A DNA stretch of 64,000 nt from Streptomyces globisporus. Lineage in GTDB: Bacteria > Actinomycetota > Actinomycetes > Streptomycetales > Streptomycetaceae. The stretch is taken from positions 1-64,000 of the forward strand of contig BMTG01000002.1 in assembly GCA_014649555.1 (NCBI GenBank), in the 5' to 3' direction. The notes under the pieces were generated by a model, which had not been told where the DNA came from, searched no databases, and was given only the letters and a program-made list of their open reading frames with translations. How positions within the stretch are numbered: position 1 is the stretch's first letter; every line of letters starts with the position of its first letter. This document shows, one piece after another, positions 1 through 64,000 of the stretch. The position numbers were made by a program, and so were the translations under genes.

Positions 1-337
1 TGAGGGTGGTGGCGCCCTCGTGCTCGACGAGCGTGAGAGTCATGTGCCAGACGACTTCCTCGCCAGGCACCCGCGAGATGAGGACCAGACGGCGGGGGGC
101 CTGGCACTCCTGGATGGTGAAGACCTCGGCCTGGTGCTCGTCGCCCTCGTAGAGCATCCGGAAGTCGACCGAGCCGGTCGACGGGTCACCGGTCCATTCG
201 CCGATCCATCGGGCCAGGCGGTCCGACTCGGTGACCGCCGCCCAGACGTCCTCGATACCGGCCCGGAAGGTGCGGTCGAAGGCGACGCTGTCCAGGCCGT
301 CGATGGTCACGCGACGCCCGGTGGGGGTGCTGGTCAT
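1..337 (-). CDS. SRPBCC (AHSA1-like) domain protein, C-terminus outside window
   Basis: About 112 N-terminal residues are visible and the gene runs off the left edge. The translation starts MTSTPTGRRVTIDGLD and continues with an amphipathic beta strand, a helix (GIEDVWAAVTESDRLARW) and alternating strands, the pattern of the START/SRPBCC helix-grip fold of the AHSA1 group. Such proteins bind hydrophobic ligands or act as small enzymes or co-chaperone-like factors; the ligand cannot be told here. The ATG overlaps the stop of the upstream ArsR gene by four bases (ATGA), so the two are translationally coupled. ArsR-SRPBCC pairs are common in actinomycetes and usually form an autoregulated unit. 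Family call is firm, role unknown. Confidence 0.8.
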   Translation of the reverse strand, partial: MTSTPTGRRVTIDGLDSVAFDRTFRAGIEDVWAAVTESDRLARWIGEWTGDPSTGSVDFRMLYEGDEHQAEVFTIQECQAPRRLVLISRVPGEEVVWHMTLTLVEHEGATTL

Positions 338-711
338 GCGGATTCCTCCTGAGTTCTTCCGGTACCGGGAACGGCGTCGGTGCCGGCCCGGCGGTCATGC
401 ACCGTTCTGCGGACCTCCAGGTCGAGGGCGTCGAAGGCGCTCTCGGGGATCGGGGGACGGCGCCCGGCGAGCTCGTCGAGCAGGGCGCGGAACGGGGCGA
501 GACCCGGACGCGCGAGCGCGTAGTGGCGCTCGCGACCGCGGTCCTCGACCGTGACCAGCCCTGCCTCGGCGAGCACGCGCAGATGCTTGCTCACCGCGGG
601 CCGGCTGATCGGATGCCGCGCCGCGAGGTCGACCACCCGGGCCGGGCCGGAGACGAGTACGCGCAGCAGATCACGACGTACGGGGTCGGCCAGCGCGATG
701 AACGGGTCCAT
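334..711 (-). CDS. ArsR-family winged-helix transcriptional regulator
   Basis: A 125-residue protein with a winged helix-turn-helix over roughly residues 5-80: MDPFIALADPVRRDLL, then the recognition-helix segment ISRPAVSKHLRVLAEAGLV and a beta wing (EDRGRERHYAL). The ELCVCDL metal site of true arsenic or cadmium sensors is absent, so it is probably a non-metal ArsR member like those paired with SRPBCC proteins. It is the first gene of a two-gene leftward unit and overlaps the SRPBCC start by four bases. It is divergent from dnaE2; the 164-bp gap holds the SOS box of dnaE2 and presumably this gene's own promoter. Autoregulation is inferred from the family. Confidence 0.88.
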   Translation of the reverse strand: MDPFIALADPVRRDLLRVLVSGPARVVDLAARHPISRPAVSKHLRVLAEAGLVTVEDRGRERHYALARPGLAPFRALLDELAGRRPPIPESAFDALDLEVRRTVHDRRAGTDAVPGTGRTQEESA

Positions 712-800
712 CCCTCATTGGTAACCCAGAGGTTGCCAATGCGCAAGTCCTCACGCCCCAACCCTGCTGGCTGAAATTCGCGCGCATTGAACTCGCGTGT

Positions 801-816
801 TCGAATTAATGTTCGA
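801..816. promoter_or_regulatory. LexA (SOS) box upstream of dnaE2
   Basis: TCGAATTAATGTTCGA differs at one position from the actinobacterial SOS box TCGAAC-N4-GTTCGA. An overlapping half-site pair GAAC-N6-GTTC occupies 789-802. It lies 60-75 bases before the preferred dnaE2 start, where a repressor would block transcription. LexA control of dnaE2 is established in mycobacteria; here it is inferred from the site. Confidence 0.75.
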
Positions 817-875
817 TACAGTCGATGGAGAAGAGTTCGATTGGTAATACTTTGGGGGATATGGGCGGAGGGTTC

Positions 876-3800
876 ATGCGGGAAGGCGTCCCTCACCTGC
901 ATGTCAGTAGTGGCTTTTCGGCCCGCTACGGTGCCTCGCACCCCCATGACCTCGTCGCGCGGGCGTCCGAACGCGGGATCGGGGCGCTGGCGCTGACCGA
1001 CCGCGACATGGTCACCGGCACGGTGCGCTTCGCGAAGGCCGCCACGGCCGCCGGCGTGAAGCCGCTGTTCGGCGTCGACCTCGGCATCGCCCCCCATGCG
1101 CCCTCGGCCGAGGCCCGCCGCCGTACCCCGGTGCGCGGCGGGGCCCATGTTGCGGAGGCGCCGTTCCGGGCGACGTTCCTGGCCCGGGACGCGGCCGGGT
1201 GGGCGCGGCTGTGCCGGCTGGTGTCCTGCGCGCACGCCGAGGCTTTCGCCGCGGGTGCGCCGCCGGCGGCTTCGTGGGAGATGCTCGGCCGGTACGCGGG
1301 TGAAGGGCTGGTGGTGCTGCTCGGTCCGGCGTCGGAGCCGCTGCGGGCGCTCGCCGGTGGCCGCCCGGACATCGCCGAGCGGCTCCTGACCCCGTGGCAG
1401 GAGGCCGTCGGTGGCGGGCTGCGGCTGGAGATCGTGTGCTGGGGCCTGTCCGGCACAGGCCCGGGGTCGGTACGCCTGGCCGCGCACACCCTGGCGCTCG
1501 CGGACCGCCTCGGCATGCCCGCCGTGCTGACCAACGCCGTACGGTACGCCGACCCGGCCCAACACCGAGTCGCAGACGTCCTGGACGCGGCCCGGCTGCT
1601 GCGGCCCATCGACCGGCGGCGGCTGGACTGCGGGGCGCGGTGGCTCAAGGACGGGCCGGCGATGACCGAGATCGCCGAGCGGGTGGCAGCCGCGTACGGG
1701 GGCGGCCGGGCGCGCGCCGTGCAGCTGCTCGCCGACACCGCGGCCGTCGCGGAGGCGTGCGAGGTCGACCCGGTGAGGGACCTGGGGCTCGGTGCCCCGC
1801 ACTTCCCCGAGCCGTCCGTCGTCGGCGCCGAGGCGGGGCCGGAGGGAGCGATGCGGCTGCTGCGGCAGCGGTGCGAGAGCGGCATGGCCGCCCGCGGTCT
1901 CGACCGGGACCGCCGTTCGATGGACCAGCTCGACTACGAGCTCGGCGTGATCGGCCGGCTCCACTACGAGCCGTACTTCCTCGCCGTGGCCCAGGTCGTC
2001 GCCGACGTACGGGACATGGGCATCCGGGTCGCCGCCCGCGGCTCCGGAGCCGGCTCCATGGTCAACCACAGCCTCTTCGTGGCCACCGCGAACCCGCTGG
2101 AGCACAACCTGCTCTTCGAGCGGTTCCTGTCCGAGCGGCGCTCGTCGCTGCCGGACATCGACATCGACGTGGAGTCCGCGCGCCGGCTGGAGGTCTACGA
2201 CCGGATCATCGACCGCTTCGGGCAGGAGCGGGTCGCGGTCACCGGGATGCCCGAGACCTACCGGGCCCGGCACGCCCTGCGGGACACCGGCCTCGCGCTC
2301 GGCATTTCCCCGGCCGCAGTGGACCGGATCGCGAAGTCCTTCCCGCACATCCGGGCGTGCGACATCCGCTCCGCCCTCTCCGAGCTCCCGGAGCTGCGGG
2401 ACCTCGCGGCGGAGGCCGGGCGCTACGGGCCGCTGTGGGAGCTCGCCGAAAGCCTGGACGCGCTGCCGCGCGGGATCGCGATGCACCCCTGCGGCGTGAT
2501 CCTCTCCAACACCAGCCTGCTGGACCGGCTCCCCGTACAACCCACCCCCGGCGGGGAGTACCCGATGCTCCAGGCCGACAAGGAGGACGTCGAGGACCTG
2601 GGCCTGCTCAAGCTCGACGTGCTGGGGGTGCGGATGCAGTCGGCGATGGCGCACGCCGTCACCGAGATCCGCCGCACGACCGGCAGAGCCATCGACCTCG
2701 ACAACCCCGACCACGTCCCCCTCGACGACCGGTTCGCCTTCGCTCTCATCCAGGCTTCGGACACGGTGGGGATGTTCCAGCTGGAGTCCCCCGGACAGCA
2801 GGACCTGGTCGGCCGGCTCCAGCCCCGTGACCCGCAGGACGTCATCGCCGACATCAGCCTGTTCCGCCCCGGCCCCGTGCAGGGCGGGATGCCCGCCCTC
2901 TACATCGCCGCCCGCCACGGCGCCGCCCCCACCTACCCGCACCCGGACCTGGAGCCGGTCCTGCGCGACACGTACGGAGTGACGATCTGGCACGAGCAGA
3001 TCATCGACATCCTCGCCGTCATGACCGGCTGCGACCGCGCCCTCGGAGAGGTAGCCCGCCGCGCCCTCAGCAACGAGCAACGCCTACCCAGAGTCGAGGC
3101 GTGGTTCCGGCAGCAGGCCGGCGCCCACGGCTACAGCCCGAAGGTCCTCGACGAGGTCTGGGACGTCGTCGCCTCGTTCGGCGCGTACGGGTTCTGCCGG
3201 GCCCACGCCGTCGCGTTCGCCGTGCCCGCGCTCCAGTCCGCCTGGCTCAAGGCCCACCACCCCGCCGCCCTGTACGCGGGGCTGCTGGAGCACGACCCGG
3301 GCATGTGGCCGGCCCGCGTCATCGTCGCCGACGCCCGCCGCCACGACATCCCCGTCCTGCCCGTCGACATCAACACCTCCAAAGCGCAGTACGCGGTCGA
3401 ACGGACCGGATCGGGGTGGGGTGTGCGGATCTCCCTGTCCACGGTCCACGGCATCTCCGAGGACGAGGTCGCCCGGATCGCCGAGGGCCAGCCCTACACC
3501 TCCCTGCAGGACTTCTACGCCCGCGCCCACCCCAAGCTCCCCACCGTCGAACGCCTCATCAGCATCGGCGCCCTCGACCAGCTCAAGGGCGGGGCATCCC
3601 GGCGGGACCTGCTGCTGCAGGCGACCGAGCTCCACCGCCAGGCCCGCACCCGCCCCGGAGCCGGGCAGTTGCCGCTCGCCACCGCCCCGCACGCCGCCGG
3701 GTCGTCCGGGCTGCGGGAGATGACCGCCCGCGAGCGGCTGGACGCCGAGCTCGGCGTCCTCAAGATCGACGTCTCCCGGCACCTCATGGAGGACCACCAC

Positions 3801-4322
3801 CGCCTGCTCCGCGAGATCGGCGCCACCGACGCGAAACACCTGCGGGCGATGCACCCCGGACAGCGCGTCCTGGTCGCCGGCGTCCGCGCCTCCACCCAGA
3901 CCCCGCCCATCGCCTCCGGCAAGCGCATCATCTTCGTCACCCTGGAGGACGGATCCGGTTTGGTCGATCTGGCGTTCTTCGAGGACTCGCACGAGCGGTG
4001 CGCGCACACGGTCTTCCACCATGGCCTGCTCCTTGTGCGGGGCACCGTCGAGGCCCGTGGCCCTCGGCGCACCGTGGTCGGCGAGATGGCGTGGGACCTC
4101 GACGAACTCGCAGCTGCCCGCGCGACCCACGGGCCGCAGGCCGTCCTCGACCTCCTCGGCCAGGCCCCCTCCCCCACGCCCGCCCAGCCTGAGCCCGGGC
4201 GGACCATCCCCGACGGCACCGCAGGCGCCCGCCTGCACCCCTGGAGCGACCTCCAGCCCGCCGGAACCCGCTCGGCCGACCTCACCCGCTTCGGGCACCG
4301 AAGCCCAGGGAGCCCGGGATGA
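876..4322 (+). CDS. dnaE2: Error-prone DNA polymerase III alpha subunit, DnaE2 type
   Basis: A C-family polymerase of about 1148 residues, the expected length for DnaE2/ImuC, which carries out SOS-induced translesion synthesis. The N-terminal PHP domain is degenerate: HLHVSS (residues 7-12) replaces HLHVHS and ALTDRD replaces ALTDHG, so metal-dependent proofreading there is unlikely. The palm keeps the catalytic aspartates in LPDIDIDVE (about residue 426). A helix-hairpin-helix region and an OB fold (about residues 995-1080, containing FVTLEDGSGLVDL) follow. ATG 876 was chosen because GGAGGG precedes it and the PHP motif follows at once; ATG 825 and 861 are in-frame alternatives, but 825 lies only 8 bases after the LexA box. 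The stop overlaps the next gene by four bases, so the two form an operon. Confidence 0.93.
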   Translation: MREGVPHLHVSSGFSARYGASHPHDLVARASERGIGALALTDRDMVTGTVRFAKAATAAGVKPLFGVDLGIAPHAPSAEARRRTPVRGGAHVAEAPFRATFLARDAAGWARLCRLVSCAHAEAFAAGAPPAASWEMLGRYAGEGLVVLLGPASEPLRALAGGRPDIAERLLTPWQEAVGGGLRLEIVCWGLSGTGPGSVRLAAHTLALADRLGMPAVLTNAVRYADPAQHRVADVLDAARLLRPIDRRRLDCGARWLKDGPAMTEIAERVAAAYGGGRARAVQLLADTAAVAEACEVDPVRDLGLGAPHFPEPSVVGAEAGPEGAMRLLRQRCESGMAARGLDRDRRSMDQLDYELGVIGRLHYEPYFLAVAQVVADVRDMGIRVAARGSGAGSMVNHSLFVATANPLEHNLLFERFLSERRSSLPDIDIDVESARRLEVYDRIIDRFGQERVAVTGMPETYRARHALRDTGLALGISPAAVDRIAKSFPHIRACDIRSALSELPELRDLAAEAGRYGPLWELAESLDALPRGIAMHPCGVILSNTSLLDRLPVQPTPGGEYPMLQADKEDVEDLGLLKLDVLGVRMQSAMAHAVTEIRRTTGRAIDLDNPDHVPLDDRFAFALIQASDTVGMFQLESPGQQDLVGRLQPRDPQDVIADISLFRPGPVQGGMPALYIAARHGAAPTYPHPDLEPVLRDTYGVTIWHEQIIDILAVMTGCDRALGEVARRALSNEQRLPRVEAWFRQQAGAHGYSPKVLDEVWDVVASFGAYGFCRAHAVAFAVPALQSAWLKAHHPAALYAGLLEHDPGMWPARVIVADARRHDIPVLPVDINTSKAQYAVERTGSGWGVRISLSTVHGISEDEVARIAEGQPYTSLQDFYARAHPKLPTVERLISIGALDQLKGGASRRDLLLQATELHRQARTRPGAGQLPLATAPHAAGSSGLREMTARERLDAELGVLKIDVSRHLMEDHHRLLREIGATDAKHLRAMHPGQRVLVAGVRASTQTPPIASGKRIIFVTLEDGSGLVDLAFFEDSHERCAHTVFHHGLLLVRGTVEARGPRRTVVGEMAWDLDELAAARATHGPQAVLDLLGQAPSPTPAQPEPGRTIPDGTAGARLHPWSDLQPAGTRSADLTRFGHRSPGSPG

Positions 4323-5332
4323 ACACCACCAGCCGGCCACGGCCGCGCGCGATCCTCAGGATCCACTTCCACCCCGCCGAACGGACCGACGAGCTGTACG
4401 GGCAACTCCTCGCCGTCGTCGACGGCATCAGCTCCCGCGTCGAACCCCTGCCCGCCGACTGGTCCGCATACGTCGACCTCACCGGCGCCCTGACCTACTG
4501 GGACCGCGACACCGAAGGCCTGGTCGCCGTCCTCCGGCTGCGCCTGCTCGCCCTCCACGGCGTTGCGTGCTCCGCCGGCGCCGGGCCCACCCGCTCCATC
4601 GCGGCCATGGCCGCCGACGCCACACCGCCGGGCGCGGCCACGGTAGTCCGCGACGACCCGTACGAGGTCGCCGCGTTCCTGCGTACCAAACCGGCCTCCG
4701 CCCTGCCCGGCATCGGGCCGAAGACCGCCAAGACGCTCGCCCGCTACGGCATCACGTCGGTCGGCGACATCGCCGACACCCAGCTCCCCACCCTCCAGCG
4801 CATCCTCGGGACCACCGCGGCCCGCCTGGCCCACGACCGCGCCCACGGCATCGACGAGCGCCCCGTCGCCCCCGGCGCCACGCCCAGGACTATGAGCGCA
4901 AGCCACCGTTTCGACCGCGACGAGCTCAACCCCCACCAGCACCACCGCGCAGTTCTCGGTCTGATCCAGGACCTCGGCGGACGGCTGCGTACGAGCGGCG
5001 AGATCGCCCAGGCGCTCACGCTCACCGTCACCTACGCCGACCGCACCCAGACCACCCGCACCCGCAGCCTCGCCGAACCCACCGCCCACACCCCCGCGTT
5101 GGCCGCCACCGCCCGCGACCTCCTCACCGGCTTCGGCCTCCAGCGCGCCCGCGTACGCACCCTCGCCGTACGAGCCGAACGCCTCCGGCCCGCCGAGGAC
5201 ACCGTCCACCAGCTCACCTTCGACGCCGACGACGACAAGCTCCGCCGCCTCGAAATCGCGCTCGACAAGGCCGCGACCCGCTACGGACCCGGTGTCGCCG
5301 GAGCCGCCTCGACCTTCCCCCGGGCCGGGTAG
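4319..5332 (+). CDS. Y-family DNA polymerase-like protein, ImuB/DinB2 type, probably non-catalytic
   Basis: 337 residues. The helix-hairpin-helix thumb (LPGIGPKTAKTLARYGI, about residues 129-145) and the little-finger domain (about 195-300) identify a Y-family polymerase. The segment GVACSAGAGPTRSIAAMAAD matches the fingers/palm helix of DinB. The catalytic carboxylate motifs are not recognisable: the N-terminus reads ILRIHFHPAERTDELYGQLL where DinB has the DxDxFYA motif, and PADWSAYVDLTGAL replaces the SIDE motif. QLTF near residue 298 resembles a beta-clamp-binding peptide. Such proteins (ImuB) bridge the clamp and DnaE2 rather than polymerise. The gene overlaps dnaE2 by four bases and should share its SOS control. 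No imuA-like gene is adjacent. Family call strong; non-catalytic role inferred. Confidence 0.82.
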   Translation: MNTTSRPRPRAILRIHFHPAERTDELYGQLLAVVDGISSRVEPLPADWSAYVDLTGALTYWDRDTEGLVAVLRLRLLALHGVACSAGAGPTRSIAAMAADATPPGAATVVRDDPYEVAAFLRTKPASALPGIGPKTAKTLARYGITSVGDIADTQLPTLQRILGTTAARLAHDRAHGIDERPVAPGATPRTMSASHRFDRDELNPHQHHRAVLGLIQDLGGRLRTSGEIAQALTLTVTYADRTQTTRTRSLAEPTAHTPALAATARDLLTGFGLQRARVRTLAVRAERLRPAEDTVHQLTFDADDDKLRRLEIALDKAATRYGPGVAGAASTFPRAG

Positions 5333-5365
5333 AGGCCCGGCACACCGAGGATCCCAAGACCGGGG

Positions 5366-5562
5366 CTACAGGTGGGCGATGCGGCTGTGCGGTGCCCGGT
5401 GGGCACCTTGGCTGGGCAACGGGACGCCGAGCAGGGTGAGTCGGGCTGCTCGGTGGCGCTGCTCGTACGACTCCAGAAGGGGGAGCATCTGATCATCGGT
5501 GCCGGTGGGGGCGTTGCCGATCTGGACGGGAAGGTGTCAGTCTCCGAGGGTGAGCGTGCTGG
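5366..5562 (-). pseudogene. 3' remnant of an unidentified gene, cut off by the IS3 element
   Basis: Read leftward from the IS3 boundary, one frame shows very high third-position GC and a protein-like sequence (LPVQIGNAPTGTDDQMLPLL..., ending HSRIAHL and TAG at 5368-5366). An in-frame TGA sits at 5539-5537, where a tryptophan codon would keep the reading open. No start is available because the upstream part has been replaced by the insertion element. The product is not recognised. Real coding history is likely, present function unlikely. Confidence 0.4.
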
Positions 5563-5588
5563 GGGCCTTGACTCCGGATCCTGAACAC
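5563..5588 (+). repeat. Left terminal inverted repeat of the IS3 element
   Basis: Begins GGGCCTTGACTCCGGAT and ends TGAACAC. It pairs with 6837-6862 with three mismatches (one at repeat position 11, two at 18-19). Confidence 0.8.
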
Positions 5589-5591
5589 GGG

Positions 5592-6494
5592 TTATGCGGC
5601 TTTTGCCAGCGTAGTTGGTGTGTGGTGGAAAATGTTTTCGAAGACGATCGGTGATCGTTGTCCGAGGCGGGAGTGTCTGCGTCGTGTGTTGGAGCGGTGT
5701 AGCCATCTGAAGGCGTCGAGTCGGGCTTCGCGCTCAGTTGGCCAGTTCTTTCGTCCTTGCAGGGTCTCGCGTTTGAACGTCGCGTTGAAGGACTCTGCGA
5801 GTGCGTTGTCCGCGCTGGACCCGACCGCGCTCATGCTTTGCCGAACCCCTGCTGACCTGCAGGCTTCGGCGAAAAACCTGCTCGTGTACTGAGCTCCGTG
5901 GTCGGTGTGCATGATCGATCCGGCGAGGCTGCCGCGGGGGCAGACCGCTGCGGCCAGGGCGTCGGTCACCAGGTCCGTGCGCATGTGGTCGGCGATAGCC
6001 CAGTTGGCCAGACGGCGTGATGCGAGGTCGATGACGGTCGCCAGGCAGCAGAACTTCCCGCCCTCGATGGGCAGGTAGGTGATGTCGCCGACGTACTTCG
6101 TGTTTGGCTTGTCCGCGGTGAAGTCGCGACCGATCAGGTCCGGGGCCTTGGCGGCGGCCGGGCCGGGGACAGTGGTGCGGTGCCGACGGCGCAACCGGAC
6201 TCCCTCGATTCCGGACGCTCGCATGATCCTTGCGACTCGCTTGTGGTTGACCGCCTCACCGTTCTTCTCGCGGAGTTCGGCGGTGATCCTCGGGGCTCCG
6301 TAGGTGCCGTCCGATTCCTGGTGCACCGCCCGTACCCGGGCGGCCAGTCGGATGTCGGCCACCTGCCGGGCGGCCCGGTTCGTAGCTGTCCGGCGCCAGT
6401 AGTAGAAGCTCGAGCGGCTGACGCCGAGGATGCTGCAGAGCCGCTTCACGCCGTGACGGCGCTGGAGATCGGCGACACACTGGAAGCGGTTCAC
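5592..6494 (-). CDS. IS3-family transposase OrfB (DDE integrase domain)
   Basis: 300 residues. An HTH_21-type N-terminal region (VSRSSFYYWRR, residues 26-35) precedes an rve-type integrase core. The DDE triad is visible as D137 (VGDITYLP), D198 (HTDHGAQY) and E234 (NALAESFN), with the 35-residue D-E spacing typical of IS3 elements. The C-terminus carries the usual NTRRRHSRLG block. The start overlaps the orfA stop by four bases (ATGA), so coupled translation or frameshifting to an OrfAB fusion is possible; no clear A6G slippery heptamer was seen. All catalytic residues are present, so the element may be active. Confidence 0.92.
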   Translation of the reverse strand: MNRFQCVADLQRRHGVKRLCSILGVSRSSFYYWRRTATNRAARQVADIRLAARVRAVHQESDGTYGAPRITAELREKNGEAVNHKRVARIMRASGIEGVRLRRRHRTTVPGPAAAKAPDLIGRDFTADKPNTKYVGDITYLPIEGGKFCCLATVIDLASRRLANWAIADHMRTDLVTDALAAAVCPRGSLAGSIMHTDHGAQYTSRFFAEACRSAGVRQSMSAVGSSADNALAESFNATFKRETLQGRKNWPTEREARLDAFRWLHRSNTRRRHSRLGQRSPIVFENIFHHTPTTLAKAA

Positions 6495-6790
6495 CAGCGC
6501 GTCTCCCCGCTGAAATACTTCGCCGCTTTCCGAAGAATCTCGCGTTCCTCCTCCAGCTCACGGACCTTCTTCCGCAAGGCGGCGTTCTCGGCCTCCAACG
6601 GCGTCGGCGGCTGAGACGGTTCCTGCGTCCGCCGCCCCCGGGGACGGCTCACTCCAGCCGCCCTCACCCAGTTCCGCAGCGTCTCCGGGTTGATCCCCAA
6701 GTCGGCGGCGACCGACCTGATCGTCGCTTCCGGCCGCGACTCATACAGCGCGACCGCGTCCGCCTTGAACTGCGGCGGACAGTTCTTCAT
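6491..6790 (-). CDS. IS3-family transposase OrfA (HTH)
   Basis: About 99 residues: a helix-turn-helix of the HTH_Tnp_1 type (FKADAVALYESRPEATIRSV, then LGINPETLRNWV) followed by a leucine-zipper coiled coil (LEAENAALRKKVRELEEERE) that ends KAAKYFSGE, the standard OrfA tail. It binds the terminal repeats and pairs with OrfB. ATG 6790 is used; GTG 6796 is also in frame. The gene lies 46 bp inside the right terminal repeat. Confidence 0.9.
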   Translation of the reverse strand: MKNCPPQFKADAVALYESRPEATIRSVAADLGINPETLRNWVRAAGVSRPRGRRTQEPSQPPTPLEAENAALRKKVRELEEEREILRKAAKYFSGETRW

Positions 6791-6836
6791 GACCACGAGA
6801 TGTCCGTTCTCAGATCCTCAGGATCCAGTGTCTCGT

Positions 6837-6862
6837 GTGTTCAACATCCGGGGTCAAGGCCC
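6837..6862 (-). repeat. Right terminal inverted repeat of the IS3 element
   Basis: On the minus strand it begins GGGCCTTGACCCCGGAT and ends TGAACAC, the partner of 5563-5588. The base after it (6863) starts a truncated transposase reading frame. Confidence 0.8.
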
Positions 6863-7549
6863 GTCCTCTACGTGAACCGCACCGGGATCCCCTGGCGCTA
6901 TCTGCCGCACGACTACCCCCACTGGAACACCGTCTACGCCTACTTCGCCCGCTGGCAGGAAGAAGGCGTATTCGACCAGCTCAACAGCCTCCTCCGACGC
7001 CAAGTCCGCAGGCAGGAAGGCAGGGGCGACGAACCGACCGCCTGCGTCATCGACTCCCAGAGCATCAAGACCTCCACCAATGTCCCCGCCACCGGGCAAG
7101 GCATCGACGCGGGCAAGAAGATCGTCGGCCGCAAGCGGAGCATCGTCATCGACACCGTCGGACTCCTCCTCGGCGTATTGGTCACCGCGGCCAGCGTGCA
7201 GGACTCGGCCGCCGGCCGGACTCTCATCGAACAGATCGCCGCAGAGCATCCCACCATCCGCAGAACCTGGGTCGACGGCGGCTACCGCCAGCACCTCGTC
7301 GAGCACGCCGCCACCCTCGGCATCGACATGCACATCGTCCGCCGCGACCCCACCACCAGGGGCTTCACCGTTCTGCCCCGCCGCTGGACCGTCGAGCGGA
7401 CCCTTGGATGGCTCATGAACCACCGACGTCTGACCCGTGACTACGAAGCCCACCCACACCGGTCCAAAGCCATGATCCACCTTGCAATGATCAACCTCAT
7501 GACCCGCAGACTCACCGCAGAATCCACCCCCACATGGCGCGAAGCGTGA
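6863..7549 (+). pseudogene. 5'-truncated IS5-family transposase
   Basis: The open frame starts exactly at the IS3 right end with VLYVNRTGIPWRYLPHDYP, a conserved internal block of IS5-type transposases; roughly the first 60 residues of the family are missing. The remainder is intact to the stop and keeps the DDE residues: D in CVIDSQSIKTS, D in TWVDGGYRQ and E in WTVERTLGWL. The frame can be read back into the IS3 tail to an ATG at 6800, but that leader is IS DNA and not homologous. Without its N-terminal domain the protein is probably inactive. Confidence 0.8.
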
Positions 7550-7552
7550 ACC

Positions 7553-7699
7553 ACCCGCAACCACGCAATCCGGGATGAAACAACGGGACGAAACACCCTC
7601 TCAGAACTGTGGTCGGTCGAGAACAATATCTCCCTCGCCAACATGGATTGGGAGGACTTCGAGAACCCCACCGACAACGGTGTCCTCCGGGGCTTCTGA
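7553..7699 (+). pseudogene. 3' fragment of an unidentified gene downstream of the IS5 remnant
   Basis: Directly after the transposase stop the same frame stays open for about 48 codons with high third-position GC and a protein-like composition (WSVENNISLANMDWEDF, ending VLRGF and TGA). It has no start or ribosome-binding site. It looks like the tail of a host gene truncated by the IS5 insertion. Product not recognised. Confidence 0.3.
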
Positions 7700-8163
7700 C
7701 CTCGGCAGGATCGAAGGGGCGCCCCGAAACACATCAGATGAGTCGAGCACCCTCCGTCCATGGCGACGGCACATGGTGGGCGTGCCGTCCACGCGGGCGG
7801 TTCGTCGGCGTCACGCCGGGGCGTCGTCCCGACCCTGAGCTCCAGCGGAACGTGCTCGGGCCCCGTTCGGAGTCGGAGAGGTCATTGGAGCAGCCTACTT
7901 CCACCACGAATCGCAGTTGGTCCATGAATCAGATGTTTCGCCTGTGGGCTGCGTTTGCAGGTGGGAGGACACCGGGTGAGGGTTGAGGGGTCCAGGAATT
8001 CCTTGGGGTGCAATCCAACATCTCGGTAGGGGTCCCGGAGGGAGGGGGCCAGCCATGACCGACATGGCAATGACGTCATTGCGAACGGCTCCCTGAGTCG
8101 GCGCCGGTGGCTCAAACGTTGCGAGTACGCGAACCGGGCAAGTGGAAGTTAAGGAGACCCCAG
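7700..8163. other. Intergenic region upstream of the ABM-family gene
   Basis: No convincing gene is seen on either strand. It contains a perfect 16-bp palindrome (8067-8082, listed separately) and a 13-codon ATG ORF (8056-8097) behind a purine-rich stretch, overlapping that palindrome; the ORF is too short to call. AAGGAG near 8150 is the ribosome-binding site of the next gene. Confidence 0.4.
8067..8082. promoter_or_regulatory. Perfect 16-bp palindrome, candidate operator
   Basis: GCAATGACGTCATTGC is a perfect dyad about 80 bp upstream of the ABM-family gene, the position and size of a dimeric-repressor operator. The binding protein is unknown. Confidence 0.45.
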
Positions 8164-8472
8164 GTGGCTACGCAGGTCAGCAAAGCGGTCCTGGTACGGC
8201 TTCAAGCCCTCCCCGGCAGGGAGGACGACGTCCGGGACTTCCTGAATCAGGGGCTGTCAATCGTTGAGGGGGAGCCCGGGACGGTGAGGTGGTTCGGAAT
8301 CAAGTTCGGACCCTCGTCGTTCGGGATCTTCGATGCTTTTCCCGACGACGACGGGCGCCAAGCACACCTGTCGGGCGCGGTCGCGCAGGCGCTCAGCCAG
8401 AAATCGGGTGAGCTCTTCGAGGAACCCACGATCGAGCTGATCGATGTGGTCGTGGAGAAGCAGCCCGCTTAA
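8164..8472 (+). CDS. ABM-superfamily (antibiotic biosynthesis monooxygenase-like) protein
   Basis: 102 residues from GTG 8164, chosen because AAGGAG lies 9-14 bases upstream; an in-frame extension to 8107 has no such site. The sequence (KAVLVRLQALPGREDDVRDF, then EGEPGTVRWFGIKFG, then FGIFDAFPDDDGRQAHLSG) is the ferredoxin-like beta-alpha-beta pattern of the dimeric ABM/EthD/YgiN-type family. Members are cofactor-free quinol monooxygenases, haem degraders or unknowns; the substrate cannot be assigned. It stands alone, with acetate kinase 232 bp downstream in the same direction. Confidence 0.75.
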   Translation: MATQVSKAVLVRLQALPGREDDVRDFLNQGLSIVEGEPGTVRWFGIKFGPSSFGIFDAFPDDDGRQAHLSGAVAQALSQKSGELFEEPTIELIDVVVEKQPA

Positions 8473-8704
8473 GACCCCGTGAGGACGGGCCAGGGTGACG
8501 CATCACTTCCCGGGCGGGGCCGAGGCTCCAGGAACGCGTAGCTCGAAGCAGGCTCCGCTGGTCCGGAAGGCGACTCCCTCGGCGGACCGTCCTGTTCTCT
8601 GCGTTGACTGATCGGGTACCCAGTGCCGGAGCGAGGGAGCCCATCACGACAGTCATGAATCCTCTTTCGAGGGATGCTCGCGGAACGAGGGAGAGGATCG
8701 GAGC

Positions 8705-9817
8705 GTGCGTACACGAACCAGCCCGGTACTGGTGGCTGACGCCGGGTCATCGAGCCTGCGTCTGACGGTCTTCGGCGACGGTGGTCACGTCCTCAACGAA
8801 CACCACAGTGAGTCCCCGCCGGGTAAAGGGGCGACCCAGGCGCTGCGGCAGATGCTGAAGGAAGGACCGCCTCCTGCGGCTGCGGGACACCGTATCGTCC
8901 ACGGGGGACCGGAGCTCCGCAGCCACACTCTGCTGGACGACGCTGTCCGTGCCCGCTTGACCCAGGTGGCAGACCTCGCGCCCTTGCACGTCCCGCAAGC
9001 ACTGACCGTGGTGGACGCGGCCCGGGATCTGCTGCCGGGAGTTCCCCATGTCGCCTGTTTCGACACCGTCTTCCACTCCGGCCTGACCGCCGCGGCAAGG
9101 GAGTACGCGGTACCTGCCGATTGGCGCCACACGTACGGACTGCGCCGCTACGGCTTCCACGGCCTCTCCTACGCCTGGGCGCTGGCCCGGACGGCTGAAC
9201 TCCTCGGCCGCCGCCCCGAGCAGCTGCACCTGGTGATGGTGCACCTTGGGGGTGGCTGCTCCGCTTGCGCGGTCCGCGACGGGCGCAGTGTCGACACGAC
9301 GATGGGCTTCACGCCCTTGGAGGGGCTGGTGATGAGTCGTCGCAGCGGCAGCATCGACCCCGGTGCCCTGACCTGGCTGCTCACACGGAAGAATCTGCCT
9401 GCGAACGAGATCGAGGACGTTCTGAATCGGAGGTCCGGTCTGCTCGCCCTGTCGGGCACATCGGGCGACACGCGGGACCTGGTCCGCAGCCGGACGGCAG
9501 GCGATGAGCGCGCCGCACTCGCCCTGGACGTCTTCACCCACCAGTGCCGACGCGGCATCGCCGGGATGGCCGCATCCCTGAGCCGCCTGGACGCTCTCGT
9601 CTTCACCGGCGAGATCGGCGAGGATCAGCCCGAGGTTCGTGAGGAGGTGTGCGCCGGCCTGTCCGTGTTCGGCCTCACGGGCGGCCTGCGACCACTGGTC
9701 GCCGAACGCCCCGAGATCGTCAGTGAGCCCGGCGCCCGTGTTCCCGTCGTGGTCATCCCCACGGGAGAGGCCCAGCAGATCAATGTCGAGACCCGGGCTC
9801 TTCTGGATCGCGGCTGA
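8705..9817 (+). CDS. ackA: Acetate/propionate kinase (ASKHA family), divergent
   Basis: 370 residues from GTG 8705, somewhat shorter than the usual 400. It interconverts acetyl phosphate and acetate with ADP/ATP. Family motifs are clear: VADAGSSSLRL (phosphate 1), GHRIVHGGPE, FDTVFH, RRYGFHGLSY, MGFTPLEGLVM with RSGSIDPG, and IPTGEAQQI with the C-terminal glutamate. Oddities: the conserved N-terminal asparagine (VINAGSSS) is aspartate, HLGNGAS is HLGGGCS, and the adenosine loop reads FTGEIGE instead of FTGGIGE. Activity may therefore differ from a housekeeping AckA. No phosphotransacetylase gene is adjacent. It sits beside a chaperone/redox island, so a role in stress or low-oxygen energy metabolism is possible. 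Confidence 0.88.
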   Translation: MRTRTSPVLVADAGSSSLRLTVFGDGGHVLNEHHSESPPGKGATQALRQMLKEGPPPAAAGHRIVHGGPELRSHTLLDDAVRARLTQVADLAPLHVPQALTVVDAARDLLPGVPHVACFDTVFHSGLTAAAREYAVPADWRHTYGLRRYGFHGLSYAWALARTAELLGRRPEQLHLVMVHLGGGCSACAVRDGRSVDTTMGFTPLEGLVMSRRSGSIDPGALTWLLTRKNLPANEIEDVLNRRSGLLALSGTSGDTRDLVRSRTAGDERAALALDVFTHQCRRGIAGMAASLSRLDALVFTGEIGEDQPEVREEVCAGLSVFGLTGGLRPLVAERPEIVSEPGARVPVVVIPTGEAQQINVETRALLDRG

Positions 9818-9990
9818 GACGAGCCGAGGCACGGCGTGACCAGGGGGCGAGGAGGTGGTGAACGGCCGCCGTGATGACGTCGTGGAGGATGGCGACCAGG
9901 GCTTCAGTTCGAACCCCATCAGCTGTTGGGACCGCCGCTGGAGCTTCCCGCACACGATTCTCCAGCGTCATTGCTGACCGCGCGGGGAGG

Positions 9991-10323
9991 TCAGGCGTTG
10001 CTCACACCGACGTCCGTGGCGCGGGCCCGGCGTTCGGTGATGGAGCGGTACAGGGCTCCGAGCGCGGTGGCCTGGACGATGGCACCGATGGGAATGCCTA
10101 TCAGTCCGACGGGACCGGCCACGAGGAACAGCATCGAGGTCGGTGCGGTGGCCAGGACCGCCCACAACCCGGCGAAGCTGGCGTCTCCGGAGGAGGACGC
10201 GGAGACGGCGTCGATGGTCACCCACACGCACACCGCAAGGACAACGCCCAGATACCCCAGAGCCAGCGGGTTGACCAGGTAGTGGCGGAGAGTCTGAGGC
10301 AGCGAACGAGGATTCTTGTCCAT
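9991..10323 (-). CDS. Small membrane protein, SCO4225-like
   Basis: 110 residues from ATG 10323, preceded by GGAGATC. The longer in-frame extension to 10518 is rich in His and Arg and not protein-like. Three hydrophobic segments are visible: residues about 17-37 (LALGYLGVVLAVCVWVTIDA), 45-63 and 64-90 (LVAGPVGLIGIPIGAIVQA). The start TLRHYLVNPLALGYL and the pattern resemble a small Streptomyces membrane family known from SCO4225. Function unknown. It lies 181 bp beyond the PucR-type gene in the same direction and converges on ackA. Confidence 0.7.
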   Translation of the reverse strand: MDKNPRSLPQTLRHYLVNPLALGYLGVVLAVCVWVTIDAVSASSSGDASFAGLWAVLATAPTSMLFLVAGPVGLIGIPIGAIVQATALGALYRSITERRARATDVGVSNA

Positions 10324-10504
10324 GGCGGATCTCCTGGAGATACCGGAATGCCCGGTGTGGTGGCCGATGTGCTGATGATCCGAACGATGCCGTGCGCCGA
10401 CATCCGCCACATGAGTAGCCATACTCACGTTCCCCCGCTCTCGGCCAGGTTCCCGCACACCGGGGCGGTTGAGGTCTGCCGTTGGCGTACTCCGGTGTGA
10501 AGCA

Positions 10505-12290
10505 TCAGCCGGATCCACCCAGGACGATCTTCCATACTCGCGTGGCCACCTGAAGGTTGAGCCGGTCCTCGACGTTGGCGAGATCGTTGCCGCTGATCTC
10601 GCGGATGCGCTGGAGCCGGTAGCGCAGTGTGCTGCGGTGGATGGAGAGAGAAGCGGCTGTCTCGTCGTAGTTGCCGCCGCAGTCGAAGTACCGGGCCAGG
10701 GTCTCCGTCATGGCCGAGTTGTTTCCCGCGTCGTAATCGATGAGCTTCCCGAGCCACTCGTGGACGAACGCCTCCAGTTCCCCGAGATTGTTGCCGGGTC
10801 CCAGGATGCGATAGAGACCGAGTTGGTCGAAGAACGTCATCCCGTATTGCTTGCGGGAGTGGCGCAGCACTTCCAGGGCGCGCTGCGCCTCCTGGTAATG
10901 CTGAGGGAAGTCGTCGGGGGTATCGCACCGCGCGCTCACGCCGATGCTCCCGCACGGCGCCCCCGTGTCCAGGGCAAGCGCCTCGTACAGCGCTCCGGCG
11001 TGCGGCCTGTCATCAGCGAGGAGGACCACGTGCTCGGCCCCTCGGGTCAACAGCGAGCGCATGCCCACGGCGGAGGCCGCCCTGCCCACGACCCGAGCGA
11101 AGGAGTCGTCCGCAACCCGGTCCGACCACCGCACCACGACGATGTAGTGGCTGCGGTGCAGATCGTGACCGACGGCCTCGGACCTGGCGTAGGCGCTGGT
11201 CTCATCCGTTCCTGCCAGGAGGTCGTCGGCCAGCTCGCGGTGCAGCCTCAGTTCGACTTCGGCCTGGTTGCGCAGGTGCGCCAGCTCCGGGGCGAGCGAC
11301 ATGACGGCCTGTTCCAACGCGAGCACCGCGTGCTCGTCCGCCTCGCCCAGGGGATCGACCAGAGCCAGCATGCCCAGGATCTCGCCGTGCGGGCGCACGA
11401 GAGCGATCAGCCGGCCCTCGATCCGCGTCGGCCCCGCCTCCCGGGCGGCTGCGTTGAGCAGTGCGTGCTGGCGTACGGGATCCGGCTCCGGATAGGGGTC
11501 GGGTCGATCGGGGCCTGCCCAGGACCTCAGCCGGCCGAAGCGGTCCTCGACCAGGGCGGGAAGTCCCGTCAGCCCGTGCAGAGCGCGGGTGACGGCCTCC
11601 TCGTCACCGCCCGAGGCTGCGACGTCGGCCGTGAGCCCCTGTACAGCCTGCCGGCACGCCAGCTCCCCCACGACGGTGACCAGCTGCCGTTGGAGTGCCG
11701 CACGTTCCTCCCTGAGGCCATGCAGCTCCACTGCCTCCTCCCGGCGGCGGCGGTGTACGAAGGCGACCGACAGCGCGGCAGCCGTGTGCCGGATGAGTGT
11801 GGCGAGCAGGAACCTCTCGGTTCCGGTCGGCGGGAAGCGGGACGTCACCACGAGGTATCCGTGCAGGCCCTCGATTCCGCGCAGCGCCAAGGCCTGACCG
11901 CCGCGCCTGCCGGGTACGGCTACAGAGCCGTCCCGCCCCCCCCAGGTCTCGTACCTTCGACTGCATCATGAGGGCGTGATCCTGGCGGTTCCCCGCACTG
12001 GGGACCAGGTCGCCGCCCGCTTCGAGCAGGTATCCCGCCTCGGCGGTATAAGGCCCGGCGGCGGCGACGTGGTCCATGGCCAGGCGCAGAATCTTGCTTT
12101 CGTCCCAGGTGGCGAAAAGGTCGCGGAGCAACGCCGTCAGTTCCTGGAGGGAGCGGCCGCCGGAAGGAAGCGCTCGCGGCTCTCTCGGACCAGTTGCGGC
12201 CGGTCGGCGGTGGCCGACGGCTGACCGGCTGCCCTTCTCGTCGGAGTGGCCGTTCAGGTTGTGCGGCCGACGCTTCCCCATGGGTACCAA
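10505..12290 (-). pseudogene. PucR/CdaR-type regulator with GAF-like domain, broken by a G8 frameshift
   Basis: Two reading frames make one PucR-like protein. The first (12290 to about 11940) gives [20 protein letters not shown], a GAF-like N-terminus. The second (stop at 10505; ATG 11890 is the first internal start) gives the rest of the GAF domain (GLHGYLVVTSRF), a central GGDEF-like region and the C-terminal PucR helix-turn-helix (GGNYDETAASLSIHRSTL, then YRLQRIREIS). The frames switch at a run of eight G on the coding strand (11936-11943); seven would restore one ORF of about 590 codons. It may be a true mutation, a phase-variable tract or a base-calling error. The 461-codon downstream frame could still make a truncated regulator with the DNA-binding domain. 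It is divergent from dnaK across about 370 bp. Confidence 0.72.
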
Positions 12291-12660
12291 TCCCGAGCTG
12301 TCGGAGGGCCGGACAAGCGCTGCTCCGGGTCACTGCCCGCGAGGCCATTCAGTGCGTAATGTCCGCAATCTCACCTTAGTACGTGCAGGGCGAGTGGGCC
12401 CATCCGTTTTCGTCCCGCCAGGCGCAGGCGCGGGGCGAATCGGCTCGACATGCTGGGAGCGTTCGGAAGCCTCCGCGTACACGTCGCCAGAAGTAGCGGA
12501 ATCCGAAGCAGAGCAGCGCTACGGGTCGGTTGCCCTGCTCGGGACGTTCGGTCCGGGTGCGAGAGCCCGGGGTGCGCGGCCCTCCGTGGATGTCTTCTCC
12601 GTTGGCGAACGACAGCGAACCGGTAATCGGCGCAGGCCGCAGCACCGGGAGGAGTTCCTC
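12291..12660. promoter_or_regulatory. Divergent intergenic region between the PucR-type gene and dnaK
   Basis: About 370 bp with no supported gene; it should hold the promoters of both sides. No HAIR element (CTTGAGT-N7-ACTCAAG) and no CIRCE repeat was found by eye, so the chaperone operon is probably not under classical HspR or HrcA control. GGAGGAG precedes the dnaK ATG. Confidence 0.5.
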
Positions 12661-14559
12661 ATGGCCAGGGCAGTGGGCATAGACCTCGGTACCACCAACT
12701 CGGTGATCGCCGCATGGGAGGGCGGCGAGCCGTCCGTGGTTCCCAATACCGAGGGCAACCGGACGACACCGTCGGTGGTGGCCTTCACCGACACGGGGGA
12801 GCGCATCGTGGGCCAGATGGCCCGGCGCCAGGCGATCCTCAACCCCAAAGGAACCATCTACTCGGCCAAGCGGTTCATAGGCCGGCACTTCGACGAGATC
12901 TCCGACGAGGCGAAAGCGGTGGCGTACGACGTCGTCGAGGGCGACGGCGGGGCGGCCCGCTTCGCGGTGCGCGACAAGCTGTACGCGCCGGAGGAGATCA
13001 GCGCACAGGTGCTGCGCAAACTCGCCGACGACGCCTCCAAGCAGCTGGGCGAGCGTGTCACGGAGGCCGTCATCACGGTGCCCGCCTACTTCAACGACGC
13101 CCAGCGAACCGCCACCAAGGATGCCGGCCGGATCGCGGGGCTGGAGGTGCTGCGGATCATCAACGAGCCGACGGCGGCCGCTCTCGCGTACGGCATGGAC
13201 AAGAAGGAGCACGAGACCGTCCTCGTCTTCGACCTGGGTGGCGGCACCTTCGACGTGAGCATCCTCGACGTCGGCGACGGCGTGGTGGAGGTGCGTTCCA
13301 CCGCCGGGGACAGCCACCTGGGCGGCGACGACTTCGACCGGCGCCTGGTGGACCATCTCGCGGACGGCTTCCAGAAGGAGAACGGCATCGACCTGCGGAA
13401 CGACCCGCAGGCGCTGCAACGGCTGTTCGAGGCGGCGGAGAAGGCCAAGACCGAACTCAGCTCTGTCACCCAGACGCAGGTCAGCCTGCCGTTCATCACA
13501 GCCGACGCGTCGGGCCCCAAACACCTCACCGAATCCGTCATGCGCTCCACGTTCGAACAGATCACCGGCGATCTGGTGGAGCGGTGCCTGGAGCCGGTCA
13601 AGCAGGCCATGACCGACGCCAAGGTCGGCGAGAGCGACATCGACGAGGTCATCCTCGTAGGCGGCTCCACCCGGATACCTGCCGTCCAGGCCCTGGTCCG
13701 TCGGCTGACCGGCGGCAAGGACCCCAACATGAGCGTCAACCCCGACGAAGTCGTGGCCCTGGGCGCCGCGATTCAGGCCGGAGTGCTCAAGGGTGAGGTG
13801 AAGGACGTCCTGCTGCTCGACGTCACGCCCCTGTCTCTCGGCGTCGAAACGCGCGGCGGAGTCATGACGAAGATCATCGAGCGGAACACCACCATCCCGG
13901 TGCGGCGTACGGAGACGTTCTCCACCGCCGACGACAACCAGCCGGCCGTTGATGTGGTGGTCCTCCAGGGTGAGCGCGAGCGTGCTGCCGACAACCGCGT
14001 GCTCGGCCGGTTCCAGCTCACCGACATCCGGCCGGCGCCGCGAGGTGAACCGCAGATCGAGGTCACCTTCGACATCGACGCCAACGGCATCCTCAATGTC
14101 ACGGCGCGCGACGGGGACACCGGCAAGGAACAAGGCATCACCATCAGCGAAAGCTCCAACCTGGACCGCGGTGAGGTCGAGCGCATGGTGCAGGAGGCCG
14201 AGCGCAACCAGGGTCAGGACCGGGAGCTCCGCGAAGCCGTCGACGCCCGCAACGAGCTCGACGCCGTCGCGTACCAGGTAGAGAAGCGCCTGGCCGAACT
14301 GGGCGACGCGGCCCCCGCGCACGAGAGGGCACGTGCCGAGATGCTCATCTCCGATGCCCGGGCGGCGGTCAAGGAAGAGGCCGGCGTGGAGCGCGTGCGG
14401 CCACTGGCCTCCGAACTCCAGCAGATCCTCGCCGGACTGGCTGCCCAGCCGGGTGCCGCCGCCACGGGCGACCCGGGTCAGGGTGCTTCCGCCGATGCTC
14501 CCCCGAGCGGTGGCAGCGGCGACGATGACGTCATCGACGCCGAGTTCGACAAGGGTTGA
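12661..14559 (+). CDS. dnaK: Molecular chaperone DnaK (Hsp70)
   Basis: 632 residues from ATG 12661 behind GGGAGGAG; the open frame upstream to 12076 is not homologous. The ATPase domain has GIDLGTTNS (residues 6-14), [21 protein letters not shown] (about 190) and [10 protein letters not shown]. The substrate-binding domain has [10 protein letters not shown] and NGILNV. The alpha lid ends in a Gly/Pro-rich linker and [12 protein letters not shown], the EVID-like tail. It is complete and should be active. It heads an operon with its own grpE, dnaJ and clpB, so it is likely a second, stress-specific Hsp70 system; Streptomyces normally carries a main dnaK-grpE-dnaJ-hspR locus elsewhere. Confidence 0.97.
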
Positions 14560-14566
14560 GGCCGCC

Positions 14567-15172
14567 ATGACCCGCCTTCCCGAAGAACCTGACCGGGCAG
14601 CGTCGGTCGGACCGGCTCCGAAGGACGCCGTAAGCCCTCCTGGCGAGGAGCCGCATCAACCCGGCCCGACTCTCTGGCCGCAAGCGACGGCGGACGAAAC
14701 GCGACCCGAAGCGGCCGGCCCCGCATCCGCGGCGGACGAGCACGCAGCGGCGGTGCGGGAGTTGGAGGACCGCTGGCGGCGCGCCCTCGCCGATCTCGAC
14801 AACCTGCGCAAGCGTCATGCGAGGGAGTTGGAGCGGGAGCGGATGGTCGAGCGTTCGCGTACGGCCGCCGCCTTCCTGCCCGTCCTGGACAACCTCGAAC
14901 TCGCCCTGTCCCACGCCGACGCCGACTCAGGTGCGGTCGTGGAGGGCGTCCGGGCAGTCCGCGACCAAGCGGTGGGCGTTCTCGAACAGCTCGGCTACCC
15001 GCGGCATGCGGAGACCGGAGTGGCCTTCGACCCGGCCCACCACGAGGTGGTCAGCGTGGTCGATGACCCCGACATCAAGCCCGGCACCGTCGTGCAGGTG
15101 CTGCGCCCGGGCTACGGCGACGGCGATCGGCAGCTCAGGCCCGCCACCGTGACTGTCGCGAAGCGGGAGTGA
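14567..15172 (+). CDS. grpE: Nucleotide exchange factor GrpE
   Basis: 201 residues starting 7 bp after dnaK. A poorly conserved acidic, Pro-rich N-terminus (1-60) is followed by the long coiled coil (ELEDRWRRALADLDNLRKRH) and the beta domain with FLPVLDNLELAL, VAFDPAHHEVVSV and LRPATVTVAK. It speeds ADP release from the DnaK encoded upstream. The short intergenic distances imply cotranscription. Confidence 0.95.
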   Translation: MTRLPEEPDRAASVGPAPKDAVSPPGEEPHQPGPTLWPQATADETRPEAAGPASAADEHAAAVRELEDRWRRALADLDNLRKRHARELERERMVERSRTAAAFLPVLDNLELALSHADADSGAVVEGVRAVRDQAVGVLEQLGYPRHAETGVAFDPAHHEVVSVVDDPDIKPGTVVQVLRPGYGDGDRQLRPATVTVAKRE

Positions 15173-15178
15173 CCGGCC

Positions 15179-16132
15179 ATGGCACGGGACTTCTACGAAG
15201 TGCTGGGAGTGTCGCGGACCGCGAGCCAGGACGAGATCCAGCAGGCCTACCGCAAGCTCGCCCGCAGACACCATCCCGACGTCAACAAGGACCCGTCGGC
15301 CGAGGAACGCTTCAAGGACCTCAACGAGGCGTACAGCGTTCTGTCCGATCCGAAGACCCGGGCACGCTACGACCGCTTCGGCGAGGACTTCCGCAAGATC
15401 CCCGAGGACTACGACGAACGGGTCGCGGCCGGAGGTGGCGGCGGATTCCGTACCCGGCGGACCACAGGCGCAGGCGGCCCCCGCGCCCGCTACACCACCG
15501 GCTTCGGCGAGGACTTCTCGGCCGAGGACGTGAACATCGAGGACCTGCTCGGGTCCCTCTTCGGCGCAGGTGCCGGCTCCGCGGGCGTACCGGGAGCCGA
15601 CCAGGAGGCCGAGCTGCCGCTCACCGTCGAAGAGGCGTACAAGGGTGGCCGCCGTACCGTCACACTTGCCGGGCCCTCCGGTGAGCCGCGGCGCTACGAG
15701 GTCGAAGTCCCGCCGGGCGTCACCGACGGACAGCGCATCCGGCTGGCGGGGGAAGGCGGGCGGGGCAGTGGTGCCGCACCTGCGGGCGACCTGCATCTTC
15801 GGGTGCGCATCCGGTCCCATCCCCAGTTCCGGCTGGACGGCCGCGATGTCCATGTGCAGGTCCCGGTCTCCCCGTGGGAGGCGGCCCTGGGCGCGACCGT
15901 GCCGGTGCCCACCCCCGGCGGTGGTACGGCCAAGGTCACCGTGCCCGCCGGCTCGTCCAGCGGCCGTCGGCTGCGGTTGCGCGGCGAGGGCATGCCGAAC
16001 CCGCGTGGTGCGAGCGGCGACCTGTACGCCGAACTCCGCATCATGGTGCCGCCCACCCTGGGTGAGCGGGAGCGTGAACTGTTCGAGGAGCTGGCCGCGA
16101 CCTCCTCGTTCGACCCCAGGAGGACGCGATGA
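15179..16132 (+). CDS. dnaJ: DnaJ/CbpA-type J-domain co-chaperone without zinc finger
   Basis: 317 residues. A J domain (1-67) carries HPD at 32-34; a G/F-rich linker (about 85-125, FRTRRTTGAGG) and two beta-sandwich substrate-binding domains with GVTDGQRIRL and PAGSSSGRRLRLRGEGMP follow. No CxxCxGxG zinc repeats are present, so it is CbpA-like (class B). It stimulates DnaK ATPase and delivers clients. It starts 6 bp after grpE, and its stop overlaps the next gene by four bases. That next gene is CbpM-like, supporting the CbpA assignment. Confidence 0.94.
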   Translation: MARDFYEVLGVSRTASQDEIQQAYRKLARRHHPDVNKDPSAEERFKDLNEAYSVLSDPKTRARYDRFGEDFRKIPEDYDERVAAGGGGGFRTRRTTGAGGPRARYTTGFGEDFSAEDVNIEDLLGSLFGAGAGSAGVPGADQEAELPLTVEEAYKGGRRTVTLAGPSGEPRRYEVEVPPGVTDGQRIRLAGEGGRGSGAAPAGDLHLRVRIRSHPQFRLDGRDVHVQVPVSPWEAALGATVPVPTPGGGTAKVTVPAGSSSGRRLRLRGEGMPNPRGASGDLYAELRIMVPPTLGERERELFEELAATSSFDPRRTR

Positions 16133-16539
16133 CCGACCGACCCACGGGAGCGGCGGGCACCGCCCGGTCCGGTCCCGGCGACCGCCCGGATCAGCCGGTC
16201 GCCCATGCCGCTACGGCTCCGACGACTGTCCGCTATGCGCTCGTTCCCGTCCCAGGACTTTCCCTGGAGACCGTCGCCCGCCGATCGCGTCTCCATCCGG
16301 ATCTGGTCCGCAGGTTCGTCGCCCTCGGGCTTGTCGACGCCGACCGCGATGCCGTCGGCCGCCTGGTCTTCGACCGCGACGCCCCCGCGGTACTTGCCCG
16401 CATCCAGCGGCTGCGCTCCGGGCTCTGCCTCAATTACGCATCCATCGGACTGGTGCTCGACCTGCTCGACCGCATCAGCCTGCTCGAAACCGCCCTGCGC
16501 GGCCGCGGCACGAGGAGTGATACACCGCCATGGACATGA
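16129..16539 (+). CDS. CbpM-like chaperone modulator (MerR-type fold)
   Basis: 136 residues. After a Pro/Ala-rich N-terminus (1-35) comes a MerR-like helix-turn-helix fold ([20 protein letters not shown], then LGLVDADRD and [22 protein letters not shown]). In E. coli CbpM has this fold and inhibits CbpA by binding its J domain. The gene overlaps dnaJ by four bases and clpB by ten, so it is embedded in the chaperone operon. A DNA-binding role (HspR-like autoregulator, same fold) is the main alternative; the sequence lacks the HspR C-terminal tail. Confidence 0.78.
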
Positions 16540-19169
16540 ACCGCCTCACACAGAAATCCCAGGAAGCCCTCCAAGAGGCCCAGTCCGCGGCCGGCCGCAT
16601 GGGGCATACCGAAGTGGACGGAGAACACCTGCTGCTCGCACTCGTCGATCAGGAGGACGGTCTGATCCCACGCCTGCTGGAGCAGGCCGGAAGCGATCCG
16701 GCGGAACTGCGCGCGGCCGTGCGCGAGGAACTGTCCCGCCGCCCGAAGGTCACCGGCTCCGGTGCGGCACCCGGCCAGGTTTTCGTCACTCAGCGCCTTG
16801 CCGGCCTGCTGGACGCCGCTGAACGGGAGGCCAAACGGCTCAAGGACGAGTACGTGTCCGTGGAGCACCTCCTGCTCGCCCTGGCCGAAGAGGGGGCATC
16901 AACAGCCGCTGGACGTCGGCTCAACCAGGCAGGAATCACCAGGGACTCGTTCCTGGGCGCACTCACCCAGGTCCGCGGCAATCAGCGGGTCACCTCCGCC
17001 AACCCCGAAGTGGCCTACGAGGCGCTGGAGAAGTACGGTCGCGATCTCGTCGCCGAGGCCAAGGAGGGCAGGCTCGACCCGGTCATCGGCCGGGACGCCG
17101 AGATCCGTCGCGTCACCCAGATCCTGAGCCGGAAGTCCAAGAACAACCCGGTTCTCATCGGAGACCCCGGTGTCGGCAAGACCGCCATCATCGAGGGCCT
17201 CGCCCAGCGCATCGTCCGCGGCGACGTCCCCGAGGGACTCCGCGACAAGATCGTGTTCGCCCTCGACATGGGATCCCTCGTTGCCGGCGCCAAGTACCGA
17301 GGCGAGTTCGAGGAACGCCTCAAGGCCGTGCTCAGCGAGGTCAAGGCCGCACAGGGCGGCATCTTGCTGTTCGTCGACGAACTGCACACCGTTGTCGGTG
17401 CGGGCGCCGCCGAAGGGGCCATGGACGCGGGGAACATGCTCAAGCCGATGCTTGCCCGCGGTGAACTGCACATGATCGGCGCCACCACACTCGACGAGTA
17501 CCGCAAACACATCGAAAAGGACGCCGCGCTGGAACGACGGTTCCAGCAGGTCCTGGTCGGCGAGCCCAGCGTCGAGGACACCATTTCCATCCTGCGTGGA
17601 CTGCGTGAGCGCCTGGAGGTCTTCCACGGCGTCAAGATCCAGGACACCGCACTGGTCTCGGCCGCCACCCTCAGCCACCGCTACATCACGGACCGATTCC
17701 TGCCCGACAAGGCCATCGACCTCGTCGACGAGGCCTGCGCCCGGATGCGTACCGAGATCGACTCCATGCCTGCCGAACTCGACGAGCTCACCCGCCGCGT
17801 CACCCGCCTGGAGATCGAGGAAGCCGCCCTCTCCAAGGAAACCGACCCGGCGAGCCAAGCCCGCCTGGAGGAGCTGCGCAAGGAACTGGCCGACCTGCGC
17901 GGTGAGGCCGACGCCAAACACGCCCAGTGGGAGGCCGAACGGCAGGCGATCCGGCGGGTGCAGGAACTGCGCCAGGAACTGGAGCAGGTCCGCCACGAGG
18001 CGGAGCAGGCCGAACGCGCCTACGACCTCAACCGTGCCGCCGAACTGCGGTACGGCCAACTCCAGGACCTGGAGCGACGACTCGCGGCGGAGGAGGAGCA
18101 GCTGGCCACCCGGCAGGGACAGAACCGTCTGCTGCGCGAGGTGGTCACCGAAGAGGAGATAGCGGAGATCGTCGCCGCCTGGACCGGCATCCCGGTCGCC
18201 CGCCTGCAGGAAGGCGAACGCGACAAGCTGCTGCGCCTCGACGAGATCCTCCGCGAGCGCGTCGTCGGCCAGGACGAGGCCGTCAGGCTCGTCGCCGACG
18301 CCATCATCCGCGCCCGCTCCGGCATCCGCGACCCTCGCCGGCCCATCGGTTCCTTCATCTTCCTCGGCCCCACCGGCGTCGGAAAGACCGAGTTGACCAA
18401 GACTCTCGCCCGGGCGCTGTTCGACTCCGAGGACAACATGGTCCGCCTCGACATGAGTGAGTACCAGGAGCGGCACACCGTCAGCAGGCTCATGGGCGCA
18501 CCACCCGGATACGTCGGCTACGAGGAAGGCGGCCAACTCACCGAGGCCGTACGCCGCAAGCCGTACTCGGTCGTGCTGTTCGACGAGATCGAGAAGGCAC
18601 ACAGCGACGTCTTCAACACCCTGCTGCAGATCCTCGATGACGGCCGCATCACCGATGCACAGGGCCGCACCGTCGACTTCCGCAACACCGTGATCATCAT
18701 GACGTCCAACATCGGCTCCGAGCACCTCCTCGACGGCGCCACCGCCGAGGGTGAGATCAAGCCTGACGCCCGCGCGCTGGTGATGGGCGAGCTGCGCGGG
18801 CACTTCCGCCCGGAGTTCCTCAACCGCGTCGACGACATCGTGCTGTTCAAGCCGCTGGGTGAGCGGCAGATCGAAAGGATCGTGGAGCTTCAGTTCGACG
18901 AACTGCGGCAGCGGCTGGCGGAACGCCGCATCGACGTGGAACTCACCGATGCGGCGCGAGAGGTGATTTCCCACCAGGGCTACGACCCGGTGTACGGGGC
19001 CAGGCCGCTGCGGCGGTACATCTCCCACGAGGTGGAGACGCTGGTCGGACGTGCCCTTCTGCGCGGCGACGTCCAGGACGGCGCGACCGTCCGTGTCGAC
19101 GCCGAACACGGAGAGCTGGTGGTCACCTACGACCAGCCGGAAGAGGCCCGGGAAGCGAGGGCAGCGTGA
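16530..19169 (+). CDS. clpB: ATP-dependent disaggregase ClpB
   Basis: 879 residues, full length for ClpB. A double Clp-N repeat (1-150) precedes AAA+ domain 1 with Walker [10 protein letters not shown] (about 210) and Walker B LLFVDELH. The ClpB-specific coiled-coil middle domain (about 410-530) is present, which separates it from ClpA and ClpC. AAA+ domain 2 has GPTGVGKTE (about 613) and [11 protein letters not shown]. No ClpP-binding loop is expected. It solubilises aggregates together with DnaK/DnaJ/GrpE, all encoded directly upstream. It overlaps the genes on both sides by 10 and 4 bases. Confidence 0.97.
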
Positions 19170-19624
19170 ACACCACACGTACAACGACGGTGACCTGCCC
19201 GCACTGCGGGCGCGACAACCGCATTCCTGTTGCCGCCGAGGGACGCCCCAAATGCGGCCACTGCAAGCAGCCGCTGCCCTGGGTCGTCGACGCGGGTGAC
19301 GACGACTTCACCGAAGTCGCCGACAACGCCGTCCAACCTGTCGTCGTGGACCTCTGGGCCACCTGGTGCGGCCCCTGCCGCATGGTCAGCCCCGCCCTCG
19401 AACAGGTCGCCCGCGACCTCGCCGGACGGATCAAGCTCGTCAAGGTCGACATCGACAAGAACCCAGGAGTCAGTCAGCGGTTCGAGGTCCAGGCAGTGCC
19501 CACGCTGCTCGTCCAGGACCACGGCGAGACGGTCGCCCGACAGGCCGGTGCGGCACCGGCCCACGTCCTGCGTCAGTGGGTCGAACAAGCCCTGGAAGGC
19601 CGGCAGGCCACTGCGGGGCAGTGA
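19166..19624 (+). CDS. trxA: Zinc-finger thioredoxin (thioredoxin 2 / TrxC type)
   Basis: 152 residues from GTG 19166, overlapping clpB by four bases. An N-terminal zinc ribbon has C11-x2-C14 and C30-x2-C33, as in TrxC. The thioredoxin fold follows with the active site WCGPC (C68, C71), the cis-proline segment [10 protein letters not shown] and [16 protein letters not shown]. It reduces protein disulphides in the cytoplasm. Position inside the chaperone operon suggests it deals with oxidatively damaged clients, and the downstream TrxR-like fusion may be a functional partner. Confidence 0.93.
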
Positions 19625-19696
19625 GTCACCACGGCCCGGCCACCACAAGGGCTCCCCGAAACCACGCGGTAGCGCACTACTTGGGAGGAGAACGTC

Positions 19697-19960
19697 ATGG
19701 CCACGATTCCGGATCCGCACCTGGCCATGGTGCGGCCCGTCACACCGCGCACCCCGCAGGGCTGCGAGGAGTGCCTCAAGGAGCACTCCCCGTGGGTGCA
19801 CCTGCGCCTCTGCCTCACCTGCGGGCACGTCGGCTGCTGCGATTCCTCACCCCTCAAACACGCCCGACGACACGCGGGCAGTGCCGGGCACCCCATCGTC
19901 CAGTCCTTCCAACCGGGAGAGGACTGGCGCTGGTGCTACGTTCACGAGGCTCTGGTCTGA
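19697..19960 (+). CDS. UBP-type zinc-finger protein
   Basis: 87 residues from ATG 19697 behind GGGAGGAG. Cysteines and histidines follow the ZnF-UBP pattern: C23, C26, C39, C42, C47/C48, H55, H59 and H65 in GCEECLKEH, LCLTCGHVGCCD and KHARRHAGSAGHPIV. In eukaryotes this fold binds the ubiquitin C-terminus; in actinobacteria small stand-alone versions are common next to redox genes and their ligand is unknown. The stop and the next start share a base (TGATG), so it is coupled to the oxidoreductase. Confidence 0.88.
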   Translation: MATIPDPHLAMVRPVTPRTPQGCEECLKEHSPWVHLRLCLTCGHVGCCDSSPLKHARRHAGSAGHPIVQSFQPGEDWRWCYVHEALV

Positions 19961-21720
19961 TGAGCACGGCACAGCACGGGAATGGTGCGGTCCGTGAGAC
20001 ACCGGACCGGTACGGAGCGTTCCCCCGCTTGACACCGGAACAGCTTCAGAACCTGACCGCGCACGGCGAGCGCCGCGGGACCACGGAAGGTGAGGTGCTG
20101 TACCGGGAGGGAGAGCCGTTCCGGGAGTTCCTCGCGATCCTCAGCGGCACCGTCGAGATCCTTCAGGACCACGGCGATCGGGAAGAACGCACGATGGCGC
20201 TGCACGGACCCGGCAGGTTCCTGGGTGAGCTGGGAATGCTGGAGGGGCAGGCCGCCTTCGACACCGCGGTGGTCCGTGAGGCCGGCGAGATCCTCGCCGT
20301 GCCGGTGGAACGCCAGCGGACCTTGATCGGCCGCGACCCCGTACTCGGTGACCTGATCCTCCGGGCTTGCCTGGGCCGCCGGTATCTCCTCATCGGCCTC
20401 GGCGCAGGTTTCCGCATCCTGGGATCGTGCTACTCGCAGGACACGCGGCGGCTGCGGGAGTTCGCTGCCCGCAACAGGCTCCCCCACCGCTGGCTGGATC
20501 TGGAGAGGGACAAGGAAGCTGAGGCGCTGCTGCGTCGGTTCTCCATCCGCCCCGAGGAAACTCCGGTCGTCCTCTGGAAGGGCGAGCGAGTGCTGCGCAA
20601 TCCGAGCAACGCCGAACTCGCCAGGCTCATCGGGCTGCCCGCCCCCACGGCGAAGGACGCCCAGTGCGACGTCATCGTGGTCGGCGCGGGCCCCGCGGGA
20701 CTCGCCGCAGCCGTGTACGGCGCCTCCGACGGCCTCACCACGATCTCCGTCGACGCCGTGGCCACCGGAGGCCAGGCAGGCACCTCGTCCCGCATCGAGA
20801 ACTACCTCGGCTTCCCGTCGGGCATCTCCGGAGGCGAGCTCATCGAACGCGCGGTGCTCCAGGCCCACAAATTCGGTGCCCGCCTCATGGTGCCGGCCCA
20901 GGTCAACAGGCTCACACCGCAGGACGACGCGTACGTGGTCACCTTCACAGACGGGTCCCACGTCCGGGCGGGCGCCGTGGTGCTCGCCTCGGGTGTCCGG
21001 TACCGCAGGCTCGAGGTGCCCGGCATCGAGCGGCTGGAGGGCATCAGCGTCTACTACGCGGCGACCGTGCACGAGGCGAGTCTCTGCGAGGCGGACCCGG
21101 TCGCGGTGGTCGGCGGGGGAAACTCCGCCGGCCAGGCGGCGCTGTTCCTGGCGCAACACGCTTCCGGAGTCCACCTCCTCGTCCGGGGCGGCGACCTCAA
21201 CGCGGACATGTCCCGTTACCTGGTGGACCAGGTCGAACGTCATCCGAAGATCGAGGTGCTCCTCCACACCGAAGTCCGGGGCGTCTCCGGGAAGGACAAA
21301 CTGGAGTCGCTGAGCGTCGAGGACAACACACGCGGTGAGCGCCGCCCGCTGCGGGCCGCCGCGCTGTTCGTGTTCATCGGGGCCCGCCCGCGCACGGAGT
21401 GGCTGAGGGGAGCCCTCGCCCTGGACGAGAAGGGCTTCGTCCTGACGGGGGCTGACGCCCGGGCTGCTGCCGACGCGACCCGGTGGGACGCACTCGGCCG
21501 TGCTCCCTTGCTGCTGGAGACCAGCCTTCCCGGGGTCTTCGCGGCCGGCGACGTGAGGAGCGGCTCGGTCAAACGAGTTGCCTCGGCCACCGGTGAAGGC
21601 GCCATGGCCATTCGCCTCGTGCACGAGCACCGCGAGAATGCCGGCAACCTCGTCCGCGACCGCGCCACAGGCCCTGAGAGGCCTCAACCGGATGCGGACC
21701 GGTCCGCATCTCGGCGCTGA
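19960..21720 (+). CDS. cNMP-binding / glutaredoxin-like / thioredoxin-reductase-like fusion
   Basis: 586 residues in three parts. Residues about 20-130 form a cyclic-nucleotide-binding jelly roll (EVLYREGEPFREFLAILSG, GRFLGELGMLEGQAA). Residues about 140-225 resemble a glutaredoxin/GST-N fold (ILGSCYSQDTRRLREFAAR, EETPVVLWKG). From about 235 a TrxR-type flavoprotein has the FAD motif VGAGPAGLAAAVYGA (about 243), the NADPH motif VVGGGNSAGQAALFLA (about 383) and GVFAAGDVR. The TrxR CxxC is absent; one cysteine (EASLC) lies just before the NADPH motif. Electrons may instead pass to the Grx-like cysteine. It ends the chaperone/redox operon. The domain assignment is solid, the reaction unknown. 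Confidence 0.9.
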   Translation: MSTAQHGNGAVRETPDRYGAFPRLTPEQLQNLTAHGERRGTTEGEVLYREGEPFREFLAILSGTVEILQDHGDREERTMALHGPGRFLGELGMLEGQAAFDTAVVREAGEILAVPVERQRTLIGRDPVLGDLILRACLGRRYLLIGLGAGFRILGSCYSQDTRRLREFAARNRLPHRWLDLERDKEAEALLRRFSIRPEETPVVLWKGERVLRNPSNAELARLIGLPAPTAKDAQCDVIVVGAGPAGLAAAVYGASDGLTTISVDAVATGGQAGTSSRIENYLGFPSGISGGELIERAVLQAHKFGARLMVPAQVNRLTPQDDAYVVTFTDGSHVRAGAVVLASGVRYRRLEVPGIERLEGISVYYAATVHEASLCEADPVAVVGGGNSAGQAALFLAQHASGVHLLVRGGDLNADMSRYLVDQVERHPKIEVLLHTEVRGVSGKDKLESLSVEDNTRGERRPLRAAALFVFIGARPRTEWLRGALALDEKGFVLTGADARAAADATRWDALGRAPLLLETSLPGVFAAGDVRSGSVKRVASATGEGAMAIRLVHEHRENAGNLVRDRATGPERPQPDADRSASRR

Positions 21721-21921
21721 TCTTTCACCAGTAGACCCTCAGGGTTGGACATCATCAGTCCAGTGCGGCAGCGGTGAGGGCCTGCGCCCGGTAGTGGTGC
21801 CACCCGGCGTCCCGGTGGGATGACGCAGGTGACCGCCCACTCCCCCGCTCACCCGTCGCGGCCGCTGACCGGCTCCCGTCGCGCGGTTCCCGGCGTGATC
21901 AGGTACTCAGGAAGGGTGAAC

Positions 21922-24384
21922 ATGGACGCGATTGACCCCTTCGTGCATGTCCGGGGTGCCAGTGAGAACAACCTGCGGAACATCGATGTCGATCTTCCGC
22001 GGAACGCGATGGTCGCTTTCACGGGCGTCTCCGGCTCCGGCAAGTCCTCACTCGCGTTCGGCACGCTCTACGCTGAGGCGCAGCGGCGCTACTTCGAGTC
22101 CGTGGCACCGTACGTCCGGAGGCTGTTGCAGCAGGTCGGTGCACCGCACGTGCAGGAAATCACCGGACTGCCACCGGCGGTGGCCCTGCAGCAGCGACGC
22201 GGGGCGCCCAGTTCGCGCTCGACGGTCGGCACCATCACCACGCTGTCCAATCTGCTGCGCATGCTGTACTCCCGCGCCGGCACCTATCCGCCCCGGGCCG
22301 CACGGCTGGAAGCCGAGTCGTTCTCACCGAACACCCCGGCCGGGGCCTGCCCGGAGTGCCACGGACTGGGCGTCGTCCACGATGTCGCCGAGGAGCTGCT
22401 CGTCCCGGACCCCTCGCTGAGCATCCGCGAGGGCGCGATCGCAGCCTGGCCGGGGGCCTGGCAGGGGGCCAACCTGCGCAGCGTGGTGAGCGGCCTGGGC
22501 ATCGACATCGACCGGCCGTGGCGCAGGCTCAGGAAGAAGGACCGGGACTGGCTGCTGTACACCGATGAGCAGCCCTCCGTCTACATCGAGCCGGAGGAGG
22601 ACCGCATCGACTACGGCTACCAGGGCACGTTCTGGAGCGCCCGCAAGCACGTCATGCACGTCCTTGCCGACTCCAAGAGCGAGAAGATGCGCGAACGGGC
22701 GCTCCGGTTCGTCAGGAGCGTGCCCTGCCCCGAGTGCCACGGCAGCGGACTGCGGCCCGAGGCGCTCGCCGTGACCTTCGCCGGACGTTCCATCGCCGAA
22801 GTCAACGCGATGCCGTTGAACGAGGTCGCGGCGCTGCTGCGGCCCGTCGCACGGCGGCCCGAGGCCGACGCCACCACTTCCACCGCCCGGTCCGGGGAAA
22901 CGACCGAGGTGGCGGTCCGGATCTGCGGCGATCTGGTCGCGCGGGTCGACGTACTGCTCGACCTGGGCCTGGGGTATCTCAGCCTCGGGCGCCGCTCTAC
23001 GACCCTGTCGCCCGGCGAGGCGCAGCGCCTACGGATCGCCACGCAATTGCGCTCGGGGCTGTTCGGCGTCGTGTACGTCCTCGACGAACCCTCCGCGGGT
23101 CTGCACCCGGCTGACGCGGAACCGCTGCTGGACGTGCTGGAGCATCTCAAGTCTGCGGGCAACTCGCTGTTCGTCGTGGAGCACGACATGGACGTCGTAC
23201 GGCGGGCGGACTGGGTGGTCGACATCGGCCCCGGCGCCGGTGAGGGCGGCGGGCGCGTGCTGTACAGCGGCCCCGTCGCCGGTCTTGAGCAGGTGGAGGA
23301 GTCGGCCACGAGCCAGCATCTGTTCGGGCGCGCCGAGCCGCTCGATCACCGGCCGCGCACACCGCACGACTGGCTGCACCTGAGCGGCGTGTCCCGCCAC
23401 AATCTGCGTGACGTGTCAGTTGACGTACCGTTGTGCGTCCTGACGGCGGTGACGGGTGTGTCCGGTTCCGGAAAGTCGACGCTGGTCACGCAGGTGCTCG
23501 CCGAGGTCGTGCGAGGCCACCTCGGACTCGTGACCGAGGATCCCGACGAGGCGCGACTGGAGCTAGACGTTCAGGACGCGTCGGGGGTCGAGTCGTTCGA
23601 CCGGCTGGTCCGGGTCGACCAGCGGCCCATCGGGCGTACTCCTCGGTCCAATCTGGCCACGTACACCGGGATGTTCGACGCGGTGCGCAAGCTGTACGCG
23701 GCGACGGACGAGGCCAGGGAGCGCGGCTACACGGCCGGCCGGTTCTCCTTCAACGTGCCCGAAGGGCGGTGCGAGACCTGCCAGGGCGAAGGATTCGTCG
23801 CGGTGGAACTGCTCTTCCTGCCCGGGACCTACGCCCCCTGCCCGACATGCCAGGGCGCCCGGTACAACGCCGAAACGCTGGAAGTCACCTACCGTGGCAA
23901 GAACATCGCGGACGTACTGGCGCTGTCCGTCGACGACGCCGCCGAGTTCCTTTCCGCCGTCCCGGCCGCCGCCCGCAGTCTGGAGACGTTGCGCGAGGTG
24001 GGACTGGGGTACCTGCGGCTGGGGCAGCCCGCCACGGAGCTCAGCGGCGGTGAGGCGCAGCGCATCAAACTGGCCACCGAACTGCAGCGGGCCCGTCGTG
24101 GCCACACGCTCTACCTGCTCGACGAACCGACGGCGGGCCTGCACCCCTCGGACGTCGCACTGCTGCTGCGCCAGCTGCACCGCCTCGTCGACGCGGGCAA
24201 CACGGTCGTCCTCGTCGAGCACGACCTGGACACGATCACCACCGCCGACTGGGTCATCGACCTCGGGCCGGGCGGCGGCGACGCGGGCGGACGGGTGGTC
24301 GCGGCGGGCCCGCCGGCCAAGGTCGCGAAGGCCCGCCGTAGCGCCACCGCACGCTATCTCGCGGCCCGGCTCGCAAGCTCCTGA
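21922..24384 (+). CDS. UvrA paralogue (UvrA2/DrrC-like ABC ATPase)
   Basis: 820 residues from ATG 21922, preceded by AGGAAGG; the open frame goes back to 21820 without a good site. Two ABC modules are present: Walker A GVSGSGKSS and GVSGSGKST, signatures LSPGEAQRLRIA and LSGGEAQRIKLA, Walker B VYVLDEPSAGLHP and LYLLDEPTAGLHP. CxxC zinc pairs occur in CPECHG (twice), CETCQGEGF and CPTCQG. It is about 130 residues shorter than housekeeping UvrA. Paralogues of this kind are linked to tolerance of DNA-binding drugs. It starts 201 bp after the redox operon and probably has its own promoter. Confidence 0.9.
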   Translation: MDAIDPFVHVRGASENNLRNIDVDLPRNAMVAFTGVSGSGKSSLAFGTLYAEAQRRYFESVAPYVRRLLQQVGAPHVQEITGLPPAVALQQRRGAPSSRSTVGTITTLSNLLRMLYSRAGTYPPRAARLEAESFSPNTPAGACPECHGLGVVHDVAEELLVPDPSLSIREGAIAAWPGAWQGANLRSVVSGLGIDIDRPWRRLRKKDRDWLLYTDEQPSVYIEPEEDRIDYGYQGTFWSARKHVMHVLADSKSEKMRERALRFVRSVPCPECHGSGLRPEALAVTFAGRSIAEVNAMPLNEVAALLRPVARRPEADATTSTARSGETTEVAVRICGDLVARVDVLLDLGLGYLSLGRRSTTLSPGEAQRLRIATQLRSGLFGVVYVLDEPSAGLHPADAEPLLDVLEHLKSAGNSLFVVEHDMDVVRRADWVVDIGPGAGEGGGRVLYSGPVAGLEQVEESATSQHLFGRAEPLDHRPRTPHDWLHLSGVSRHNLRDVSVDVPLCVLTAVTGVSGSGKSTLVTQVLAEVVRGHLGLVTEDPDEARLELDVQDASGVESFDRLVRVDQRPIGRTPRSNLATYTGMFDAVRKLYAATDEARERGYTAGRFSFNVPEGRCETCQGEGFVAVELLFLPGTYAPCPTCQGARYNAETLEVTYRGKNIADVLALSVDDAAEFLSAVPAAARSLETLREVGLGYLRLGQPATELSGGEAQRIKLATELQRARRGHTLYLLDEPTAGLHPSDVALLLRQLHRLVDAGNTVVLVEHDLDTITTADWVIDLGPGGGDAGGRVVAAGPPAKVAKARRSATARYLAARLASS

Positions 24385-24572
24385 CGATGGTCCGAGAGGG
24401 CTGATCACCCGTCACGGAGAGCAGGCCCCGTACGGGCAGAACGACGGAAATCCGGCCGCTCCGCCCGTACCGGCCGGCCGGGGCCAGCGTGTCATCGCAT
24501 GGCCGACGCCACACCGGAGGCATTCTGTGGGCATTTGCGGTCGCGGGGACGGACAACGAGAAGGATGCAGTC

Positions 24573-25694
24573 ATGCAAGCGTCGTCGCAGGTCGTCACGG
24601 TGGTCGTTCTCCTCGCGGACCCGGACGCGCCGACCGTGGTCGCGAAGCGCCTGGCACGGACCCTTCCCGCCCGGCTCGCCGAGAAGTCCGGCCGGCAGAG
24701 ACGGTTCGCTGTCGAGGTGGTCAGCAGGCCCTTCACCGCGGACGCCGAGGACCCGTCCACGTTGATGCGCCGGATCGTGGAGGACGGAAGTGCGGAGAGC
24801 TGGGACATCGTCGTGGCCCTCACCGACCTTCCGCTGCACTCGCACAGGCGAAGGCTCGTCGTGGATCTGAGCCACGAACACGGGACGGCGTTGCTTTCCC
24901 TTCCGTCCCTGGGGGGCTGGCGGTTGCAGGGAAAGGCACGGCGGGTCGTGGAGGAAGCCGTGCTCAGCCTGGCCGCTTCGCGGTCCCCCGGATGTGAGCG
25001 AGCTGCCTATCGCCGACCGCCGCTCGGCCCCTTCGCCGGCCGCCTCGCGCCCATCCGCCCGGGCCCTGTCGACGAGGAGGAGCTCGCCGATCTGCGCTAC
25101 GTCGCCGACGGCCCGCGCGGCTACGTCAAATTGCTCGTCGGCATGGTCCGCGCCAACCGGCCGTGGCGGCTGGTGCCGGGCCTGTCCAAAGCCCTGGCCG
25201 CCGCACTCGCCACGGGAGCCATCGCCACGGTGGACGACACCGTCTGGAGCCTGGCCACCTCCCTGGGCACGCCACGCCTCGTCGTCGCCACGGTCGGTTC
25301 CGTCGGGCTCATGATCGGCTGGCTGATCGTGGACGCGAACCTGTGGCATCGCACAACGGAAGGATCGCCGGAGGCGAGGCAGCGATCGGTTCTCTACAAC
25401 ACGTCGACCCTGGTGACCGTGAGCATCGGGGCAGCCGTCTGCTACGTCGGCCTGATGGTCGTCAGCTTCGTGTGGGCGCTCTTCGTGCTCAACGGCCACG
25501 TGTTCGCCTCCGCGACCCGGCATCCGTTGAACGCGCAGAACTACTGCACGCTGTCATGGTTCGTGGCTTCGATTGCCACAGTGGGCGGCGCGCTGGGGTC
25601 GGGGCTGGAGAGCGACGAGGCGATCCGGGCAGCGGCCTATTCCACGCGCGAACAGGAACGTCGCCACATGCTCCAGGGCGAGCACGATGGCTAG
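24573..25694 (+). CDS. Uncharacterised membrane protein with soluble N-terminal domain
   Basis: About 373 residues from ATG 24573, chosen over the longer frame (24489) because GAGAAGGA lies close upstream. Residues 1-130 form an alpha/beta domain (VVTVVVLLADPDAPTVVAKR, SWDIVVALTDLPL). Residues about 180-350 hold four hydrophobic stretches, among them LVVATVGSVGLMIGWLIVD, VTVSIGAAVCYVGLMVVSFV and YCTLSWFVASIATVGGALG. No family is recognised with certainty. It lies between a UvrA paralogue and a FUSC-type protein, all on the same strand with gaps of 150-190 bp. Confidence 0.7.
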   Translation: MQASSQVVTVVVLLADPDAPTVVAKRLARTLPARLAEKSGRQRRFAVEVVSRPFTADAEDPSTLMRRIVEDGSAESWDIVVALTDLPLHSHRRRLVVDLSHEHGTALLSLPSLGGWRLQGKARRVVEEAVLSLAASRSPGCERAAYRRPPLGPFAGRLAPIRPGPVDEEELADLRYVADGPRGYVKLLVGMVRANRPWRLVPGLSKALAAALATGAIATVDDTVWSLATSLGTPRLVVATVGSVGLMIGWLIVDANLWHRTTEGSPEARQRSVLYNTSTLVTVSIGAAVCYVGLMVVSFVWALFVLNGHVFASATRHPLNAQNYCTLSWFVASIATVGGALGSGLESDEAIRAAAYSTREQERRHMLQGEHDG

Positions 25695-25839
25695 CCGCAG
25701 GCAAGATGCACACGCACCGGTGGCGACGGCACACGGCCTGTCCCGCCCCTCTCCTCGGCGATGATGAGATGAACATGATGGTGGCTCCGGCGATCCGGCC
25801 GACGCGAGCTGAAACGACCTTCCGGCTGGGCCCGCACCC

Positions 25840-28011
25840 ATGACGTGGCCGAGGGCCTTGAGGGACGTCCTCCGATCCGGGCTCAGCATCGAGGAGACGC
25901 GCCTGGAGCCCCTGCTCGCTCTGCGCGCGGCCGTCGGTGTGGCACTCCTCGTCGGGCCGGCGCTGTGGCTCGGCTCCCCTGCGTACGCCGCATCCGCCGC
26001 CCTCGGCGCCTTCTCCGCGGGTGGGGCCACCTTCCAGCGCGCCTGGCGCCCACGCAAGGTGATCGCGCTCGGCGCGGGCGCGGGGTTGGCGCTCAGCACC
26101 CTGGCGGGGTACCTGGCGGCGGGGCAACTCGTGACGTTCCTTCCGCTGCTGGCCCTCTGGACCTTCGTGGCGGGGCTGGCGTGGGCCGTCGGATCGACCG
26201 CTGGGATCGTCGCGGCGACGACCGTCGGCAGCATGCTGGTGACCATCACCCTGCCCACGAGCGCCGGACGGGCCCTGGAACACGCCGGGATCATCGCGCT
26301 CGGCGGAGTGGTGCAGGCAGTACTGATCCTGCTGTTCCCGATCCGCCGGTGGGGGGCGCATCGGGACGCGCTCGCCGACGCTCTGGCCGCCGTGGCGGAC
26401 TACGCCCGTCGGCTCCGGCACGACCCGACGGCCGGGTTCGACCCCGAGCCCTTGATGACAGCCCGGGACGCGGCGGCCGTGACGCCGTCTCAGGCTCGCA
26501 CGCGCCCCGTCGCCCTGCACGGTCCGCGAGGAGTTGCCGAGCGCATGGTACCGACCATCGCCGCGCTGGCCGACCCTGACATCGGCGCCCCGGCCGAGGG
26601 TCCCGGGCGGGACCGCGCGCGGGAACTGCTCGACGCGGCCGCTGAGGTGTTGGACGCGGCCGCCCGGTCGATCCGGCGAGGCACCCCCGTCGAGGTACCG
26701 CCAAGAGCCTCGGAGCTCCTGCGAGAAGGCACGGAGCACGAGGTGCTCGAAGGTCCGGCGAGGCAGGCCGCCGAAAGGCTCAGGGAACTGCTCGGCGAGG
26801 CGCTGGAGATCGCGGAGTGCGGCAACGCGCGCAGAAGGACGCCTGTGCGCCACGGAGGCGCACGCGTCGAGTTCCTGGAGCGCCCGACCATGTTCCGGCT
26901 TGTTCCGGTCGTCGCACGGGCGGTCCGCCGTGAGCTCCGACGCGACTCGCCCGTCTTCCGGCATGCCGTTCGGCTGGTGGCGGTGGCCACGCTCGGCTAC
27001 CTCATCGCCGCACAGCTGCACCTGGGGCACGGCTACTGGGCGCCCATCGCCTCGGTCATGGTGATGCGCCCGGACTTCCACCGGACGTACGCGCGTGCGG
27101 TCGCCCGTCTCGCCGGGACTCTGGTGGGTGTCGCGCTCGCCACCGGAGCCGTGGAGGCCCTGGGCCCGGACGCCCGTCTCTTCGGTGCGCTGGCGGTGGT
27201 CTCGGCGGGCCTGTCGTACACCCTGATTCGTACGGGCTACGCCTACTCCCAGTGCTTCGCCGCCGCCTACGTCGTCTTCCTGCTCGGCATGGGCGGTCAG
27301 GAATGGGAACAGACGGTTCCGGAGCGGATGGCCCTCACTCTGCTGGGCGGAGCCCTGGCCATGCTGGCCTACGCGGTCTTTCCCGCGTGGGAGACGCCCC
27401 GGCTACGGGAGCGGCTGGCGGACTGGCTTGCCGCCAACGGCCGCCACGCGGCGGCAGTGCTCCGCCACTTTGCCGAACCGACCGCGGACCGCCGTGCCGA
27501 CATGCGCAGCGCCCAACTGGCGAGCAGAAGAGCCCGCGCCGCCTGGCAAGAGGCTTACGACCGGGCACAACAGGAACCGGTCCGCCCCAGGGGCCTGACT
27601 GCGCAAGAGGCGAAGGCTGCTCAGGAGGCGCTCGAAGGTTTCGACAGAGCAGCAACGCTCATGGAGAGCCGCGTCCCGCACGACGACAACCCTTCCACTC
27701 CCGAGGTGGGGGCGTTGGCCGAAGCCCTGGAATCGGACACGGAGCAGGCGGCAGCCGCTATGCGCGAGCACAGGGACCCGGACTGGGCACGCGTGGAGAA
27801 GGCCCTCCAGACATGGGAAAGAGCCGGTGGCCGGAGCCCGGCGCTACGGAGCGAGGCAGACCTGCAGAAGCACGCCCTGGAAAACCTGGCGACTGCGGTG
27901 AGCCGCACCCCCTTGGAGCGCGATGTCGGCTCCCTGCGCGAGGACCAGCGAGTGCGGGAAGCGGTGGAGGCACAAGGCGATGGTTCGGAACCCGCGCACC
28001 GGGGTGGATGA
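25840..28011 (+). CDS. FUSC-family integral membrane protein (aromatic-acid exporter-like)
   Basis: 723 residues with two hydrophobic blocks of the duplicated FUSC architecture. The first spans residues about 25-170 (GVALLVGPALWLG, TFVAGLAWAVGSTAGIVAA, GGVVQAVLILLFPIRRW). The second spans about 380-530 (VATLGYLIAAQLHLGHGYWAP, SVMVMRPDFHRTYARAVARL, GTLVGVALATG). A charged cytoplasmic stretch separates them and a long helical C-terminus follows. YWAPIASVMVMRPDF is the FUSC hallmark. Members such as AaeB export aromatic carboxylates; the substrate here is not shown by sequence. Confidence 0.85.
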   Translation: MTWPRALRDVLRSGLSIEETRLEPLLALRAAVGVALLVGPALWLGSPAYAASAALGAFSAGGATFQRAWRPRKVIALGAGAGLALSTLAGYLAAGQLVTFLPLLALWTFVAGLAWAVGSTAGIVAATTVGSMLVTITLPTSAGRALEHAGIIALGGVVQAVLILLFPIRRWGAHRDALADALAAVADYARRLRHDPTAGFDPEPLMTARDAAAVTPSQARTRPVALHGPRGVAERMVPTIAALADPDIGAPAEGPGRDRARELLDAAAEVLDAAARSIRRGTPVEVPPRASELLREGTEHEVLEGPARQAAERLRELLGEALEIAECGNARRRTPVRHGGARVEFLERPTMFRLVPVVARAVRRELRRDSPVFRHAVRLVAVATLGYLIAAQLHLGHGYWAPIASVMVMRPDFHRTYARAVARLAGTLVGVALATGAVEALGPDARLFGALAVVSAGLSYTLIRTGYAYSQCFAAAYVVFLLGMGGQEWEQTVPERMALTLLGGALAMLAYAVFPAWETPRLRERLADWLAANGRHAAAVLRHFAEPTADRRADMRSAQLASRRARAAWQEAYDRAQQEPVRPRGLTAQEAKAAQEALEGFDRAATLMESRVPHDDNPSTPEVGALAEALESDTEQAAAAMREHRDPDWARVEKALQTWERAGGRSPALRSEADLQKHALENLATAVSRTPLERDVGSLREDQRVREAVEAQGDGSEPAHRGG

Positions 28012-28755
28012 CCACCTGTCGCAGCAGGCGTGCGCCCCGCTTCCGAGGTCCGCCTGGTCCGACAGATGGCCAGGATGAGGGAGCTTCACGCTTAGGACGC
28101 AGCGATCAGTCGGTGGGTTGCCCGCTCCGCGGTCCAAGCCCTGACGACTTCCTCTCTCGTGACCCTTTGGACCGAGGTCTCCTTTGTGGAGACCTGTCGG
28201 CCCTCCCCTCCCTTGTGTGCCGGCTGGCCGGCGTCACGGGCTGTCGGCCAGGGGCCCAATGTCCTCTGCCCAAGATCCGGGCCATACGCGGCCCAGCCGC
28301 CTGCAGTGCGGTCGAATCACGACCGTTTCCGCTGGTCAGTAACCACTCGAGTCGTGTACCACCAGCAGACGCAGAATCTGCTATCAGATGTGACACGCTC
28401 ACCTGGCGCCCACTGGGGCTACCCAGTTGGTACGGCCGGAGGATCCCTCTACAGTCACATCAGAGCAGCTCACTGGCCGAGGAAGCTCAGTAGCTGTTGT
28501 CGTTCCGATCGTGAGGGGTGGGCGTCGAACGGGAGTCTCGTTCGGGTGACCGTGGCTGGCTGCGGGCATGAAGGCAGGGCCTCTTGGTAGCTCGGGGTTG
28601 CGAAGCCAACCGAGATCCAGGAGACCCTGTTGCCGCAGTTGTACGTGCTCGCGCCGGTGGAGTTCAACTCGGCTGCTCTGTCGTGTGATTGTGTCGCTCA
28701 CCGGTTCGGGAATGCGGCCGACCATCCGGAGCGTGTTCGGCGGTATCCCTCGGAC
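28012..28755. other. Non-coding stretch between the FUSC gene and the IS5-type transposase
   Basis: No supported gene on either strand. It holds the hairpin at 28175-28195 and, in its right part, the left end of an IS5-type element whose exact terminus could not be fixed by eye. The transposase frame is open back to 28630. Confidence 0.4.
28175..28195 (+). terminator. Perfect hairpin downstream of the FUSC gene
   Basis: AGGTCTCC (28175-28182), loop TTTGT, GGAGACCT (28188-28195): an 8-bp perfect stem 164 bp after the FUSC stop. No U-tract follows, which is common for actinomycete terminators. Confidence 0.4.
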
Positions 28756-29547
28756 ATGACGGACGCGGAGTGGGCCGTGGTCCGGCCGCTGCTGCCGGTG
28801 CCGGGCTGGATGCGAGGACGGGGCGGGCAGCCGGAGGCGTACTGTCACCGGGCGATACTGGACGCGGTCCGCTATCTGGTGGACAACGGGATCAAGTGGC
28901 GGGCGATGCCGACCGGCTTCCCGCCGTGGGACCGGGTCTATGCGTTTTTCCGCCGCTGGCGCGACCACGTGCTGGTCAGGGAGTTCCACGACCGGCTGCG
29001 CGGCCGGGTCCGTCAGGAGTCGGGGCGGGATGCTGAACCGACGGCCGGCGTGATCGACTCGCAGTCCGTCAAGGCGGACGCCGTCGTCGGCGCCGACAGC
29101 CGCGGTTTCGACGGCGGCAAGCTGCTCAACGGCCGTAAACGGCACGTGGTCGTCGACACCCTCGGCCTGCTGCTGGGCGTGATGGTCACCGCGGCGGACA
29201 TCGGCGACCGCGCTGCCGCGAAGGTGCTGCTCGAGCGGGTGACCGACGCTCACCACCGGCTGGAACTCGTCTGGGCCGACGGCGGCTACACCGGCAGCCT
29301 CGTCGAACACTGCCTGGCCGCGCTCGCGCTGGTCCGGGCCATCGTCAAGCGGAGCGACGACGTGCGCGGCTTCGTGGTGCTGCCCAAGCGGTGGATCGTC
29401 GAGCGTCTCTTCGCCCACCTGATGCGAAGCCGCCGCCTGGTCCGTGACTTCGAACGATCCACCAGCAGCGCCGAGGCGGTGATCTACTGGTCGATGAGCA
29501 TGATCATGACCCGCCGCCTGGCCCGCTCACGCTCCGCGCGAGCGTGA
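28756..29547 (+). CDS. IS5-family transposase
   Basis: 263 residues from ATG 28756 (MTDAEWAVVRPLLPVPGW); the frame stays open to 28630 and includes RRYPSD, often present in homologues, so the true start may be 20-40 codons upstream. The DDE catalytic residues are visible: D in VIDSQSVKAD, D in VWADGGYTG and E in WIVERLFAHLM, followed by SRRLVRDFE. It is complete at the C-terminus, unlike the IS5-type remnant at 6863, and is a different subgroup (DNGIKWRAMPTGFPPWDRV). Terminal repeats were not resolved. Confidence 0.88.
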   Translation: MTDAEWAVVRPLLPVPGWMRGRGGQPEAYCHRAILDAVRYLVDNGIKWRAMPTGFPPWDRVYAFFRRWRDHVLVREFHDRLRGRVRQESGRDAEPTAGVIDSQSVKADAVVGADSRGFDGGKLLNGRKRHVVVDTLGLLLGVMVTAADIGDRAAAKVLLERVTDAHHRLELVWADGGYTGSLVEHCLAALALVRAIVKRSDDVRGFVVLPKRWIVERLFAHLMRSRRLVRDFERSTSSAEAVIYWSMSMIMTRRLARSRSARA

Positions 29548-29555
29548 ACCGGCCC

Positions 29556-29588
29556 GGGGCCGGCTCGGGGCCGGCTCGGGGCCGGCTC
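29556..29588. repeat. Three tandem copies of an 11-bp unit
   Basis: GGGGCCGGCTC is repeated perfectly at 29556-29566, 29567-29577 and 29578-29588, starting 9 bp after the transposase stop. It lies at the junction between the IS and a truncated minus-strand ORF. Confidence 0.9.
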
Positions 29589-29756
29589 GGCCAGCCAGCC
29601 CCGCGAGACCAGGCGTTTCGCCTTCGACCGCAGCCCCTCCACCTTGGCCGGCACCACATCCAGGCCGAACACGGCGGCCATCTCCTGACAGGTCAGCGGC
29701 CCTTGACCGAGACGGATCCGGTCATCGATCGCGGCCAGGATGCGCTGGTAGTCCAC
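29589..29756 (-). pseudogene. Fragment of a winged-helix-like ORF, truncated at the IS junction
   Basis: The minus-strand frame from GTG 29756 reads DYQRILAAIDDRIRLGQGPL, then TCQEMAAVFGLDVV and EGLRSKAKRLVSRGWLAEP, a compact helix-turn-helix-like sequence with good codon use. Beyond 29590 it runs into the 11-bp tandem repeats and antisense transposase DNA, so its natural C-terminus is lost. No ribosome-binding site precedes the GTG, and an in-frame stop lies 43 bases upstream of it. Similar segments occur in Streptomyces mobile-element ORFs, but I cannot name the family. Confidence 0.45.
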
Positions 29757-29877
29757 CGACAGTGCCGTTTGGCTACCCCGGCGGCCCCGCCGTCCGGCTC
29801 AGGCTCCTGGAGACTCGTCAGATCGGTGACGTGGTACTTCTGAGGTACGCACCCAAGGACACCACGATGGAGCCCAG

Positions 29878-30369
29878 ATGAGCCCCACTCATGCGGCCGA
29901 CGCCCCCGGCACCGGCCGCACGCCTAACACCGCGGACCGGGACTGGCTCGCTCTGGCCTGCGAGCTGGCCGCACTCTGCCCGCCCTCGACGACCGCCTTC
30001 AGCGTGGGAGCGGTCATCGTCGCGGCCGACGGAACCGAACTCGCCCGCGCATACTCCCGCGAGAGCAACCCCCACGATCACGCCGAGGAAGGCGCCCTCG
30101 CCAAACTCCCCGCCGACGATGCCCGACTCGCCACCGCCACGATCTACAGCTCCTTGGAGCCCTGCTCCCAGCGGGCATCCCGCCCTCTCCCCTGTGCCCA
30201 GCTCATCCGGGACTCCGGCCTCCGCCGTGTCGTCACCGCCTGGAGCGAGCCCGACATCTTCGTCGCAGGCGCAGAAGGTACTGAGTTCCTCGAAGAGGCC
30301 GACGTAACGGTCATTGCACTGCCTGAGTACGCGAACGCCGCACAGGCCCCGAACCTCCACCTGTTCTGA
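29878..30369 (+). CDS. CMP/dCMP-deaminase-type zinc hydrolase
   Basis: 163 residues from ATG 29878, with GGAG 6-9 bases upstream. The deaminase signature is present: HAE at 68-70 (NPHDHAEEGAL) with E70 as proton shuttle, and zinc cysteines C96 and C106 in EPCSQRASRPLPCAQLI. The nine-residue C-C spacing is that of RibD-like or riboflavin/pyrimidine deaminases rather than the PCxxC of cytidine deaminases. The substrate is probably a pyrimidine nucleotide, base or derivative; no RibD reductase domain or rib genes are nearby. It converges on the lut genes. Confidence 0.85.
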   Translation: MSPTHAADAPGTGRTPNTADRDWLALACELAALCPPSTTAFSVGAVIVAADGTELARAYSRESNPHDHAEEGALAKLPADDARLATATIYSSLEPCSQRASRPLPCAQLIRDSGLRRVVTAWSEPDIFVAGAEGTEFLEEADVTVIALPEYANAAQAPNLHLF

Positions 30370-30488
30370 TCAGTTCGCGGCAGGACGGTCCCACCGTCGA
30401 CAGGCGCCTTGAGGACGTAGCACGACTTCATCGTGGTGCGTTCTATCAGCGCTTTCGACCCTCTTGAGAGTGCTGCATGTCGACAGCA

Positions 30489-30507
30489 CCTGGCAGTTGA
30501 GGCCAGG
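30489..30507. terminator. Hairpin between the convergent deaminase and lutC genes
   Basis: CCTGGC, loop AGTTGAG, GCCAGG: a 6-bp perfect stem in the 188-bp convergent gap. A second weak stem (GTGCTG/CAGCAC, 30470-30489) touches it. Plausible bidirectional terminator. Confidence 0.3.
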
Positions 30508-30557
30508 CGCCGTCGCCCAGACTGCTGGCCCGGGTAACCAAGGACTCGTACGGAGGA

Positions 30558-31202
30558 TCAGGTCGTGGCGACGACGAGCACGTCGAGGTGGCGGGGCCCG
30601 TGGACGCCTTCGACCCGGTTGAGCTCGATGTCGCTGCTGGCCGAGGGGCCCGAGATCCACGTCATGGGCCGGGTCGGGGACAAGCGTGCTACGGCCTGGG
30701 GAACCGACCCCACGATCTGCTGCTCGTACACGATGCAGATGTGGTGGTCGGGGACGAGGGTGAGTTTTCGGCTCCCTTGGTCCGGTTCCGCGTCAAGAAC
30801 GATCGTCCCGGTCTCGGCTATGGCGAGTGCGCATCCCGTGATCACGCTTCCGAAGGTGTCGAGGCGGCGAGCCGTGAGATCAGCGCTTTCCCGTTCGATG
30901 CTGCATCCGACCAGCTTGAGCAGATCGTCGGGTAGCCCTGGTGGCACGATCACGTACGCGGATTCGCGCTCCGCGACCAGACGCGCGACGAGCTCCGCAG
31001 CCCGGGCGGGGATGGTTCGGTGCACGGTGGCCTTGTATTCCTCCAAGGTCTGCACCAGCAGTGCCGTGGTCTCGGCGGGCGTACGGTCGCCGTGTTGGTG
31101 GGCGTAGGTCCGGGAGACCGGGTGCACAGGGTTGGCTTCTCCGTCCGGGCGGCTGCCCAGAGCCTGCCGGATGCGGTCGAGTACCTGCTGGCGATCGCTC
31201 AC
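30558..31202 (-). CDS. lutC: LutC-type LUD-domain protein (L-lactate oxidation)
   Basis: 214 residues from GTG 31202, overlapping lutB by four bases. The LUD fold is shown by SAYVIVPPGLPDDLL, CALAIAETGTIVLD and the C-terminal GPSASSDIELNRVEGVHGP, the typical LutC/YkgG ending. LutA, LutB and LutC form the iron-sulphur L-lactate oxidase complex that turns L-lactate into pyruvate. Its place at the end of a rhamnose operon fits lactate arising from lactaldehyde. Confidence 0.92.
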   Translation of the reverse strand: MSDRQQVLDRIRQALGSRPDGEANPVHPVSRTYAHQHGDRTPAETTALLVQTLEEYKATVHRTIPARAAELVARLVAERESAYVIVPPGLPDDLLKLVGCSIERESADLTARRLDTFGSVITGCALAIAETGTIVLDAEPDQGSRKLTLVPDHHICIVYEQQIVGSVPQAVARLSPTRPMTWISGPSASSDIELNRVEGVHGPRHLDVLVVATT

Positions 31203-32632
31203 TGGGCATCTCCCTTCTCTCCTTGCTGACGTTGCCACCAGTCGCGGAATGGCATGTCCGGCACCGGCGGCAGGTCGCGGCTGTCGGACCATGCCCGCCC
31301 GGGTCCGGGCAGGCGGGAGGGGTGCAGTCTGCGGGTGCGGGACGCCATGCGCTGGCCGGCGGCCAGCACGGCGGGGTGGTCGAAAGCCCAGGCTGCGGCA
31401 CTCATCGCCGCCCTCTCCAGCTGGTGCCCGCCTTGGTCGACGACCCGCTCCCGGAGGTGGACGAGGACTTCGGGAATGTCGATGGCGACGGGGCACACCT
31501 CGTAGCAGGCCCCGCAGAGGGAGGAGGCGTACGGCAGGGAGGCGTCGACTTCGCTCGTGGTGCCGCGTAGTTGCGGGGTGAGGATCGCACCGATGGGTCC
31601 CGGGTAGACCGAGCCGTACGCGTGGCCGCCGGCCCGTTCGTACACCGGGCAGACGTTGAGGCAGGCCGAGCAGCGGATGCAGCGCAGAGCTTGCCGTCCC
31701 ACCTCGTCGGCGAGGGTGTCGGTGCGGCCGTTGTCCAGGAGGACGAGGTGGAAGTTCTGCGGGCCGTCGCCGTCGGCGGTTCCGGTCCACATGGAGGTGT
31801 ACGGGTTCATCCGCTCGGCGGTCGAGGAGCGTGGAAGTGTCTGGAGGAACACCTCCAGGTCCCGCCAGGTCGGTACGACCTTCTCGATGCCCACGACGGA
31901 GATGAGGGTGTCGGGGAGGGTGAGGCACATGCGGCCGTTGCCCTCCGACTCGACGACGACGAGGGTGCCGGTCTCGGCGACCATGAAGTTGGCCCCGGAG
32001 ATGCCGACCTTGGCGCGCAGGAACTTCTCTCGCAGGTGCAGTCGGGCGGCTTCCGCGAGTTCGGCGGGCTCGTCGGTGAGGCCTTCTGGCGCCGGGCGCC
32101 CCCAGATCCCCATCCGGTCACGGAAGATGTCGCGGATCTCGCTGCGGTTGCGGTGGATCGCCGGTACCAGGATGTGTGAGGGGCGGTCGTCGCCGAGTTG
32201 GACGATCAGCTCCGCGAGATCGGTCTCGTACGCGGTGATGCCTTCGGCCGCCAGATGTTCGTTGAGCTCGATCTCCTGGGTGGCCATCGACTTGACCTTG
32301 ACGACCTCGGTTTCGCCGGTCGCTTTCACGAGGTCGGTGACGATCCGGTTGGCCTGGGCCGCGTCGGCAGCCCAGTGCACGGTCCCGCCCGCGGCGGTGA
32401 CCGCTTCCTCCAGTTGCAGCAGATAGATGTCCAGGTGCTGGAGGGTGTGGTCCTTGATCTGCTTGCCGGCCTCTCGGAGCTCGGCCCAGTCGTCGAGTTC
32501 GGCGACCGCTCTGGCCCTCTTGTCCCGGATCGTGTGTGTGGCATGGCGTAGGTTCGCCCTCAGCGTGTCGTCACCGAGTGCTTGACGGGCGGCCTCGGGA
32601 AACGCGGGCATGCCCAGGTAGGTGCCGCTCAT
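31199..32632 (-). CDS. lutB: LutB-type iron-sulphur LUD-domain protein
   Basis: 477 residues from ATG 32632, which overlaps the lutA stop (ATGA). An N-terminal LUD domain (about 60-290; VKVKSMATQEIELNEHL, ANFMVAETGTLVVVESEGN) is followed by a bis-[4Fe-4S] ferredoxin domain with CIRCSACLNVCPVY and LCGACYEVCPVAIDIPE. The C-terminus (RDWWQRQQGE) is typical of LutB. It is the electron-carrying core of the LutABC lactate oxidation complex. Confidence 0.95.
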   Translation of the reverse strand: MSGTYLGMPAFPEAARQALGDDTLRANLRHATHTIRDKRARAVAELDDWAELREAGKQIKDHTLQHLDIYLLQLEEAVTAAGGTVHWAADAAQANRIVTDLVKATGETEVVKVKSMATQEIELNEHLAAEGITAYETDLAELIVQLGDDRPSHILVPAIHRNRSEIRDIFRDRMGIWGRPAPEGLTDEPAELAEAARLHLREKFLRAKVGISGANFMVAETGTLVVVESEGNGRMCLTLPDTLISVVGIEKVVPTWRDLEVFLQTLPRSSTAERMNPYTSMWTGTADGDGPQNFHLVLLDNGRTDTLADEVGRQALRCIRCSACLNVCPVYERAGGHAYGSVYPGPIGAILTPQLRGTTSEVDASLPYASSLCGACYEVCPVAIDIPEVLVHLRERVVDQGGHQLERAAMSAAAWAFDHPAVLAAGQRMASRTRRLHPSRLPGPGRAWSDSRDLPPVPDMPFRDWWQRQQGEKGDAQ

Positions 32633-33384
32633 GTCAGGGGCTCGTCTTCCGTGCTGGCGAGGATCTCGGCGATGTGCAGGGGGCGGATGTCTTCGCCCTG
32701 TCGTCGGATGATGCCGCCGATGTGCATCAGGCAGGAGTTGTCTGCGGTGCACAACGCGGCTGCCCCCGTGGATACGGCGGCAGCGACTTTGTCACGGCCC
32801 ATGGATGCTGAGACGTCCGCGTTCTTCATGGCGAACGTGCCGCCGAAGCCACAGCATTCCTCCGCGCCCGGCAGCTCCATCAGCTCAAGGCCCTTCACCG
32901 CCGCGAGGAGCTGTCGGGGCCGTTCGCCGAGACCGAGACTGCGCAACCCGTGGCAGGTGGGATGGTAGGTCACCTTGTGCGGGAAGTACGCCCCCACATC
33001 GGTGACGCCGAGGATGTCGACGAGGAACTCGGTCAGCTCGTAGGTCACGGGAACGACCTTGGCGATGGCCTCGGCCAGCGAGGAACCTCGCCCTTCTGCT
33101 TCTGCCCGACGACCCATCCTCGGGTAGAGCTCGCGCACCATGGCGCCGCACGACCCCGAAGGCGTGACGATGGCGTCGTAGTCGGCGAAGGCGTCGGCGA
33201 ACCGGTGAGCGAGCGGTTCGGCCTGGCGCCGATAGCCGGTGTTGTAGTGCGGCTGGCCGCAACAGGTCTGTCCGAGCGGGAAGTCGACGTCGACGCCGAG
33301 CCGGTTCAGCAGTCGCACCACGGCGCGGCCTGTGCCGGGGTAGAGCGTGTCGTTGACACAGGTGAGGAAGAGAGCGACACGCAT
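32629..33384 (-). CDS. lutA: LutA-type CCG-domain iron-sulphur protein
   Basis: 251 residues. Two cysteine-rich CCG domains are visible: FPLGQTCCGQPHYNTG with the upstream LTCVNDTLYPGTG, and PGAEECCGFGGTFAMK with THTLY-like partner YHPTCHGLRSLG. These bind the noncubane [4Fe-4S] cluster found in LutA, GlpC and HdrB-type proteins. Third subunit of the L-lactate oxidation complex. It starts 84 bp after rhaB and is probably cotranscribed with the rhamnose genes. Confidence 0.94.
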   Translation of the reverse strand: MRVALFLTCVNDTLYPGTGRAVVRLLNRLGVDVDFPLGQTCCGQPHYNTGYRRQAEPLAHRFADAFADYDAIVTPSGSCGAMVRELYPRMGRRAEAEGRGSSLAEAIAKVVPVTYELTEFLVDILGVTDVGAYFPHKVTYHPTCHGLRSLGLGERPRQLLAAVKGLELMELPGAEECCGFGGTFAMKNADVSASMGRDKVAAAVSTGAAALCTADNSCLMHIGGIIRRQGEDIRPLHIAEILASTEDEPLT

Positions 33385-33468
33385 CGCGGTCCTTCGGTTC
33401 GGGCGGTAGGGCTCCGGATGGGCGGGGTGTCAGGTTCCGCGCCCATCCGGAGGTTCGGGCGTCCGGTC

Positions 33469-34920
33469 TCAGCCGGAGATCCGCCGGGCAGCGGCATCCC
33501 AGGCCGCTCGGTCGCCGGACGGTTCGTAGCGGTGCAGCGGCTGGCCGTCCGCCACCTGCTGCCGCATCTGGGGGACGTCGCCGACCAGGCCGAGAGCGCG
33601 GGCCTGGACGAGTACGTTGCCCAGGGCGGCCGCTTCCACCGGACCTGCGACGACGGGCAGGCCGGACGCGTCGGCGGTGAGTTGGCACAGCAGCCTGTTG
33701 CGGGCGGCGCCGCCCACCATGTGGATGACGTCGACGTGGCGGCCGGAGAGCTCCTGTGCCTGCTCGATCGCGCGCCGGTGGGCCAGCGCGAGGGAATCGA
33801 GGATGCACCGCGTGATCTGCCCGCGCGTGACCGGCTCGGGCTGTCCTCTGGCCGAGCACGCTTGTGCGATGCGTCGCGGCATCAGGCCCGGTGCGAGGAA
33901 GGCCGTGTCGGAGGCGTCGATCACCGACCGCAGACCCTTTACCGCGGCGGCCTCCCGCAGCAGTCCCACCACATCGTCATCGCCCCAGTCGCGCATGCAT
34001 TCCTGGAGCAGCCAAAGGCCCATGACGTTGCGCAGGTATCGCACGGTGCCGTCGATACCGGCTTCGTTGGTGAAGTTGGCCAGCCGGCTGGCCTCGGTCA
34101 GCACGGGTGCAGACAGCTCCAGGCCCACGAGTGACCAGGTGCCGGTACAGATGTAGGCGAAGTGGTCCTTGCGGCCGGCGGGCACCGCGGCGACGGCGGA
34201 GGCGGTGTCGTGGGACGCGACCGTGGTGACCGGTACCTGCCGCTGCCAGTTCAGTTGCTGGAGCACGTCCGGCAGCAGGGTGCCGGCCTTGTCGCCGGGG
34301 GCGCGCAGTGGGGCGAACAGGGTCAGGTCGATGCCGAGAGGGCGGGCGATGTCCTCGGCCCACGTTCCGGTGCTCGCGTCGAGCAGCTGGGTGGTCGAGG
34401 CATTGGTGACTTCTGTGCCCTGCTCGCCGGTCAGCCAGTAGCTGATCAGGTCAGGGATCAACAGCAGTCTTGAGGCGATCGACGCCTGCGCTGTGCGCTG
34501 CGCGGCGACAAGCTGGTAGAGGGTGTTGAACGGGGCGTGCTGGATACCGGTGCGGGCGTACAACTGCTCGGCGGGGACGGTCTGCCAGACCTGCTCCGGG
34601 ATGTCATCCGTGCGCGTGTCGCGGTAGTGGACGGGAGCGGAGAGCAGGTGGCCGTCAGCGTCAAGGAGGCCGTAGTCCACGGCCCAGCTGTCGACGCCCA
34701 CGCTGTCGACTTCCCCGGCTGCTTTCAGTCCGTCGAGGACCCCCGTGTAGAGGGCGTGGATGTCCCAGCGCAGGCCTTCGAGCAGACGGACAGGGCGGTT
34801 CGCGAACCGGTGGATCTCGGCGAGGTCGACCCGGCCGGCGGTGACGCGACCGGTGATGACGCGGCCGCTGCTGGCGCCGAGGTCGACGGCGGCGAGGACC
34901 GCGCTGTCGGTTGCCCTCAT
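33469..34920 (-). CDS. rhaB: L-rhamnulokinase
   Basis: 483 residues, FGGY/ASKHA sugar-kinase fold. Motifs: AAVDLGASSGRVITGRV (N-terminal phosphate loop), SVGVDSWAVDYGLLD (rhamnulokinase-specific), YRDTRTDD, ATIASHDTASAV-like TTVASHDTASAVAAVP, GTWSLVGLE and HMVGGAARNRLLCQL. It phosphorylates L-rhamnulose to rhamnulose 1-phosphate. The ATG overlaps the stop of the aldolase gene by four bases, so it is the third gene of the rha operon. Confidence 0.96.
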   Translation of the reverse strand: MRATDSAVLAAVDLGASSGRVITGRVTAGRVDLAEIHRFANRPVRLLEGLRWDIHALYTGVLDGLKAAGEVDSVGVDSWAVDYGLLDADGHLLSAPVHYRDTRTDDIPEQVWQTVPAEQLYARTGIQHAPFNTLYQLVAAQRTAQASIASRLLLIPDLISYWLTGEQGTEVTNASTTQLLDASTGTWAEDIARPLGIDLTLFAPLRAPGDKAGTLLPDVLQQLNWQRQVPVTTVASHDTASAVAAVPAGRKDHFAYICTGTWSLVGLELSAPVLTEASRLANFTNEAGIDGTVRYLRNVMGLWLLQECMRDWGDDDVVGLLREAAAVKGLRSVIDASDTAFLAPGLMPRRIAQACSARGQPEPVTRGQITRCILDSLALAHRRAIEQAQELSGRHVDVIHMVGGAARNRLLCQLTADASGLPVVAGPVEAAALGNVLVQARALGLVGDVPQMRQQVADGQPLHRYEPSGDRAAWDAAARRISG

Positions 34921-36959
34921 CGAAGGAAGGCCGGGGCGACACCCGCGTCGACGGGGATGTGCAGACCGGTGGTGTGGGTGAGGTCACCCGCGGTGAGGGC
35001 GAAGACCGCGTTCGCCACGTGCTCGGGCAGGACTTCCCGCTTCAGCAGGGTCCGCTGGGCGTAGAACTCGCCGAGCTTGTCCTCCTCGATGCCGTAGGTG
35101 GCTGCCCGCTGGGCACCCCACCCGCCGGCGAATATCCCCGAACCACGTACCACGCCGTCGGGGTTGACTCCGTTGACGCGGATGCCGTGCTGGCCGAGCT
35201 CGGCCGCGAGAAGGCGCACCTGGTGGGCCTGGTCTGCTTTGGTGGCGGAGTAGGCGATGTTGTTCGGGCCGGCGAAGACGGCGTTCTTCGAGACGATGTA
35301 GACGATGTCGCCGCCGAGGCCCTGCTCGATCATGAGCCGGGCGGCTTCGCGGGATACGAGGAAGGAGCCGCGGGCCATGATGTCGTGCTGCAGGTCCCAG
35401 TCCTTCGCGGTGGTCTCCAGCAGGGGCTTGGAGATGGAGATGCCGGCGTTGTTGACGACCAGGTCGACGCCTCCGAACGCGAGGACGGCCTCGCGGAACG
35501 CGGCGGTGATCTCTTCCTCGTCCGTGACGTTCATGGTGACGGCAACCGCCCGGTCCGGTCCGCCGAGTTCGTCCGCTACCGCTTCGGCGCTGTCCGTGTC
35601 GAGGTCCGCGACGATGACACAGGCGCCTTCGGCGGCGAGCCGGTGCGCGATCGCCTTCCCGATGCCGCTGCCGGCTCCGGTCACCAGGGCGACCCGGGTG
35701 GCGAGGGGCTTGGGCGGGGGCATGCGCCGCAGTTTGGCCTCCTCCAGCTCCCAGTACTCGATGCGGAACTTCTCGGACTCCTCGATCGGGGTGTAGGCGG
35801 AAACGGCCTCGGCGCCGCGCATCACGTTGATCGCGTTGACGTAGAACTCTCCGGCTACCCGGCTGGTCTGCTTGTCCTTGCCGAAGGAGAACATCCCCAC
35901 CCCGGGCACGAGGACGATCGCCGGGTCGGCTCCGCGCATCGCGGGCGAGTCGGCGGTCGCGTGCCGCTGGTAGTAGGCCGCGTACTGCTCGCGGTAGGCC
36001 GCGTGGAGCTCCTTGAGCCGCCGTACGGTCGTGGCCAGCGGTGCGGTGGGCGGCAGGTCCAGGACCAGAGGGGCGACCTTGGTGCGCAGAAAGTGGTCGG
36101 GACACGAGGTGCCGAGAGCGGCGAGCCGGGGATGCTCGGCGCGTGACACGAAGTCGAGGACGACCTCGCTGTCAGTGAAGTGTCCGACCTGAGGACGGTC
36201 CTGTGAGGCAAGGGCCCGGATGTGAGGGGCCAGGGCAGCGGCCCGCTCGTGGCGTTCCCTGACGGTGAGCGGCTCGTAGCCGTCGATCACCGGCCCGAAG
36301 GGCTCGGGTCGGCCACGGTCGGCGAGGAAGGCTTCGGCGGTGCGGATGATGTGCAGGGAGTTGTTCTCGCACTCTTCGGAGGTGTCGCCCCAGGCGGTGA
36401 TGCCATGGCCGCCGAGAACGCAGCCGATCGACTGCGGGTTCGCCGCCTTGACTGCGGCGATGTCCATCCCGAGCTGGAAGCCGGGGCGGCGCCACGGCAC
36501 CCAGACCACGCTGTCGCCGAAGCACTCGGCTGTCAGCTTCTCCCCGTCGGCAGCACAGGCGAGTGCGATGCCGGAGTCGGGGTGGAGGTGGTCGACGTGG
36601 GCCGCCTCCACCAGGCCGTGCATGGCGGTGTCGATGGAGGGGGCGGCGCCGGCCTTGCCGAAGGTGCAGTGGTCGAAAGCGGCAACCATCTCGTCCTCGC
36701 GGTCAACGCCCGGATAGACGTCCTTCAGAGCGCGAAGCCGGTCGAGCCGGAGCACGGCGAGACCGTCTTCGGTCAGGGTTCCCAGGTCGCCGCCTGATCC
36801 CTTGACCCACAGCAGGTCAACCTCTGCACCGGTGACGGGATCAGCCCCGGCTCCCTTTGCCGACGTGTTCCCGCCGGCGTAGTTCGTGTTGCGGGCATCG
36901 GAGCCGAGGCGGTGCGAACGCTTCAGCAGATCGGAGGCGTGGCGGCGGACGGAAGACAT
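34917..36959 (-). CDS. Bifunctional rhamnulose-1-phosphate aldolase / lactaldehyde dehydrogenase (RhaEW type)
   Basis: 680 residues from ATG 36959, preceded by AGAAGG at six bases; ATG 36965 is too close to that site. Residues 1-400 are a class II aldolase domain (NTNYAGGNTSAKG, GKAGAAPSIDTAMHGLV, DHLHPDSGIALA, GGHGITAWGD). Residues about 425-680 are a short-chain dehydrogenase (VTGAGSGIGKAIA, VNNAGIS, YSATK). In bacilli and actinobacteria this fusion splits rhamnulose 1-phosphate into DHAP and L-lactaldehyde and oxidises the latter to L-lactate. The neighbouring lutABC genes would consume that lactate, supporting the assignment. Confidence 0.95.
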   Translation of the reverse strand: MSSVRRHASDLLKRSHRLGSDARNTNYAGGNTSAKGAGADPVTGAEVDLLWVKGSGGDLGTLTEDGLAVLRLDRLRALKDVYPGVDREDEMVAAFDHCTFGKAGAAPSIDTAMHGLVEAAHVDHLHPDSGIALACAADGEKLTAECFGDSVVWVPWRRPGFQLGMDIAAVKAANPQSIGCVLGGHGITAWGDTSEECENNSLHIIRTAEAFLADRGRPEPFGPVIDGYEPLTVRERHERAAALAPHIRALASQDRPQVGHFTDSEVVLDFVSRAEHPRLAALGTSCPDHFLRTKVAPLVLDLPPTAPLATTVRRLKELHAAYREQYAAYYQRHATADSPAMRGADPAIVLVPGVGMFSFGKDKQTSRVAGEFYVNAINVMRGAEAVSAYTPIEESEKFRIEYWELEEAKLRRMPPPKPLATRVALVTGAGSGIGKAIAHRLAAEGACVIVADLDTDSAEAVADELGGPDRAVAVTMNVTDEEEITAAFREAVLAFGGVDLVVNNAGISISKPLLETTAKDWDLQHDIMARGSFLVSREAARLMIEQGLGGDIVYIVSKNAVFAGPNNIAYSATKADQAHQVRLLAAELGQHGIRVNGVNPDGVVRGSGIFAGGWGAQRAATYGIEEDKLGEFYAQRTLLKREVLPEHVANAVFALTAGDLTHTTGLHIPVDAGVAPAFLR

Positions 36960-37048
36960 GAGCATCCTTCTGGAACGGGCGGGAGGGCGGGGCGGCAGGT
37001 GAGGAGCCGCGATGGGCCGAATGAACGCCGGCGCGCGAGGGCGTGGGG

Positions 37049-38218
37049 TCAGGCACCCCAGCCGGCCTGCTCGCCACCGACTCGCTCGGCGGCGGTCTTC
37101 TCGGACCAGCCGGATGCGGCGTACGCGGCGACGGGATCGGCGGTCAGGCCCGCCTCCTCGCGTACCTCACGCAGGAGCGGGCGTACATCGGTGGCGTAGG
37201 CGTCCATCAGGACGGCGTTGGCGGCGAGCACGTCTCCGGTCCGCTGAGCGGACGCGAGAGCGTCGTGGTCGACCAGGAGAGCCTTGGCCGTTGCCTCCTG
37301 CACGTTCATCACCGAGCGGATGACCGCTGGGACTTTCGCCTCGATGTTGTGGCACTGGTCGAGCATGAACGCGATCCCGGTCTCCGCCGCCAGTCCCCCG
37401 CCCCGGATCACCTCGTACATGATTCGGAAGAGCTGGAAGGGGTCTGCGGCACCGGCCATCAGGTCGTCGTCCGCGTAGAAGCGCGAGTTGAAGTCGAAGC
37501 CCCCGAGCCGCCCCTCGCGCAGCAACAGGGCCACGATGAACTCGATGTTCGTGCCCGGTGCGTGGTGCCCGGTGTCGACGACCACTTGCGCTTTTGGGCC
37601 CAGCTTGAGGCAGTGGGCGTACGCGGTGCCCCAGTCCGGGACATCGGTGGTGTAGAACGCCGGCTCGAAGAACTTGTACTCCAGCAGGATCCGCTGATCC
37701 TCGCCGAGGCGCGCGTACACCGTGGCGAGGGACTCGGCCAACCGCTCCTGCCGGGCGGAGACATCGTCCTGACCGGGGTAGTTGGTGCCGTCGGCGAACC
37801 AGAGCTTGAGGTCCGACGAGCCGGTCGCGTCCATGATGTCGACGCACGCCAGCAGGTGGTCCACGGCGCGGCGTCGCACGTGCGCATCCGGGTGGCAGAC
37901 GCTGCCCAGCTTGTAGGCATCGTCCTGGAAGGTGTTGGCGTTGATGGCACCGAGCCTCAGGCCATGGTCTTCGGCGTACGCGGCCAAGGCCGCGTAGTCC
38001 TCGACCTCGTCCCAGGGGATGTGCAGCGAGACCTTGGGCGCGACACCGGTGAACTCGTGCACCTTCGCCGCATCCTCCAGCTTCTCCCACGGCGTGCGCG
38101 GAACGCCGGGCTGGGCGAACACCTTGAAGCGAGTCCCGGAGTTCCCATAGCCCCAGGAGGGTGTCTCAATGGTCTGGGCCCTGAGCGTGGCCTTTACGGC
38201 CTCCCGCACGACAGTCAT
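37049..38218 (-). CDS. rhaI: L-rhamnose isomerase, RhaI type
   Basis: 389 residues from ATG 38218, preceded by GAGG at six bases. An in-frame extension to 38305 would run through the operator and is not used. It is a TIM-barrel isomerase: ALAAYAEDHGLRLGAINANT, SSDLKLWFADGTNYPGQDD, LEYKFFEPAFYTTDVPDWG, VVVDTGHHAPGTN and LGGFDFNSRFYADDD supply the metal and substrate residues known for the Pseudomonas-type RhaI. It converts L-rhamnose to L-rhamnulose, first step of the operon, with its gene first in order. Confidence 0.95.
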   Translation of the reverse strand: MTVVREAVKATLRAQTIETPSWGYGNSGTRFKVFAQPGVPRTPWEKLEDAAKVHEFTGVAPKVSLHIPWDEVEDYAALAAYAEDHGLRLGAINANTFQDDAYKLGSVCHPDAHVRRRAVDHLLACVDIMDATGSSDLKLWFADGTNYPGQDDVSARQERLAESLATVYARLGEDQRILLEYKFFEPAFYTTDVPDWGTAYAHCLKLGPKAQVVVDTGHHAPGTNIEFIVALLLREGRLGGFDFNSRFYADDDLMAGAADPFQLFRIMYEVIRGGGLAAETGIAFMLDQCHNIEAKVPAVIRSVMNVQEATAKALLVDHDALASAQRTGDVLAANAVLMDAYATDVRPLLREVREEAGLTADPVAAYAASGWSEKTAAERVGGEQAGWGA

Positions 38219-38259
38219 GGTCAACCTCGGAACCTGGGGCGCCGCGTCGACGCCGTTGA

Positions 38260-38271
38260 TGAATCGTTTCA
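38260..38271. promoter_or_regulatory. LacI-family operator at the rhaI promoter
   Basis: TGAATCGTTTCA is a LacI/GalR-type operator with central CG (10 of 12 bases symmetric; cf. TGAAACGTTTCA). It lies 42 bp upstream of the rhaI start, in a locally AT-rich stretch. Confidence 0.6.
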
Positions 38272-38326
38272 TAAATAAGAGAACACTTGCGGCGAGGCCC
38301 GTCAAGAGGATGCGGTTGACAATTAA

Positions 38327-38338
38327 TGAAAGGATTCA
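38327..38338. promoter_or_regulatory. Second LacI-type operator, at the regulator's own start
   Basis: TGAAAGGATTCA has perfect TGAA/TTCA arms around a non-symmetric centre. It overlaps the putative ribosome-binding site (AAAGGA) of the divergent lacI-type gene, consistent with autoregulation; the two sites are 67 bp apart, allowing looping. Confidence 0.5.
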
Positions 38339-38342
38339 ACAC

Positions 38343-39413
38343 ATGCGGCAGCGCCGACTAGGATGGCGTTCGCTCAGATCGAAGATGAACGGATGGCCGG
38401 CTGTGGTGGGGATCAAGGAGGTAGCACGCGAAGCAGGAGTATCCGTGGGCACGGTGTCCAACGTCCTGAACCGGCCGGACCAGGTGTCCGAGCAGACGCG
38501 TGCACGTGTGCAGGCGGCCATCGAGATCCTCGGGTACGTCCGGAGCGAATCGGCACGTCAACTCCGCGCGGGACGAAGCCGCATGCTGGGCTTGCTCGTG
38601 ACGGACACCGGCAACCCCTTCTTCGCCGCCCTGGCACGGGGTACGGAAGAGGCGGCGGTCCGGGCCGGGCTCGGGGTGATGGTCTGCAACAGTGCCGAGA
38701 GCCCGTCCGCCGAGCAGGCCTACCTGTCGCTCTTCGCCGAGCAGCGGATGCGCGGCGTGCTGCTGGCGCCCGTCGACTCGCACGGGGCACCCTGGCACGT
38801 GCTGAGCCGCCAGAACATCCCCTGCGTCGTCGTCGACCGGGCGGTCGGCGAGGACGAGGTGTGCTCGGTGGCCGCCGACGACGTTCTTGGCGGACTGCTG
38901 GCAGGCCGGCACCTCCTGAAGGCCGGACACCGCCGCATCGCCTACGTGCGCGGCCCCGAGCAGCTGCGGCAGGTCCGTGACCGGCGGGACGGCCTCCTGC
39001 GTGCTGTGCGGGAAGCCGGCATGAGCGCCGACACCGTCGTCGATGTGCCGGTGCACCGGCACGACGTGCGAAGCGGCCGGGACGCCGGTCACCGCCTCAT
39101 CGGCCTCAGCCCACGGCCGAGCGCAGTCTTCTGCGCGAACGACCTGCTTGCGCTGGGCATCATGCAGACCGTCTTCGACGCAGGGGTGCGGGTGCCGGAT
39201 GATCTCGCGGTCATCGGGTACGACGACATCGAATTCGCCGAGGCCTGCCTCATCCCGCTGACCTCCGTCCGCCACCCTGCTGCCGAGATCGGCCGTCTGG
39301 CCGCCGAGCTCCTCCTGAAGGAACTCGACCCGGCACCGGAGGGCCACCGGCACGAGAGCATCGTGCTCCAGCCGGAGCTCGTAGTACGTCGCTCCACCGT
39401 TCCCAGGGCCTGA
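38343..39413 (+). CDS. LacI-family regulator, probable rhamnose operon repressor
   Basis: About 356 residues. The LacI HTH lies near residues 22-70 (VGIKEVAREAGVSVGTVSNV, LNRP), then a periplasmic-binding-like effector domain (MLGLLVTDTGNPFFAALARG, VVVDRAVG, RRIAYVRGP, FCANDLLALGIMQTVFDAGV, VIGYDDIEFAE). ATG 38343 is chosen for AAAGGA eight bases upstream; ATG 38385 or GTG 38403/38406 would start directly at the HTH and are good alternatives. It is divergent from rhaI with two operator-like sites between them; the effector is presumably rhamnose or a derivative. Confidence 0.9.
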   Translation: MRQRRLGWRSLRSKMNGWPAVVGIKEVAREAGVSVGTVSNVLNRPDQVSEQTRARVQAAIEILGYVRSESARQLRAGRSRMLGLLVTDTGNPFFAALARGTEEAAVRAGLGVMVCNSAESPSAEQAYLSLFAEQRMRGVLLAPVDSHGAPWHVLSRQNIPCVVVDRAVGEDEVCSVAADDVLGGLLAGRHLLKAGHRRIAYVRGPEQLRQVRDRRDGLLRAVREAGMSADTVVDVPVHRHDVRSGRDAGHRLIGLSPRPSAVFCANDLLALGIMQTVFDAGVRVPDDLAVIGYDDIEFAEACLIPLTSVRHPAAEIGRLAAELLLKELDPAPEGHRHESIVLQPELVVRRSTVPRA

Positions 39414-39459
39414 GCGCCCCTAACTGTGGATGGTCGTAGCGGGGGCTCGAGTCCGCGCG

Positions 39460-39493
39460 CGGTACCGAGCCACCGCCTTCTGGCTCGGTACCG
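39460..39493. terminator. Strong bidirectional terminator between lacI and the aromatic operon
   Basis: CGGTACCGAGCCA (39460-39472), eight-base loop, TGGCTCGGTACCG (39481-39493): a perfect 13-bp stem in the 98-bp gap between convergent genes. It can end transcription from both sides. Confidence 0.8.
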
Positions 39494-39511
39494 GCCCGAC
39501 CGCATGGCGGC

Positions 39512-40375
39512 TCAGCTGCGGCGGTCTCCCGGCCGGGAGGCGTAGGAGGTGGCCTGGGAGCCGTCGACGGACACCTCAAGCCGTCCGATCCTCTCGATCT
39601 CCACGACGACGCGGTCCCCGTGGGCGAGCGGGCCGACCCCGGCCGGGGTGCCCGTCGCGATCACGTCGCCCGGGTACAGAGTCATCACCGAGGAGGCGTA
39701 GGCGATCAGTTCACGGACTCCGAATATGAGGTCGGCGGTGTTGGTGCGCTGCCGGGTCTCCCCCGCCACGTCGCAGCGCAGATCGAGCCGGCCGGGATCT
39801 GGAATGCCGTCGGCGGTGACCACCCACGGTCCGATGGGGGTGAAGGTGTCGAAGGACTTGCGGGTGGACCGGTCCTCACCGGACCTGACGGTGATGTCGA
39901 GCAGGCAGGTGTAGCCGAAGACGTGGTCCAGCGCGTCCTCGGCGCTCACTCGCGACGCGGTGCGGCCGATGACGACGCCCAGCTCGCCTTCCTGGTCGGT
40001 GCGCTGGTCGGAGTAGGGCAGGACGATGGCCTGACCGGGGCCGATCACCGATGAGTTGGCTTTCAGGAAGACGCCCAGGTCGGCGATGGACGTGGGGTAG
40101 TCCATCTCGGCTTTGTGATCTAGGTAGTTGACCGGGGCACCGATGATCTTTCCGGGGCGGGGCAGTGGCGCTTCGAGCGTCACCTCCGACAGCGGCGCCC
40201 GGCGGCCGCGTGACGGCACCAGTACCGGACCGGTTCCCTCGGCCAGCGTCTCGATGTAGCGGTGGAGTGCACCGGCCGCGCCGGTGGAGGGAGAACCGAC
40301 CTGGCCGGTCACGTCGATGATCGTGTCGCCGTCGACGACACCGAGCCGTCCCTGGTTGAAAAGAGCCAGACGCAT
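39512..40375 (-). CDS. FAH-family hydrolase (fumaryl/maleylpyruvate hydrolase-like)
   Basis: 287 residues of the fumarylacetoacetate hydrolase fold: KIIGAPVNYLDHKAEMD, DQEGELGVVIGRTASRV with the metal-binding glutamates, LDITVRSGEDR, KSFDTFTPIGPWVV and PGDVIATGTPAGVGPL. Enzymes of this type hydrolyse C-C bonds in acylpyruvates. It lies 36 bp after gentisate dioxygenase at the end of the operon, so the maleylpyruvate or fumarylpyruvate of the gentisate pathway is the likely substrate. One of three FAH paralogues in the cluster. Confidence 0.88.
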   Translation of the reverse strand: MRLALFNQGRLGVVDGDTIIDVTGQVGSPSTGAAGALHRYIETLAEGTGPVLVPSRGRRAPLSEVTLEAPLPRPGKIIGAPVNYLDHKAEMDYPTSIADLGVFLKANSSVIGPGQAIVLPYSDQRTDQEGELGVVIGRTASRVSAEDALDHVFGYTCLLDITVRSGEDRSTRKSFDTFTPIGPWVVTADGIPDPGRLDLRCDVAGETRQRTNTADLIFGVRELIAYASSVMTLYPGDVIATGTPAGVGPLAHGDRVVVEIERIGRLEVSVDGSQATSYASRPGDRRS

Positions 40376-40411
40376 CGTGGCCTCCTTGGGGGTGTCAGAG
40401 GGGTGGGGTGG

Positions 40412-41449
40412 TCAGGCGCCGGGGTCGGCGCTCTCGGTGCGGTAGAGGCCCAGGGAGCGCATGACGGGCTCGTCGCTGTAGGAGAACAGGACCGCGTCGC
40501 TGGACGTGGAGGTGTTCAGGTGCCGGTAGGAGGCCCAGCCGGGTACGGCGAAAGTGTCGTTCTCGGCCCAGTCGAGGCGCTTGCCGTCGACGATGGTGGC
40601 GCCTTCGCCGCGGATGACATTGAAGATGGTCGAGGCGGTCTGGCGGCGGCCGGCTCCGTCGAAGCCCGGGCGCAGCCTCTGGACACGGCAGCCGATGGTG
40701 GGCATGACGGGCCCGCCGGTCCAGGGGTTGGTGTACTCCAGGACGATGCCGTCGACGTCGCTGCCTTCGGCTGTGTCTGCAATGGCTTCCAGTGCCCGGT
40801 CGGTCTCCTGCCAGGTGTAGCGGGTGACAGGAGAGTTGGGTCCCTGCGGAGTGATCCACGCCGGGGTCAGGCGGCCGTGGAGGAACTGACGGGATCCGGC
40901 GTCGTCGGGCAGGGTCACGGGCTGGAGGCGTTGAGGATACTTCTCGTAGAACCCTGCCTCCAGGGCGTTGACGAGGGGGTAGTCCAGGGCATCGAGCCAG
41001 ATCATCGGCACGTCGCCCTCGTGTGTGTGGTCGTGCCAGTGCCATCCGGGGGTGAGCAGGAGGTCGCCGGGGGCCATGAAGACGCGTTCACCGTTGACGG
41101 TGGTCCAGGCGCCGTCGCCCTCCAGGATGAAGCGGAAGGCGTTGGAGGTGTGCCGGTGTGCTTGGGCCGTTTCACCGGGGAGGATGATCTGCAGCCCCGC
41201 GTAGAGGGTGTTGACGGTGGCCGGTGGATCGGTCAGGCCGGGATTGACGAGCATGAGGACCCGCCGTTCGGCCTCCTCCAGAGACAGCGTCTGGGAGAAG
41301 TGCAGCAGGTGGGGCCGCAACTCCTTCCAGCTCCACCGGTGGGGCACGGCCCGGCTTCGGGGCTGGGCGGGGAACAGGTTTCCGTAGAAGCGCCACAGCG
41401 GGGCGGCTCCGAGGCCGTCGAGGGCCTTGTAGGCGGCGTCGTCGGTCAT
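40412..41449 (-). CDS. Gentisate 1,2-dioxygenase (bicupin)
   Basis: 345 residues from ATG 41449 behind GAGGAG. The first cupin carries iron ligands in AQAHRHTSNAFRFILEG and LLTPGWHWHDHTHEGD; the second cupin (about 250-330) has VIRGEGATIVDGKRL. LVNPGL and FYEKYPQRLQPV are typical of gentisate dioxygenases. It opens the gentisate ring to maleylpyruvate using Fe(II) and O2. It lies between a 3-hydroxybenzoate 6-hydroxylase-like gene and an FAH hydrolase, the expected pathway order. Confidence 0.9.
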   Translation of the reverse strand: MTDDAAYKALDGLGAAPLWRFYGNLFPAQPRSRAVPHRWSWKELRPHLLHFSQTLSLEEAERRVLMLVNPGLTDPPATVNTLYAGLQIILPGETAQAHRHTSNAFRFILEGDGAWTTVNGERVFMAPGDLLLTPGWHWHDHTHEGDVPMIWLDALDYPLVNALEAGFYEKYPQRLQPVTLPDDAGSRQFLHGRLTPAWITPQGPNSPVTRYTWQETDRALEAIADTAEGSDVDGIVLEYTNPWTGGPVMPTIGCRVQRLRPGFDGAGRRQTASTIFNVIRGEGATIVDGKRLDWAENDTFAVPGWASYRHLNTSTSSDAVLFSYSDEPVMRSLGLYRTESADPGA

Positions 41450-41471
41450 TTCGTCTCCTCGCGGTGGTCGC

Positions 41472-42692
41472 TCACGGGGTGGTCGATGCCTCGGGTTCGG
41501 TGGTCGGGGTCCACACCCAGGCGATGTCGTCGAAGTCGTCGGGGGCGCGGGTGGCCAGGAGCTGATTGCGCATGACGGCTCCCATGCCGTCCAGGTGGCA
41601 GATGTCACCGAACCGCCGGGCGTTGGTCTGGATGCCTGTGGCTCGTTCACTGCGCAGGCCGGCGTAGGAGGTGAAGGCATCTGCCGGGTCGGTGTGCTCG
41701 CGCAGAGACCTTCCCAGGGCCACCGCGTCCTCCAGGGCCTGGCAGGCGCCCTGAGCCAGGTACTGCAGCATCGGGTGTGCGGCGTCGCCCAGCAGCACGA
41801 TCCGTCCGTGGACCCAGTCGGCGACCGGCAGCCGGTCGAACAGGGGCCAGCGTCGGTCCCGCGCGACCAGAGGCAGGGCGTCGCGCACCGTACTGCACGC
41901 TCCGGCGAACCGCTCCTCCAGCTCCGCCTCGGTGCCCCAGTCGTCGGAGGCCGGGGTGTAGTGGTCGCTCTCGAAGACCGCGACCTGGTTGTAGAGCTCG
42001 CCGCGCCGTACGGGGTACTGCACCAGATGCATCCGCGGACCGGCCCACACGATCACCGATTCCGACGACGCGTGCTGGGACATGGATCCGCTCATGCTGC
42101 TGACCGGCAGGGCTCCTCGGTAGGCCACGTAGCGGGAGCAGACGGGGTCGCCGTCACCCACGAGGAGCTGTCGCAGACGCGAGTGGAGGCCGTCCGCCGC
42201 CACCACCGCGTCCGCCGTCAGCCGCTCGGGCGTCTCGGCGAAGTCCAGGCGCACCTCGTGCGGTGTCTGTTCCGCGCCGGTGACGGTGTGTCCGGTGCGC
42301 AGACTGATCGAGGGGTGCTCCTGGCAGGCTGCCAGGAGTGCCTGGTGCAGGTCGGTGCGGTGGGTGACAAGGTAGGGATGCTTGAAGCGGCTGCGGTAGG
42401 CGTTGCTTCGCAGGTCGAGGGCGGCTATCTGCTCGCCGCTGAGTGCGTCCATCATGACGAGTTGCGGCGGCGCGACGGCTGAACGTTGTACGGCGTCGAG
42501 AACGCCGAGTTCCTCAAGAGCGAGCGAGGCGTTCGGGGCCAGCTGGAGGCCGGCTCCGATCTCTCCGAAGCGTGCGGCTCGCTCCACCAGTGTCACGCGG
42601 TGGCCGGTCCGGGCGACCGCGAGGGCCGCGGCCAGCCCACCGATGCCGCCTCCGACGACGGCGATGTGCAGGGGCGGAGAAGTCATAGGCAC
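41472..42692 (-). CDS. FAD-dependent aromatic hydroxylase (3-hydroxybenzoate 6-monooxygenase-like)
   Basis: 406 residues from GTG 42692 (GGAGG five bases upstream; ATG 42686 possible). Class A flavoprotein monooxygenase: FAD motif VVGGGIGGLAAALAVARTG, DG motif AADGLHSRLR and the second FAD motif GDAAHPMLQYLAQGACQALED. NAD(P)H and O2 serve to hydroxylate the ring. The gentisate dioxygenase 22 bp downstream suggests gentisate is the product, from 3-hydroxybenzoate or salicylate; sequence alone does not separate these. Confidence 0.88.
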   Translation of the reverse strand: MPMTSPPLHIAVVGGGIGGLAAALAVARTGHRVTLVERAARFGEIGAGLQLAPNASLALEELGVLDAVQRSAVAPPQLVMMDALSGEQIAALDLRSNAYRSRFKHPYLVTHRTDLHQALLAACQEHPSISLRTGHTVTGAEQTPHEVRLDFAETPERLTADAVVAADGLHSRLRQLLVGDGDPVCSRYVAYRGALPVSSMSGSMSQHASSESVIVWAGPRMHLVQYPVRRGELYNQVAVFESDHYTPASDDWGTEAELEERFAGACSTVRDALPLVARDRRWPLFDRLPVADWVHGRIVLLGDAAHPMLQYLAQGACQALEDAVALGRSLREHTDPADAFTSYAGLRSERATGIQTNARRFGDICHLDGMGAVMRNQLLATRAPDDFDDIAWVWTPTTEPEASTTP

Positions 42693-42791
42693 CAGGGCCT
42701 CCTTGGAGGGGGTCGGTCCGCGTCCATTGCGGTCGCTGTGTCGGGATCGCTGTCATGCGGACCATCAGGGTGGAAAGGGCGGCAGGTTGCT

Positions 42792-42813
42792 GCGGGTCCT
42801 CGGGGTGACCCGC
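42792..42813 (-). terminator. Hairpin inside the aromatic operon
   Basis: GCGGGTC (42792-42798), loop of eight, GACCCGC (42807-42813): a perfect 7-bp stem just after the CoA-transferase beta gene in a 127-bp gap. It may attenuate transcription or set mRNA processing before the gentisate genes. Confidence 0.4.
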
Positions 42814-42819
42814 GGAGGC

Positions 42820-43470
42820 TCAGCAGGCGGCAGTCGCGCTGTCGACGTACACGGGTGCACCGGTGTGGGCGCGGATGTCTTCGACGGTGACTCCGGGCGC
42901 GGTCTCCACCAGGGCCAGACCGCGGTCGGTGACGTCCAGGACGCCGAGATCGGTGATGATCCGGCCGACGCAGAGGCGGCCGGTCAGCGGCAGGGTGCAG
43001 TCCTGGACGATCTTCGGAGAGCCGTCCTTGGCGGTGTGCTCCATCAGCGCGATGACTCGGCGTGCGCCGTGGACGAGGTCCATGGCGCCACCCATGCCCT
43101 TGACCATCTTGCCGGGGACCATCCAATTCGCCAGGTCGCCTCGGTGCGAGACCTGCATGGCTCCCAGTACGGCGGTGTCGATGTGACCGCCGCGGATCAT
43201 CCCGAACGACAGGGCCGAGTCGAAGAAGGACGCGCCCGGAAGGACGGTGACGGTCTCCTTGCCCGCGTTGATCAGATCGGAGTCGACCTCGTCCTCGGTG
43301 GGGTAGGGACCTGTGCCCAGGATGCCGTTCTCCGAGTGCAGCACGACGTGCACACCGGTGGGTACGAATGCCGGGATGAGGGTGGGCAGACCGATGCCGA
43401 GATTGACGTACGAGCCGTCGGTCAGTTCGGTGGCGGCCCGCGCGGCCATCTGGTTGCGGTTCCAGGCCAT
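42820..43470 (-). CDS. 3-oxoacid CoA-transferase subunit B
   Basis: 216 residues. It contains the catalytic-glutamate motif [13 protein letters not shown] and the family blocks [32 protein letters not shown] and [16 protein letters not shown]. With subunit A it moves CoA from succinyl-CoA to a 3-oxoacid such as 3-oxoadipate or acetoacetate. The ATG touches the subunit A stop (shared base), typical of scoA/scoB or pcaI/pcaJ pairs. In this operon it would activate a ring-cleavage product. Confidence 0.93.
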
Positions 43471-44225
43471 CAGCTGCGCACCGTCCTCTTCTCGATCTGT
43501 TTGTCGGCCGCCTGGGCGGGGGTGAGGGGCACGACGCGCTGGACGAAGACGCCCGGCAGATGCACGTGGTCCGGGTCGAGGTCGCCCGGCTCGACGAGCT
43601 CCTCGACTTCGGCGATCGTGATGCGGCCGGCCATGGCGGCCAGTGGATTGAAGTTGGCTGCGGCGTGGCGGAAGACGAGGTTGCCGTGCCGGTCGCCCCG
43701 CCGGGCGCGCACGAGCGCGAAGTCAGCGGTGATGCCGCGTTCGAGGACGTGGGTCCGGCCGTCGTACTCCCGGGTCTCCTTGGGCGGGGAGGCGAGGGCC
43801 ACAGCGCCGTCGGGCGCGTACCGCCAGGGCAGTCCGCCGTCGGCGATCTGGGTGCCGACGCCGGCGGGTGTGTAGAAGGCGGGGATGCCGCAGCCTCCGG
43901 CACGCAGCCGTTCTGCGAGGGTTCCCTGGGGTACGAGCTCGACTTCGAGTTCGCCGCCGAGGTACTGCCGGGCGAACTCCTTGTTCTCGCCGACGTAGGA
44001 GCCGGTGACCCGGGAGATGCGTCCGGCCGACAGCAGGATCCCGAGCCCTCGACCGTCAGTGCCGCAGTTGTTGGACACGACCTTGAGGTCGGTGGTGTTC
44101 TGGCTGTGCAGGGCTCGTATCAGCGTCTCGGGTATGCCACTGAGGCCGAACCCGCCGACCGCGATCGATGCGCCGTGAGGGATGTCGGCGACGGCATCGT
44201 TGGCTTCATGGATGACCTTGTCCAC
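43470..44225 (-). CDS. 3-oxoacid CoA-transferase subunit A
   Basis: 251 residues from GTG 44225. Motifs [56 protein letters not shown] and [12 protein letters not shown] are standard for the alpha subunit. It pairs with the following gene. The substrate (3-oxoadipyl versus acetoacetyl type) is not decided by sequence; the aromatic context favours a 3-oxoadipate-like acid. Confidence 0.93.
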
Positions 44226-44240
44226 GGTTCCAGGTTCCTT

Positions 44241-44351
44241 TCAGGTCAGTGGGCTGGGCAGCACGGCCGACCACCAGCCATCGGCGACGGCCCGGCCGGT
44301 GCCACGGGCCGTGCCGGAGATCAGGTCGGCTTTCCCCTCGTGCGCTCCCAT
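44241..44351 (-). CDS. Possible 36-residue ORF coupled to the SDR gene
   Basis: The ATG (44351-44349) shares a base with the SDR stop (TGATG) and the frame runs to TGA at 44243-44241, ending 15 bp before the CoA-transferase start. Most codons end in G or C. The first part (KADLISGTARGTGRAVADGW) faintly recalls an SDR nucleotide loop. It may be a real small protein, a coupling ORF or a decayed SDR fragment; not recognised. Confidence 0.3.
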   Translation of the reverse strand: MGAHEGKADLISGTARGTGRAVADGWWSAVLPSPLT

Positions 44352-45094
44352 CAGCCGGCCTCGGTGCGCAGTGCGTCGGACACCGACTTCACACCGCCGT
44401 GCGAGGTGAGGCCCCCGTCCACCGGTATGTCGGCGCCGGTGATGAAGGACGACTCTTCCGAGAGGAGGAACACCACCAGCGGGGTGACCTCCTCGACTCG
44501 TCCGACGCGGCCCAGCGGTGTTTCCTCGATGTTCGCTTTACGGAATGCCGGTGCCGCTGAAGCCGTCATCTCCGTTTCGATGAAACCGGGGTGAATCGTG
44601 TTCACACGGATTCCGCGCGGTCCGAGCTCGAGGGCAGCGGTCTTCGACAGGCCCCGCAGCGCCCACTTGCTCGTGGTGTAGGCAACGGGGTAGTGCGCTG
44701 TGAGCGCGGCCGAGGAGCCGACGTTCACAACCGACGCCCCAGGGGGCATCAGCGGAGCAAGGTGCTGTATACCCAGCAGTGGTCCGTGGACGTTGACGGC
44801 GTGGACGCGGCTCATGTCCTCGCTGGTGACCTCGTCCAGCCGGGCACGCCAGGTGATGCCGGCGTTGTTGACCAGACCGTGGACCGTCCCGTAGGTCTCG
44901 CGCAGGTAGCTGGCGAGGTCGGCCCAGTCCTCGGCCAATGTGACGTCGAGCCGACGTACGTTCTCGCCGCCATGCACATCGGTGGCGACGACGGTGGCGC
45001 CCTTGCGCGCCAAGGCCGCGGCCTCGGCAGCGCCCTGCCCCCGTGCCGCTCCGGTGACGACGATGACTTTTCCTGCGAGCCTTCCGCTGCTCAC
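44351..45094 (-). CDS. Short-chain dehydrogenase/reductase (classical SDR)
   Basis: 247 residues from GTG 45094, overlapping the FAH gene stop by four bases. Cofactor motif VTGAARGQGAAEA, DVTLAEDW, NNAG (LVNNAGITWRA), active-site serine in VGSSAALTAHYPV and YTTSK, ending in the PG block HPGFIETEM. The acidic DVHGG after the second strand favours NAD. It probably oxidises or reduces an intermediate of the ring-cleavage pathway; the substrate is not predictable. Confidence 0.9.
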   Translation of the reverse strand: MSSGRLAGKVIVVTGAARGQGAAEAAALARKGATVVATDVHGGENVRRLDVTLAEDWADLASYLRETYGTVHGLVNNAGITWRARLDEVTSEDMSRVHAVNVHGPLLGIQHLAPLMPPGASVVNVGSSAALTAHYPVAYTTSKWALRGLSKTAALELGPRGIRVNTIHPGFIETEMTASAAPAFRKANIEETPLGRVGRVEEVTPLVVFLLSEESSFITGADIPVDGGLTSHGGVKSVSDALRTEAG

Positions 45095-46062
45095 GGCCGC
45101 TCCCGGTCGCGGCGCCGCGCGCGGGGCAGCTGGACCGGAGCCACGCCGGGCGTGATGCGAGTGGTGAGCGACCCGAGACCTTCCACGGTCAGGGTGACCG
45201 TGTCGCCGGGCCCCAGTGGCGACGGGCTCTGTTCGCCGGAACGGCCCCATAGTTCGGCCAAACAGCCGCCGTTGCCGCAGGTGCCCGACCCCAGGACGTC
45301 GCCGGCGACGATGCGGGTGCCGCGCGAGGCGTAGGCGGCCATCTCCTCGAAAGTCCAGCTCATGTTGGACAGAAGGTCGTTGCCGACCTTTGCACCGTTG
45401 ATCTCGGCGGTCAGCGCGAGGCGCAGAAAGCCTTCGCTGTCCCGGTGGGGCTCCAGCTCGTCGGCGGTCACCAGGTAGGGGCCGAGAGTGGAGGCGGTGT
45501 CCTTTCCCTTGCACGGTCCGAGACCCACCTGCATCTCTGCCGACTGCAGGTCCCGCGCGGACCAGTCGTTGAAGATCGTGTAGCCGACGATGTGGTCCTG
45601 CGCCTGTGCCGGGGTCAGGTCACGACCGTCCCGTCCGATGACGGCTGCCACCTCCAGTTCGAAGTCGAGTACGGAGGATCCGGGAGGCATGGGAACGTCG
45701 TCGTGGGGGCCGAACACCGCGTGCGGGTTGGTGAAATAGAAGGTGGGTGCCTCGTACCACTGCTCGGGGACGCCTGCTTCGCCGCTCACGGACCGGCGTA
45801 CGCCTTCCACATGTTCTTCGAAGGTGACGAAGTCCCTCACGGACGACGGCTGCAGAGGTGTTAGGAGACGCACCTGGGAGACGTGCGGGCCGGGCGGCAC
45901 GTCCTGGGCCACCGCCGCGGCGGCGAGCAGGCCGGCCAAGCCCCCGGTTTCACGAATCAGGTCGGTCAGCGAGGTGACGCCCGGCAAGGGGAAGAGTGTG
46001 CCGTCGTCTTCCACTACGGCGACACGCGGGCGGTGGCGGTACTCGAAAGCGGCGAAGCGCAT
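45091..46062 (-). CDS. FAH-family hydrolase, second paralogue
   Basis: 323 residues from ATG 46062 (GGAG nine bases upstream); the longer frame to 46122 is not needed. FAH fold: VRDFVTFEEHVEGVRR, PTFYFTNPHAVFGPHDD, LDFELEVAAVIGRDGRD with metal glutamates, YTIFNDWSARDLQ, GPCKGKDTASTLGPYLV and GSGTCGNGGCLAELWG. This subgroup resembles enzymes hydrolysing fumarylacetoacetate-type or 2-hydroxymuconate-type diketones. It lies directly downstream of the extradiol dioxygenase, so its likely substrate is the extradiol cleavage product. Confidence 0.88.
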   Translation of the reverse strand: MRFAAFEYRHRPRVAVVEDDGTLFPLPGVTSLTDLIRETGGLAGLLAAAAVAQDVPPGPHVSQVRLLTPLQPSSVRDFVTFEEHVEGVRRSVSGEAGVPEQWYEAPTFYFTNPHAVFGPHDDVPMPPGSSVLDFELEVAAVIGRDGRDLTPAQAQDHIVGYTIFNDWSARDLQSAEMQVGLGPCKGKDTASTLGPYLVTADELEPHRDSEGFLRLALTAEINGAKVGNDLLSNMSWTFEEMAAYASRGTRIVAGDVLGSGTCGNGGCLAELWGRSGEQSPSPLGPGDTVTLTVEGLGSLTTRITPGVAPVQLPRARRRDRERP

Positions 46063-46244
46063 GATGCGGCTCCAAGAGGGAGGGGAAACGAGGTCGAATA
46101 CACGAAGCGCCGTCCTGGACACGCCAGGCGAGTGGCGGGCCTACGGAGCGGGCTCAGGGCCGGACGCCCTCGGCCGGGAGCGCGGAGGCAGGAGTCGGAG
46201 CGGGACACCACTCCCGCGTTCCCGGAGACAACACAGGCCGGAGG

Positions 46245-47186
46245 CTAGACCGGTGGGGCGACGAAGCTGCCGCGGTCGGGGTCGTTGAAGGACTCCTTGG
46301 CGACGAGCTCGTTCATCGGGTTCGCCGTGCCCCACTGGTCGGCGACCTCGGGCTGGGAGAAGTCGTAGACGTGGGGGTGCCAGGTGTCCTCGTCGAGTTC
46401 CTCCAGTTCGGTGGTGTACTCGACGGTGTTGCCGTGGGGGTCGAGGAAGTAGGTGAACGTGTTGTCACCGGCCGTGTGCCGGCCCGGGCCCCAGATCTTG
46501 GTGAATCCGGCACGGGTCACTCGCCCTGAGCCGCGCATGTACTCGTCGATGCCACGCATCTCGAAGGAGATGTGGTGGAGCGATGTGTGCGGCCCCTTGG
46601 CCAGTGCCATGGAGTGGTGCTGGCTGCTGATGCGCATGAAGTGCATGACGTCGCCCATGTGGGGTGAACTGAGCGTGTCGGAGAGCCGGAAGCCGAGGTG
46701 CTGCTCGTACCAGGTCCGGGTGCGCTCCAGGTCGGGCGAGTTGAGCACGACGTGCGACAGCTTGACCGGGATCGCCTCCTTCTCCTCGATCTTGCGGTGC
46801 CGCCGGACCTCGACCTCCGCGGAGACCTCGATGGTCCGTCCGTCGACGTCGAAGAAGCGGAAGCCGTAGCCCCCTCCAGGGGTGCTGACGGTGCCCGGCT
46901 GCGAGATCAGTTTCACGCCCGTGGACAGGAGCTGTTCGGCGAGCGTGTCGACGTCCGCCGGAGTGGCGGCGCCGTAGGAGACGAGGTCCAGGCGCTTCTC
47001 GTCCGCCTTGCGCAGCCGGACCACGTACTGCTCCGGGCTGCCCTCGGCGGCGAGGAAGGAGATGCCGGAATCCTCGGCGACCTTGGTGAGTCCCCAGACA
47101 CCGGCGTAGAAGTCGAGCTGTTTGTCGTAGTCGGGCACGGCGAGGTCCACGTGCCGAAGGTGGGTCAACAGGCGGCTTGTGCTCAT
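46245..47186 (-). CDS. VOC-superfamily extradiol (catechol 2,3-type) dioxygenase
   Basis: 313 residues with two glyoxalase-fold modules (about 8-125 and 143-275). Metal ligands of the type I extradiol enzymes are visible: H in LSHVVLNS, H in HTSLHHISFEM and E in GNTVEYTTELEE; YFLDPHGNTVEY is the signature. It cleaves a catecholic ring next to the hydroxyls with Fe(II). This is a different ring-cleavage chemistry from the gentisate dioxygenase in the same operon. The catechol is presumably produced by the flavin monooxygenase encoded two genes upstream. Confidence 0.9.
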   Translation of the reverse strand: MSTSRLLTHLRHVDLAVPDYDKQLDFYAGVWGLTKVAEDSGISFLAAEGSPEQYVVRLRKADEKRLDLVSYGAATPADVDTLAEQLLSTGVKLISQPGTVSTPGGGYGFRFFDVDGRTIEVSAEVEVRRHRKIEEKEAIPVKLSHVVLNSPDLERTRTWYEQHLGFRLSDTLSSPHMGDVMHFMRISSQHHSMALAKGPHTSLHHISFEMRGIDEYMRGSGRVTRAGFTKIWGPGRHTAGDNTFTYFLDPHGNTVEYTTELEELDEDTWHPHVYDFSQPEVADQWGTANPMNELVAKESFNDPDRGSFVAPPV

Positions 47187-47199
47187 GCGGGTTGCCTCC

Positions 47200-48204
47200 T
47201 CAGGCGGGAGAGATGTTGAGCAGTGCGGCGGCGTTGCGGCCGCGGATGGCGTCGAGATCGGCTTCGTCCAGTCCGGCGGACCGCAGGGCGGCGACGGGGT
47301 CGGCCGCCCCCATGTCGAAGGGGAAGTCGGAACCGAGCAGCACCCGGTCGGCTCCTGCGGCTCGCACCAGTGCCCGGAGCACCTGCGGGTCGTGCACCAG
47401 GGAGTCGAAGTACAGCCGCCGCAGATAGCTGCTCGGGAGGTGGGCGCAGTCGGCGGACGCGTCGGTCCGGGCGCGCCAGGCGTGGTCGCTGCGCCCGATA
47501 TGGGTCGGCAGGTAGCCTCCGCCGTGCGCCGCGATGATCTTCAGTCCGGGATGCCGGTCCAGGACTCCGGAGAAGATGAGGTGGGACAGGGCGACGGCGT
47601 TCTCGGTGGGCTGGCCCACGGTGTTTGACAGGTACCACTGGTCAAGACGCTCGTCGAGCGTGCAGCCGAAGGGGTGCAGGAAGATGACGGCGCCCGTCTC
47701 CTCGACACGCGTCCACAAGGAGTTGTAGGCGGGATCGGACAGTTCCCGACCGGGAGCGTGGCTGGAGATCTCCACCCCGGCCAGGCCCTGTTCGAGGGCG
47801 TGATCCAGTGCTGCGACGGTCTGCTCGGGGTGCTGGAGGGGTACCAGGCCGAGGCCGCGGAGCCGGTCCGGTGCCTGGGCGCAGTGGGCTGATGTGGCCG
47901 CGTTGGCGAGTCGGTAGACCTTCTCGGCCGTCGGGGCGTCGGTCCAGTAGTGGTAGTGCGAGGGTGAGGGGCTGACCAGCTGGACGTCGACGCCCTGCGC
48001 GTCCATGGCGGCCAGGCGTTCCGTCACCTCGGTCAGACGGGGCAGGCGGTCGCGGACCATCGGACCGCTGACCGCGAGAGCGGCGGGACCGTTGCGCCGG
48101 GCGTCGAGCTCCTTGGACAGCGCGTACCCGGGCTGATCGGCCAGGAGAGCCTCGACCTGGGGAAGCAGGACGTGGGCGTGCACGTCCACGGTGGGGGCGG
48201 TCAC
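47200..48204 (-). CDS. Amidohydrolase-family decarboxylase/hydrolase (ACMSD-like)
   Basis: 334 residues from GTG 48204, overlapping the monooxygenase stop by four bases. Metal motif DVHAHVL, then LVSPSPSHYHYW, VIFLHPFGCT, IAAHGGGYLPTHIGR and LLGSDFPFDMG, matching the ACMSD/resorcylate-decarboxylase group (amidohydrolase_2). Such enzymes decarboxylate aromatic acids or ring-cleavage products, or hydrolyse lactones. It sits between a flavin monooxygenase and the extradiol dioxygenase, so removal of a ring carboxylate or processing of a cleavage product is likely. Confidence 0.88.
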   Translation of the reverse strand: MTAPTVDVHAHVLLPQVEALLADQPGYALSKELDARRNGPAALAVSGPMVRDRLPRLTEVTERLAAMDAQGVDVQLVSPSPSHYHYWTDAPTAEKVYRLANAATSAHCAQAPDRLRGLGLVPLQHPEQTVAALDHALEQGLAGVEISSHAPGRELSDPAYNSLWTRVEETGAVIFLHPFGCTLDERLDQWYLSNTVGQPTENAVALSHLIFSGVLDRHPGLKIIAAHGGGYLPTHIGRSDHAWRARTDASADCAHLPSSYLRRLYFDSLVHDPQVLRALVRAAGADRVLLGSDFPFDMGAADPVAALRSAGLDEADLDAIRGRNAAALLNISPA

Positions 48205-49331
48205 GGCAGCTCCCTGAGCATCGTCATCGTGCGGGCCATCAGCCCCGGCACGTCGGCGTCCCGGACGTGGTCGAGCTGCCACTGGCCGATCTGGACGGAC
48301 GCCTCGACGACGGGGCGAACCCGACTGATCCGCCGCTCGTAGTAGGCCTGCAGCAGTTCCCCGTCCCAGACTTCGGCCTCGGTCAGCAGCTGTGCGAGCA
48401 CCCACGCGTCCTCCAGCGACAGCGCGGCGCCCTGCGCAAGGGTGGGGGGGCAGCAGTGGGCTGCGTCGCCGACGAGGACGACGCGGCCGCGGTGCCACGA
48501 ACCCTCGACCAGCAGTCGGTCGAACCAGGTGTAGTTGACCTTGGACGGTTCGGTGATCGAGGCGGTGATGGCCGGCCAGGCACCTCCGTACGTGGAGGCG
48601 ATCTTCCGCATCTCCTGCGCGTACGACTCGGGCGGTATGGAGGCGCGGTCCCGGTTCCTCTCCACCACGTACGCGTACAGGGTGGTGTCGCTGGTGGGGC
48701 AGTAGCCGGCGATGAAGGCCGCGCCGCCGTAGGCGAGGTCGGTGCGCTCGACTCCGGCGGGTCTCGGGGCGGCCGCACGCCAGATGGCCATGCCGGTCGG
48801 TTCCGGCTTGTCCGTGATGCCGATCTGTGCGCGCGTGGCCGAGCCCAGTCCGTCGGCGGCGACGACCAGGTCGTAGCGGTGCTTGCTGCCGTCGCTCAGG
48901 CGGACCGAGACGCCGGTGTCGTCCTGATTCCCGATGGTGGCGGTGGTACCCAGACGGACGGTCGCGCCACTTGCACGGACGGCCTCGATGAGGATGTGCT
49001 GCAAACGCGGGCGCTGCATGCCCACGGTTGCCGGAAGGTCGTCGCCGCCGGTGCGCAGGTCGCGCTGGACGTGCAGGACGGTGCCGTCGGGGGCGGTGAT
49101 CCCGACCGAACCGAACGCGAACCCGGAGGCCTTGACCTCCTCCCAGACGCCCAGTTCGCGCAGCACCCGCAGGGCGTTTCCCTGGAGGGTGATGCCGGAT
49201 CCGGCGGTGGCGTTCCAGTCGTCCTTCGCTTCGACGAGGTCGACCTCGATTCCGGCGCGGCGCAGCAGGATGGTGACGGTGTTGCCGGCTGCTCCGCCTC
49301 CGACGACCAGGACCTTGCGAGGTGTGCTCAT
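48201..49331 (-). CDS. FAD-dependent monooxygenase, second paralogue
   Basis: 376 residues from ATG 49331 (AGGGAG upstream). FAD motif VVGGGAAGNTVTILLRRAG, GITLQGNALRVLRELG, DG motif AADGLGSATRAQIG and GDAAHCCPPTLAQGAALSLEDA. A class A hydroxylase, but with GGGAAG rather than GGGIGG and a short C-terminus. It probably hydroxylates the aromatic substrate that feeds the extradiol dioxygenase. Distinct in sequence from the hydroxylase at 41472-42692. Confidence 0.88.
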   Translation of the reverse strand: MSTPRKVLVVGGGAAGNTVTILLRRAGIEVDLVEAKDDWNATAGSGITLQGNALRVLRELGVWEEVKASGFAFGSVGITAPDGTVLHVQRDLRTGGDDLPATVGMQRPRLQHILIEAVRASGATVRLGTTATIGNQDDTGVSVRLSDGSKHRYDLVVAADGLGSATRAQIGITDKPEPTGMAIWRAAAPRPAGVERTDLAYGGAAFIAGYCPTSDTTLYAYVVERNRDRASIPPESYAQEMRKIASTYGGAWPAITASITEPSKVNYTWFDRLLVEGSWHRGRVVLVGDAAHCCPPTLAQGAALSLEDAWVLAQLLTEAEVWDGELLQAYYERRISRVRPVVEASVQIGQWQLDHVRDADVPGLMARTMTMLRELP

Positions 49332-49369
49332 GGGGAACTCCCTTGTTCCTCGGGCTGTGGGCCCCGGGA

Positions 49370-50326
49370 CTACTTGACGGCGACGGGGTTGACGGGTGAC
49401 CCGACGGCGCCGGTGATGGGCAGGGGTGCGGCAGTGAGCCAGAACTCGTAGACGCCGTCGGCCGCGCAGTCCTCGGCGAGAGCCTCCAGGTCCCACATCT
49501 CGCCGATGAGCAGGCCGATGTGAGGGATGACGACTTGGTGCAGTGGCTGGAAGGCGTGGTCGAACTCGTTGGGCCGTACCTCGAAGCCCCAGGTGTCGGT
49601 GGCGATCGCGGCGATCTCGCTGCCGTGGAGCCAGAGCGCGGTGGTGAAGGAGAGCCCCGGGGCAGCGCCGCCGGCATAGTCTCCCCAGCCGTCTCGGCGC
49701 ACGCGGGCGAGCTGCCCGGTTCGGACGAGGACGATGTCGCCGCGGCCGACCGTCACCGCGTGGGCTTCGGCGGCGGCCACCAGGTGATCCTCGGTGATGG
49801 CGAACCCGTCGGGGAGTTCACCGTCCTCTCCGGCCGTCCGGCCGACGTCCAGCAGCACGGCTCGCCCGGCGATGTGTGGCGCCATGTGCTCGATGCCGGT
49901 GACCTGGTCGCCGTCGGAGGTGACGACCTGCTCGGCCGGCCGGCCGTTCCACGCCTTGCCGTGGTCGAAGATGTGGCCCAGGCCGTCCCACTGGGTGGAG
50001 CACTGCAGCGGCATCGCGATCACGTCGTCGGCGCCGCCGATGCCGTGGGGAAGTCCCTGGTTGCCCAGGGCTGCGTCCGTGCCGGTGTCGAGCATGGTGT
50101 GGACCGGGTTGGTCCGCCGCCGCCAGCCCTTCTGGGGGCCGTTGATGTCGAAACGCTGGGACAGGGAGAAGCTGACGCCTCGCCGTATCAGGGCCGCGCC
50201 TTCACGGCGCTTGGCCTCGTCGAGGTAGTTCACGGTGCCGAGGCGGTCGTCCTCGCCCCAGCGGCCCCAGTTGGAGCACTGCTCAGCCGCTTGAGCGACC
50301 GCGCCCGCGGGATCGGTGCGGTTCAT
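49370..50326 (-). CDS. Cyclase-family (kynurenine-formamidase-like) hydrolase
   Basis: 318 residues from ATG 50326, preceded by GGAGGGG and overlapping the upstream stop (ATGA). The metal-site region reads STQWDGLGHIFDHGKAWNG, a variant of the HxGTHxDxPxH motif of the cyclase/KynB superfamily. GRAVLLDVGR and GDIVLVRTGQ are further family blocks. Related enzymes hydrolyse amides, lactones or isatin-like compounds. Its role in the pathway is unknown; ring opening or hydrolysis of an early intermediate is plausible. Confidence 0.85.
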   Translation of the reverse strand: MNRTDPAGAVAQAAEQCSNWGRWGEDDRLGTVNYLDEAKRREGAALIRRGVSFSLSQRFDINGPQKGWRRRTNPVHTMLDTGTDAALGNQGLPHGIGGADDVIAMPLQCSTQWDGLGHIFDHGKAWNGRPAEQVVTSDGDQVTGIEHMAPHIAGRAVLLDVGRTAGEDGELPDGFAITEDHLVAAAEAHAVTVGRGDIVLVRTGQLARVRRDGWGDYAGGAAPGLSFTTALWLHGSEIAAIATDTWGFEVRPNEFDHAFQPLHQVVIPHIGLLIGEMWDLEALAEDCAADGVYEFWLTAAPLPITGAVGSPVNPVAVK

Positions 50327-51321
50327 TTCCCCTCCGCGACACATCGGGTGCGCTGGGCGCCCAGTCCGGAGATGGAGGCATCCATGACGTCGCCGTCGCG
50401 CAGCAGGCGCCCCCAGTGCATGCCATTACCGGCCGGCGACCCGGTGAGTACGAGGTCGCCGGGGAGCAGGCGCGCGCTCTGGGAGGCGTACGCGACCATG
50501 CGCGCCACGTCGAAGATCATGTCCTTGGTGGACTCGTCCTGCATGACCTCGCCGTTCAGCTTCAAGGTGAGCTGCAGGTCGCCGGTGTCGCCGATCGATT
50601 CGGCGGGCACGATCCACGGCCCCAGGGGGGTGAAACCGGGAGCGTTCTTGCTGCGCAGCCAGTCCGTTCCGATCTGTGGCATGTCCCTGCGGAAGACGGT
50701 GGCCCGGTCGGTGAGGTCGTTGGCGATCGTGTAGCCGGCCACGTAGTCCAGCGCCTCCTGAGGGGAGACCTGGTAGGCGGGGCGGGCGATCACCGCGGCC
50801 AGCTCCAGTTCCCAGTCCGGCTTTGCCGCCCACGCGGGCAGCGTGACGTCGTCGTTGGGGCCGGAGATGGAGCTGGGCAGGCCGATGAACATGTACGGAA
50901 GATCGTCGGCGGCACGTCGGTCCATGATCTCGGCCGCTTCGGCGCGCGCCTCCTCCTCGGAGCGCCCGTCGGACGGATCGCGGTGTGCGACGTGCAGGTC
51001 GATGACGTGCTGGCGGTAGTTGGCGCCCGACTGGAAGATCTGCCGCGGTTCCACGGGAGCGAGGACACGGAAGTCGGCCAGAGGACGGCGGGGCAGTCCC
51101 TCCTCGGCTGCGAGATCACGCAGCAGCGGGAGAACGGTCGGCCACTGCTCCAGCAGGGCCCGCATGGTCAGCGCCGGGTCGTCCAGGGCCGTGCGCAGGT
51201 CCAGGACCTGACTGTCGCGGTCGACAAGAGCGGGGAAGGCAGGGCCGTCAGCGGCCGAGAGGGTGCCCAGGGCGAAAGGCCCGGCAAATGAGTCAGAAGC
51301 GGATCGAGGTTTCACCGGCAT
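50323..51321 (-). CDS. FAH-family hydrolase, third paralogue
   Basis: 332 residues, first gene of the leftward aromatic operon. FAH fold: QIFQSGANYRQHVIDLHVA, IGLPSSISGPNDDVTLP, DWELELAAVIARPAYQV, YTIANDLTDRATVFR, GTDWLRSKNAPGFTPLGPW and PGDLVLTGSPAGNGMHWG. Its insertion after ANYRQH and its overall length differ from the other two FAH genes, so the three are unlikely to be redundant. Preceded by the divergent LysR promoter region. Confidence 0.87.
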   Translation of the reverse strand: MPVKPRSASDSFAGPFALGTLSAADGPAFPALVDRDSQVLDLRTALDDPALTMRALLEQWPTVLPLLRDLAAEEGLPRRPLADFRVLAPVEPRQIFQSGANYRQHVIDLHVAHRDPSDGRSEEEARAEAAEIMDRRAADDLPYMFIGLPSSISGPNDDVTLPAWAAKPDWELELAAVIARPAYQVSPQEALDYVAGYTIANDLTDRATVFRRDMPQIGTDWLRSKNAPGFTPLGPWIVPAESIGDTGDLQLTLKLNGEVMQDESTKDMIFDVARMVAYASQSARLLPGDLVLTGSPAGNGMHWGRLLRDGDVMDASISGLGAQRTRCVAEGK

Positions 51322-51449
51322 GTCCTCCTGGTTGCGGTGGGACTAATCTGGACCCGCTTCCAGCAATCAGGGAAATCGATTATTCGGATCACTACCATTC
51401 ACCAGGCAGATAACCTCTGGTGGCACCGCACGTGAAGGGAAGCCGTCCC
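51322..51449. promoter_or_regulatory. Divergent promoter region of the aromatic operon and its LysR gene
   Basis: 128 bp between the third FAH gene and lysR. It includes AT-rich segments unusual for this DNA (AATCGATTATTCGGATCA near 51373) with the palindrome AATCGATT. LysR proteins bind such divergent regions; no single T-N11-A box could be chosen by eye. Confidence 0.45.
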
Positions 51450-52364
51450 GTGAACCTGGCCCGTCTCGACCTCAACCTCGTCGTGGCCCTCCGCGCCCTC
51501 CTCGAAGAACGCAACGTCACCAAGGCAGGGCAGCGTGTAGGGCTCAGCCAGCCCGCGATGAGTGCCGCACTGGGCCGGCTGCGGCGGCACTTCGGCGACG
51601 AACTCCTGTCCCGCGTCGGGAGCCAGTACGAACTCACCGCGCTCGGCCAGGTCCTCCTGGACCGCACCGCCACCGCATATGACGTCATCGAACGGCTCTT
51701 CGCCAGCCAGGCCGCCTTCGACCCGTCCACGGAGACCCGCGAGTTCCGCCTCGTGGCCTCCGACTACGCCGTCGACGTCTTCGGCGTCGAACTGGCCCGC
51801 GTCATCCACGAGGAGGCCCCGGGAATCCGGCTGCGCTTCACCCGCACCCCCATCACCGTCGTCGATGACACCGCGAGCCTGCTCAGCGCCACCGACGGGC
51901 TGCTGATGCCCCACGGCGTCATCAGCGACTTCCCCGCCACCGATCTGTACGACGACCGTTGGGTCTTCGTCGTCGCCGACGACCACCCCAGCATCGAGGA
52001 CCGGTTGACCCGCCAGGACCTTGCCCGGCTGCCCTGGGTCACCTACCAGCGCACCTATGACGCCCCCGCCGTACGCCAGCTCGGCATGCTCGGCATCGAA
52101 CCGCGCGTCGAGGTCTCCGTCGACAGCTTCCACGCCCTTCCCGCCCTTGTCGCCGGGACCCGCCGCATCGCACTCGTCCAAGCCCGCCTCGCCCGCCTGC
52201 TCGCCCCTATCGCGGCCGTACGCGTACTCGATCCTCCTTACGAGGCGGTGCCGCTGCGCGAAGCGCTGTGGTGGCACCCGGTCCACACGCATGACGCCGC
52301 CCACATCTGGCTCCGTGAAACCGCGGCCAGGGTCGGTCGGCGCGTTGCCGATGCGGAGGTCTGA
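51450..52364 (+). CDS. LysR-family regulator of the aromatic operon
   Basis: 304 residues from GTG 51450 with AAGGGAAG upstream; GTG 51420 is possible but lacks a site. The LysR winged HTH is at the N-terminus (LDLNLVVALRALLEERNVTKAG, cut here as VTKAGQRVGLSQPAMSAALG and RLRRHFGDELL). The effector domain shows NodD/PcaQ-like features (FRLVASDYAVDVFG, DDRWVFVVADDH, VSVDSFHALPALVAGT). It is divergent from the twelve-gene catabolic operon and probably activates it in response to an aromatic inducer. Confidence 0.92.
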   Translation: MNLARLDLNLVVALRALLEERNVTKAGQRVGLSQPAMSAALGRLRRHFGDELLSRVGSQYELTALGQVLLDRTATAYDVIERLFASQAAFDPSTETREFRLVASDYAVDVFGVELARVIHEEAPGIRLRFTRTPITVVDDTASLLSATDGLLMPHGVISDFPATDLYDDRWVFVVADDHPSIEDRLTRQDLARLPWVTYQRTYDAPAVRQLGMLGIEPRVEVSVDSFHALPALVAGTRRIALVQARLARLLAPIAAVRVLDPPYEAVPLREALWWHPVHTHDAAHIWLRETAARVGRRVADAEV

Positions 52365-52596
52365 CCCCTTCGCCTGTCGCGAGTGGTCCACAGGCTGGGC
52401 GTGAGACCTCGCTCCGCCACCATCCAGCTGATGGATGGCACACATCGTGAACACTGATGCCGCAAGGGGTGGGCAGCGCGTTCACCGGCACGCATAGTCG
52501 AGGGCACCTCCGCCCCTCGTTCCACGCCGCCCCGGCCAGACGGGCGGCAGGACCAGGCGCAGCTCCCTTCCCCTTCGCGCGCTCTGGAGTGCCGCC

Positions 52597-53826
52597 ATGC
52601 CAGCGTCCCTCGCCCCGCCGTCATCCGACCATGCCGCAGCACCCGTCGGTCGTCTTCCAGCCGCTGTGCTCATGGCCGGCAGCTGCCTGCCCGTCCTCGG
52701 GGCGGTACTCCTTGCCCCCGTACTGCCGCGCATACAGGAGCACTTCGACCACGTCCCCGGTAGCGCGGCCCTGGTCCCTGTCGTCCTGACCGTCCCCGCG
52801 CTCGCGCTTGCCCTGCTCGCCCCGTTCGCCGGCGTCATCGTCGACCGGCTCGGGCGTAAGCGGCTCCTCGTCATCGCCACGGCGCTCTACGCGGTGTTCG
52901 GAACCGCTCCTCTCTGGCTGGAGTCGCTCCACGCCATCGTCGTCAGCCGCGTACTGGTCGGCGTCACCGAAGCGGCCATCATGACCGCCTGCACCACTCT
53001 GATCGGCGACTACTACAGCGGCGAGGTACGCGACCGCTACCTCGCCCTGCAGACCATGTGCGCCTCAGCTTCTGCCACGGTCTTCTTCGTCCTCGGCGGA
53101 GTACTGGGAGCGGCTGACTGGCGTGCTCCGTTCTGGCTGTACGCGGCGGGTCTGCTCGTCGCTCCGGTGATGGCCCGCGTCCTACCGAAGCCTGCCCTCC
53201 CGCAGAAGGAACAGGGGGCATCCACCCGGTCGGTCCAGCACCCCTTCCCGGTGCGCCGCATGGCCGGGATCTGCCTTCTCACGGTCTTCGGCGCCGTGGT
53301 CTTCTACACGGTCCCCGTGGAGATGGCCTATCTCCTGGATGATCTCGGCATCGACTCCACCAGCACCATCGGTGTCGTCACCGCGGTGGCCAGCGCCGCC
53401 ACCGTCCTCGGTTCCGTCATCTTCGCCCGGCTGCCCCAGCACCGACGTCTCCAGCTCCCCGCGCTGTTCGCCTGGTGCGCTTCCGGCTTCCTCCTCATGG
53501 GCCTGGCCGACAGCCTCCCGCTGCTGATCACCGGAGCCGTCATCAACTGCGTGGGCACCGGCATGCTTCTGCCGTCGCTGGTGACCCGCGCCATGTCCAG
53601 GCTCGGATTCGCCGACCGCGGCCGCGGCATGGGCCTTTGGACTGCCGCCTTCTTCCTCGGTCAGTTCCTCTGCCCCCTGGTCCTGTTGGCCGGCAAGGGC
53701 GCCGTAGGCAGCCTCGCAGTCGCCGTCGCCGCTCTCGGTGCCGCCACCGCCATCACCGCCGCCCTGCTCCTCCCGGCAGCACGCCGGAACTCCACGGACG
53801 CAGAAGTGACGACGGGCGACCGGTAG
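52597..53826 (+). CDS. MFS transporter
   Basis: 409 residues with about 12 hydrophobic helices. Loop 2-3 carries the MFS motif GVIVDRLGRKRLL; LVGVTEAAIMTACTTLIGDYY and the central charged loop (about 195-215) are typical. GGAG precedes ATG 52597. It follows the lysR gene by 232 bp in the same direction, so uptake of the aromatic substrate or efflux of an intermediate is likely; direction of transport cannot be told. Confidence 0.88.
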   Translation: MPASLAPPSSDHAAAPVGRLPAAVLMAGSCLPVLGAVLLAPVLPRIQEHFDHVPGSAALVPVVLTVPALALALLAPFAGVIVDRLGRKRLLVIATALYAVFGTAPLWLESLHAIVVSRVLVGVTEAAIMTACTTLIGDYYSGEVRDRYLALQTMCASASATVFFVLGGVLGAADWRAPFWLYAAGLLVAPVMARVLPKPALPQKEQGASTRSVQHPFPVRRMAGICLLTVFGAVVFYTVPVEMAYLLDDLGIDSTSTIGVVTAVASAATVLGSVIFARLPQHRRLQLPALFAWCASGFLLMGLADSLPLLITGAVINCVGTGMLLPSLVTRAMSRLGFADRGRGMGLWTAAFFLGQFLCPLVLLAGKGAVGSLAVAVAALGAATAITAALLLPAARRNSTDAEVTTGDR

Positions 53827-54182
53827 GCGATGTCATCAGCCAACAGCGGTGTCGACACGCGCCAGGCATGGCACCGTACGTCCACGCCGGTCGCCAGCGT
53901 CCCGTGAACATCGACGTGAGCCGTTCCTTTGGCCGTCTGCTCGGCGAGCAGGCGGCCCCCAGGCATGTCCGCTGGACGTCTGGCGGCCCCCTGTACAGCG
54001 CGGGCGTCAGCGGCCGCACCTCACTGGCTGACCGAAGCACCGCAGCGGATCAACGGCTAGGGGAAAGGCCCCCGTTGACGCCGGGCGCGGAACTTCCCCG
54101 AGCCCCTGACGGCACGTGCGGCCGGCAAGGTCCGAGCCGGCGCGAGGCCGGGCAGGGGGCGGCGGCCTCTTGGGGACTGTTC
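53827..54182. other. Convergent intergenic region, no gene seen
   Basis: 356 bp between the MFS gene and the convergent lacI-type gene. Only a candidate hairpin (54051-54077) was noted. Confidence 0.4.
54051..54077. terminator. Bulged hairpin, candidate bidirectional terminator
   Basis: CAACG and CGTTG arms enclose a GGGG/CCCC stem with a short bulge (54051-54077). Located between convergent genes. Confidence 0.3.
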
Positions 54183-55232
54183 CTACGGGAGACTCGGTGT
54201 CGCCGTGCTGCGCCGCACCACCAGCCGTGGGGTCATCGTGGTCCGCATGGCCCGGTCACGTCGGCCTTCCACCCGCTCGATCAGCATCCGCGCGGCGGCC
54301 AGGCCCATGGTGTGCCCTGCCTGGTCGACGCTGGTCAGCTGGACAGGGGCGAGCGAGGCGATCGCGGTGTTGTTGTAGCCGACGAGCGAGATGTCCCCGG
54401 GGATCGACAGACCGAGGTCGGCGGCGGCTCGGTAGATGCCGAGGGCTGCTACGTCAGCTCCGGCCAGGATCGCGGTGGGCCGCTGCGCACCGGACAGAAG
54501 TGCGAGACCGGCTGCGTGGCCGCCGTCGTCGGAGTAAGCGGAGTGGTGTACCCGCGCCCGGTCGGCCAGTCCGTGCCGGTCCATCGCCTGGAGGAATCCG
54601 TCGGCCAGAGCGATCTCCGGAGGTCGCTGCCAGCGTCCACTCCTGCTGCCGGGCGCGGAGACGAGGGCGATGTCACGGTGGCCGAGTTCGACAAGGTGGT
54701 CCACCACCAGCCCCGCCCCGACATCGTCCGCGTCGATGACGGAATCGTGCACGTCAGAGCTGTCGTGGTGTCCGATGACCACGGTAGGCGTCGTTGCCGC
54801 CATGCTCAGAACTTCGGAACGCGGGGTTCCTGGTGCGATGAGGACCAGCCCGTCCATCTGGCGGTCCACCATGGCACGGATGGTCCGGGACTGCTCGTCC
54901 GCACCGAACCCTGCCGCGCCGATCAGCACCGTGTACTCGCTGTCGCTCAGCTCCTCGCGGATGCCGTCGAGGACGTCGGCGAAGAACGCGTTGCGGACGT
55001 TGTCGAGCAGGACACCGATCGTGTACGTACGTCCTCGCATACCGCGGGCGGCCGCGTGGGGGCGGTACTCCAACTCGGCCATGGCGGCCCGGACCCGCTC
55101 CTGCATGCCCGGGCTCACGCCGTAGGCGTTGCGCATGACCTTGGATACGGCGGCGGTGGACACGCCTGCATGTCGGGCGACATCGGTGATCGTCACCCGT
55201 TTCGTGTCTCTGGGCGAGCTGTCCGCAGCCAC
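54183..55232 (-). CDS. LacI-family regulator of the rhamnoside uptake operon
   Basis: About 349 residues from GTG 55232 (GAGG five bases upstream; the open frame reaches 55283). HTH: VTITDVARHAGVSTAAVSKV, then MRNAYGVSPGMQERV. Effector domain: TIGVLLDNVRNAFFADVLDG, VVIGHHDSSDV, LGHRDIALVSAPG, AILAGADVAALGIY and ISLVGYNNTAIASL. It is divergent from the ABC sugar-binding protein gene; palindromes with central CG lie between them. It probably represses the transporter/rhamnosidase operon until a sugar appears. Confidence 0.93.
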   Translation of the reverse strand: MAADSSPRDTKRVTITDVARHAGVSTAAVSKVMRNAYGVSPGMQERVRAAMAELEYRPHAAARGMRGRTYTIGVLLDNVRNAFFADVLDGIREELSDSEYTVLIGAAGFGADEQSRTIRAMVDRQMDGLVLIAPGTPRSEVLSMAATTPTVVIGHHDSSDVHDSVIDADDVGAGLVVDHLVELGHRDIALVSAPGSRSGRWQRPPEIALADGFLQAMDRHGLADRARVHHSAYSDDGGHAAGLALLSGAQRPTAILAGADVAALGIYRAAADLGLSIPGDISLVGYNNTAIASLAPVQLTSVDQAGHTMGLAAARMLIERVEGRRDRAMRTTMTPRLVVRRSTATPSLP

Positions 55233-55257
55233 GAGAACCTCGTTTTCCTCACAGTTG

Positions 55258-55273
55258 GTGTAACGGTCTACAC
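55258..55273. promoter_or_regulatory. GTGTA-N6-TACAC element near the lacI-type start
   Basis: GTGTAACGGTCTACAC has five-base symmetric arms. TCTACACG within it recurs at 55389-55396 beside the perfect palindrome there, suggesting two related operator sites. Confidence 0.4.
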
Positions 55274-55340
55274 GCACGGCCACCAGGGGACCAGGTCATT
55301 CGGCCACGCAAAGCCGATGTTACGCGCCTGTGTCTTGACG

Positions 55341-55360
55341 ACGCCAGAGAGATGGCGTCA
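55341..55360. promoter_or_regulatory. Inverted repeat GACGCCA-N6-TGGCGTC
   Basis: Perfect 7-bp arms around GAGAGA, immediately after a TTGACG hexamer (55336-55341) that could be a -35 box. Candidate operator or leader stem. Confidence 0.35.
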
Positions 55361-55380
55361 TGGTGTGACCACCTCGAATG

Positions 55381-55407
55381 GAGAACGTTCTACACGACTC
55401 CGTTCTC
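55381..55407. promoter_or_regulatory. LacI-type operator and nested inverted repeat before the SBP gene
   Basis: AGAACGTTCT (55382-55391) is a perfect palindrome with central CG. The flanking GAGAACG (55381-55387) pairs with CGTTCTC (55401-55407). It lies about 73-99 bp upstream of the binding-protein start. Confidence 0.55.
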
Positions 55408-55479
55408 TCAGCGGCCGCCCCACCGCCGCCCTGCGCCTGCTCGGCGCCCCCTCTCCTTCACGATCCCTGGGAGTCACCA

Positions 55480-56790
55480 GTGCCCCATCGCATGATCCGC
55501 GCTCGCCGTACTCGCCTGACCCTCTTGTCGGCCGGGGTAACCTCCCTGGCTCTTCTGGCTTCCGCTTGCGGCGGCGGTGGCACCTCCGCGGCGCCCAAGG
55601 AGTTCAAGTACCTCAGCGTCACCGAGAACACGACCACCAGAACGGCACTGACGAAGCTTTCCAAGGGCTCCTGCAAGGCCGAGAACGACACCCTGCCGCT
55701 GAAGGTCGAAACCGTGCCTCAGGCGAGTCTGGACCAGAAGCTCCAGCTGCTCGCCGGCCAGGACGCGCTGCCCGCCCAGTTCGCCGCCGGCAATGCGCCC
55801 GCGCTCACCAAGCAGCTGGCCGAGTCCGGCAAGGTGGCCAACCTGGATCTCGAACTCGAGCGGCTCGGCGTCTTCGACGATCTCGAGCCCGCTGCCGTCT
55901 CCACCATCAAGGCCCTGTACGACGGCAAGGTGCAGACGCTGCCCTACGAGTACAACATCGAGGGAATCTTCTACAACAAGAAGATTTTCAAGGAGAAGGG
56001 TATCGAGGTCCCCGGCACCTGGGACGAATTGATCGCGGCCTCGGACAAGCTCAACAACGAGCGCGTCCAGCCCTTCGCCGCCTCCGGCCAGCAGGGCTGG
56101 CCGATCACCCGCCTCATCAGCGGGTACCTCTACCGGAGCCTTGGCCCCGGCGCCCTGGACGACGTGAACACCGGCCTCGCCCAGCTGACCGAGCCCGAGT
56201 ACGTCAAGGCCGCCGAGGAGATCGCTGCCCTCGGCAAGAAGGGCTACTTCGGCAAGGGTGTCGGCTCCATCGACTACGACACGGCGATGAACCAGTTCCT
56301 CACCGGCAAGTCCGCCATGTTCTACATGGGCAGCTGGGCCCTGGCCAACATCTCTGACCCCAAGCAGAACAAGGTCGGTGCCGACAACGTCGGCTTCATG
56401 CCTTTCCCCGCCGTCACCGGCGGCGCCGGCTCCGCCGACCAGTACCCCTCCAACGTGGGCCTGGCCGTCACCCTCGGCTCGAAGAACTTCGACAAGAAGA
56501 CCGACGCCTGGGTGCGCTGCATCGCCAAGAACTACGGCAGCACCGCGCTCAAGGACCACGGCTCCATCTCCGGCTTCAAGGTCAACACGCCGGTCAAGGA
56601 CGCCAACGAGGTCACGACCACCGTACGCAAGACGATCAGCTCCTCCCAGCAGAACGTCCTGTGGTTCGAAGCGTTCTTCAGCACCAAGGCGACCACGGCC
56701 AGCCAGACCAACGCCGCCGGACTCGTCACCGGCAGCGTGAGCCCCAAGCAGTTCATGGAGACCGTCCAGAGCGCACTCAAGAGCAAGTAG
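55480..56790 (+). CDS. ABC sugar transporter substrate-binding lipoprotein
   Basis: 436 residues from GTG 55480 behind GGGAG; ATG 55492 is an alternative. A lipoprotein signal peptide (RRTRLTLLSAGVTSLALLAS) ends at the cysteine of LLASACGGG. The mature protein is a family 1 extracellular solute-binding protein: KLQLLAGQDALPAQFAAGN, LPYEYNIEGIFYNKKIFKEKG, GTWDELIAASDKL and FYMGSWALANI. It captures an oligosaccharide or glycoside at the cell surface for the two permeases that follow. Next to an alpha-L-rhamnosidase, a rhamnose-containing glycoside is the best guess. Confidence 0.94.
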   Translation: MPHRMIRARRTRLTLLSAGVTSLALLASACGGGGTSAAPKEFKYLSVTENTTTRTALTKLSKGSCKAENDTLPLKVETVPQASLDQKLQLLAGQDALPAQFAAGNAPALTKQLAESGKVANLDLELERLGVFDDLEPAAVSTIKALYDGKVQTLPYEYNIEGIFYNKKIFKEKGIEVPGTWDELIAASDKLNNERVQPFAASGQQGWPITRLISGYLYRSLGPGALDDVNTGLAQLTEPEYVKAAEEIAALGKKGYFGKGVGSIDYDTAMNQFLTGKSAMFYMGSWALANISDPKQNKVGADNVGFMPFPAVTGGAGSADQYPSNVGLAVTLGSKNFDKKTDAWVRCIAKNYGSTALKDHGSISGFKVNTPVKDANEVTTTVRKTISSSQQNVLWFEAFFSTKATTASQTNAAGLVTGSVSPKQFMETVQSALKSK

Positions 56791-56882
56791 AGCCCGGCCG
56801 ACGGGCGGCTCGCCACCCGGCGGGCGAGCCGTCCCCCCGATGCCTGGCCGGCCCTCCACCTGAAACGAAGTGGACACCACTC

Positions 56883-57767
56883 ATGCACCGCGTACTCGGT
56901 GACCGCAGGGCGATCATGATCCTGCTCGGTCCCGCACTCCTCGTCTACACCCTGATCATGCTCGTCCCCACGGTGTGGTCGCTCGGGTACTCCTTCACCA
57001 AGGGCAACTCCATCGACGGCTTCACCGGCAACGGTCTGGCCAACTTCACCAGGCTCTTCTCCGACCAAGCCGTCCACGACGCCCTCTGGTTCACCGTGAA
57101 GTACGCGGTCCTCGTCACCGTCGGCCAGGTCATCGCCGGCTACCTCCTGGCCCTGCTCTACGTCTTCTTCCTCAAGAAGGCGTCCGCGCTCATCCGCACC
57201 CTGGTCTTCTTCCCGGTCGTCCTGCCCACCGTCGCCGTCGGCCTGCTCTTCCAGAAGTTCTTCCAGGTCGCCCCCCAGACCGGCCCCGTCAACTCCCTGC
57301 TCAACACCTTCGGCCTGGAGTCCGTAGACTTCTTCGGCAGCGCGGGAAGCGCCTTCTGGGTGCTGGTCAGCATGGACATCTGGCGCTCCATGGGCTTCTA
57401 CGCCGTACTCCTGTTCGCCGGCCTCGTCGACATCCCCGACGAGGTCCTCGAATCAGCCCGCCTCGACGGCGCTTCCGGCCCTCGCCTCATTCGCCATATC
57501 GTCCTGCCGCTCTCCCTGCCCGTCCTCATGTCCTCCTTGATCTTCAGCATCAACGGCACCCTGAAAGTCTTCGACTCCGTCGTCGCCCTCACCAACGGCG
57601 GCCCCGGAACCGGCACCACCCCGCTGACCCTGTACATGTTCCAGACGTCGTTCACCTACAGCGAGTACGGCTACGGCAGCACCATCGCGCTGCTCCTCAC
57701 CGTCGTCTGCCTTCTGGTGAGCCTGGCGGTCTACCGCGTCTCTCGACGCGACATCACGGAGGGCTGA
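56883..57767 (+). CDS. ABC sugar transporter permease 1 (MalF/LacF type)
   Basis: 294 residues from ATG 56883, six hydrophobic helices. The EAA loop that contacts the ATPase reads DEVLESARLDGASGPRLIRH, followed by IVLPLSLPVLMS; GGPGTGTTPLTLYMFQTSF is typical of the CUT1 group. It is 92 bp downstream of the binding protein and 5 bp before the second permease. Confidence 0.94.
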   Translation: MHRVLGDRRAIMILLGPALLVYTLIMLVPTVWSLGYSFTKGNSIDGFTGNGLANFTRLFSDQAVHDALWFTVKYAVLVTVGQVIAGYLLALLYVFFLKKASALIRTLVFFPVVLPTVAVGLLFQKFFQVAPQTGPVNSLLNTFGLESVDFFGSAGSAFWVLVSMDIWRSMGFYAVLLFAGLVDIPDEVLESARLDGASGPRLIRHIVLPLSLPVLMSSLIFSINGTLKVFDSVVALTNGGPGTGTTPLTLYMFQTSFTYSEYGYGSTIALLLTVVCLLVSLAVYRVSRRDITEG

Positions 57768-57772
57768 ACGTC

Positions 57773-58675
57773 ATGGCCATCGAAACTGCCCTCAAGCCCG
57801 CTTCCCCCGGACACAGGCGCACCAGACACCAGAACCGCAACTCCGTCCGCAAGGCGAGCGGCCGTCTCTGGATCAAGATCGCCGTAACCTTCCTGCTGGT
57901 CATCGAGGTCTACCCACTGATCTGGATGTTCCTCACGTCGCTGAAGTCCAACAGCGACTACCTCAACAACTCCACCTGGAGCCTTCCCACCACCTGGGAG
58001 TGGGGCAACTACACCGAAGCCTGGACCACAGGCAACATAGGTCTCTATGTCCAGAACAGCCTGCTGGCCGTCGTCCCCACCCTGGCCCTCATCCTGCTTC
58101 TCGGCACCGCGGCCGGATTCGCCCTGCAGATCATGGTCTGGAAGGGCCGAAGCCTGACCCTCCTGGTCTTTCTCGCAGGAATGATGGTTCCGCCGCAGAT
58201 GATTCTGCTGCCCCTGTTCACCGTCTATTTCCAGGCCGGCCTCTCCGGGACCCTGTGGCCGCTCATCCTCACCTACACGGGCACGGGCCTCCCGTTGACC
58301 GTATTCATGATGGCCACCTATTACCGAACCGTGCCCCGAGAGCTGTTCGAAGCGGCAACTCTCGACGGGGCCGGGATTCTGCGTGCCTTCTGGACCATCA
58401 GCATGCCGATGGTTCGCAACGCACTGCTCACGGTCGGGCTGGTGCAGTTCTTCTTCATCTGGAACGACCTCCTCATCGCCCTCACCTTCACCAACAGCCA
58501 GGATCTGCGCACCATCCAGGTCGGCCTGCTGAACTTCACCGGCGACTTCGGCGCCACCCAGTACGGCCCGCTGTTCGCGGCCATCTGCATCAACGTTTTC
58601 GGCACACTCGTGATCTACCTCTTCCTCAACCAGAAGGTCATGAAGGGCCTCACTTCAGGAGCGGTCAAGGGCTGA
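57773..58675 (+). CDS. ABC sugar transporter permease 2 (MalG type)
   Basis: 300 residues from ATG 57773. EAA loop: RELFEAATLDGAGILRAFWT, then SMPMVRNAL; the final QKVMKGLTSGAVKG is the standard CUT1 MalG-like ending. No ATP-binding subunit gene is present in the cluster; in Streptomyces such importers commonly share the MsiK ATPase encoded elsewhere. Confidence 0.94.
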   Translation: MAIETALKPASPGHRRTRHQNRNSVRKASGRLWIKIAVTFLLVIEVYPLIWMFLTSLKSNSDYLNNSTWSLPTTWEWGNYTEAWTTGNIGLYVQNSLLAVVPTLALILLLGTAAGFALQIMVWKGRSLTLLVFLAGMMVPPQMILLPLFTVYFQAGLSGTLWPLILTYTGTGLPLTVFMMATYYRTVPRELFEAATLDGAGILRAFWTISMPMVRNALLTVGLVQFFFIWNDLLIALTFTNSQDLRTIQVGLLNFTGDFGATQYGPLFAAICINVFGTLVIYLFLNQKVMKGLTSGAVKG

Positions 58676-58716
58676 ATCACCCCTCCTCACTCCCGAGCAC
58701 ACGAAAGGTCCCTTCC

Positions 58717-61305
58717 TTGCAGTCCCTCCAGCCCTCCCCGGTGCGCTTCGAGCATCTGCCGGACGGCCTCGGCATCGGTACCAACTCGCCCCGCCTGTCC
58801 TGGACCTCCGCGCCCGAAGCCGGAGATCAGCACGCCTACGAAGTCGAGCTTCGCCGAGACGACCGACTCCACCGCACGGGCCGTATCACCGCATCCGACC
58901 ACCTGCTCGTACCTTGGCCCGACGAACCGCTCAGATCACGCGAGCGCGTCGCCGTGCGCGTGCGCACCTGGTCGACGGAAGGCGGCGCGCCCTCGCCGTG
59001 GAGTCGGCCCGCTGTCGTCGAGGCCGGCCTGTTCGAGCCGGGTGACTGGACTGCTCTCCCCGTCGGTGCCGCCTGGCAGGAGGACCCTGCAGCCGAACGC
59101 CGCCCGGCCCGCGTCCGTAAGCACTTCCAAGCGGACGACAAGCCGGTCGAGCGCGCCCGGCTCTACATCACCGCCCATGGTCTGTACGAGGCGGAGATCA
59201 ACGGGACCCGAGTCGGTGACGAAACCCTGGCACCCGGCTGGACCGTCTATCAACATCGTTTGCGCTACCGCACCTACGACGTCGCCCCCCTCCTCACCTG
59301 CGGCACCAACACCATCGGCGCCTGGCTCGCGGACGGCTGGTACCGCGGCAAATACGGCTTCGACGGCGGCACACGCAACATCTACGGCACCGACCAGTCC
59401 CTCATAGCCCAACTCGAGATCACCTACACCGACGGAACCAGCACGGTGGTCGCCACCGACCACACCTGGCACGCCGCCTTCGGCCCCATCCTGACCAGCG
59501 GCCTGTACGAAGGCGAGACGTTCGATGCCCGGCTGGACGACCCGCACTGGGCCGCTCCGAGCGCGCCCCAGGACAGCTGGACACCCGTACGGGTCGGAAG
59601 CCGAGACCCCAGGACACTGGTCGCGCCCGAAGGTCCCCCGGTCCGGTGCACCCAGGAAATCGCTCCTGTGTCCGTCACCCGCACCTCCGACGGCCGACAC
59701 CTGCTCGACTTCGGGCAGAACCTGGTGGGCCGTCTACGGATCACCGCGGAGGGACCGGCCGGCGCCACCCTCACCTTCCGGCACGCAGAGGTCCTCCAGA
59801 ACGGAGAACTCGCCACCCTCCCCCTGCGCGAAGCGCACTCCACGGACATCCTCGTCCTGCCGGGCAACGGTCCCTATACGTGGGAACCTCGCTTCACCCT
59901 CCACGGCTTTCGCTATGCCGAGATAAGCGGCTGGCCCGGCGAGCTCGCCCCGCATGCCGTAACCGCGCGCGTCCACCACACGGACATGCGTCGCACGGGC
60001 TGGTTCGAGTGCAGCGATCCCCTGGTCAACCGCCTCCACGAGAACGTCCTGTGGAGCATGCGAGGCAACTTCGTCGACATCCCGACCGACTGCCCTCAGC
60101 GCGATGAGCGCCTTGGCTGGACCGGAGACATCCAGGTCTTCACCCCCACCGCAAGCTTCCTCTACGACTGCGCCGGCATGCTCAACTCCTGGCTCACCGA
60201 CGTGGGCAAGGAACAGCTCCCGGACGGCACCATCCCCTGGTACGTGCCGGTCATCCCCGGCAATCCGATGTGGACCCCGATCCAGCCGGGAGCCGCCTGG
60301 GGAGACGTCGCCACCCTCACCCCCTGGGCCCTGTACCAGCGCTTCGGTGATCTCGAACTTCTACGGCGTCACTACCCCATGGCCAAGGCGTGGGTCGACC
60401 TCGTCGAGAAGCTCGCCGGCCCCGAGCGACTCTGGGACACCGGGTTCCAACTAGGGGACTGGCTCGACCCGGCCGCCCCACCGGATGACCCCGCCGCCGG
60501 CCGCACCGACCGCCACCTCGTCGCCACCGCCTACTTCGCCCACTCCACCCGGCACCTCGCCCGTGCCGCCCAAGCGCTGGGCCGTACAGGCGAAACAGAT
60601 CGGTACGACACACTCGCCGACGAAGTCACCACGGCGTTCCGACGACGCTACGCCCAACCCGACGGCCGCCTCTCGAGCGACAGCCCCACCGCATACGCCC
60701 TCGCCATCGTCTTCAACCTTCTCAAGACCACACAGCGTGTGGCGGCTGGCGACCGTCTTGCCGAACTCGTCCGCCAGGACGACGCGCGCATCGCCACAGG
60801 CTTCGTCGGGACCCCTCTCATCTGCGACGCACTGACGGCTACCGGCCACCTCGACAGCGCCTACCGTCTGCTCCTGCAGACCGAATGCCCGTCGTGGCTC
60901 TACCCCGTCACCATGGGCGCCACCACCATCTGGGAACGCTGGGACAGCCTCCGCCCGGACGGAACCCTCAACCCAGGCGGCATGACCTCCTTCAATCACT
61001 ACGCTCTCGGTGCGGTCGCCGACTGGCTCCACCGAGTCGTCGGAGGCATCGAGGTCACAGCGCCGGGCGCTGCCACACTTGCCTTCCGACCCCGCCCCGG
61101 CGGCGGCATCACGTGGGCCCGCACCCGCCATGAGACGCCCCACGGAACCGCCGCGATCTCCTGGCAAACCACTCCGGCCGGCATCAAAGCCCAGATCACC
61201 GTGCCCCCGAACTGCACAGCACTTGCCGAGCTGCCGGGCTACGCAGCCCAAACTCTCGGCCCCGGCACGCACATATTCCCTCAAGGAAATAGCAGAATCG
61301 ACTGA
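58717..61305 (+). CDS. Alpha-L-rhamnosidase, glycoside hydrolase family 78
   Basis: 862 residues from TTG 58717, chosen for GAAAGG upstream and because the next codons lead into VRFEHLPDGLGIGTNSPRLS, the usual GH78 start. The N-terminal beta domains (GLYEAEINGTRVGDETLAPG, LADGWYRGKYGF) precede the (alpha/alpha)6 barrel with the catalytic acid region DCPQRDERLGWTGD and the second conserved glutamate in TTIWERWDSL. It removes terminal alpha-L-rhamnose. No signal peptide is visible, so it acts in the cytoplasm on imported rhamnosides. It is cotranscribed with the ABC importer, and free rhamnose would feed the rhaI operon. Confidence 0.94.
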   Translation: MQSLQPSPVRFEHLPDGLGIGTNSPRLSWTSAPEAGDQHAYEVELRRDDRLHRTGRITASDHLLVPWPDEPLRSRERVAVRVRTWSTEGGAPSPWSRPAVVEAGLFEPGDWTALPVGAAWQEDPAAERRPARVRKHFQADDKPVERARLYITAHGLYEAEINGTRVGDETLAPGWTVYQHRLRYRTYDVAPLLTCGTNTIGAWLADGWYRGKYGFDGGTRNIYGTDQSLIAQLEITYTDGTSTVVATDHTWHAAFGPILTSGLYEGETFDARLDDPHWAAPSAPQDSWTPVRVGSRDPRTLVAPEGPPVRCTQEIAPVSVTRTSDGRHLLDFGQNLVGRLRITAEGPAGATLTFRHAEVLQNGELATLPLREAHSTDILVLPGNGPYTWEPRFTLHGFRYAEISGWPGELAPHAVTARVHHTDMRRTGWFECSDPLVNRLHENVLWSMRGNFVDIPTDCPQRDERLGWTGDIQVFTPTASFLYDCAGMLNSWLTDVGKEQLPDGTIPWYVPVIPGNPMWTPIQPGAAWGDVATLTPWALYQRFGDLELLRRHYPMAKAWVDLVEKLAGPERLWDTGFQLGDWLDPAAPPDDPAAGRTDRHLVATAYFAHSTRHLARAAQALGRTGETDRYDTLADEVTTAFRRRYAQPDGRLSSDSPTAYALAIVFNLLKTTQRVAAGDRLAELVRQDDARIATGFVGTPLICDALTATGHLDSAYRLLLQTECPSWLYPVTMGATTIWERWDSLRPDGTLNPGGMTSFNHYALGAVADWLHRVVGGIEVTAPGAATLAFRPRPGGGITWARTRHETPHGTAAISWQTTPAGIKAQITVPPNCTALAELPGYAAQTLGPGTHIFPQGNSRID

Positions 61306-61340
61306 GTAGGCGCCGCAAAAGTTCCAGGTACCCTTGCTCG

Positions 61341-61373
61341 TGCCCGGCATGACTCCACCTTTCATGCCGGGCA
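61341..61373 (+). terminator. Strong hairpin terminator of the rhamnosidase operon
   Basis: TGCCCGGCATGA (61341-61352), nine-base loop, TCATGCCGGGCA (61362-61373): a perfect 12-bp stem 35 bp after the GH78 stop, followed by TTTG. Confidence 0.85.
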
Positions 61374-61668
61374 TTTGCGTACCTCGAAAAGGTCACCTGC
61401 ATCCATGAGGCCGATGGCTGTCATCTAAATTTCGTATGAATGCTTCACCAAAGCGTCAGCCAAGCAGTTGAGAAATTCCTCACCCTGCCGAAATTTTGAG
61501 CATCCGCGCAGATCAGGGACGGCTCAGTGAATTCACGATGCCTGAGGGGTTGACCAGAAACACTGAGAGCCATAGCTTTCCGAATCACACAAGGCGCTCA
61601 ACCGTCGAGCCCTTGAAAAGTCCTCGGTAAGGGTCGCGGGACGCACAAACCCGCCCAGGACAGTAATT

Positions 61669-61697
61669 CGGATAAATCCTGACCGGCGAATTATCCG
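61669..61697. promoter_or_regulatory. Inverted repeat CGGATAA-N15-TTATCCG
   Basis: Perfect 7-bp arms at 61669-61675 and 61691-61697, 64-92 bp upstream of the GH3 start in AT-richer DNA. Candidate operator. Confidence 0.4.
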
Positions 61698-61760
61698 CCG
61701 GATGGCAACACCGACGTCGACGGGTCCCCACCCCGCCGCCCCACTCCTCGGAGAGCCGCC

Positions 61761-64000
61761 GTGAACCGACGCACCTTCCTGTCCTCCGCCATCGCCACCG
61801 CACTCGCCGTCAGCATGGCCCCCACCGCCAACGGTCAGGCCATCGCCGCGACCGATCCCCGCGCCTTCGACCGCGCCGACGCTCTTCTCGCCCGGATGTC
61901 CGCTGCCGACAAGGACGCCCTCATCCGGTGCGACTTCGCGGCCCTCAGCCACCTCGGTATCCCCGCCCTCACCATGGTCGACGCCTCCGCCGGGCTGCGT
62001 GGCGAACAGAACGTCACCGCGTTCCCGGTCCCCCTCGCCCAGGCCGCCACCTTCGACGAGGACCTGACGCGCCGTATCGGGGTCGCCATCGGCACCGAGG
62101 GACGCGCCAAGGGGTACAACAGCCTCCTCGGGCCGACCATCGATCTGACGCGGACCTGGCACTTCGGGCGCCAGGCCGAGAGCCTGGGAGAAGACCCGTT
62201 CCTCGCGGGCCGCCTCGGCGCCGCCCTCACCACCGGCATGCAGAGCCGTCAGGTCACGGCCACGGTCAAGCACTTCGCGGCCTACACCCAGGAAGTGAAC
62301 CGCTTCTTCAGCGACACCCTGGTGTCCGACCGCGCGATGCACGAGATCTACCAAGCGCCCTTCCGCCGCGTCATCGCGGCCGCGCCCACCACCTCGGTCA
62401 TGATGGCCTATCCCAAGATCAACGGGACCTTCGCCACCCAGAGCCCCACCCTCTTCAACGACGTCAAGTCCCGTCTCGGCCTTCAGGGTTACACCGTCCC
62501 TGACTTCTGGGCCGGCGACGACCAGGTAGCTGCCGCCAAGGCGGGCATGGACCTCGCGGGGCTCGGCCCCGGCGGCGTCAAGCTCGTACCCGGTGAGGTC
62601 GCTCGCAGCGTGTCCACCGCACGGCTCGATGATGCCGCACGCCGCATCCTCGTCACCATGTTCGCCAACGGCCTCATGGACAACCCGGTCCCGGCGCCGG
62701 CTCAAGACGTCAGCACCGCCGAACACAAGAGCCTCGCCCACGAAGCAGCCCTCGCCTCCACCGTGCTGCTGGCCAACCGTTCCTCAGCCCTGCCTCTGCC
62801 CACCAGGCTCAGGTCGCTCGCCGTCATCGGGCCCGCCGTAACTGATGCGCTCACCGGCGTCGCCGGCTCCACCTACGTCGACCCTGGCACTTGGACCACT
62901 CCCCTGCAGGCCATCAAGACCCGCGCCGGCAGCGGCATCACCGTCACCCACGCCCAAGGCACCACCGGCGACGTCCCCCTCAGCACCGTTCCCTCCAGCG
63001 TGCTGCGCACCACCGGTAAGGCCCCCGGCCTCACCGGCCGCTACTACGCCTCCCCCGAGCCCACCGGCACACCGGTCGCCACCCGCACCGACACTGTCAT
63101 CGACTTCACCAGCACTCCGGTCGACACCCTTCCCGCAGTCTGGTCCGCGACCTGGTCAGGCACGCTGACCCCGACGCACAGCGGCCTGCACCGCTTCTCC
63201 CTCCTGGCCGCGGGCACCGCCACCCTGAAGATCAACGGCGTCACCGTAGTCACCGGATCCCGTGGCACACGACGTTTCTTCCTCGGCACGTACGACTATC
63301 CCCTCCAGGGCACCATCGACCTGGCCGCGGGCAGAACCGTGTCAGTCGAACTCACCTACAGCAACGCCACCGCCGACCCCGGCACCAGCGGCCTCACCCT
63401 CGGCTGGCAGCCCGGATCCCTGATACCTGCCGCCGTCCAGGCCGCCACCAAGGCCGAGGCCGCCGTCGTCTTCGTCAACCGCATCGCCGGCGAAGCCATG
63501 GACCACGAACAGCTCACCCTCCCCGGGGACCAGAACCAGCTCATCACCGCCGTCGCCGCCGCGAACTCCCGCACCATCGTCGTCCTGAACACGGACGGCC
63601 CCGTCGCGATGCCCTGGCTGAACGACGTCGAGGCCGTCATCCAGACCTGGTACGGAGGCCGCGGCATGGGCACCGCCCTCGCGGCCGTCCTGTTCGGCGA
63701 CAGCGACCCCTCGGGCAGGCTGCCCATCACCTTCCCCACCGACGCCTCTCAAGGCCCCGGCACAACGACGGCGACGTACCCGGGCAAGAACGGCACCGTC
63801 TCCTTCGACGAGGGAACCGCCATCGGCTACCGCTACTACGACACCAAGGGGCAGCAACCCAAGTTCCCCTTCGGGCACGGCCTCTCCTACACGACCTTCG
63901 CCCACGGCTCCCCCGAAGCCTCCTACAGTGCCGCCAGCAGGACCGTGGCCCTCTCCGTCACCGTCACCAACAGCGGTAACCGCCCAGGCACCGAGGTCGT
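61761..64000 (+). CDS. Glycoside hydrolase family 3 (beta-glucosidase-like), exported, 3' end outside window
   Basis: About 746 residues are visible from GTG 61761 (GGAGAG upstream), continuing past the right edge. A Tat-like signal peptide starts MNRRTFLSSAIATALAV. The GH3 N-terminal barrel shows LGPTIDLTRTWHFGRQAESLGEDP (given here in part), VKHFAAYTQE and MAYPKINGTFA; the nucleophile aspartate is probably in GYTVPDFWAGDD, where most GH3 enzymes have VSDW. A PA14-type insert lies about residues 425-560 (GLTGRYYASPEPTG). The C-terminal GH3 domain has LPITFP and FPFGHGLSYTTF, then a fibronectin-like domain begins. It would remove beta-linked glucose from plant glycosides outside the cell. Confidence 0.9.
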   Translation, partial: MNRRTFLSSAIATALAVSMAPTANGQAIAATDPRAFDRADALLARMSAADKDALIRCDFAALSHLGIPALTMVDASAGLRGEQNVTAFPVPLAQAATFDEDLTRRIGVAIGTEGRAKGYNSLLGPTIDLTRTWHFGRQAESLGEDPFLAGRLGAALTTGMQSRQVTATVKHFAAYTQEVNRFFSDTLVSDRAMHEIYQAPFRRVIAAAPTTSVMMAYPKINGTFATQSPTLFNDVKSRLGLQGYTVPDFWAGDDQVAAAKAGMDLAGLGPGGVKLVPGEVARSVSTARLDDAARRILVTMFANGLMDNPVPAPAQDVSTAEHKSLAHEAALASTVLLANRSSALPLPTRLRSLAVIGPAVTDALTGVAGSTYVDPGTWTTPLQAIKTRAGSGITVTHAQGTTGDVPLSTVPSSVLRTTGKAPGLTGRYYASPEPTGTPVATRTDTVIDFTSTPVDTLPAVWSATWSGTLTPTHSGLHRFSLLAAGTATLKINGVTVVTGSRGTRRFFLGTYDYPLQGTIDLAAGRTVSVELTYSNATADPGTSGLTLGWQPGSLIPAAVQAATKAEAAVVFVNRIAGEAMDHEQLTLPGDQNQLITAVAAANSRTIVVLNTDGPVAMPWLNDVEAVIQTWYGGRGMGTALAAVLFGDSDPSGRLPITFPTDASQGPGTTTATYPGKNGTVSFDEGTAIGYRYYDTKGQQPKFPFGHGLSYTTFAHGSPEASYSAASRTVALSVTVTNSGNRPGTEV

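Follow-up and report, generated by a model that had tools for sequence, protein, structure and literature searches.

Conserved linkage of rhamnoside uptake, rhamnose and aromatic genes in Streptomyces suggests a catabolic unit for rhamnosylated phenolic glycosides

The window considered here, a stretch of 64,000 nucleotides from contig C2 of Streptomyces globisporus, holds no tRNA and no Rfam match at gathering score, and from position 30558 onwards it carries adjoining sets of genes for rhamnose, for aromatic compounds and for the predicted uptake of rhamnosides. The rhamnose genes lie on the minus strand in the order lutCBA-rhaBDI, with a LacI-family regulator divergent from them. Here, rhaI for L-rhamnose isomerase (37049..38305; TIGR02635, 647 bits, cut-off 531), rhaD/rhaEW for a rhamnulose-1-phosphate aldolase-dehydrogenase fusion (34917..36965; TIGR02632, 1088.6 bits, cut-off 568) and rhaB for rhamnulokinase (33469..34920; FGGY domains; TIGR02627, 457.6 bits) form in a single operon the gene set of an actinobacterial L-rhamnose operon, two of them as equivalogs above their cut-offs and RhaB below its cut-off of 528. 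Adjacent to these are lutA for a cysteine-rich iron-sulfur subunit (32629..33384; Pfam CCG, 130.7 bits), lutB for an L-lactate oxidation iron-sulfur protein (31199..32752; TIGR00273, 456.7 bits, cut-off 445) and lutC with an LUD domain (30558..31202, its start placed by eye at about 31202 within a longer ORF; Pfam LUD_dom, 78.6 bits), LutA and LutC being identified by domain only. The divergent regulator, LacIa (38169..39413, plus strand; Pfam LacI and Peripla_BP_3), has its true start inside the ORF.

Next to LacIa lies a run of twelve aromatic genes, all on the minus strand, at 39512-51321, which contains two ring-attack pairs. Pathways for gentisate and 3-hydroxybenzoate employ a hydroxylase, a gentisate dioxygenase and an FAH-family hydrolase, and the same types are found at this end of the operon: a 3-hydroxybenzoate 6-hydroxylase-like flavoprotein (3HB6H, 41472..42692; NF006021), a gentisate 1,2-dioxygenase-like bicupin (GDO, 40412..41680; TIGR02272) and a fumarylacetoacetate-hydrolase family protein that is probably the ring-fission hydrolase of this gentisate arm (FAHg, 39512..40375; Pfam FAA_hydrolase, 206.6 bits). 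The window enzymes differ from the known pathway in scoring below the equivalog cut-offs (399.7 bits against 459 for the hydroxylase, 347.5 against 442 for the dioxygenase) and in lying within a larger operon that holds a second ring-cleavage system. A reading of the cupin gene as a quercetinase was ruled out, as the bicupin scores as a gentisate dioxygenase. The other pair consists of an FAD monooxygenase of the PRK06847 type (FMO, 48201..49496; NF005313, 453.9 bits, cut-off 372), the ORF of which probably has too long an N-terminus, and a two-domain extradiol dioxygenase of the VOC fold (EDO, 46245..47186), which has 3b59 as its best solved relative and scores below the cut-offs of both TIGR02295 (126 bits) and TIGR03211 (124 bits). 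Between the two is an amidohydrolase of the ACMSD decarboxylase type (47200..48204; solved relatives 4ofc and 2wm1, E 2e-48), in whose frame a longer ORF overlaps that of FMO. The remaining genes encode the B and A subunits of a 3-oxoacid CoA-transferase (42820..43470, TIGR02428, 332 bits; 43470..44225, TIGR02429, 247.7 bits; both above cut-off), an SDR-family dehydrogenase (44351..45090, start approximate; Pfam adh_short_C2, 190.4 bits), two further fumarylacetoacetate-hydrolase family proteins (FAH2, 45091..46122, and FAH3, 50323..51321; Pfam FAA_hydrolase, 179.4 and 227 bits) and a PF04199 cyclase/hydrolase (49370..50344; Pfam Cyclase, 75.7 bits; solved relative 5ibz, E 2e-55). On the plus strand follow a LysR-family regulator divergent from the operon (51420..52364; Pfam LysR_substrate and HTH_1) and an MFS transporter, probably for aromatic uptake (52597..53826; Pfam MFS_1, 146.7 bits).

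The last set of genes begins with a second LacI-family regulator, LacIb (54183..55283, minus strand; Pfam LacI and Peripla_BP_3), divergent from an importer whose genes all lie on the plus strand. A binding protein and two permeases give this importer the make-up of a sugar-type carbohydrate ABC system: a lipoprotein-type solute-binding protein of uncertain start codon (55378..56790; Pfam SBP_bac_1, 95.3 bits; lipobox LASAC by eye) and permeases with approximate starts at 56883..57767 (Pfam BPD_transp_1, 75.1 bits) and 57766..58675 (NF040932 and NF008210 matches within the ORF 56975-58675); no ATPase gene was found among the ORFs scanned between LacIb and GH3. Downstream, also on the plus strand, are a GH78 alpha-L-rhamnosidase (58700..61305, start approximate; best solved relative 6gsz, E 2e-239), which has the complete set of five Pfam domains and is predicted to act on a phenolic rhamnoside, and a GH3 glycosidase with a PA14 insert (61761..64000, ending beyond the window at C2:64235; Pfam Glyco_hydro_3, 3_C and PA14). 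The start of the latter, MNRRTFLSS from a GTG codon, is Tat-like by eye; judged in the same way, two proteins alone, GH3 and the lipoprotein-type binding protein, seem to be exported, and no signal peptide was seen in GH78. Among ten ORFs scanned 3' of GH3 one SDR alone could be named. The original prediction had placed here a rhamnoside importer with GH78 and an exported GH3, a rhamnose operon extended by lutABC, a twelve-gene aromatic operon with a transporter, and three regulators (two LacI and one LysR). By Pfam domain or equivalog match all of these are present, export of GH3 being judged by eye, while lutABC adds no weight of its own: it stands behind rha in 13 of 21 other Streptomyces rha loci (20 regions that we picked and the genome's own C3 copy) and was thus ruled out as a sign of special design.

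As to how these genes may be controlled, two candidate RhaR-type palindromes, TGAATCGTTTCA at 38260 and TGAAAGGATTCA at 38327, lie at 38260..38338 in the rha promoter beside divergent LacIa, where 0.05 sites of the TGAAWCGWTTCA type would be expected, and rhaI has similar sites in all seven further island rha operons that were mapped and in the C3 copy. A candidate LacIb operator, AGAACGTTCT, occurs at 55382..55391 as the sole exact copy in the window; of 27 further importer blocks that were mapped, 8 have it exactly at the equivalent place and 19 do not. Each of the LacI-type sites found lies at the divergent promoter of its own unit, and the aromatic operon showed none. A LacI operator common to the whole island was ruled out, as palindrome and motif scans (the former over nine kinds of upstream region and up to 26 mapped stretches) gave separate sites only. 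LacIa, LacIb and LysR would control the three parts separately, an arrangement compatible with staged induction.

The unit formed by LacIb, the ABC importer and GH78 (the block) adjoins the core that contains EDO in seven of the nine genus-sample genomes that have both, a count from an evenly drawn sample that is fairer but small, and four of the seven are close relatives (G000, G115, G056 and G019). In the two others, block and core are 188 kb apart (G109) or EDO is on another contig (G070), with LysR, the SDR and the gentisate arm adjoining the GH78 block in the latter genome. Among named genomes the block adjoins the core in 15 of 19, a figure that is not unbiased, as the 50 of 80 loci (48 genomes) were picked to include all with a visible importer block; the two sets also overlap in S. 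cyaneofuscatus (G056 = G122). The four named genomes not scored as linked are G133 (about 164 kb apart on a single contig), G128 and G134 (different contigs) and G149, in which EDO is at a contig end and linkage cannot be judged. The island occurs in at least five gene orders, in which the block takes up three different positions with respect to the core. The order of the window, in which rha adjoins FAHg, is confined among the mapped genomes to seven (the window, G019, G115, G056, S. exfoliatus, S. filamentosus and S. omiyaensis). GH3 was not seen in the linked stretches of G163 and G141, the second scored as GH78-bearing from two pieces, and is displaced in G166 and G129. Conserved linkage in related genomes, one of the checks that the original prediction had set itself, was thus found, in several gene orders, and leaves the prediction unrefuted.

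The other modules follow the block to differing extents. Of the 21 block-linked rows, 17 have the gentisate arm beside the core, against 0 of 67 others. Whole-genome searches of 121 genomes, which scored 7 or 15 first-look candidates per genome and may contain misses, detected a 3HB6H orthologue in seven, each of them among the ten with a window-type GH78. Fisher's test of this co-occurrence (p 2e-9) treats genomes as independent and overstates the case; an independent-pairs test, which allows for relatedness, gave a marginal result for the gentisate arm, with a median p of 0.03, 5-6 of 9 pairs in favour and none against. The rhamnose operon is the most variable component of the island: it adjoins the core in 8 of 21 linked rows against 0 of 67 others, gave 1-2 of 9 pairs in the independent-pairs test (not significant), and in six of the ten genomes having a window-type GH78 rhaI lies solely elsewhere. 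The eight island rha operons that were compared do not form a single clade (AU p 5e-71, in a test chosen after low RhaB identity had been noticed), and two separate clades adjoin the core; this result would fit a second recruitment and an in-place replacement of the island rha by a divergent copy equally. On a FastTree core tree of 88 rows (one of 89 dropped), the adjacency requires a minimum of 10 changes, where 200 shuffles of the labels gave 15-21. The labels of L043 and L111 on this tree were assigned by hand from gene maps, the unlinked rows from named loci cover no more than 10 kb on each flank, and some pieces in L100 and L108, both truncated, must come from paralogues.

That the operons act as one sugar-plus-aglycone unit, as first proposed, is well supported by the conserved linkage in several orders and by the gentisate arm, which is found only with window-type GH78, and we consider it probable that the island is a catabolic unit for a rhamnosylated phenolic glycoside. 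The same modules have been joined more than once in related Streptomyces species, which suggests that they work together. In the pathway that we propose, whose enzymatic steps, substrate and direction of transport are predictions from gene content, the secreted GH3 may strip an outer beta-linked sugar, the lipoprotein-dependent ABC importer would take up the rhamnoside or its trimmed form, and cytoplasmic GH78 would release rhamnose. RhaI, RhaB and the RhaD/dehydrogenase would convert this to DHAP and L-lactate, and LutABC the lactate to pyruvate. The aglycone, entering the cell or already inside, would be hydroxylated on one ring by FMO to a catechol that EDO opens; FAH2 and FAH3, the ACMSD-type amidohydrolase, the cyclase-family hydrolase and the SDR would process the ring-opened product, and the CoA-transferase would activate a 3-oxoacid. 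A second ring or second aromatic fragment would be opened by the 3HB6H-GDO-FAHg arm via the gentisate route. The fullest form of this scheme, a complete actinobacterial two-ring pathway that joins sugar uptake and cleavage, rhamnose conversion to pyruvate and ring opening by both the FMO-extradiol core and the gentisate arm, and that was assembled repeatedly in Streptomyces and convergently in sphingomonads, we put forward tentatively, as a possibility somewhat short of an even chance. No paper on such a cluster was found in titles and abstract openings, subscription journals being mostly outside the scope of that search.

Among the plant products commonly present in soil are rhamnosides of flavonoids and other phenolics. 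Pathways for the A-ring of aglycones have been described from Proteobacteria (fde and ifc), and most descriptions of rhamnosidases concern individual enzymes; a contiguous Streptomyces sugar-plus-aglycone route would, if true, connect the two and point to genes for testing. FdeR of the fde pathway is a LysR-type regulator, and the aromatic operon of the window has one too. As outlined for Herbaspirillum seropedicae SmR1, fde acts on naringenin through an FAD monooxygenase, and the ring that has been hydroxylated is then opened by extradiol cleavage (PMC8552027, PMC11303751), the same two steps as predicted here, whereas the window adds, by comparison with that outline, the sugar modules and the gentisate arm. 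A Rieske domain, as in the FdeD partner, is absent among the twelve operon genes. With an fde-like Massilia set standing in for authentic FdeE and FdeC, FMO is 40% identical to the FMO of that set, and EDO about 35% identical to its VOC protein over 137 of 313 residues; EDO identities to seven other compared VOCs are 42-68% and to two 28-34%, so that the comparison leans against an FdeC type. Filing the operon under fde was ruled out, given the absent Rieske partner and an EDO leaning away from the fde-like VOC. The ifc isoflavone cluster of Variovorax V35 begins A-ring catabolism with an FMO (IfcA) and an EDO (IfcB), a pair as in the window, but continues with the cupins IfcD1/D2, and the account of it names no rhamnosidase or rhamnose genes in the portion available (PMC11069340). 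Actinobacterial RhaR regulons, as summarized in PMC3870299, resemble the window in combining rhamnose catabolism by the bifunctional RhaEW with an ABC transporter (rhiLFG) and rhamnosidases; they differ in that the summary does not couple them to aromatic-ring catabolism, and in that a separate LacI, with a candidate site, accompanies the window importer.

A flavonoid is a plausible aglycone, and we give close to an even chance to a real island that serves instead a phenylethanoid, phenylpropanoid, anthraquinone or other rhamnosylated phenolic. The flavonoid B-ring is usually 4-hydroxy or 3,4-dihydroxy, which the gentisate arm does not match; the operon lacks a Rieske FdeD partner; and close relatives of EDO stand beside an MhpA-type hydroxylase in Corynebacterium occultum (68% identity) and a ring-hydroxylating dioxygenase in Rhodococcus sp. 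USK13 (66%). Speaking for a flavonoid are the FMO family shared with the fde-like Massilia set and with sphingomonad FMO-EDO clusters, two of which have a rhamnosidase and a GH1. The pairing of one rhamnosidase clade with the gentisate arm is testable and points to a particular substrate.

It is unlikely, in our judgement, that the modules serve separate plant substrates, such as pectin rhamno-oligosaccharides and simple hydroxybenzoates, and are neighbours through plant-litter clustering on Streptomyces chromosome arms or linear plasmids. The island of one relative is indeed on a 1.6 Mb linear replicon, each LacI-type site stands at its own promoter, and the EDO core lacks the block in 67 of 88 rows, so the native substrate of this core need not be a glycoside; however, loose clustering would not place one block beside one core in several orders, nor restrict the gentisate-arm hydroxylase to genomes with window-type GH78. 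It is very improbable that the contiguity arose by chance and was then inherited within a single small clade, a reading that would suit the seven-genome range of the window order and the clustering of labels on the core tree but is weakened by the varied gene orders, the gentisate/GH78 co-occurrence and the rha operons of two clades beside the core, unexpected from one accident.

The reading as a unit for a rhamnosylated phenolic glycoside has a parallel in another phylum. Four plasmid records among the matches listed have both FMO and GH78; these are hundreds of kilobases apart in Sphingobium V4 and Novosphingobium RL4 and close together in Sphingomonas aliaeris and Novosphingobium resinovorum, where GH78, GH1 and TonB genes adjoin an FMO-EDO-cyclase-FAH set much as in the window. 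The sphingomonad sets differ in having TonB receptors, GH1 (one also GH2) instead of GH3 and an alpha/beta hydrolase where the window has the amidohydrolase; no rhamnose operon is annotated in the plasmid stretch, and the annotated cyclases have no sequence match to the window cyclase. An FMO match in Bradyrhizobium elkanii is surrounded by transposase genes, and the annotation shows no EDO within about 10 kb of it; in the stretch from R. rhizogenes K84 there is a catechol 2,3-dioxygenase, and no rhamnosidase is annotated. FMO is 36-38% identical to three sphingomonad FMOs, and by blastp the window MFS transporter is 37% identical to that of the Sphingomonas sp. R1 FMO-EDO cluster.

The contiguity of the gene modules noted in the original prediction of a phenolic-rhamnoside utilisation island is confirmed, and profile and domain searches of the window ORFs bore out its gene description, including the count of twelve genes in the aromatic operon. 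The window makes up the opening 64 kb of contig C2, in a genome of 8.2 Mb. Leftmost is a minus-strand operon of lutC, lutB, lutA, rhaB, rhaD and rhaI, with the plus-strand regulator gene LacIa to the right of rhaI, followed by the twelve-gene minus-strand operon for FAHg, GDO (gentisate 1,2-dioxygenase-like), 3HB6H (3-hydroxybenzoate 6-hydroxylase-like), the 3-oxoacid CoA-transferase subunits CoTB and CoTA, SDR, FAH2, EDO (extradiol dioxygenase), an amidohydrolase, FMO (FAD monooxygenase), a cyclase and FAH3, where the three FAH proteins belong to the fumarylacetoacetate-hydrolase family. To its right lie LysR and MFS (plus strand), LacIb (minus strand) and, rightmost and on the plus strand, a solute-binding protein (SBP), two permeases, GH78 and GH3, the GH3 stop falling 235 bases past the window end. 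The aromatic operon contains two ring-attack pairs, FMO with EDO and 3HB6H with the gentisate dioxygenase, a point that the original prediction leaves unsaid. The island combines known modules in a new way and does not represent a novel type of system. About 1 kb off its lutC end, at 28630-29547, is an IS4/5-family transposase (DUF4096 plus DDE), possibly a boundary scar, adjoined at 25840-28011 by a FUSC/aromatic-acid-exporter-like membrane protein that might relieve aromatic acid stress.

Among 121 genomes drawn evenly from Streptomyces, an EDO orthologue (at least 83% identity) is found in 31 and a GH78 of the window type in 10 (72% or above, against 60% for the best match outside this group), with both present in nine. 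Linkage, whose absence would have counted against the original prediction, is thus conserved, EDO and GH78 lying no more than 13 kb apart in seven of these nine genomes; four of the seven are closely related. In G109 the distance is 188 kb, and in G070 EDO is on a different contig from GH78, but LysR, SDR and the gentisate arm (3HB6H-GDO-FAHg) adjoin the GH78 block there. All seven sample genomes with a 3HB6H orthologue fall within the 10 carrying the window-type GH78 (Fisher p 2e-9, genomes taken as independent and relatedness uncorrected).

A wider EDO scan of a species collection, of which the best 80 of 462 loci were kept, gave Streptomyces as the nearest named relatives of the window EDO among those 80. 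Nearly all of these loci contain a common core, LysR / FAH3-cyclase-FMO-amidohydrolase-EDO-FAH2(-SDR); when 89 stretches were compared (the 80 named loci and nine others) and 88 used in a tree, the amidohydrolase was present in 88, FMO and FAH2 in 87 each, the cyclase and FAH3 in 86 each, LysR in 85 and SDR in 71. GH78 was sought genome-wide for a selected 50 of these 80 loci, which represent 48 genomes; 19 of the genomes carry the window-type enzyme (at least 70%, one as two pieces), and mapping placed the LacIb-SBP-permease-GH78 block beside the core in 15 of the 19 (S. cyaneofuscatus was mapped via its sample copy, G056). Gene orders vary, the block alone taking three positions relative to the core, and the window order occurs both with and without rha. 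In S. populi the block is placed as in the window, rha-lut and CoTB point towards each other and a gentisate arm was not seen; S. longisporoflavus has the block at the CoTB side and GH3 at the LysR side, S. durocortorensis has it inverted, past GH3 and the gentisate arm, and in G053 the SDR side holds both block and GH3. A sugar-plus-aglycone unit is therefore more strongly supported than the original prediction could claim, by linkage conserved in differing gene orders and by the association of the gentisate arm with GH78.

Several of these loci have features of their own. The S. durocortorensis importer block (G129) is flanked by two GH78 genes (70% and 57%); G141 (S. phaeoluteigriseus) has both its linked GH78 and its cyclase split into two matching pieces, which a frameshift or a misassembly might explain, and another GH78 (~54%) lies on the opposite side of the core. 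The island of Streptomyces sp. NBC_01237 (NZ_CP108509.1, 1257183-1298121) is carried by a linear replicon of 1.6 Mb that its record lists as a plasmid.

On a FastTree phylogeny of the concatenated core (88 rows), block adjacency requires at least 10 changes, against 15-21 in 200 label shuffles, so that inheritance accounts for some of it and many gains or losses for the rest; the number of changes does not separate gain from loss. Of the 21 rows with the block linked, 17 show the gentisate arm next to the core, against none of the 67 others, and in independent pairs, which allow for relatedness, arm and block agree in 5-6 of nine with none opposed (median p 0.03). The same comparison for rha and block gives 1-2 of nine, none opposed, which is not significant.

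RhaI itself is found in 77 of the 121 sample genomes. A distance of 10 kb or less between rhaI and EDO is confined to four of them (the window genome, G115, G056 and G019), and the closest pair seen after these, in G077, is ~60 kb apart; in the remaining six of the 10 genomes with window-type GH78, rhaI is solely elsewhere. In the window clade, as in S. exfoliatus, S. filamentosus, S. omiyaensis and S. populi, a rha operon adjoins the same aromatic operon, but a RhaI+RhaD+RhaB tree of 29 loci does not join the window-clade operons with those of the other four species, and a single clade of the eight island copies is rejected (AU p 4.8e-71, a test posed after low RhaB identity was seen). Either at least two separate placements or in-place replacement of one operon by a divergent copy accounts for this. 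lutABC commonly follows rhaB, doing so at 13 of the 21 other rha loci. The window genome has a second rhaI, 82% identical, on contig C3, in a rhamnose operon without lutABC that adjoins a different, more distant GH78 (43%).

Read by eye, SBP and GH3 carry a signal and GH78 none, so the simplest order would be import first and rhamnose release afterwards. A secreted GH3 cannot remove rhamnose-capped glucose, and the enzyme would therefore remove an outer sugar or act on a different glycoside. The ACMSD-type amidohydrolase suggests decarboxylation following ring opening, although a ring-fission hydrolase known as LigY (6e6i, 5vn5) is among its more distant solved relatives.

Flavonoid and non-flavonoid aglycones are about equally likely. 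The fde (PMC8552027, PMC11303751) and ifc (PMC11069340) pathways proceed by hydroxylation of the flavonoid A-ring and then extradiol cleavage. The window FMO is of the same family as, and 40% identical to, the monooxygenase of a Massilia set termed fde-like for its adjoining FMO, VOC and Rieske genes, which speaks for a flavonoid; the window EDO, however, is far from that of the Massilia set, the aromatic operon lacks a Rieske partner, and close EDO relatives occur beside quite different hydroxylases. Nor is a gentisate route expected for common flavonoid B-rings. The best clue to the aglycone is the pairing of gentisate arm and window-type GH78, from which we infer that the product this GH78 releases seems to give a fragment resembling 3-hydroxybenzoate or salicylate.

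Candidate operators support separate control of the putative sugar and aromatic units. Within the window, TGAAWCGWTTCA-type sites (two found against 0.05 expected) are confined to the gap between rhaI and LacIa. An exact copy of the candidate AGAACGTTCT site stands where SBP starts, in the window as in eight of 27 other mapped blocks; neither type was found at the window's aromatic operon.

Beyond Streptomyces, the core occurs in Nonomuraea gerenzanensis (EDO 79% to the window's) and, at 81-92%, in a record titled Microtetraspora glauca, by name of another family, whose EDO is so near (92%) that the genes may have been transferred recently or the record misnamed. An Arthrobacter sp. StoSoilB13 plasmid groups FAH3, cyclase, FMO, amidohydrolase and FAH2, with no EDO in the amidohydrolase-FAH2 interval and a distant one (22%) upstream, possibly an enzyme replacement within the core. 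Novosphingobium sp. EMRT-2 has grouped relatives of EDO (47%), FMO (36%), FAH3 (44%) and the amidohydrolase (45%). On plasmids of Sphingomonas aliaeris and Novosphingobium resinovorum, a GH78 rhamnosidase and GH1 adjoin FMO, EDO, cyclase-family and FAH genes, GH78 lying ~18 kb and ~9 kb, respectively, from FMO-EDO, counted across the record start; identities to the window are 36-40% (FMO), 42-44% (EDO) and 36-37% (GH78), and the cyclases of these two sets have no sequence match to the window's. On two further sphingomonad plasmids with both FMO and GH78, the genes are hundreds of kilobases apart. The S. aliaeris plasmid (NZ_CP061037.1) carries GH78, GH1, GH2, TonB receptors and LysR with an FMO-EDO-P450-cyclase-FAH set, a separate rhamnosidase plus aglycone cluster. 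On the N. resinovorum HR1a plasmid (NZ_CP128493.1), LysR, a ring-hydroxylating oxygenase subunit, GH78, GH1 and TonB genes adjoin FMO-EDO-hydrolase-cyclase-FAH-epimerase-cupin, the whole stretch running across the record start.
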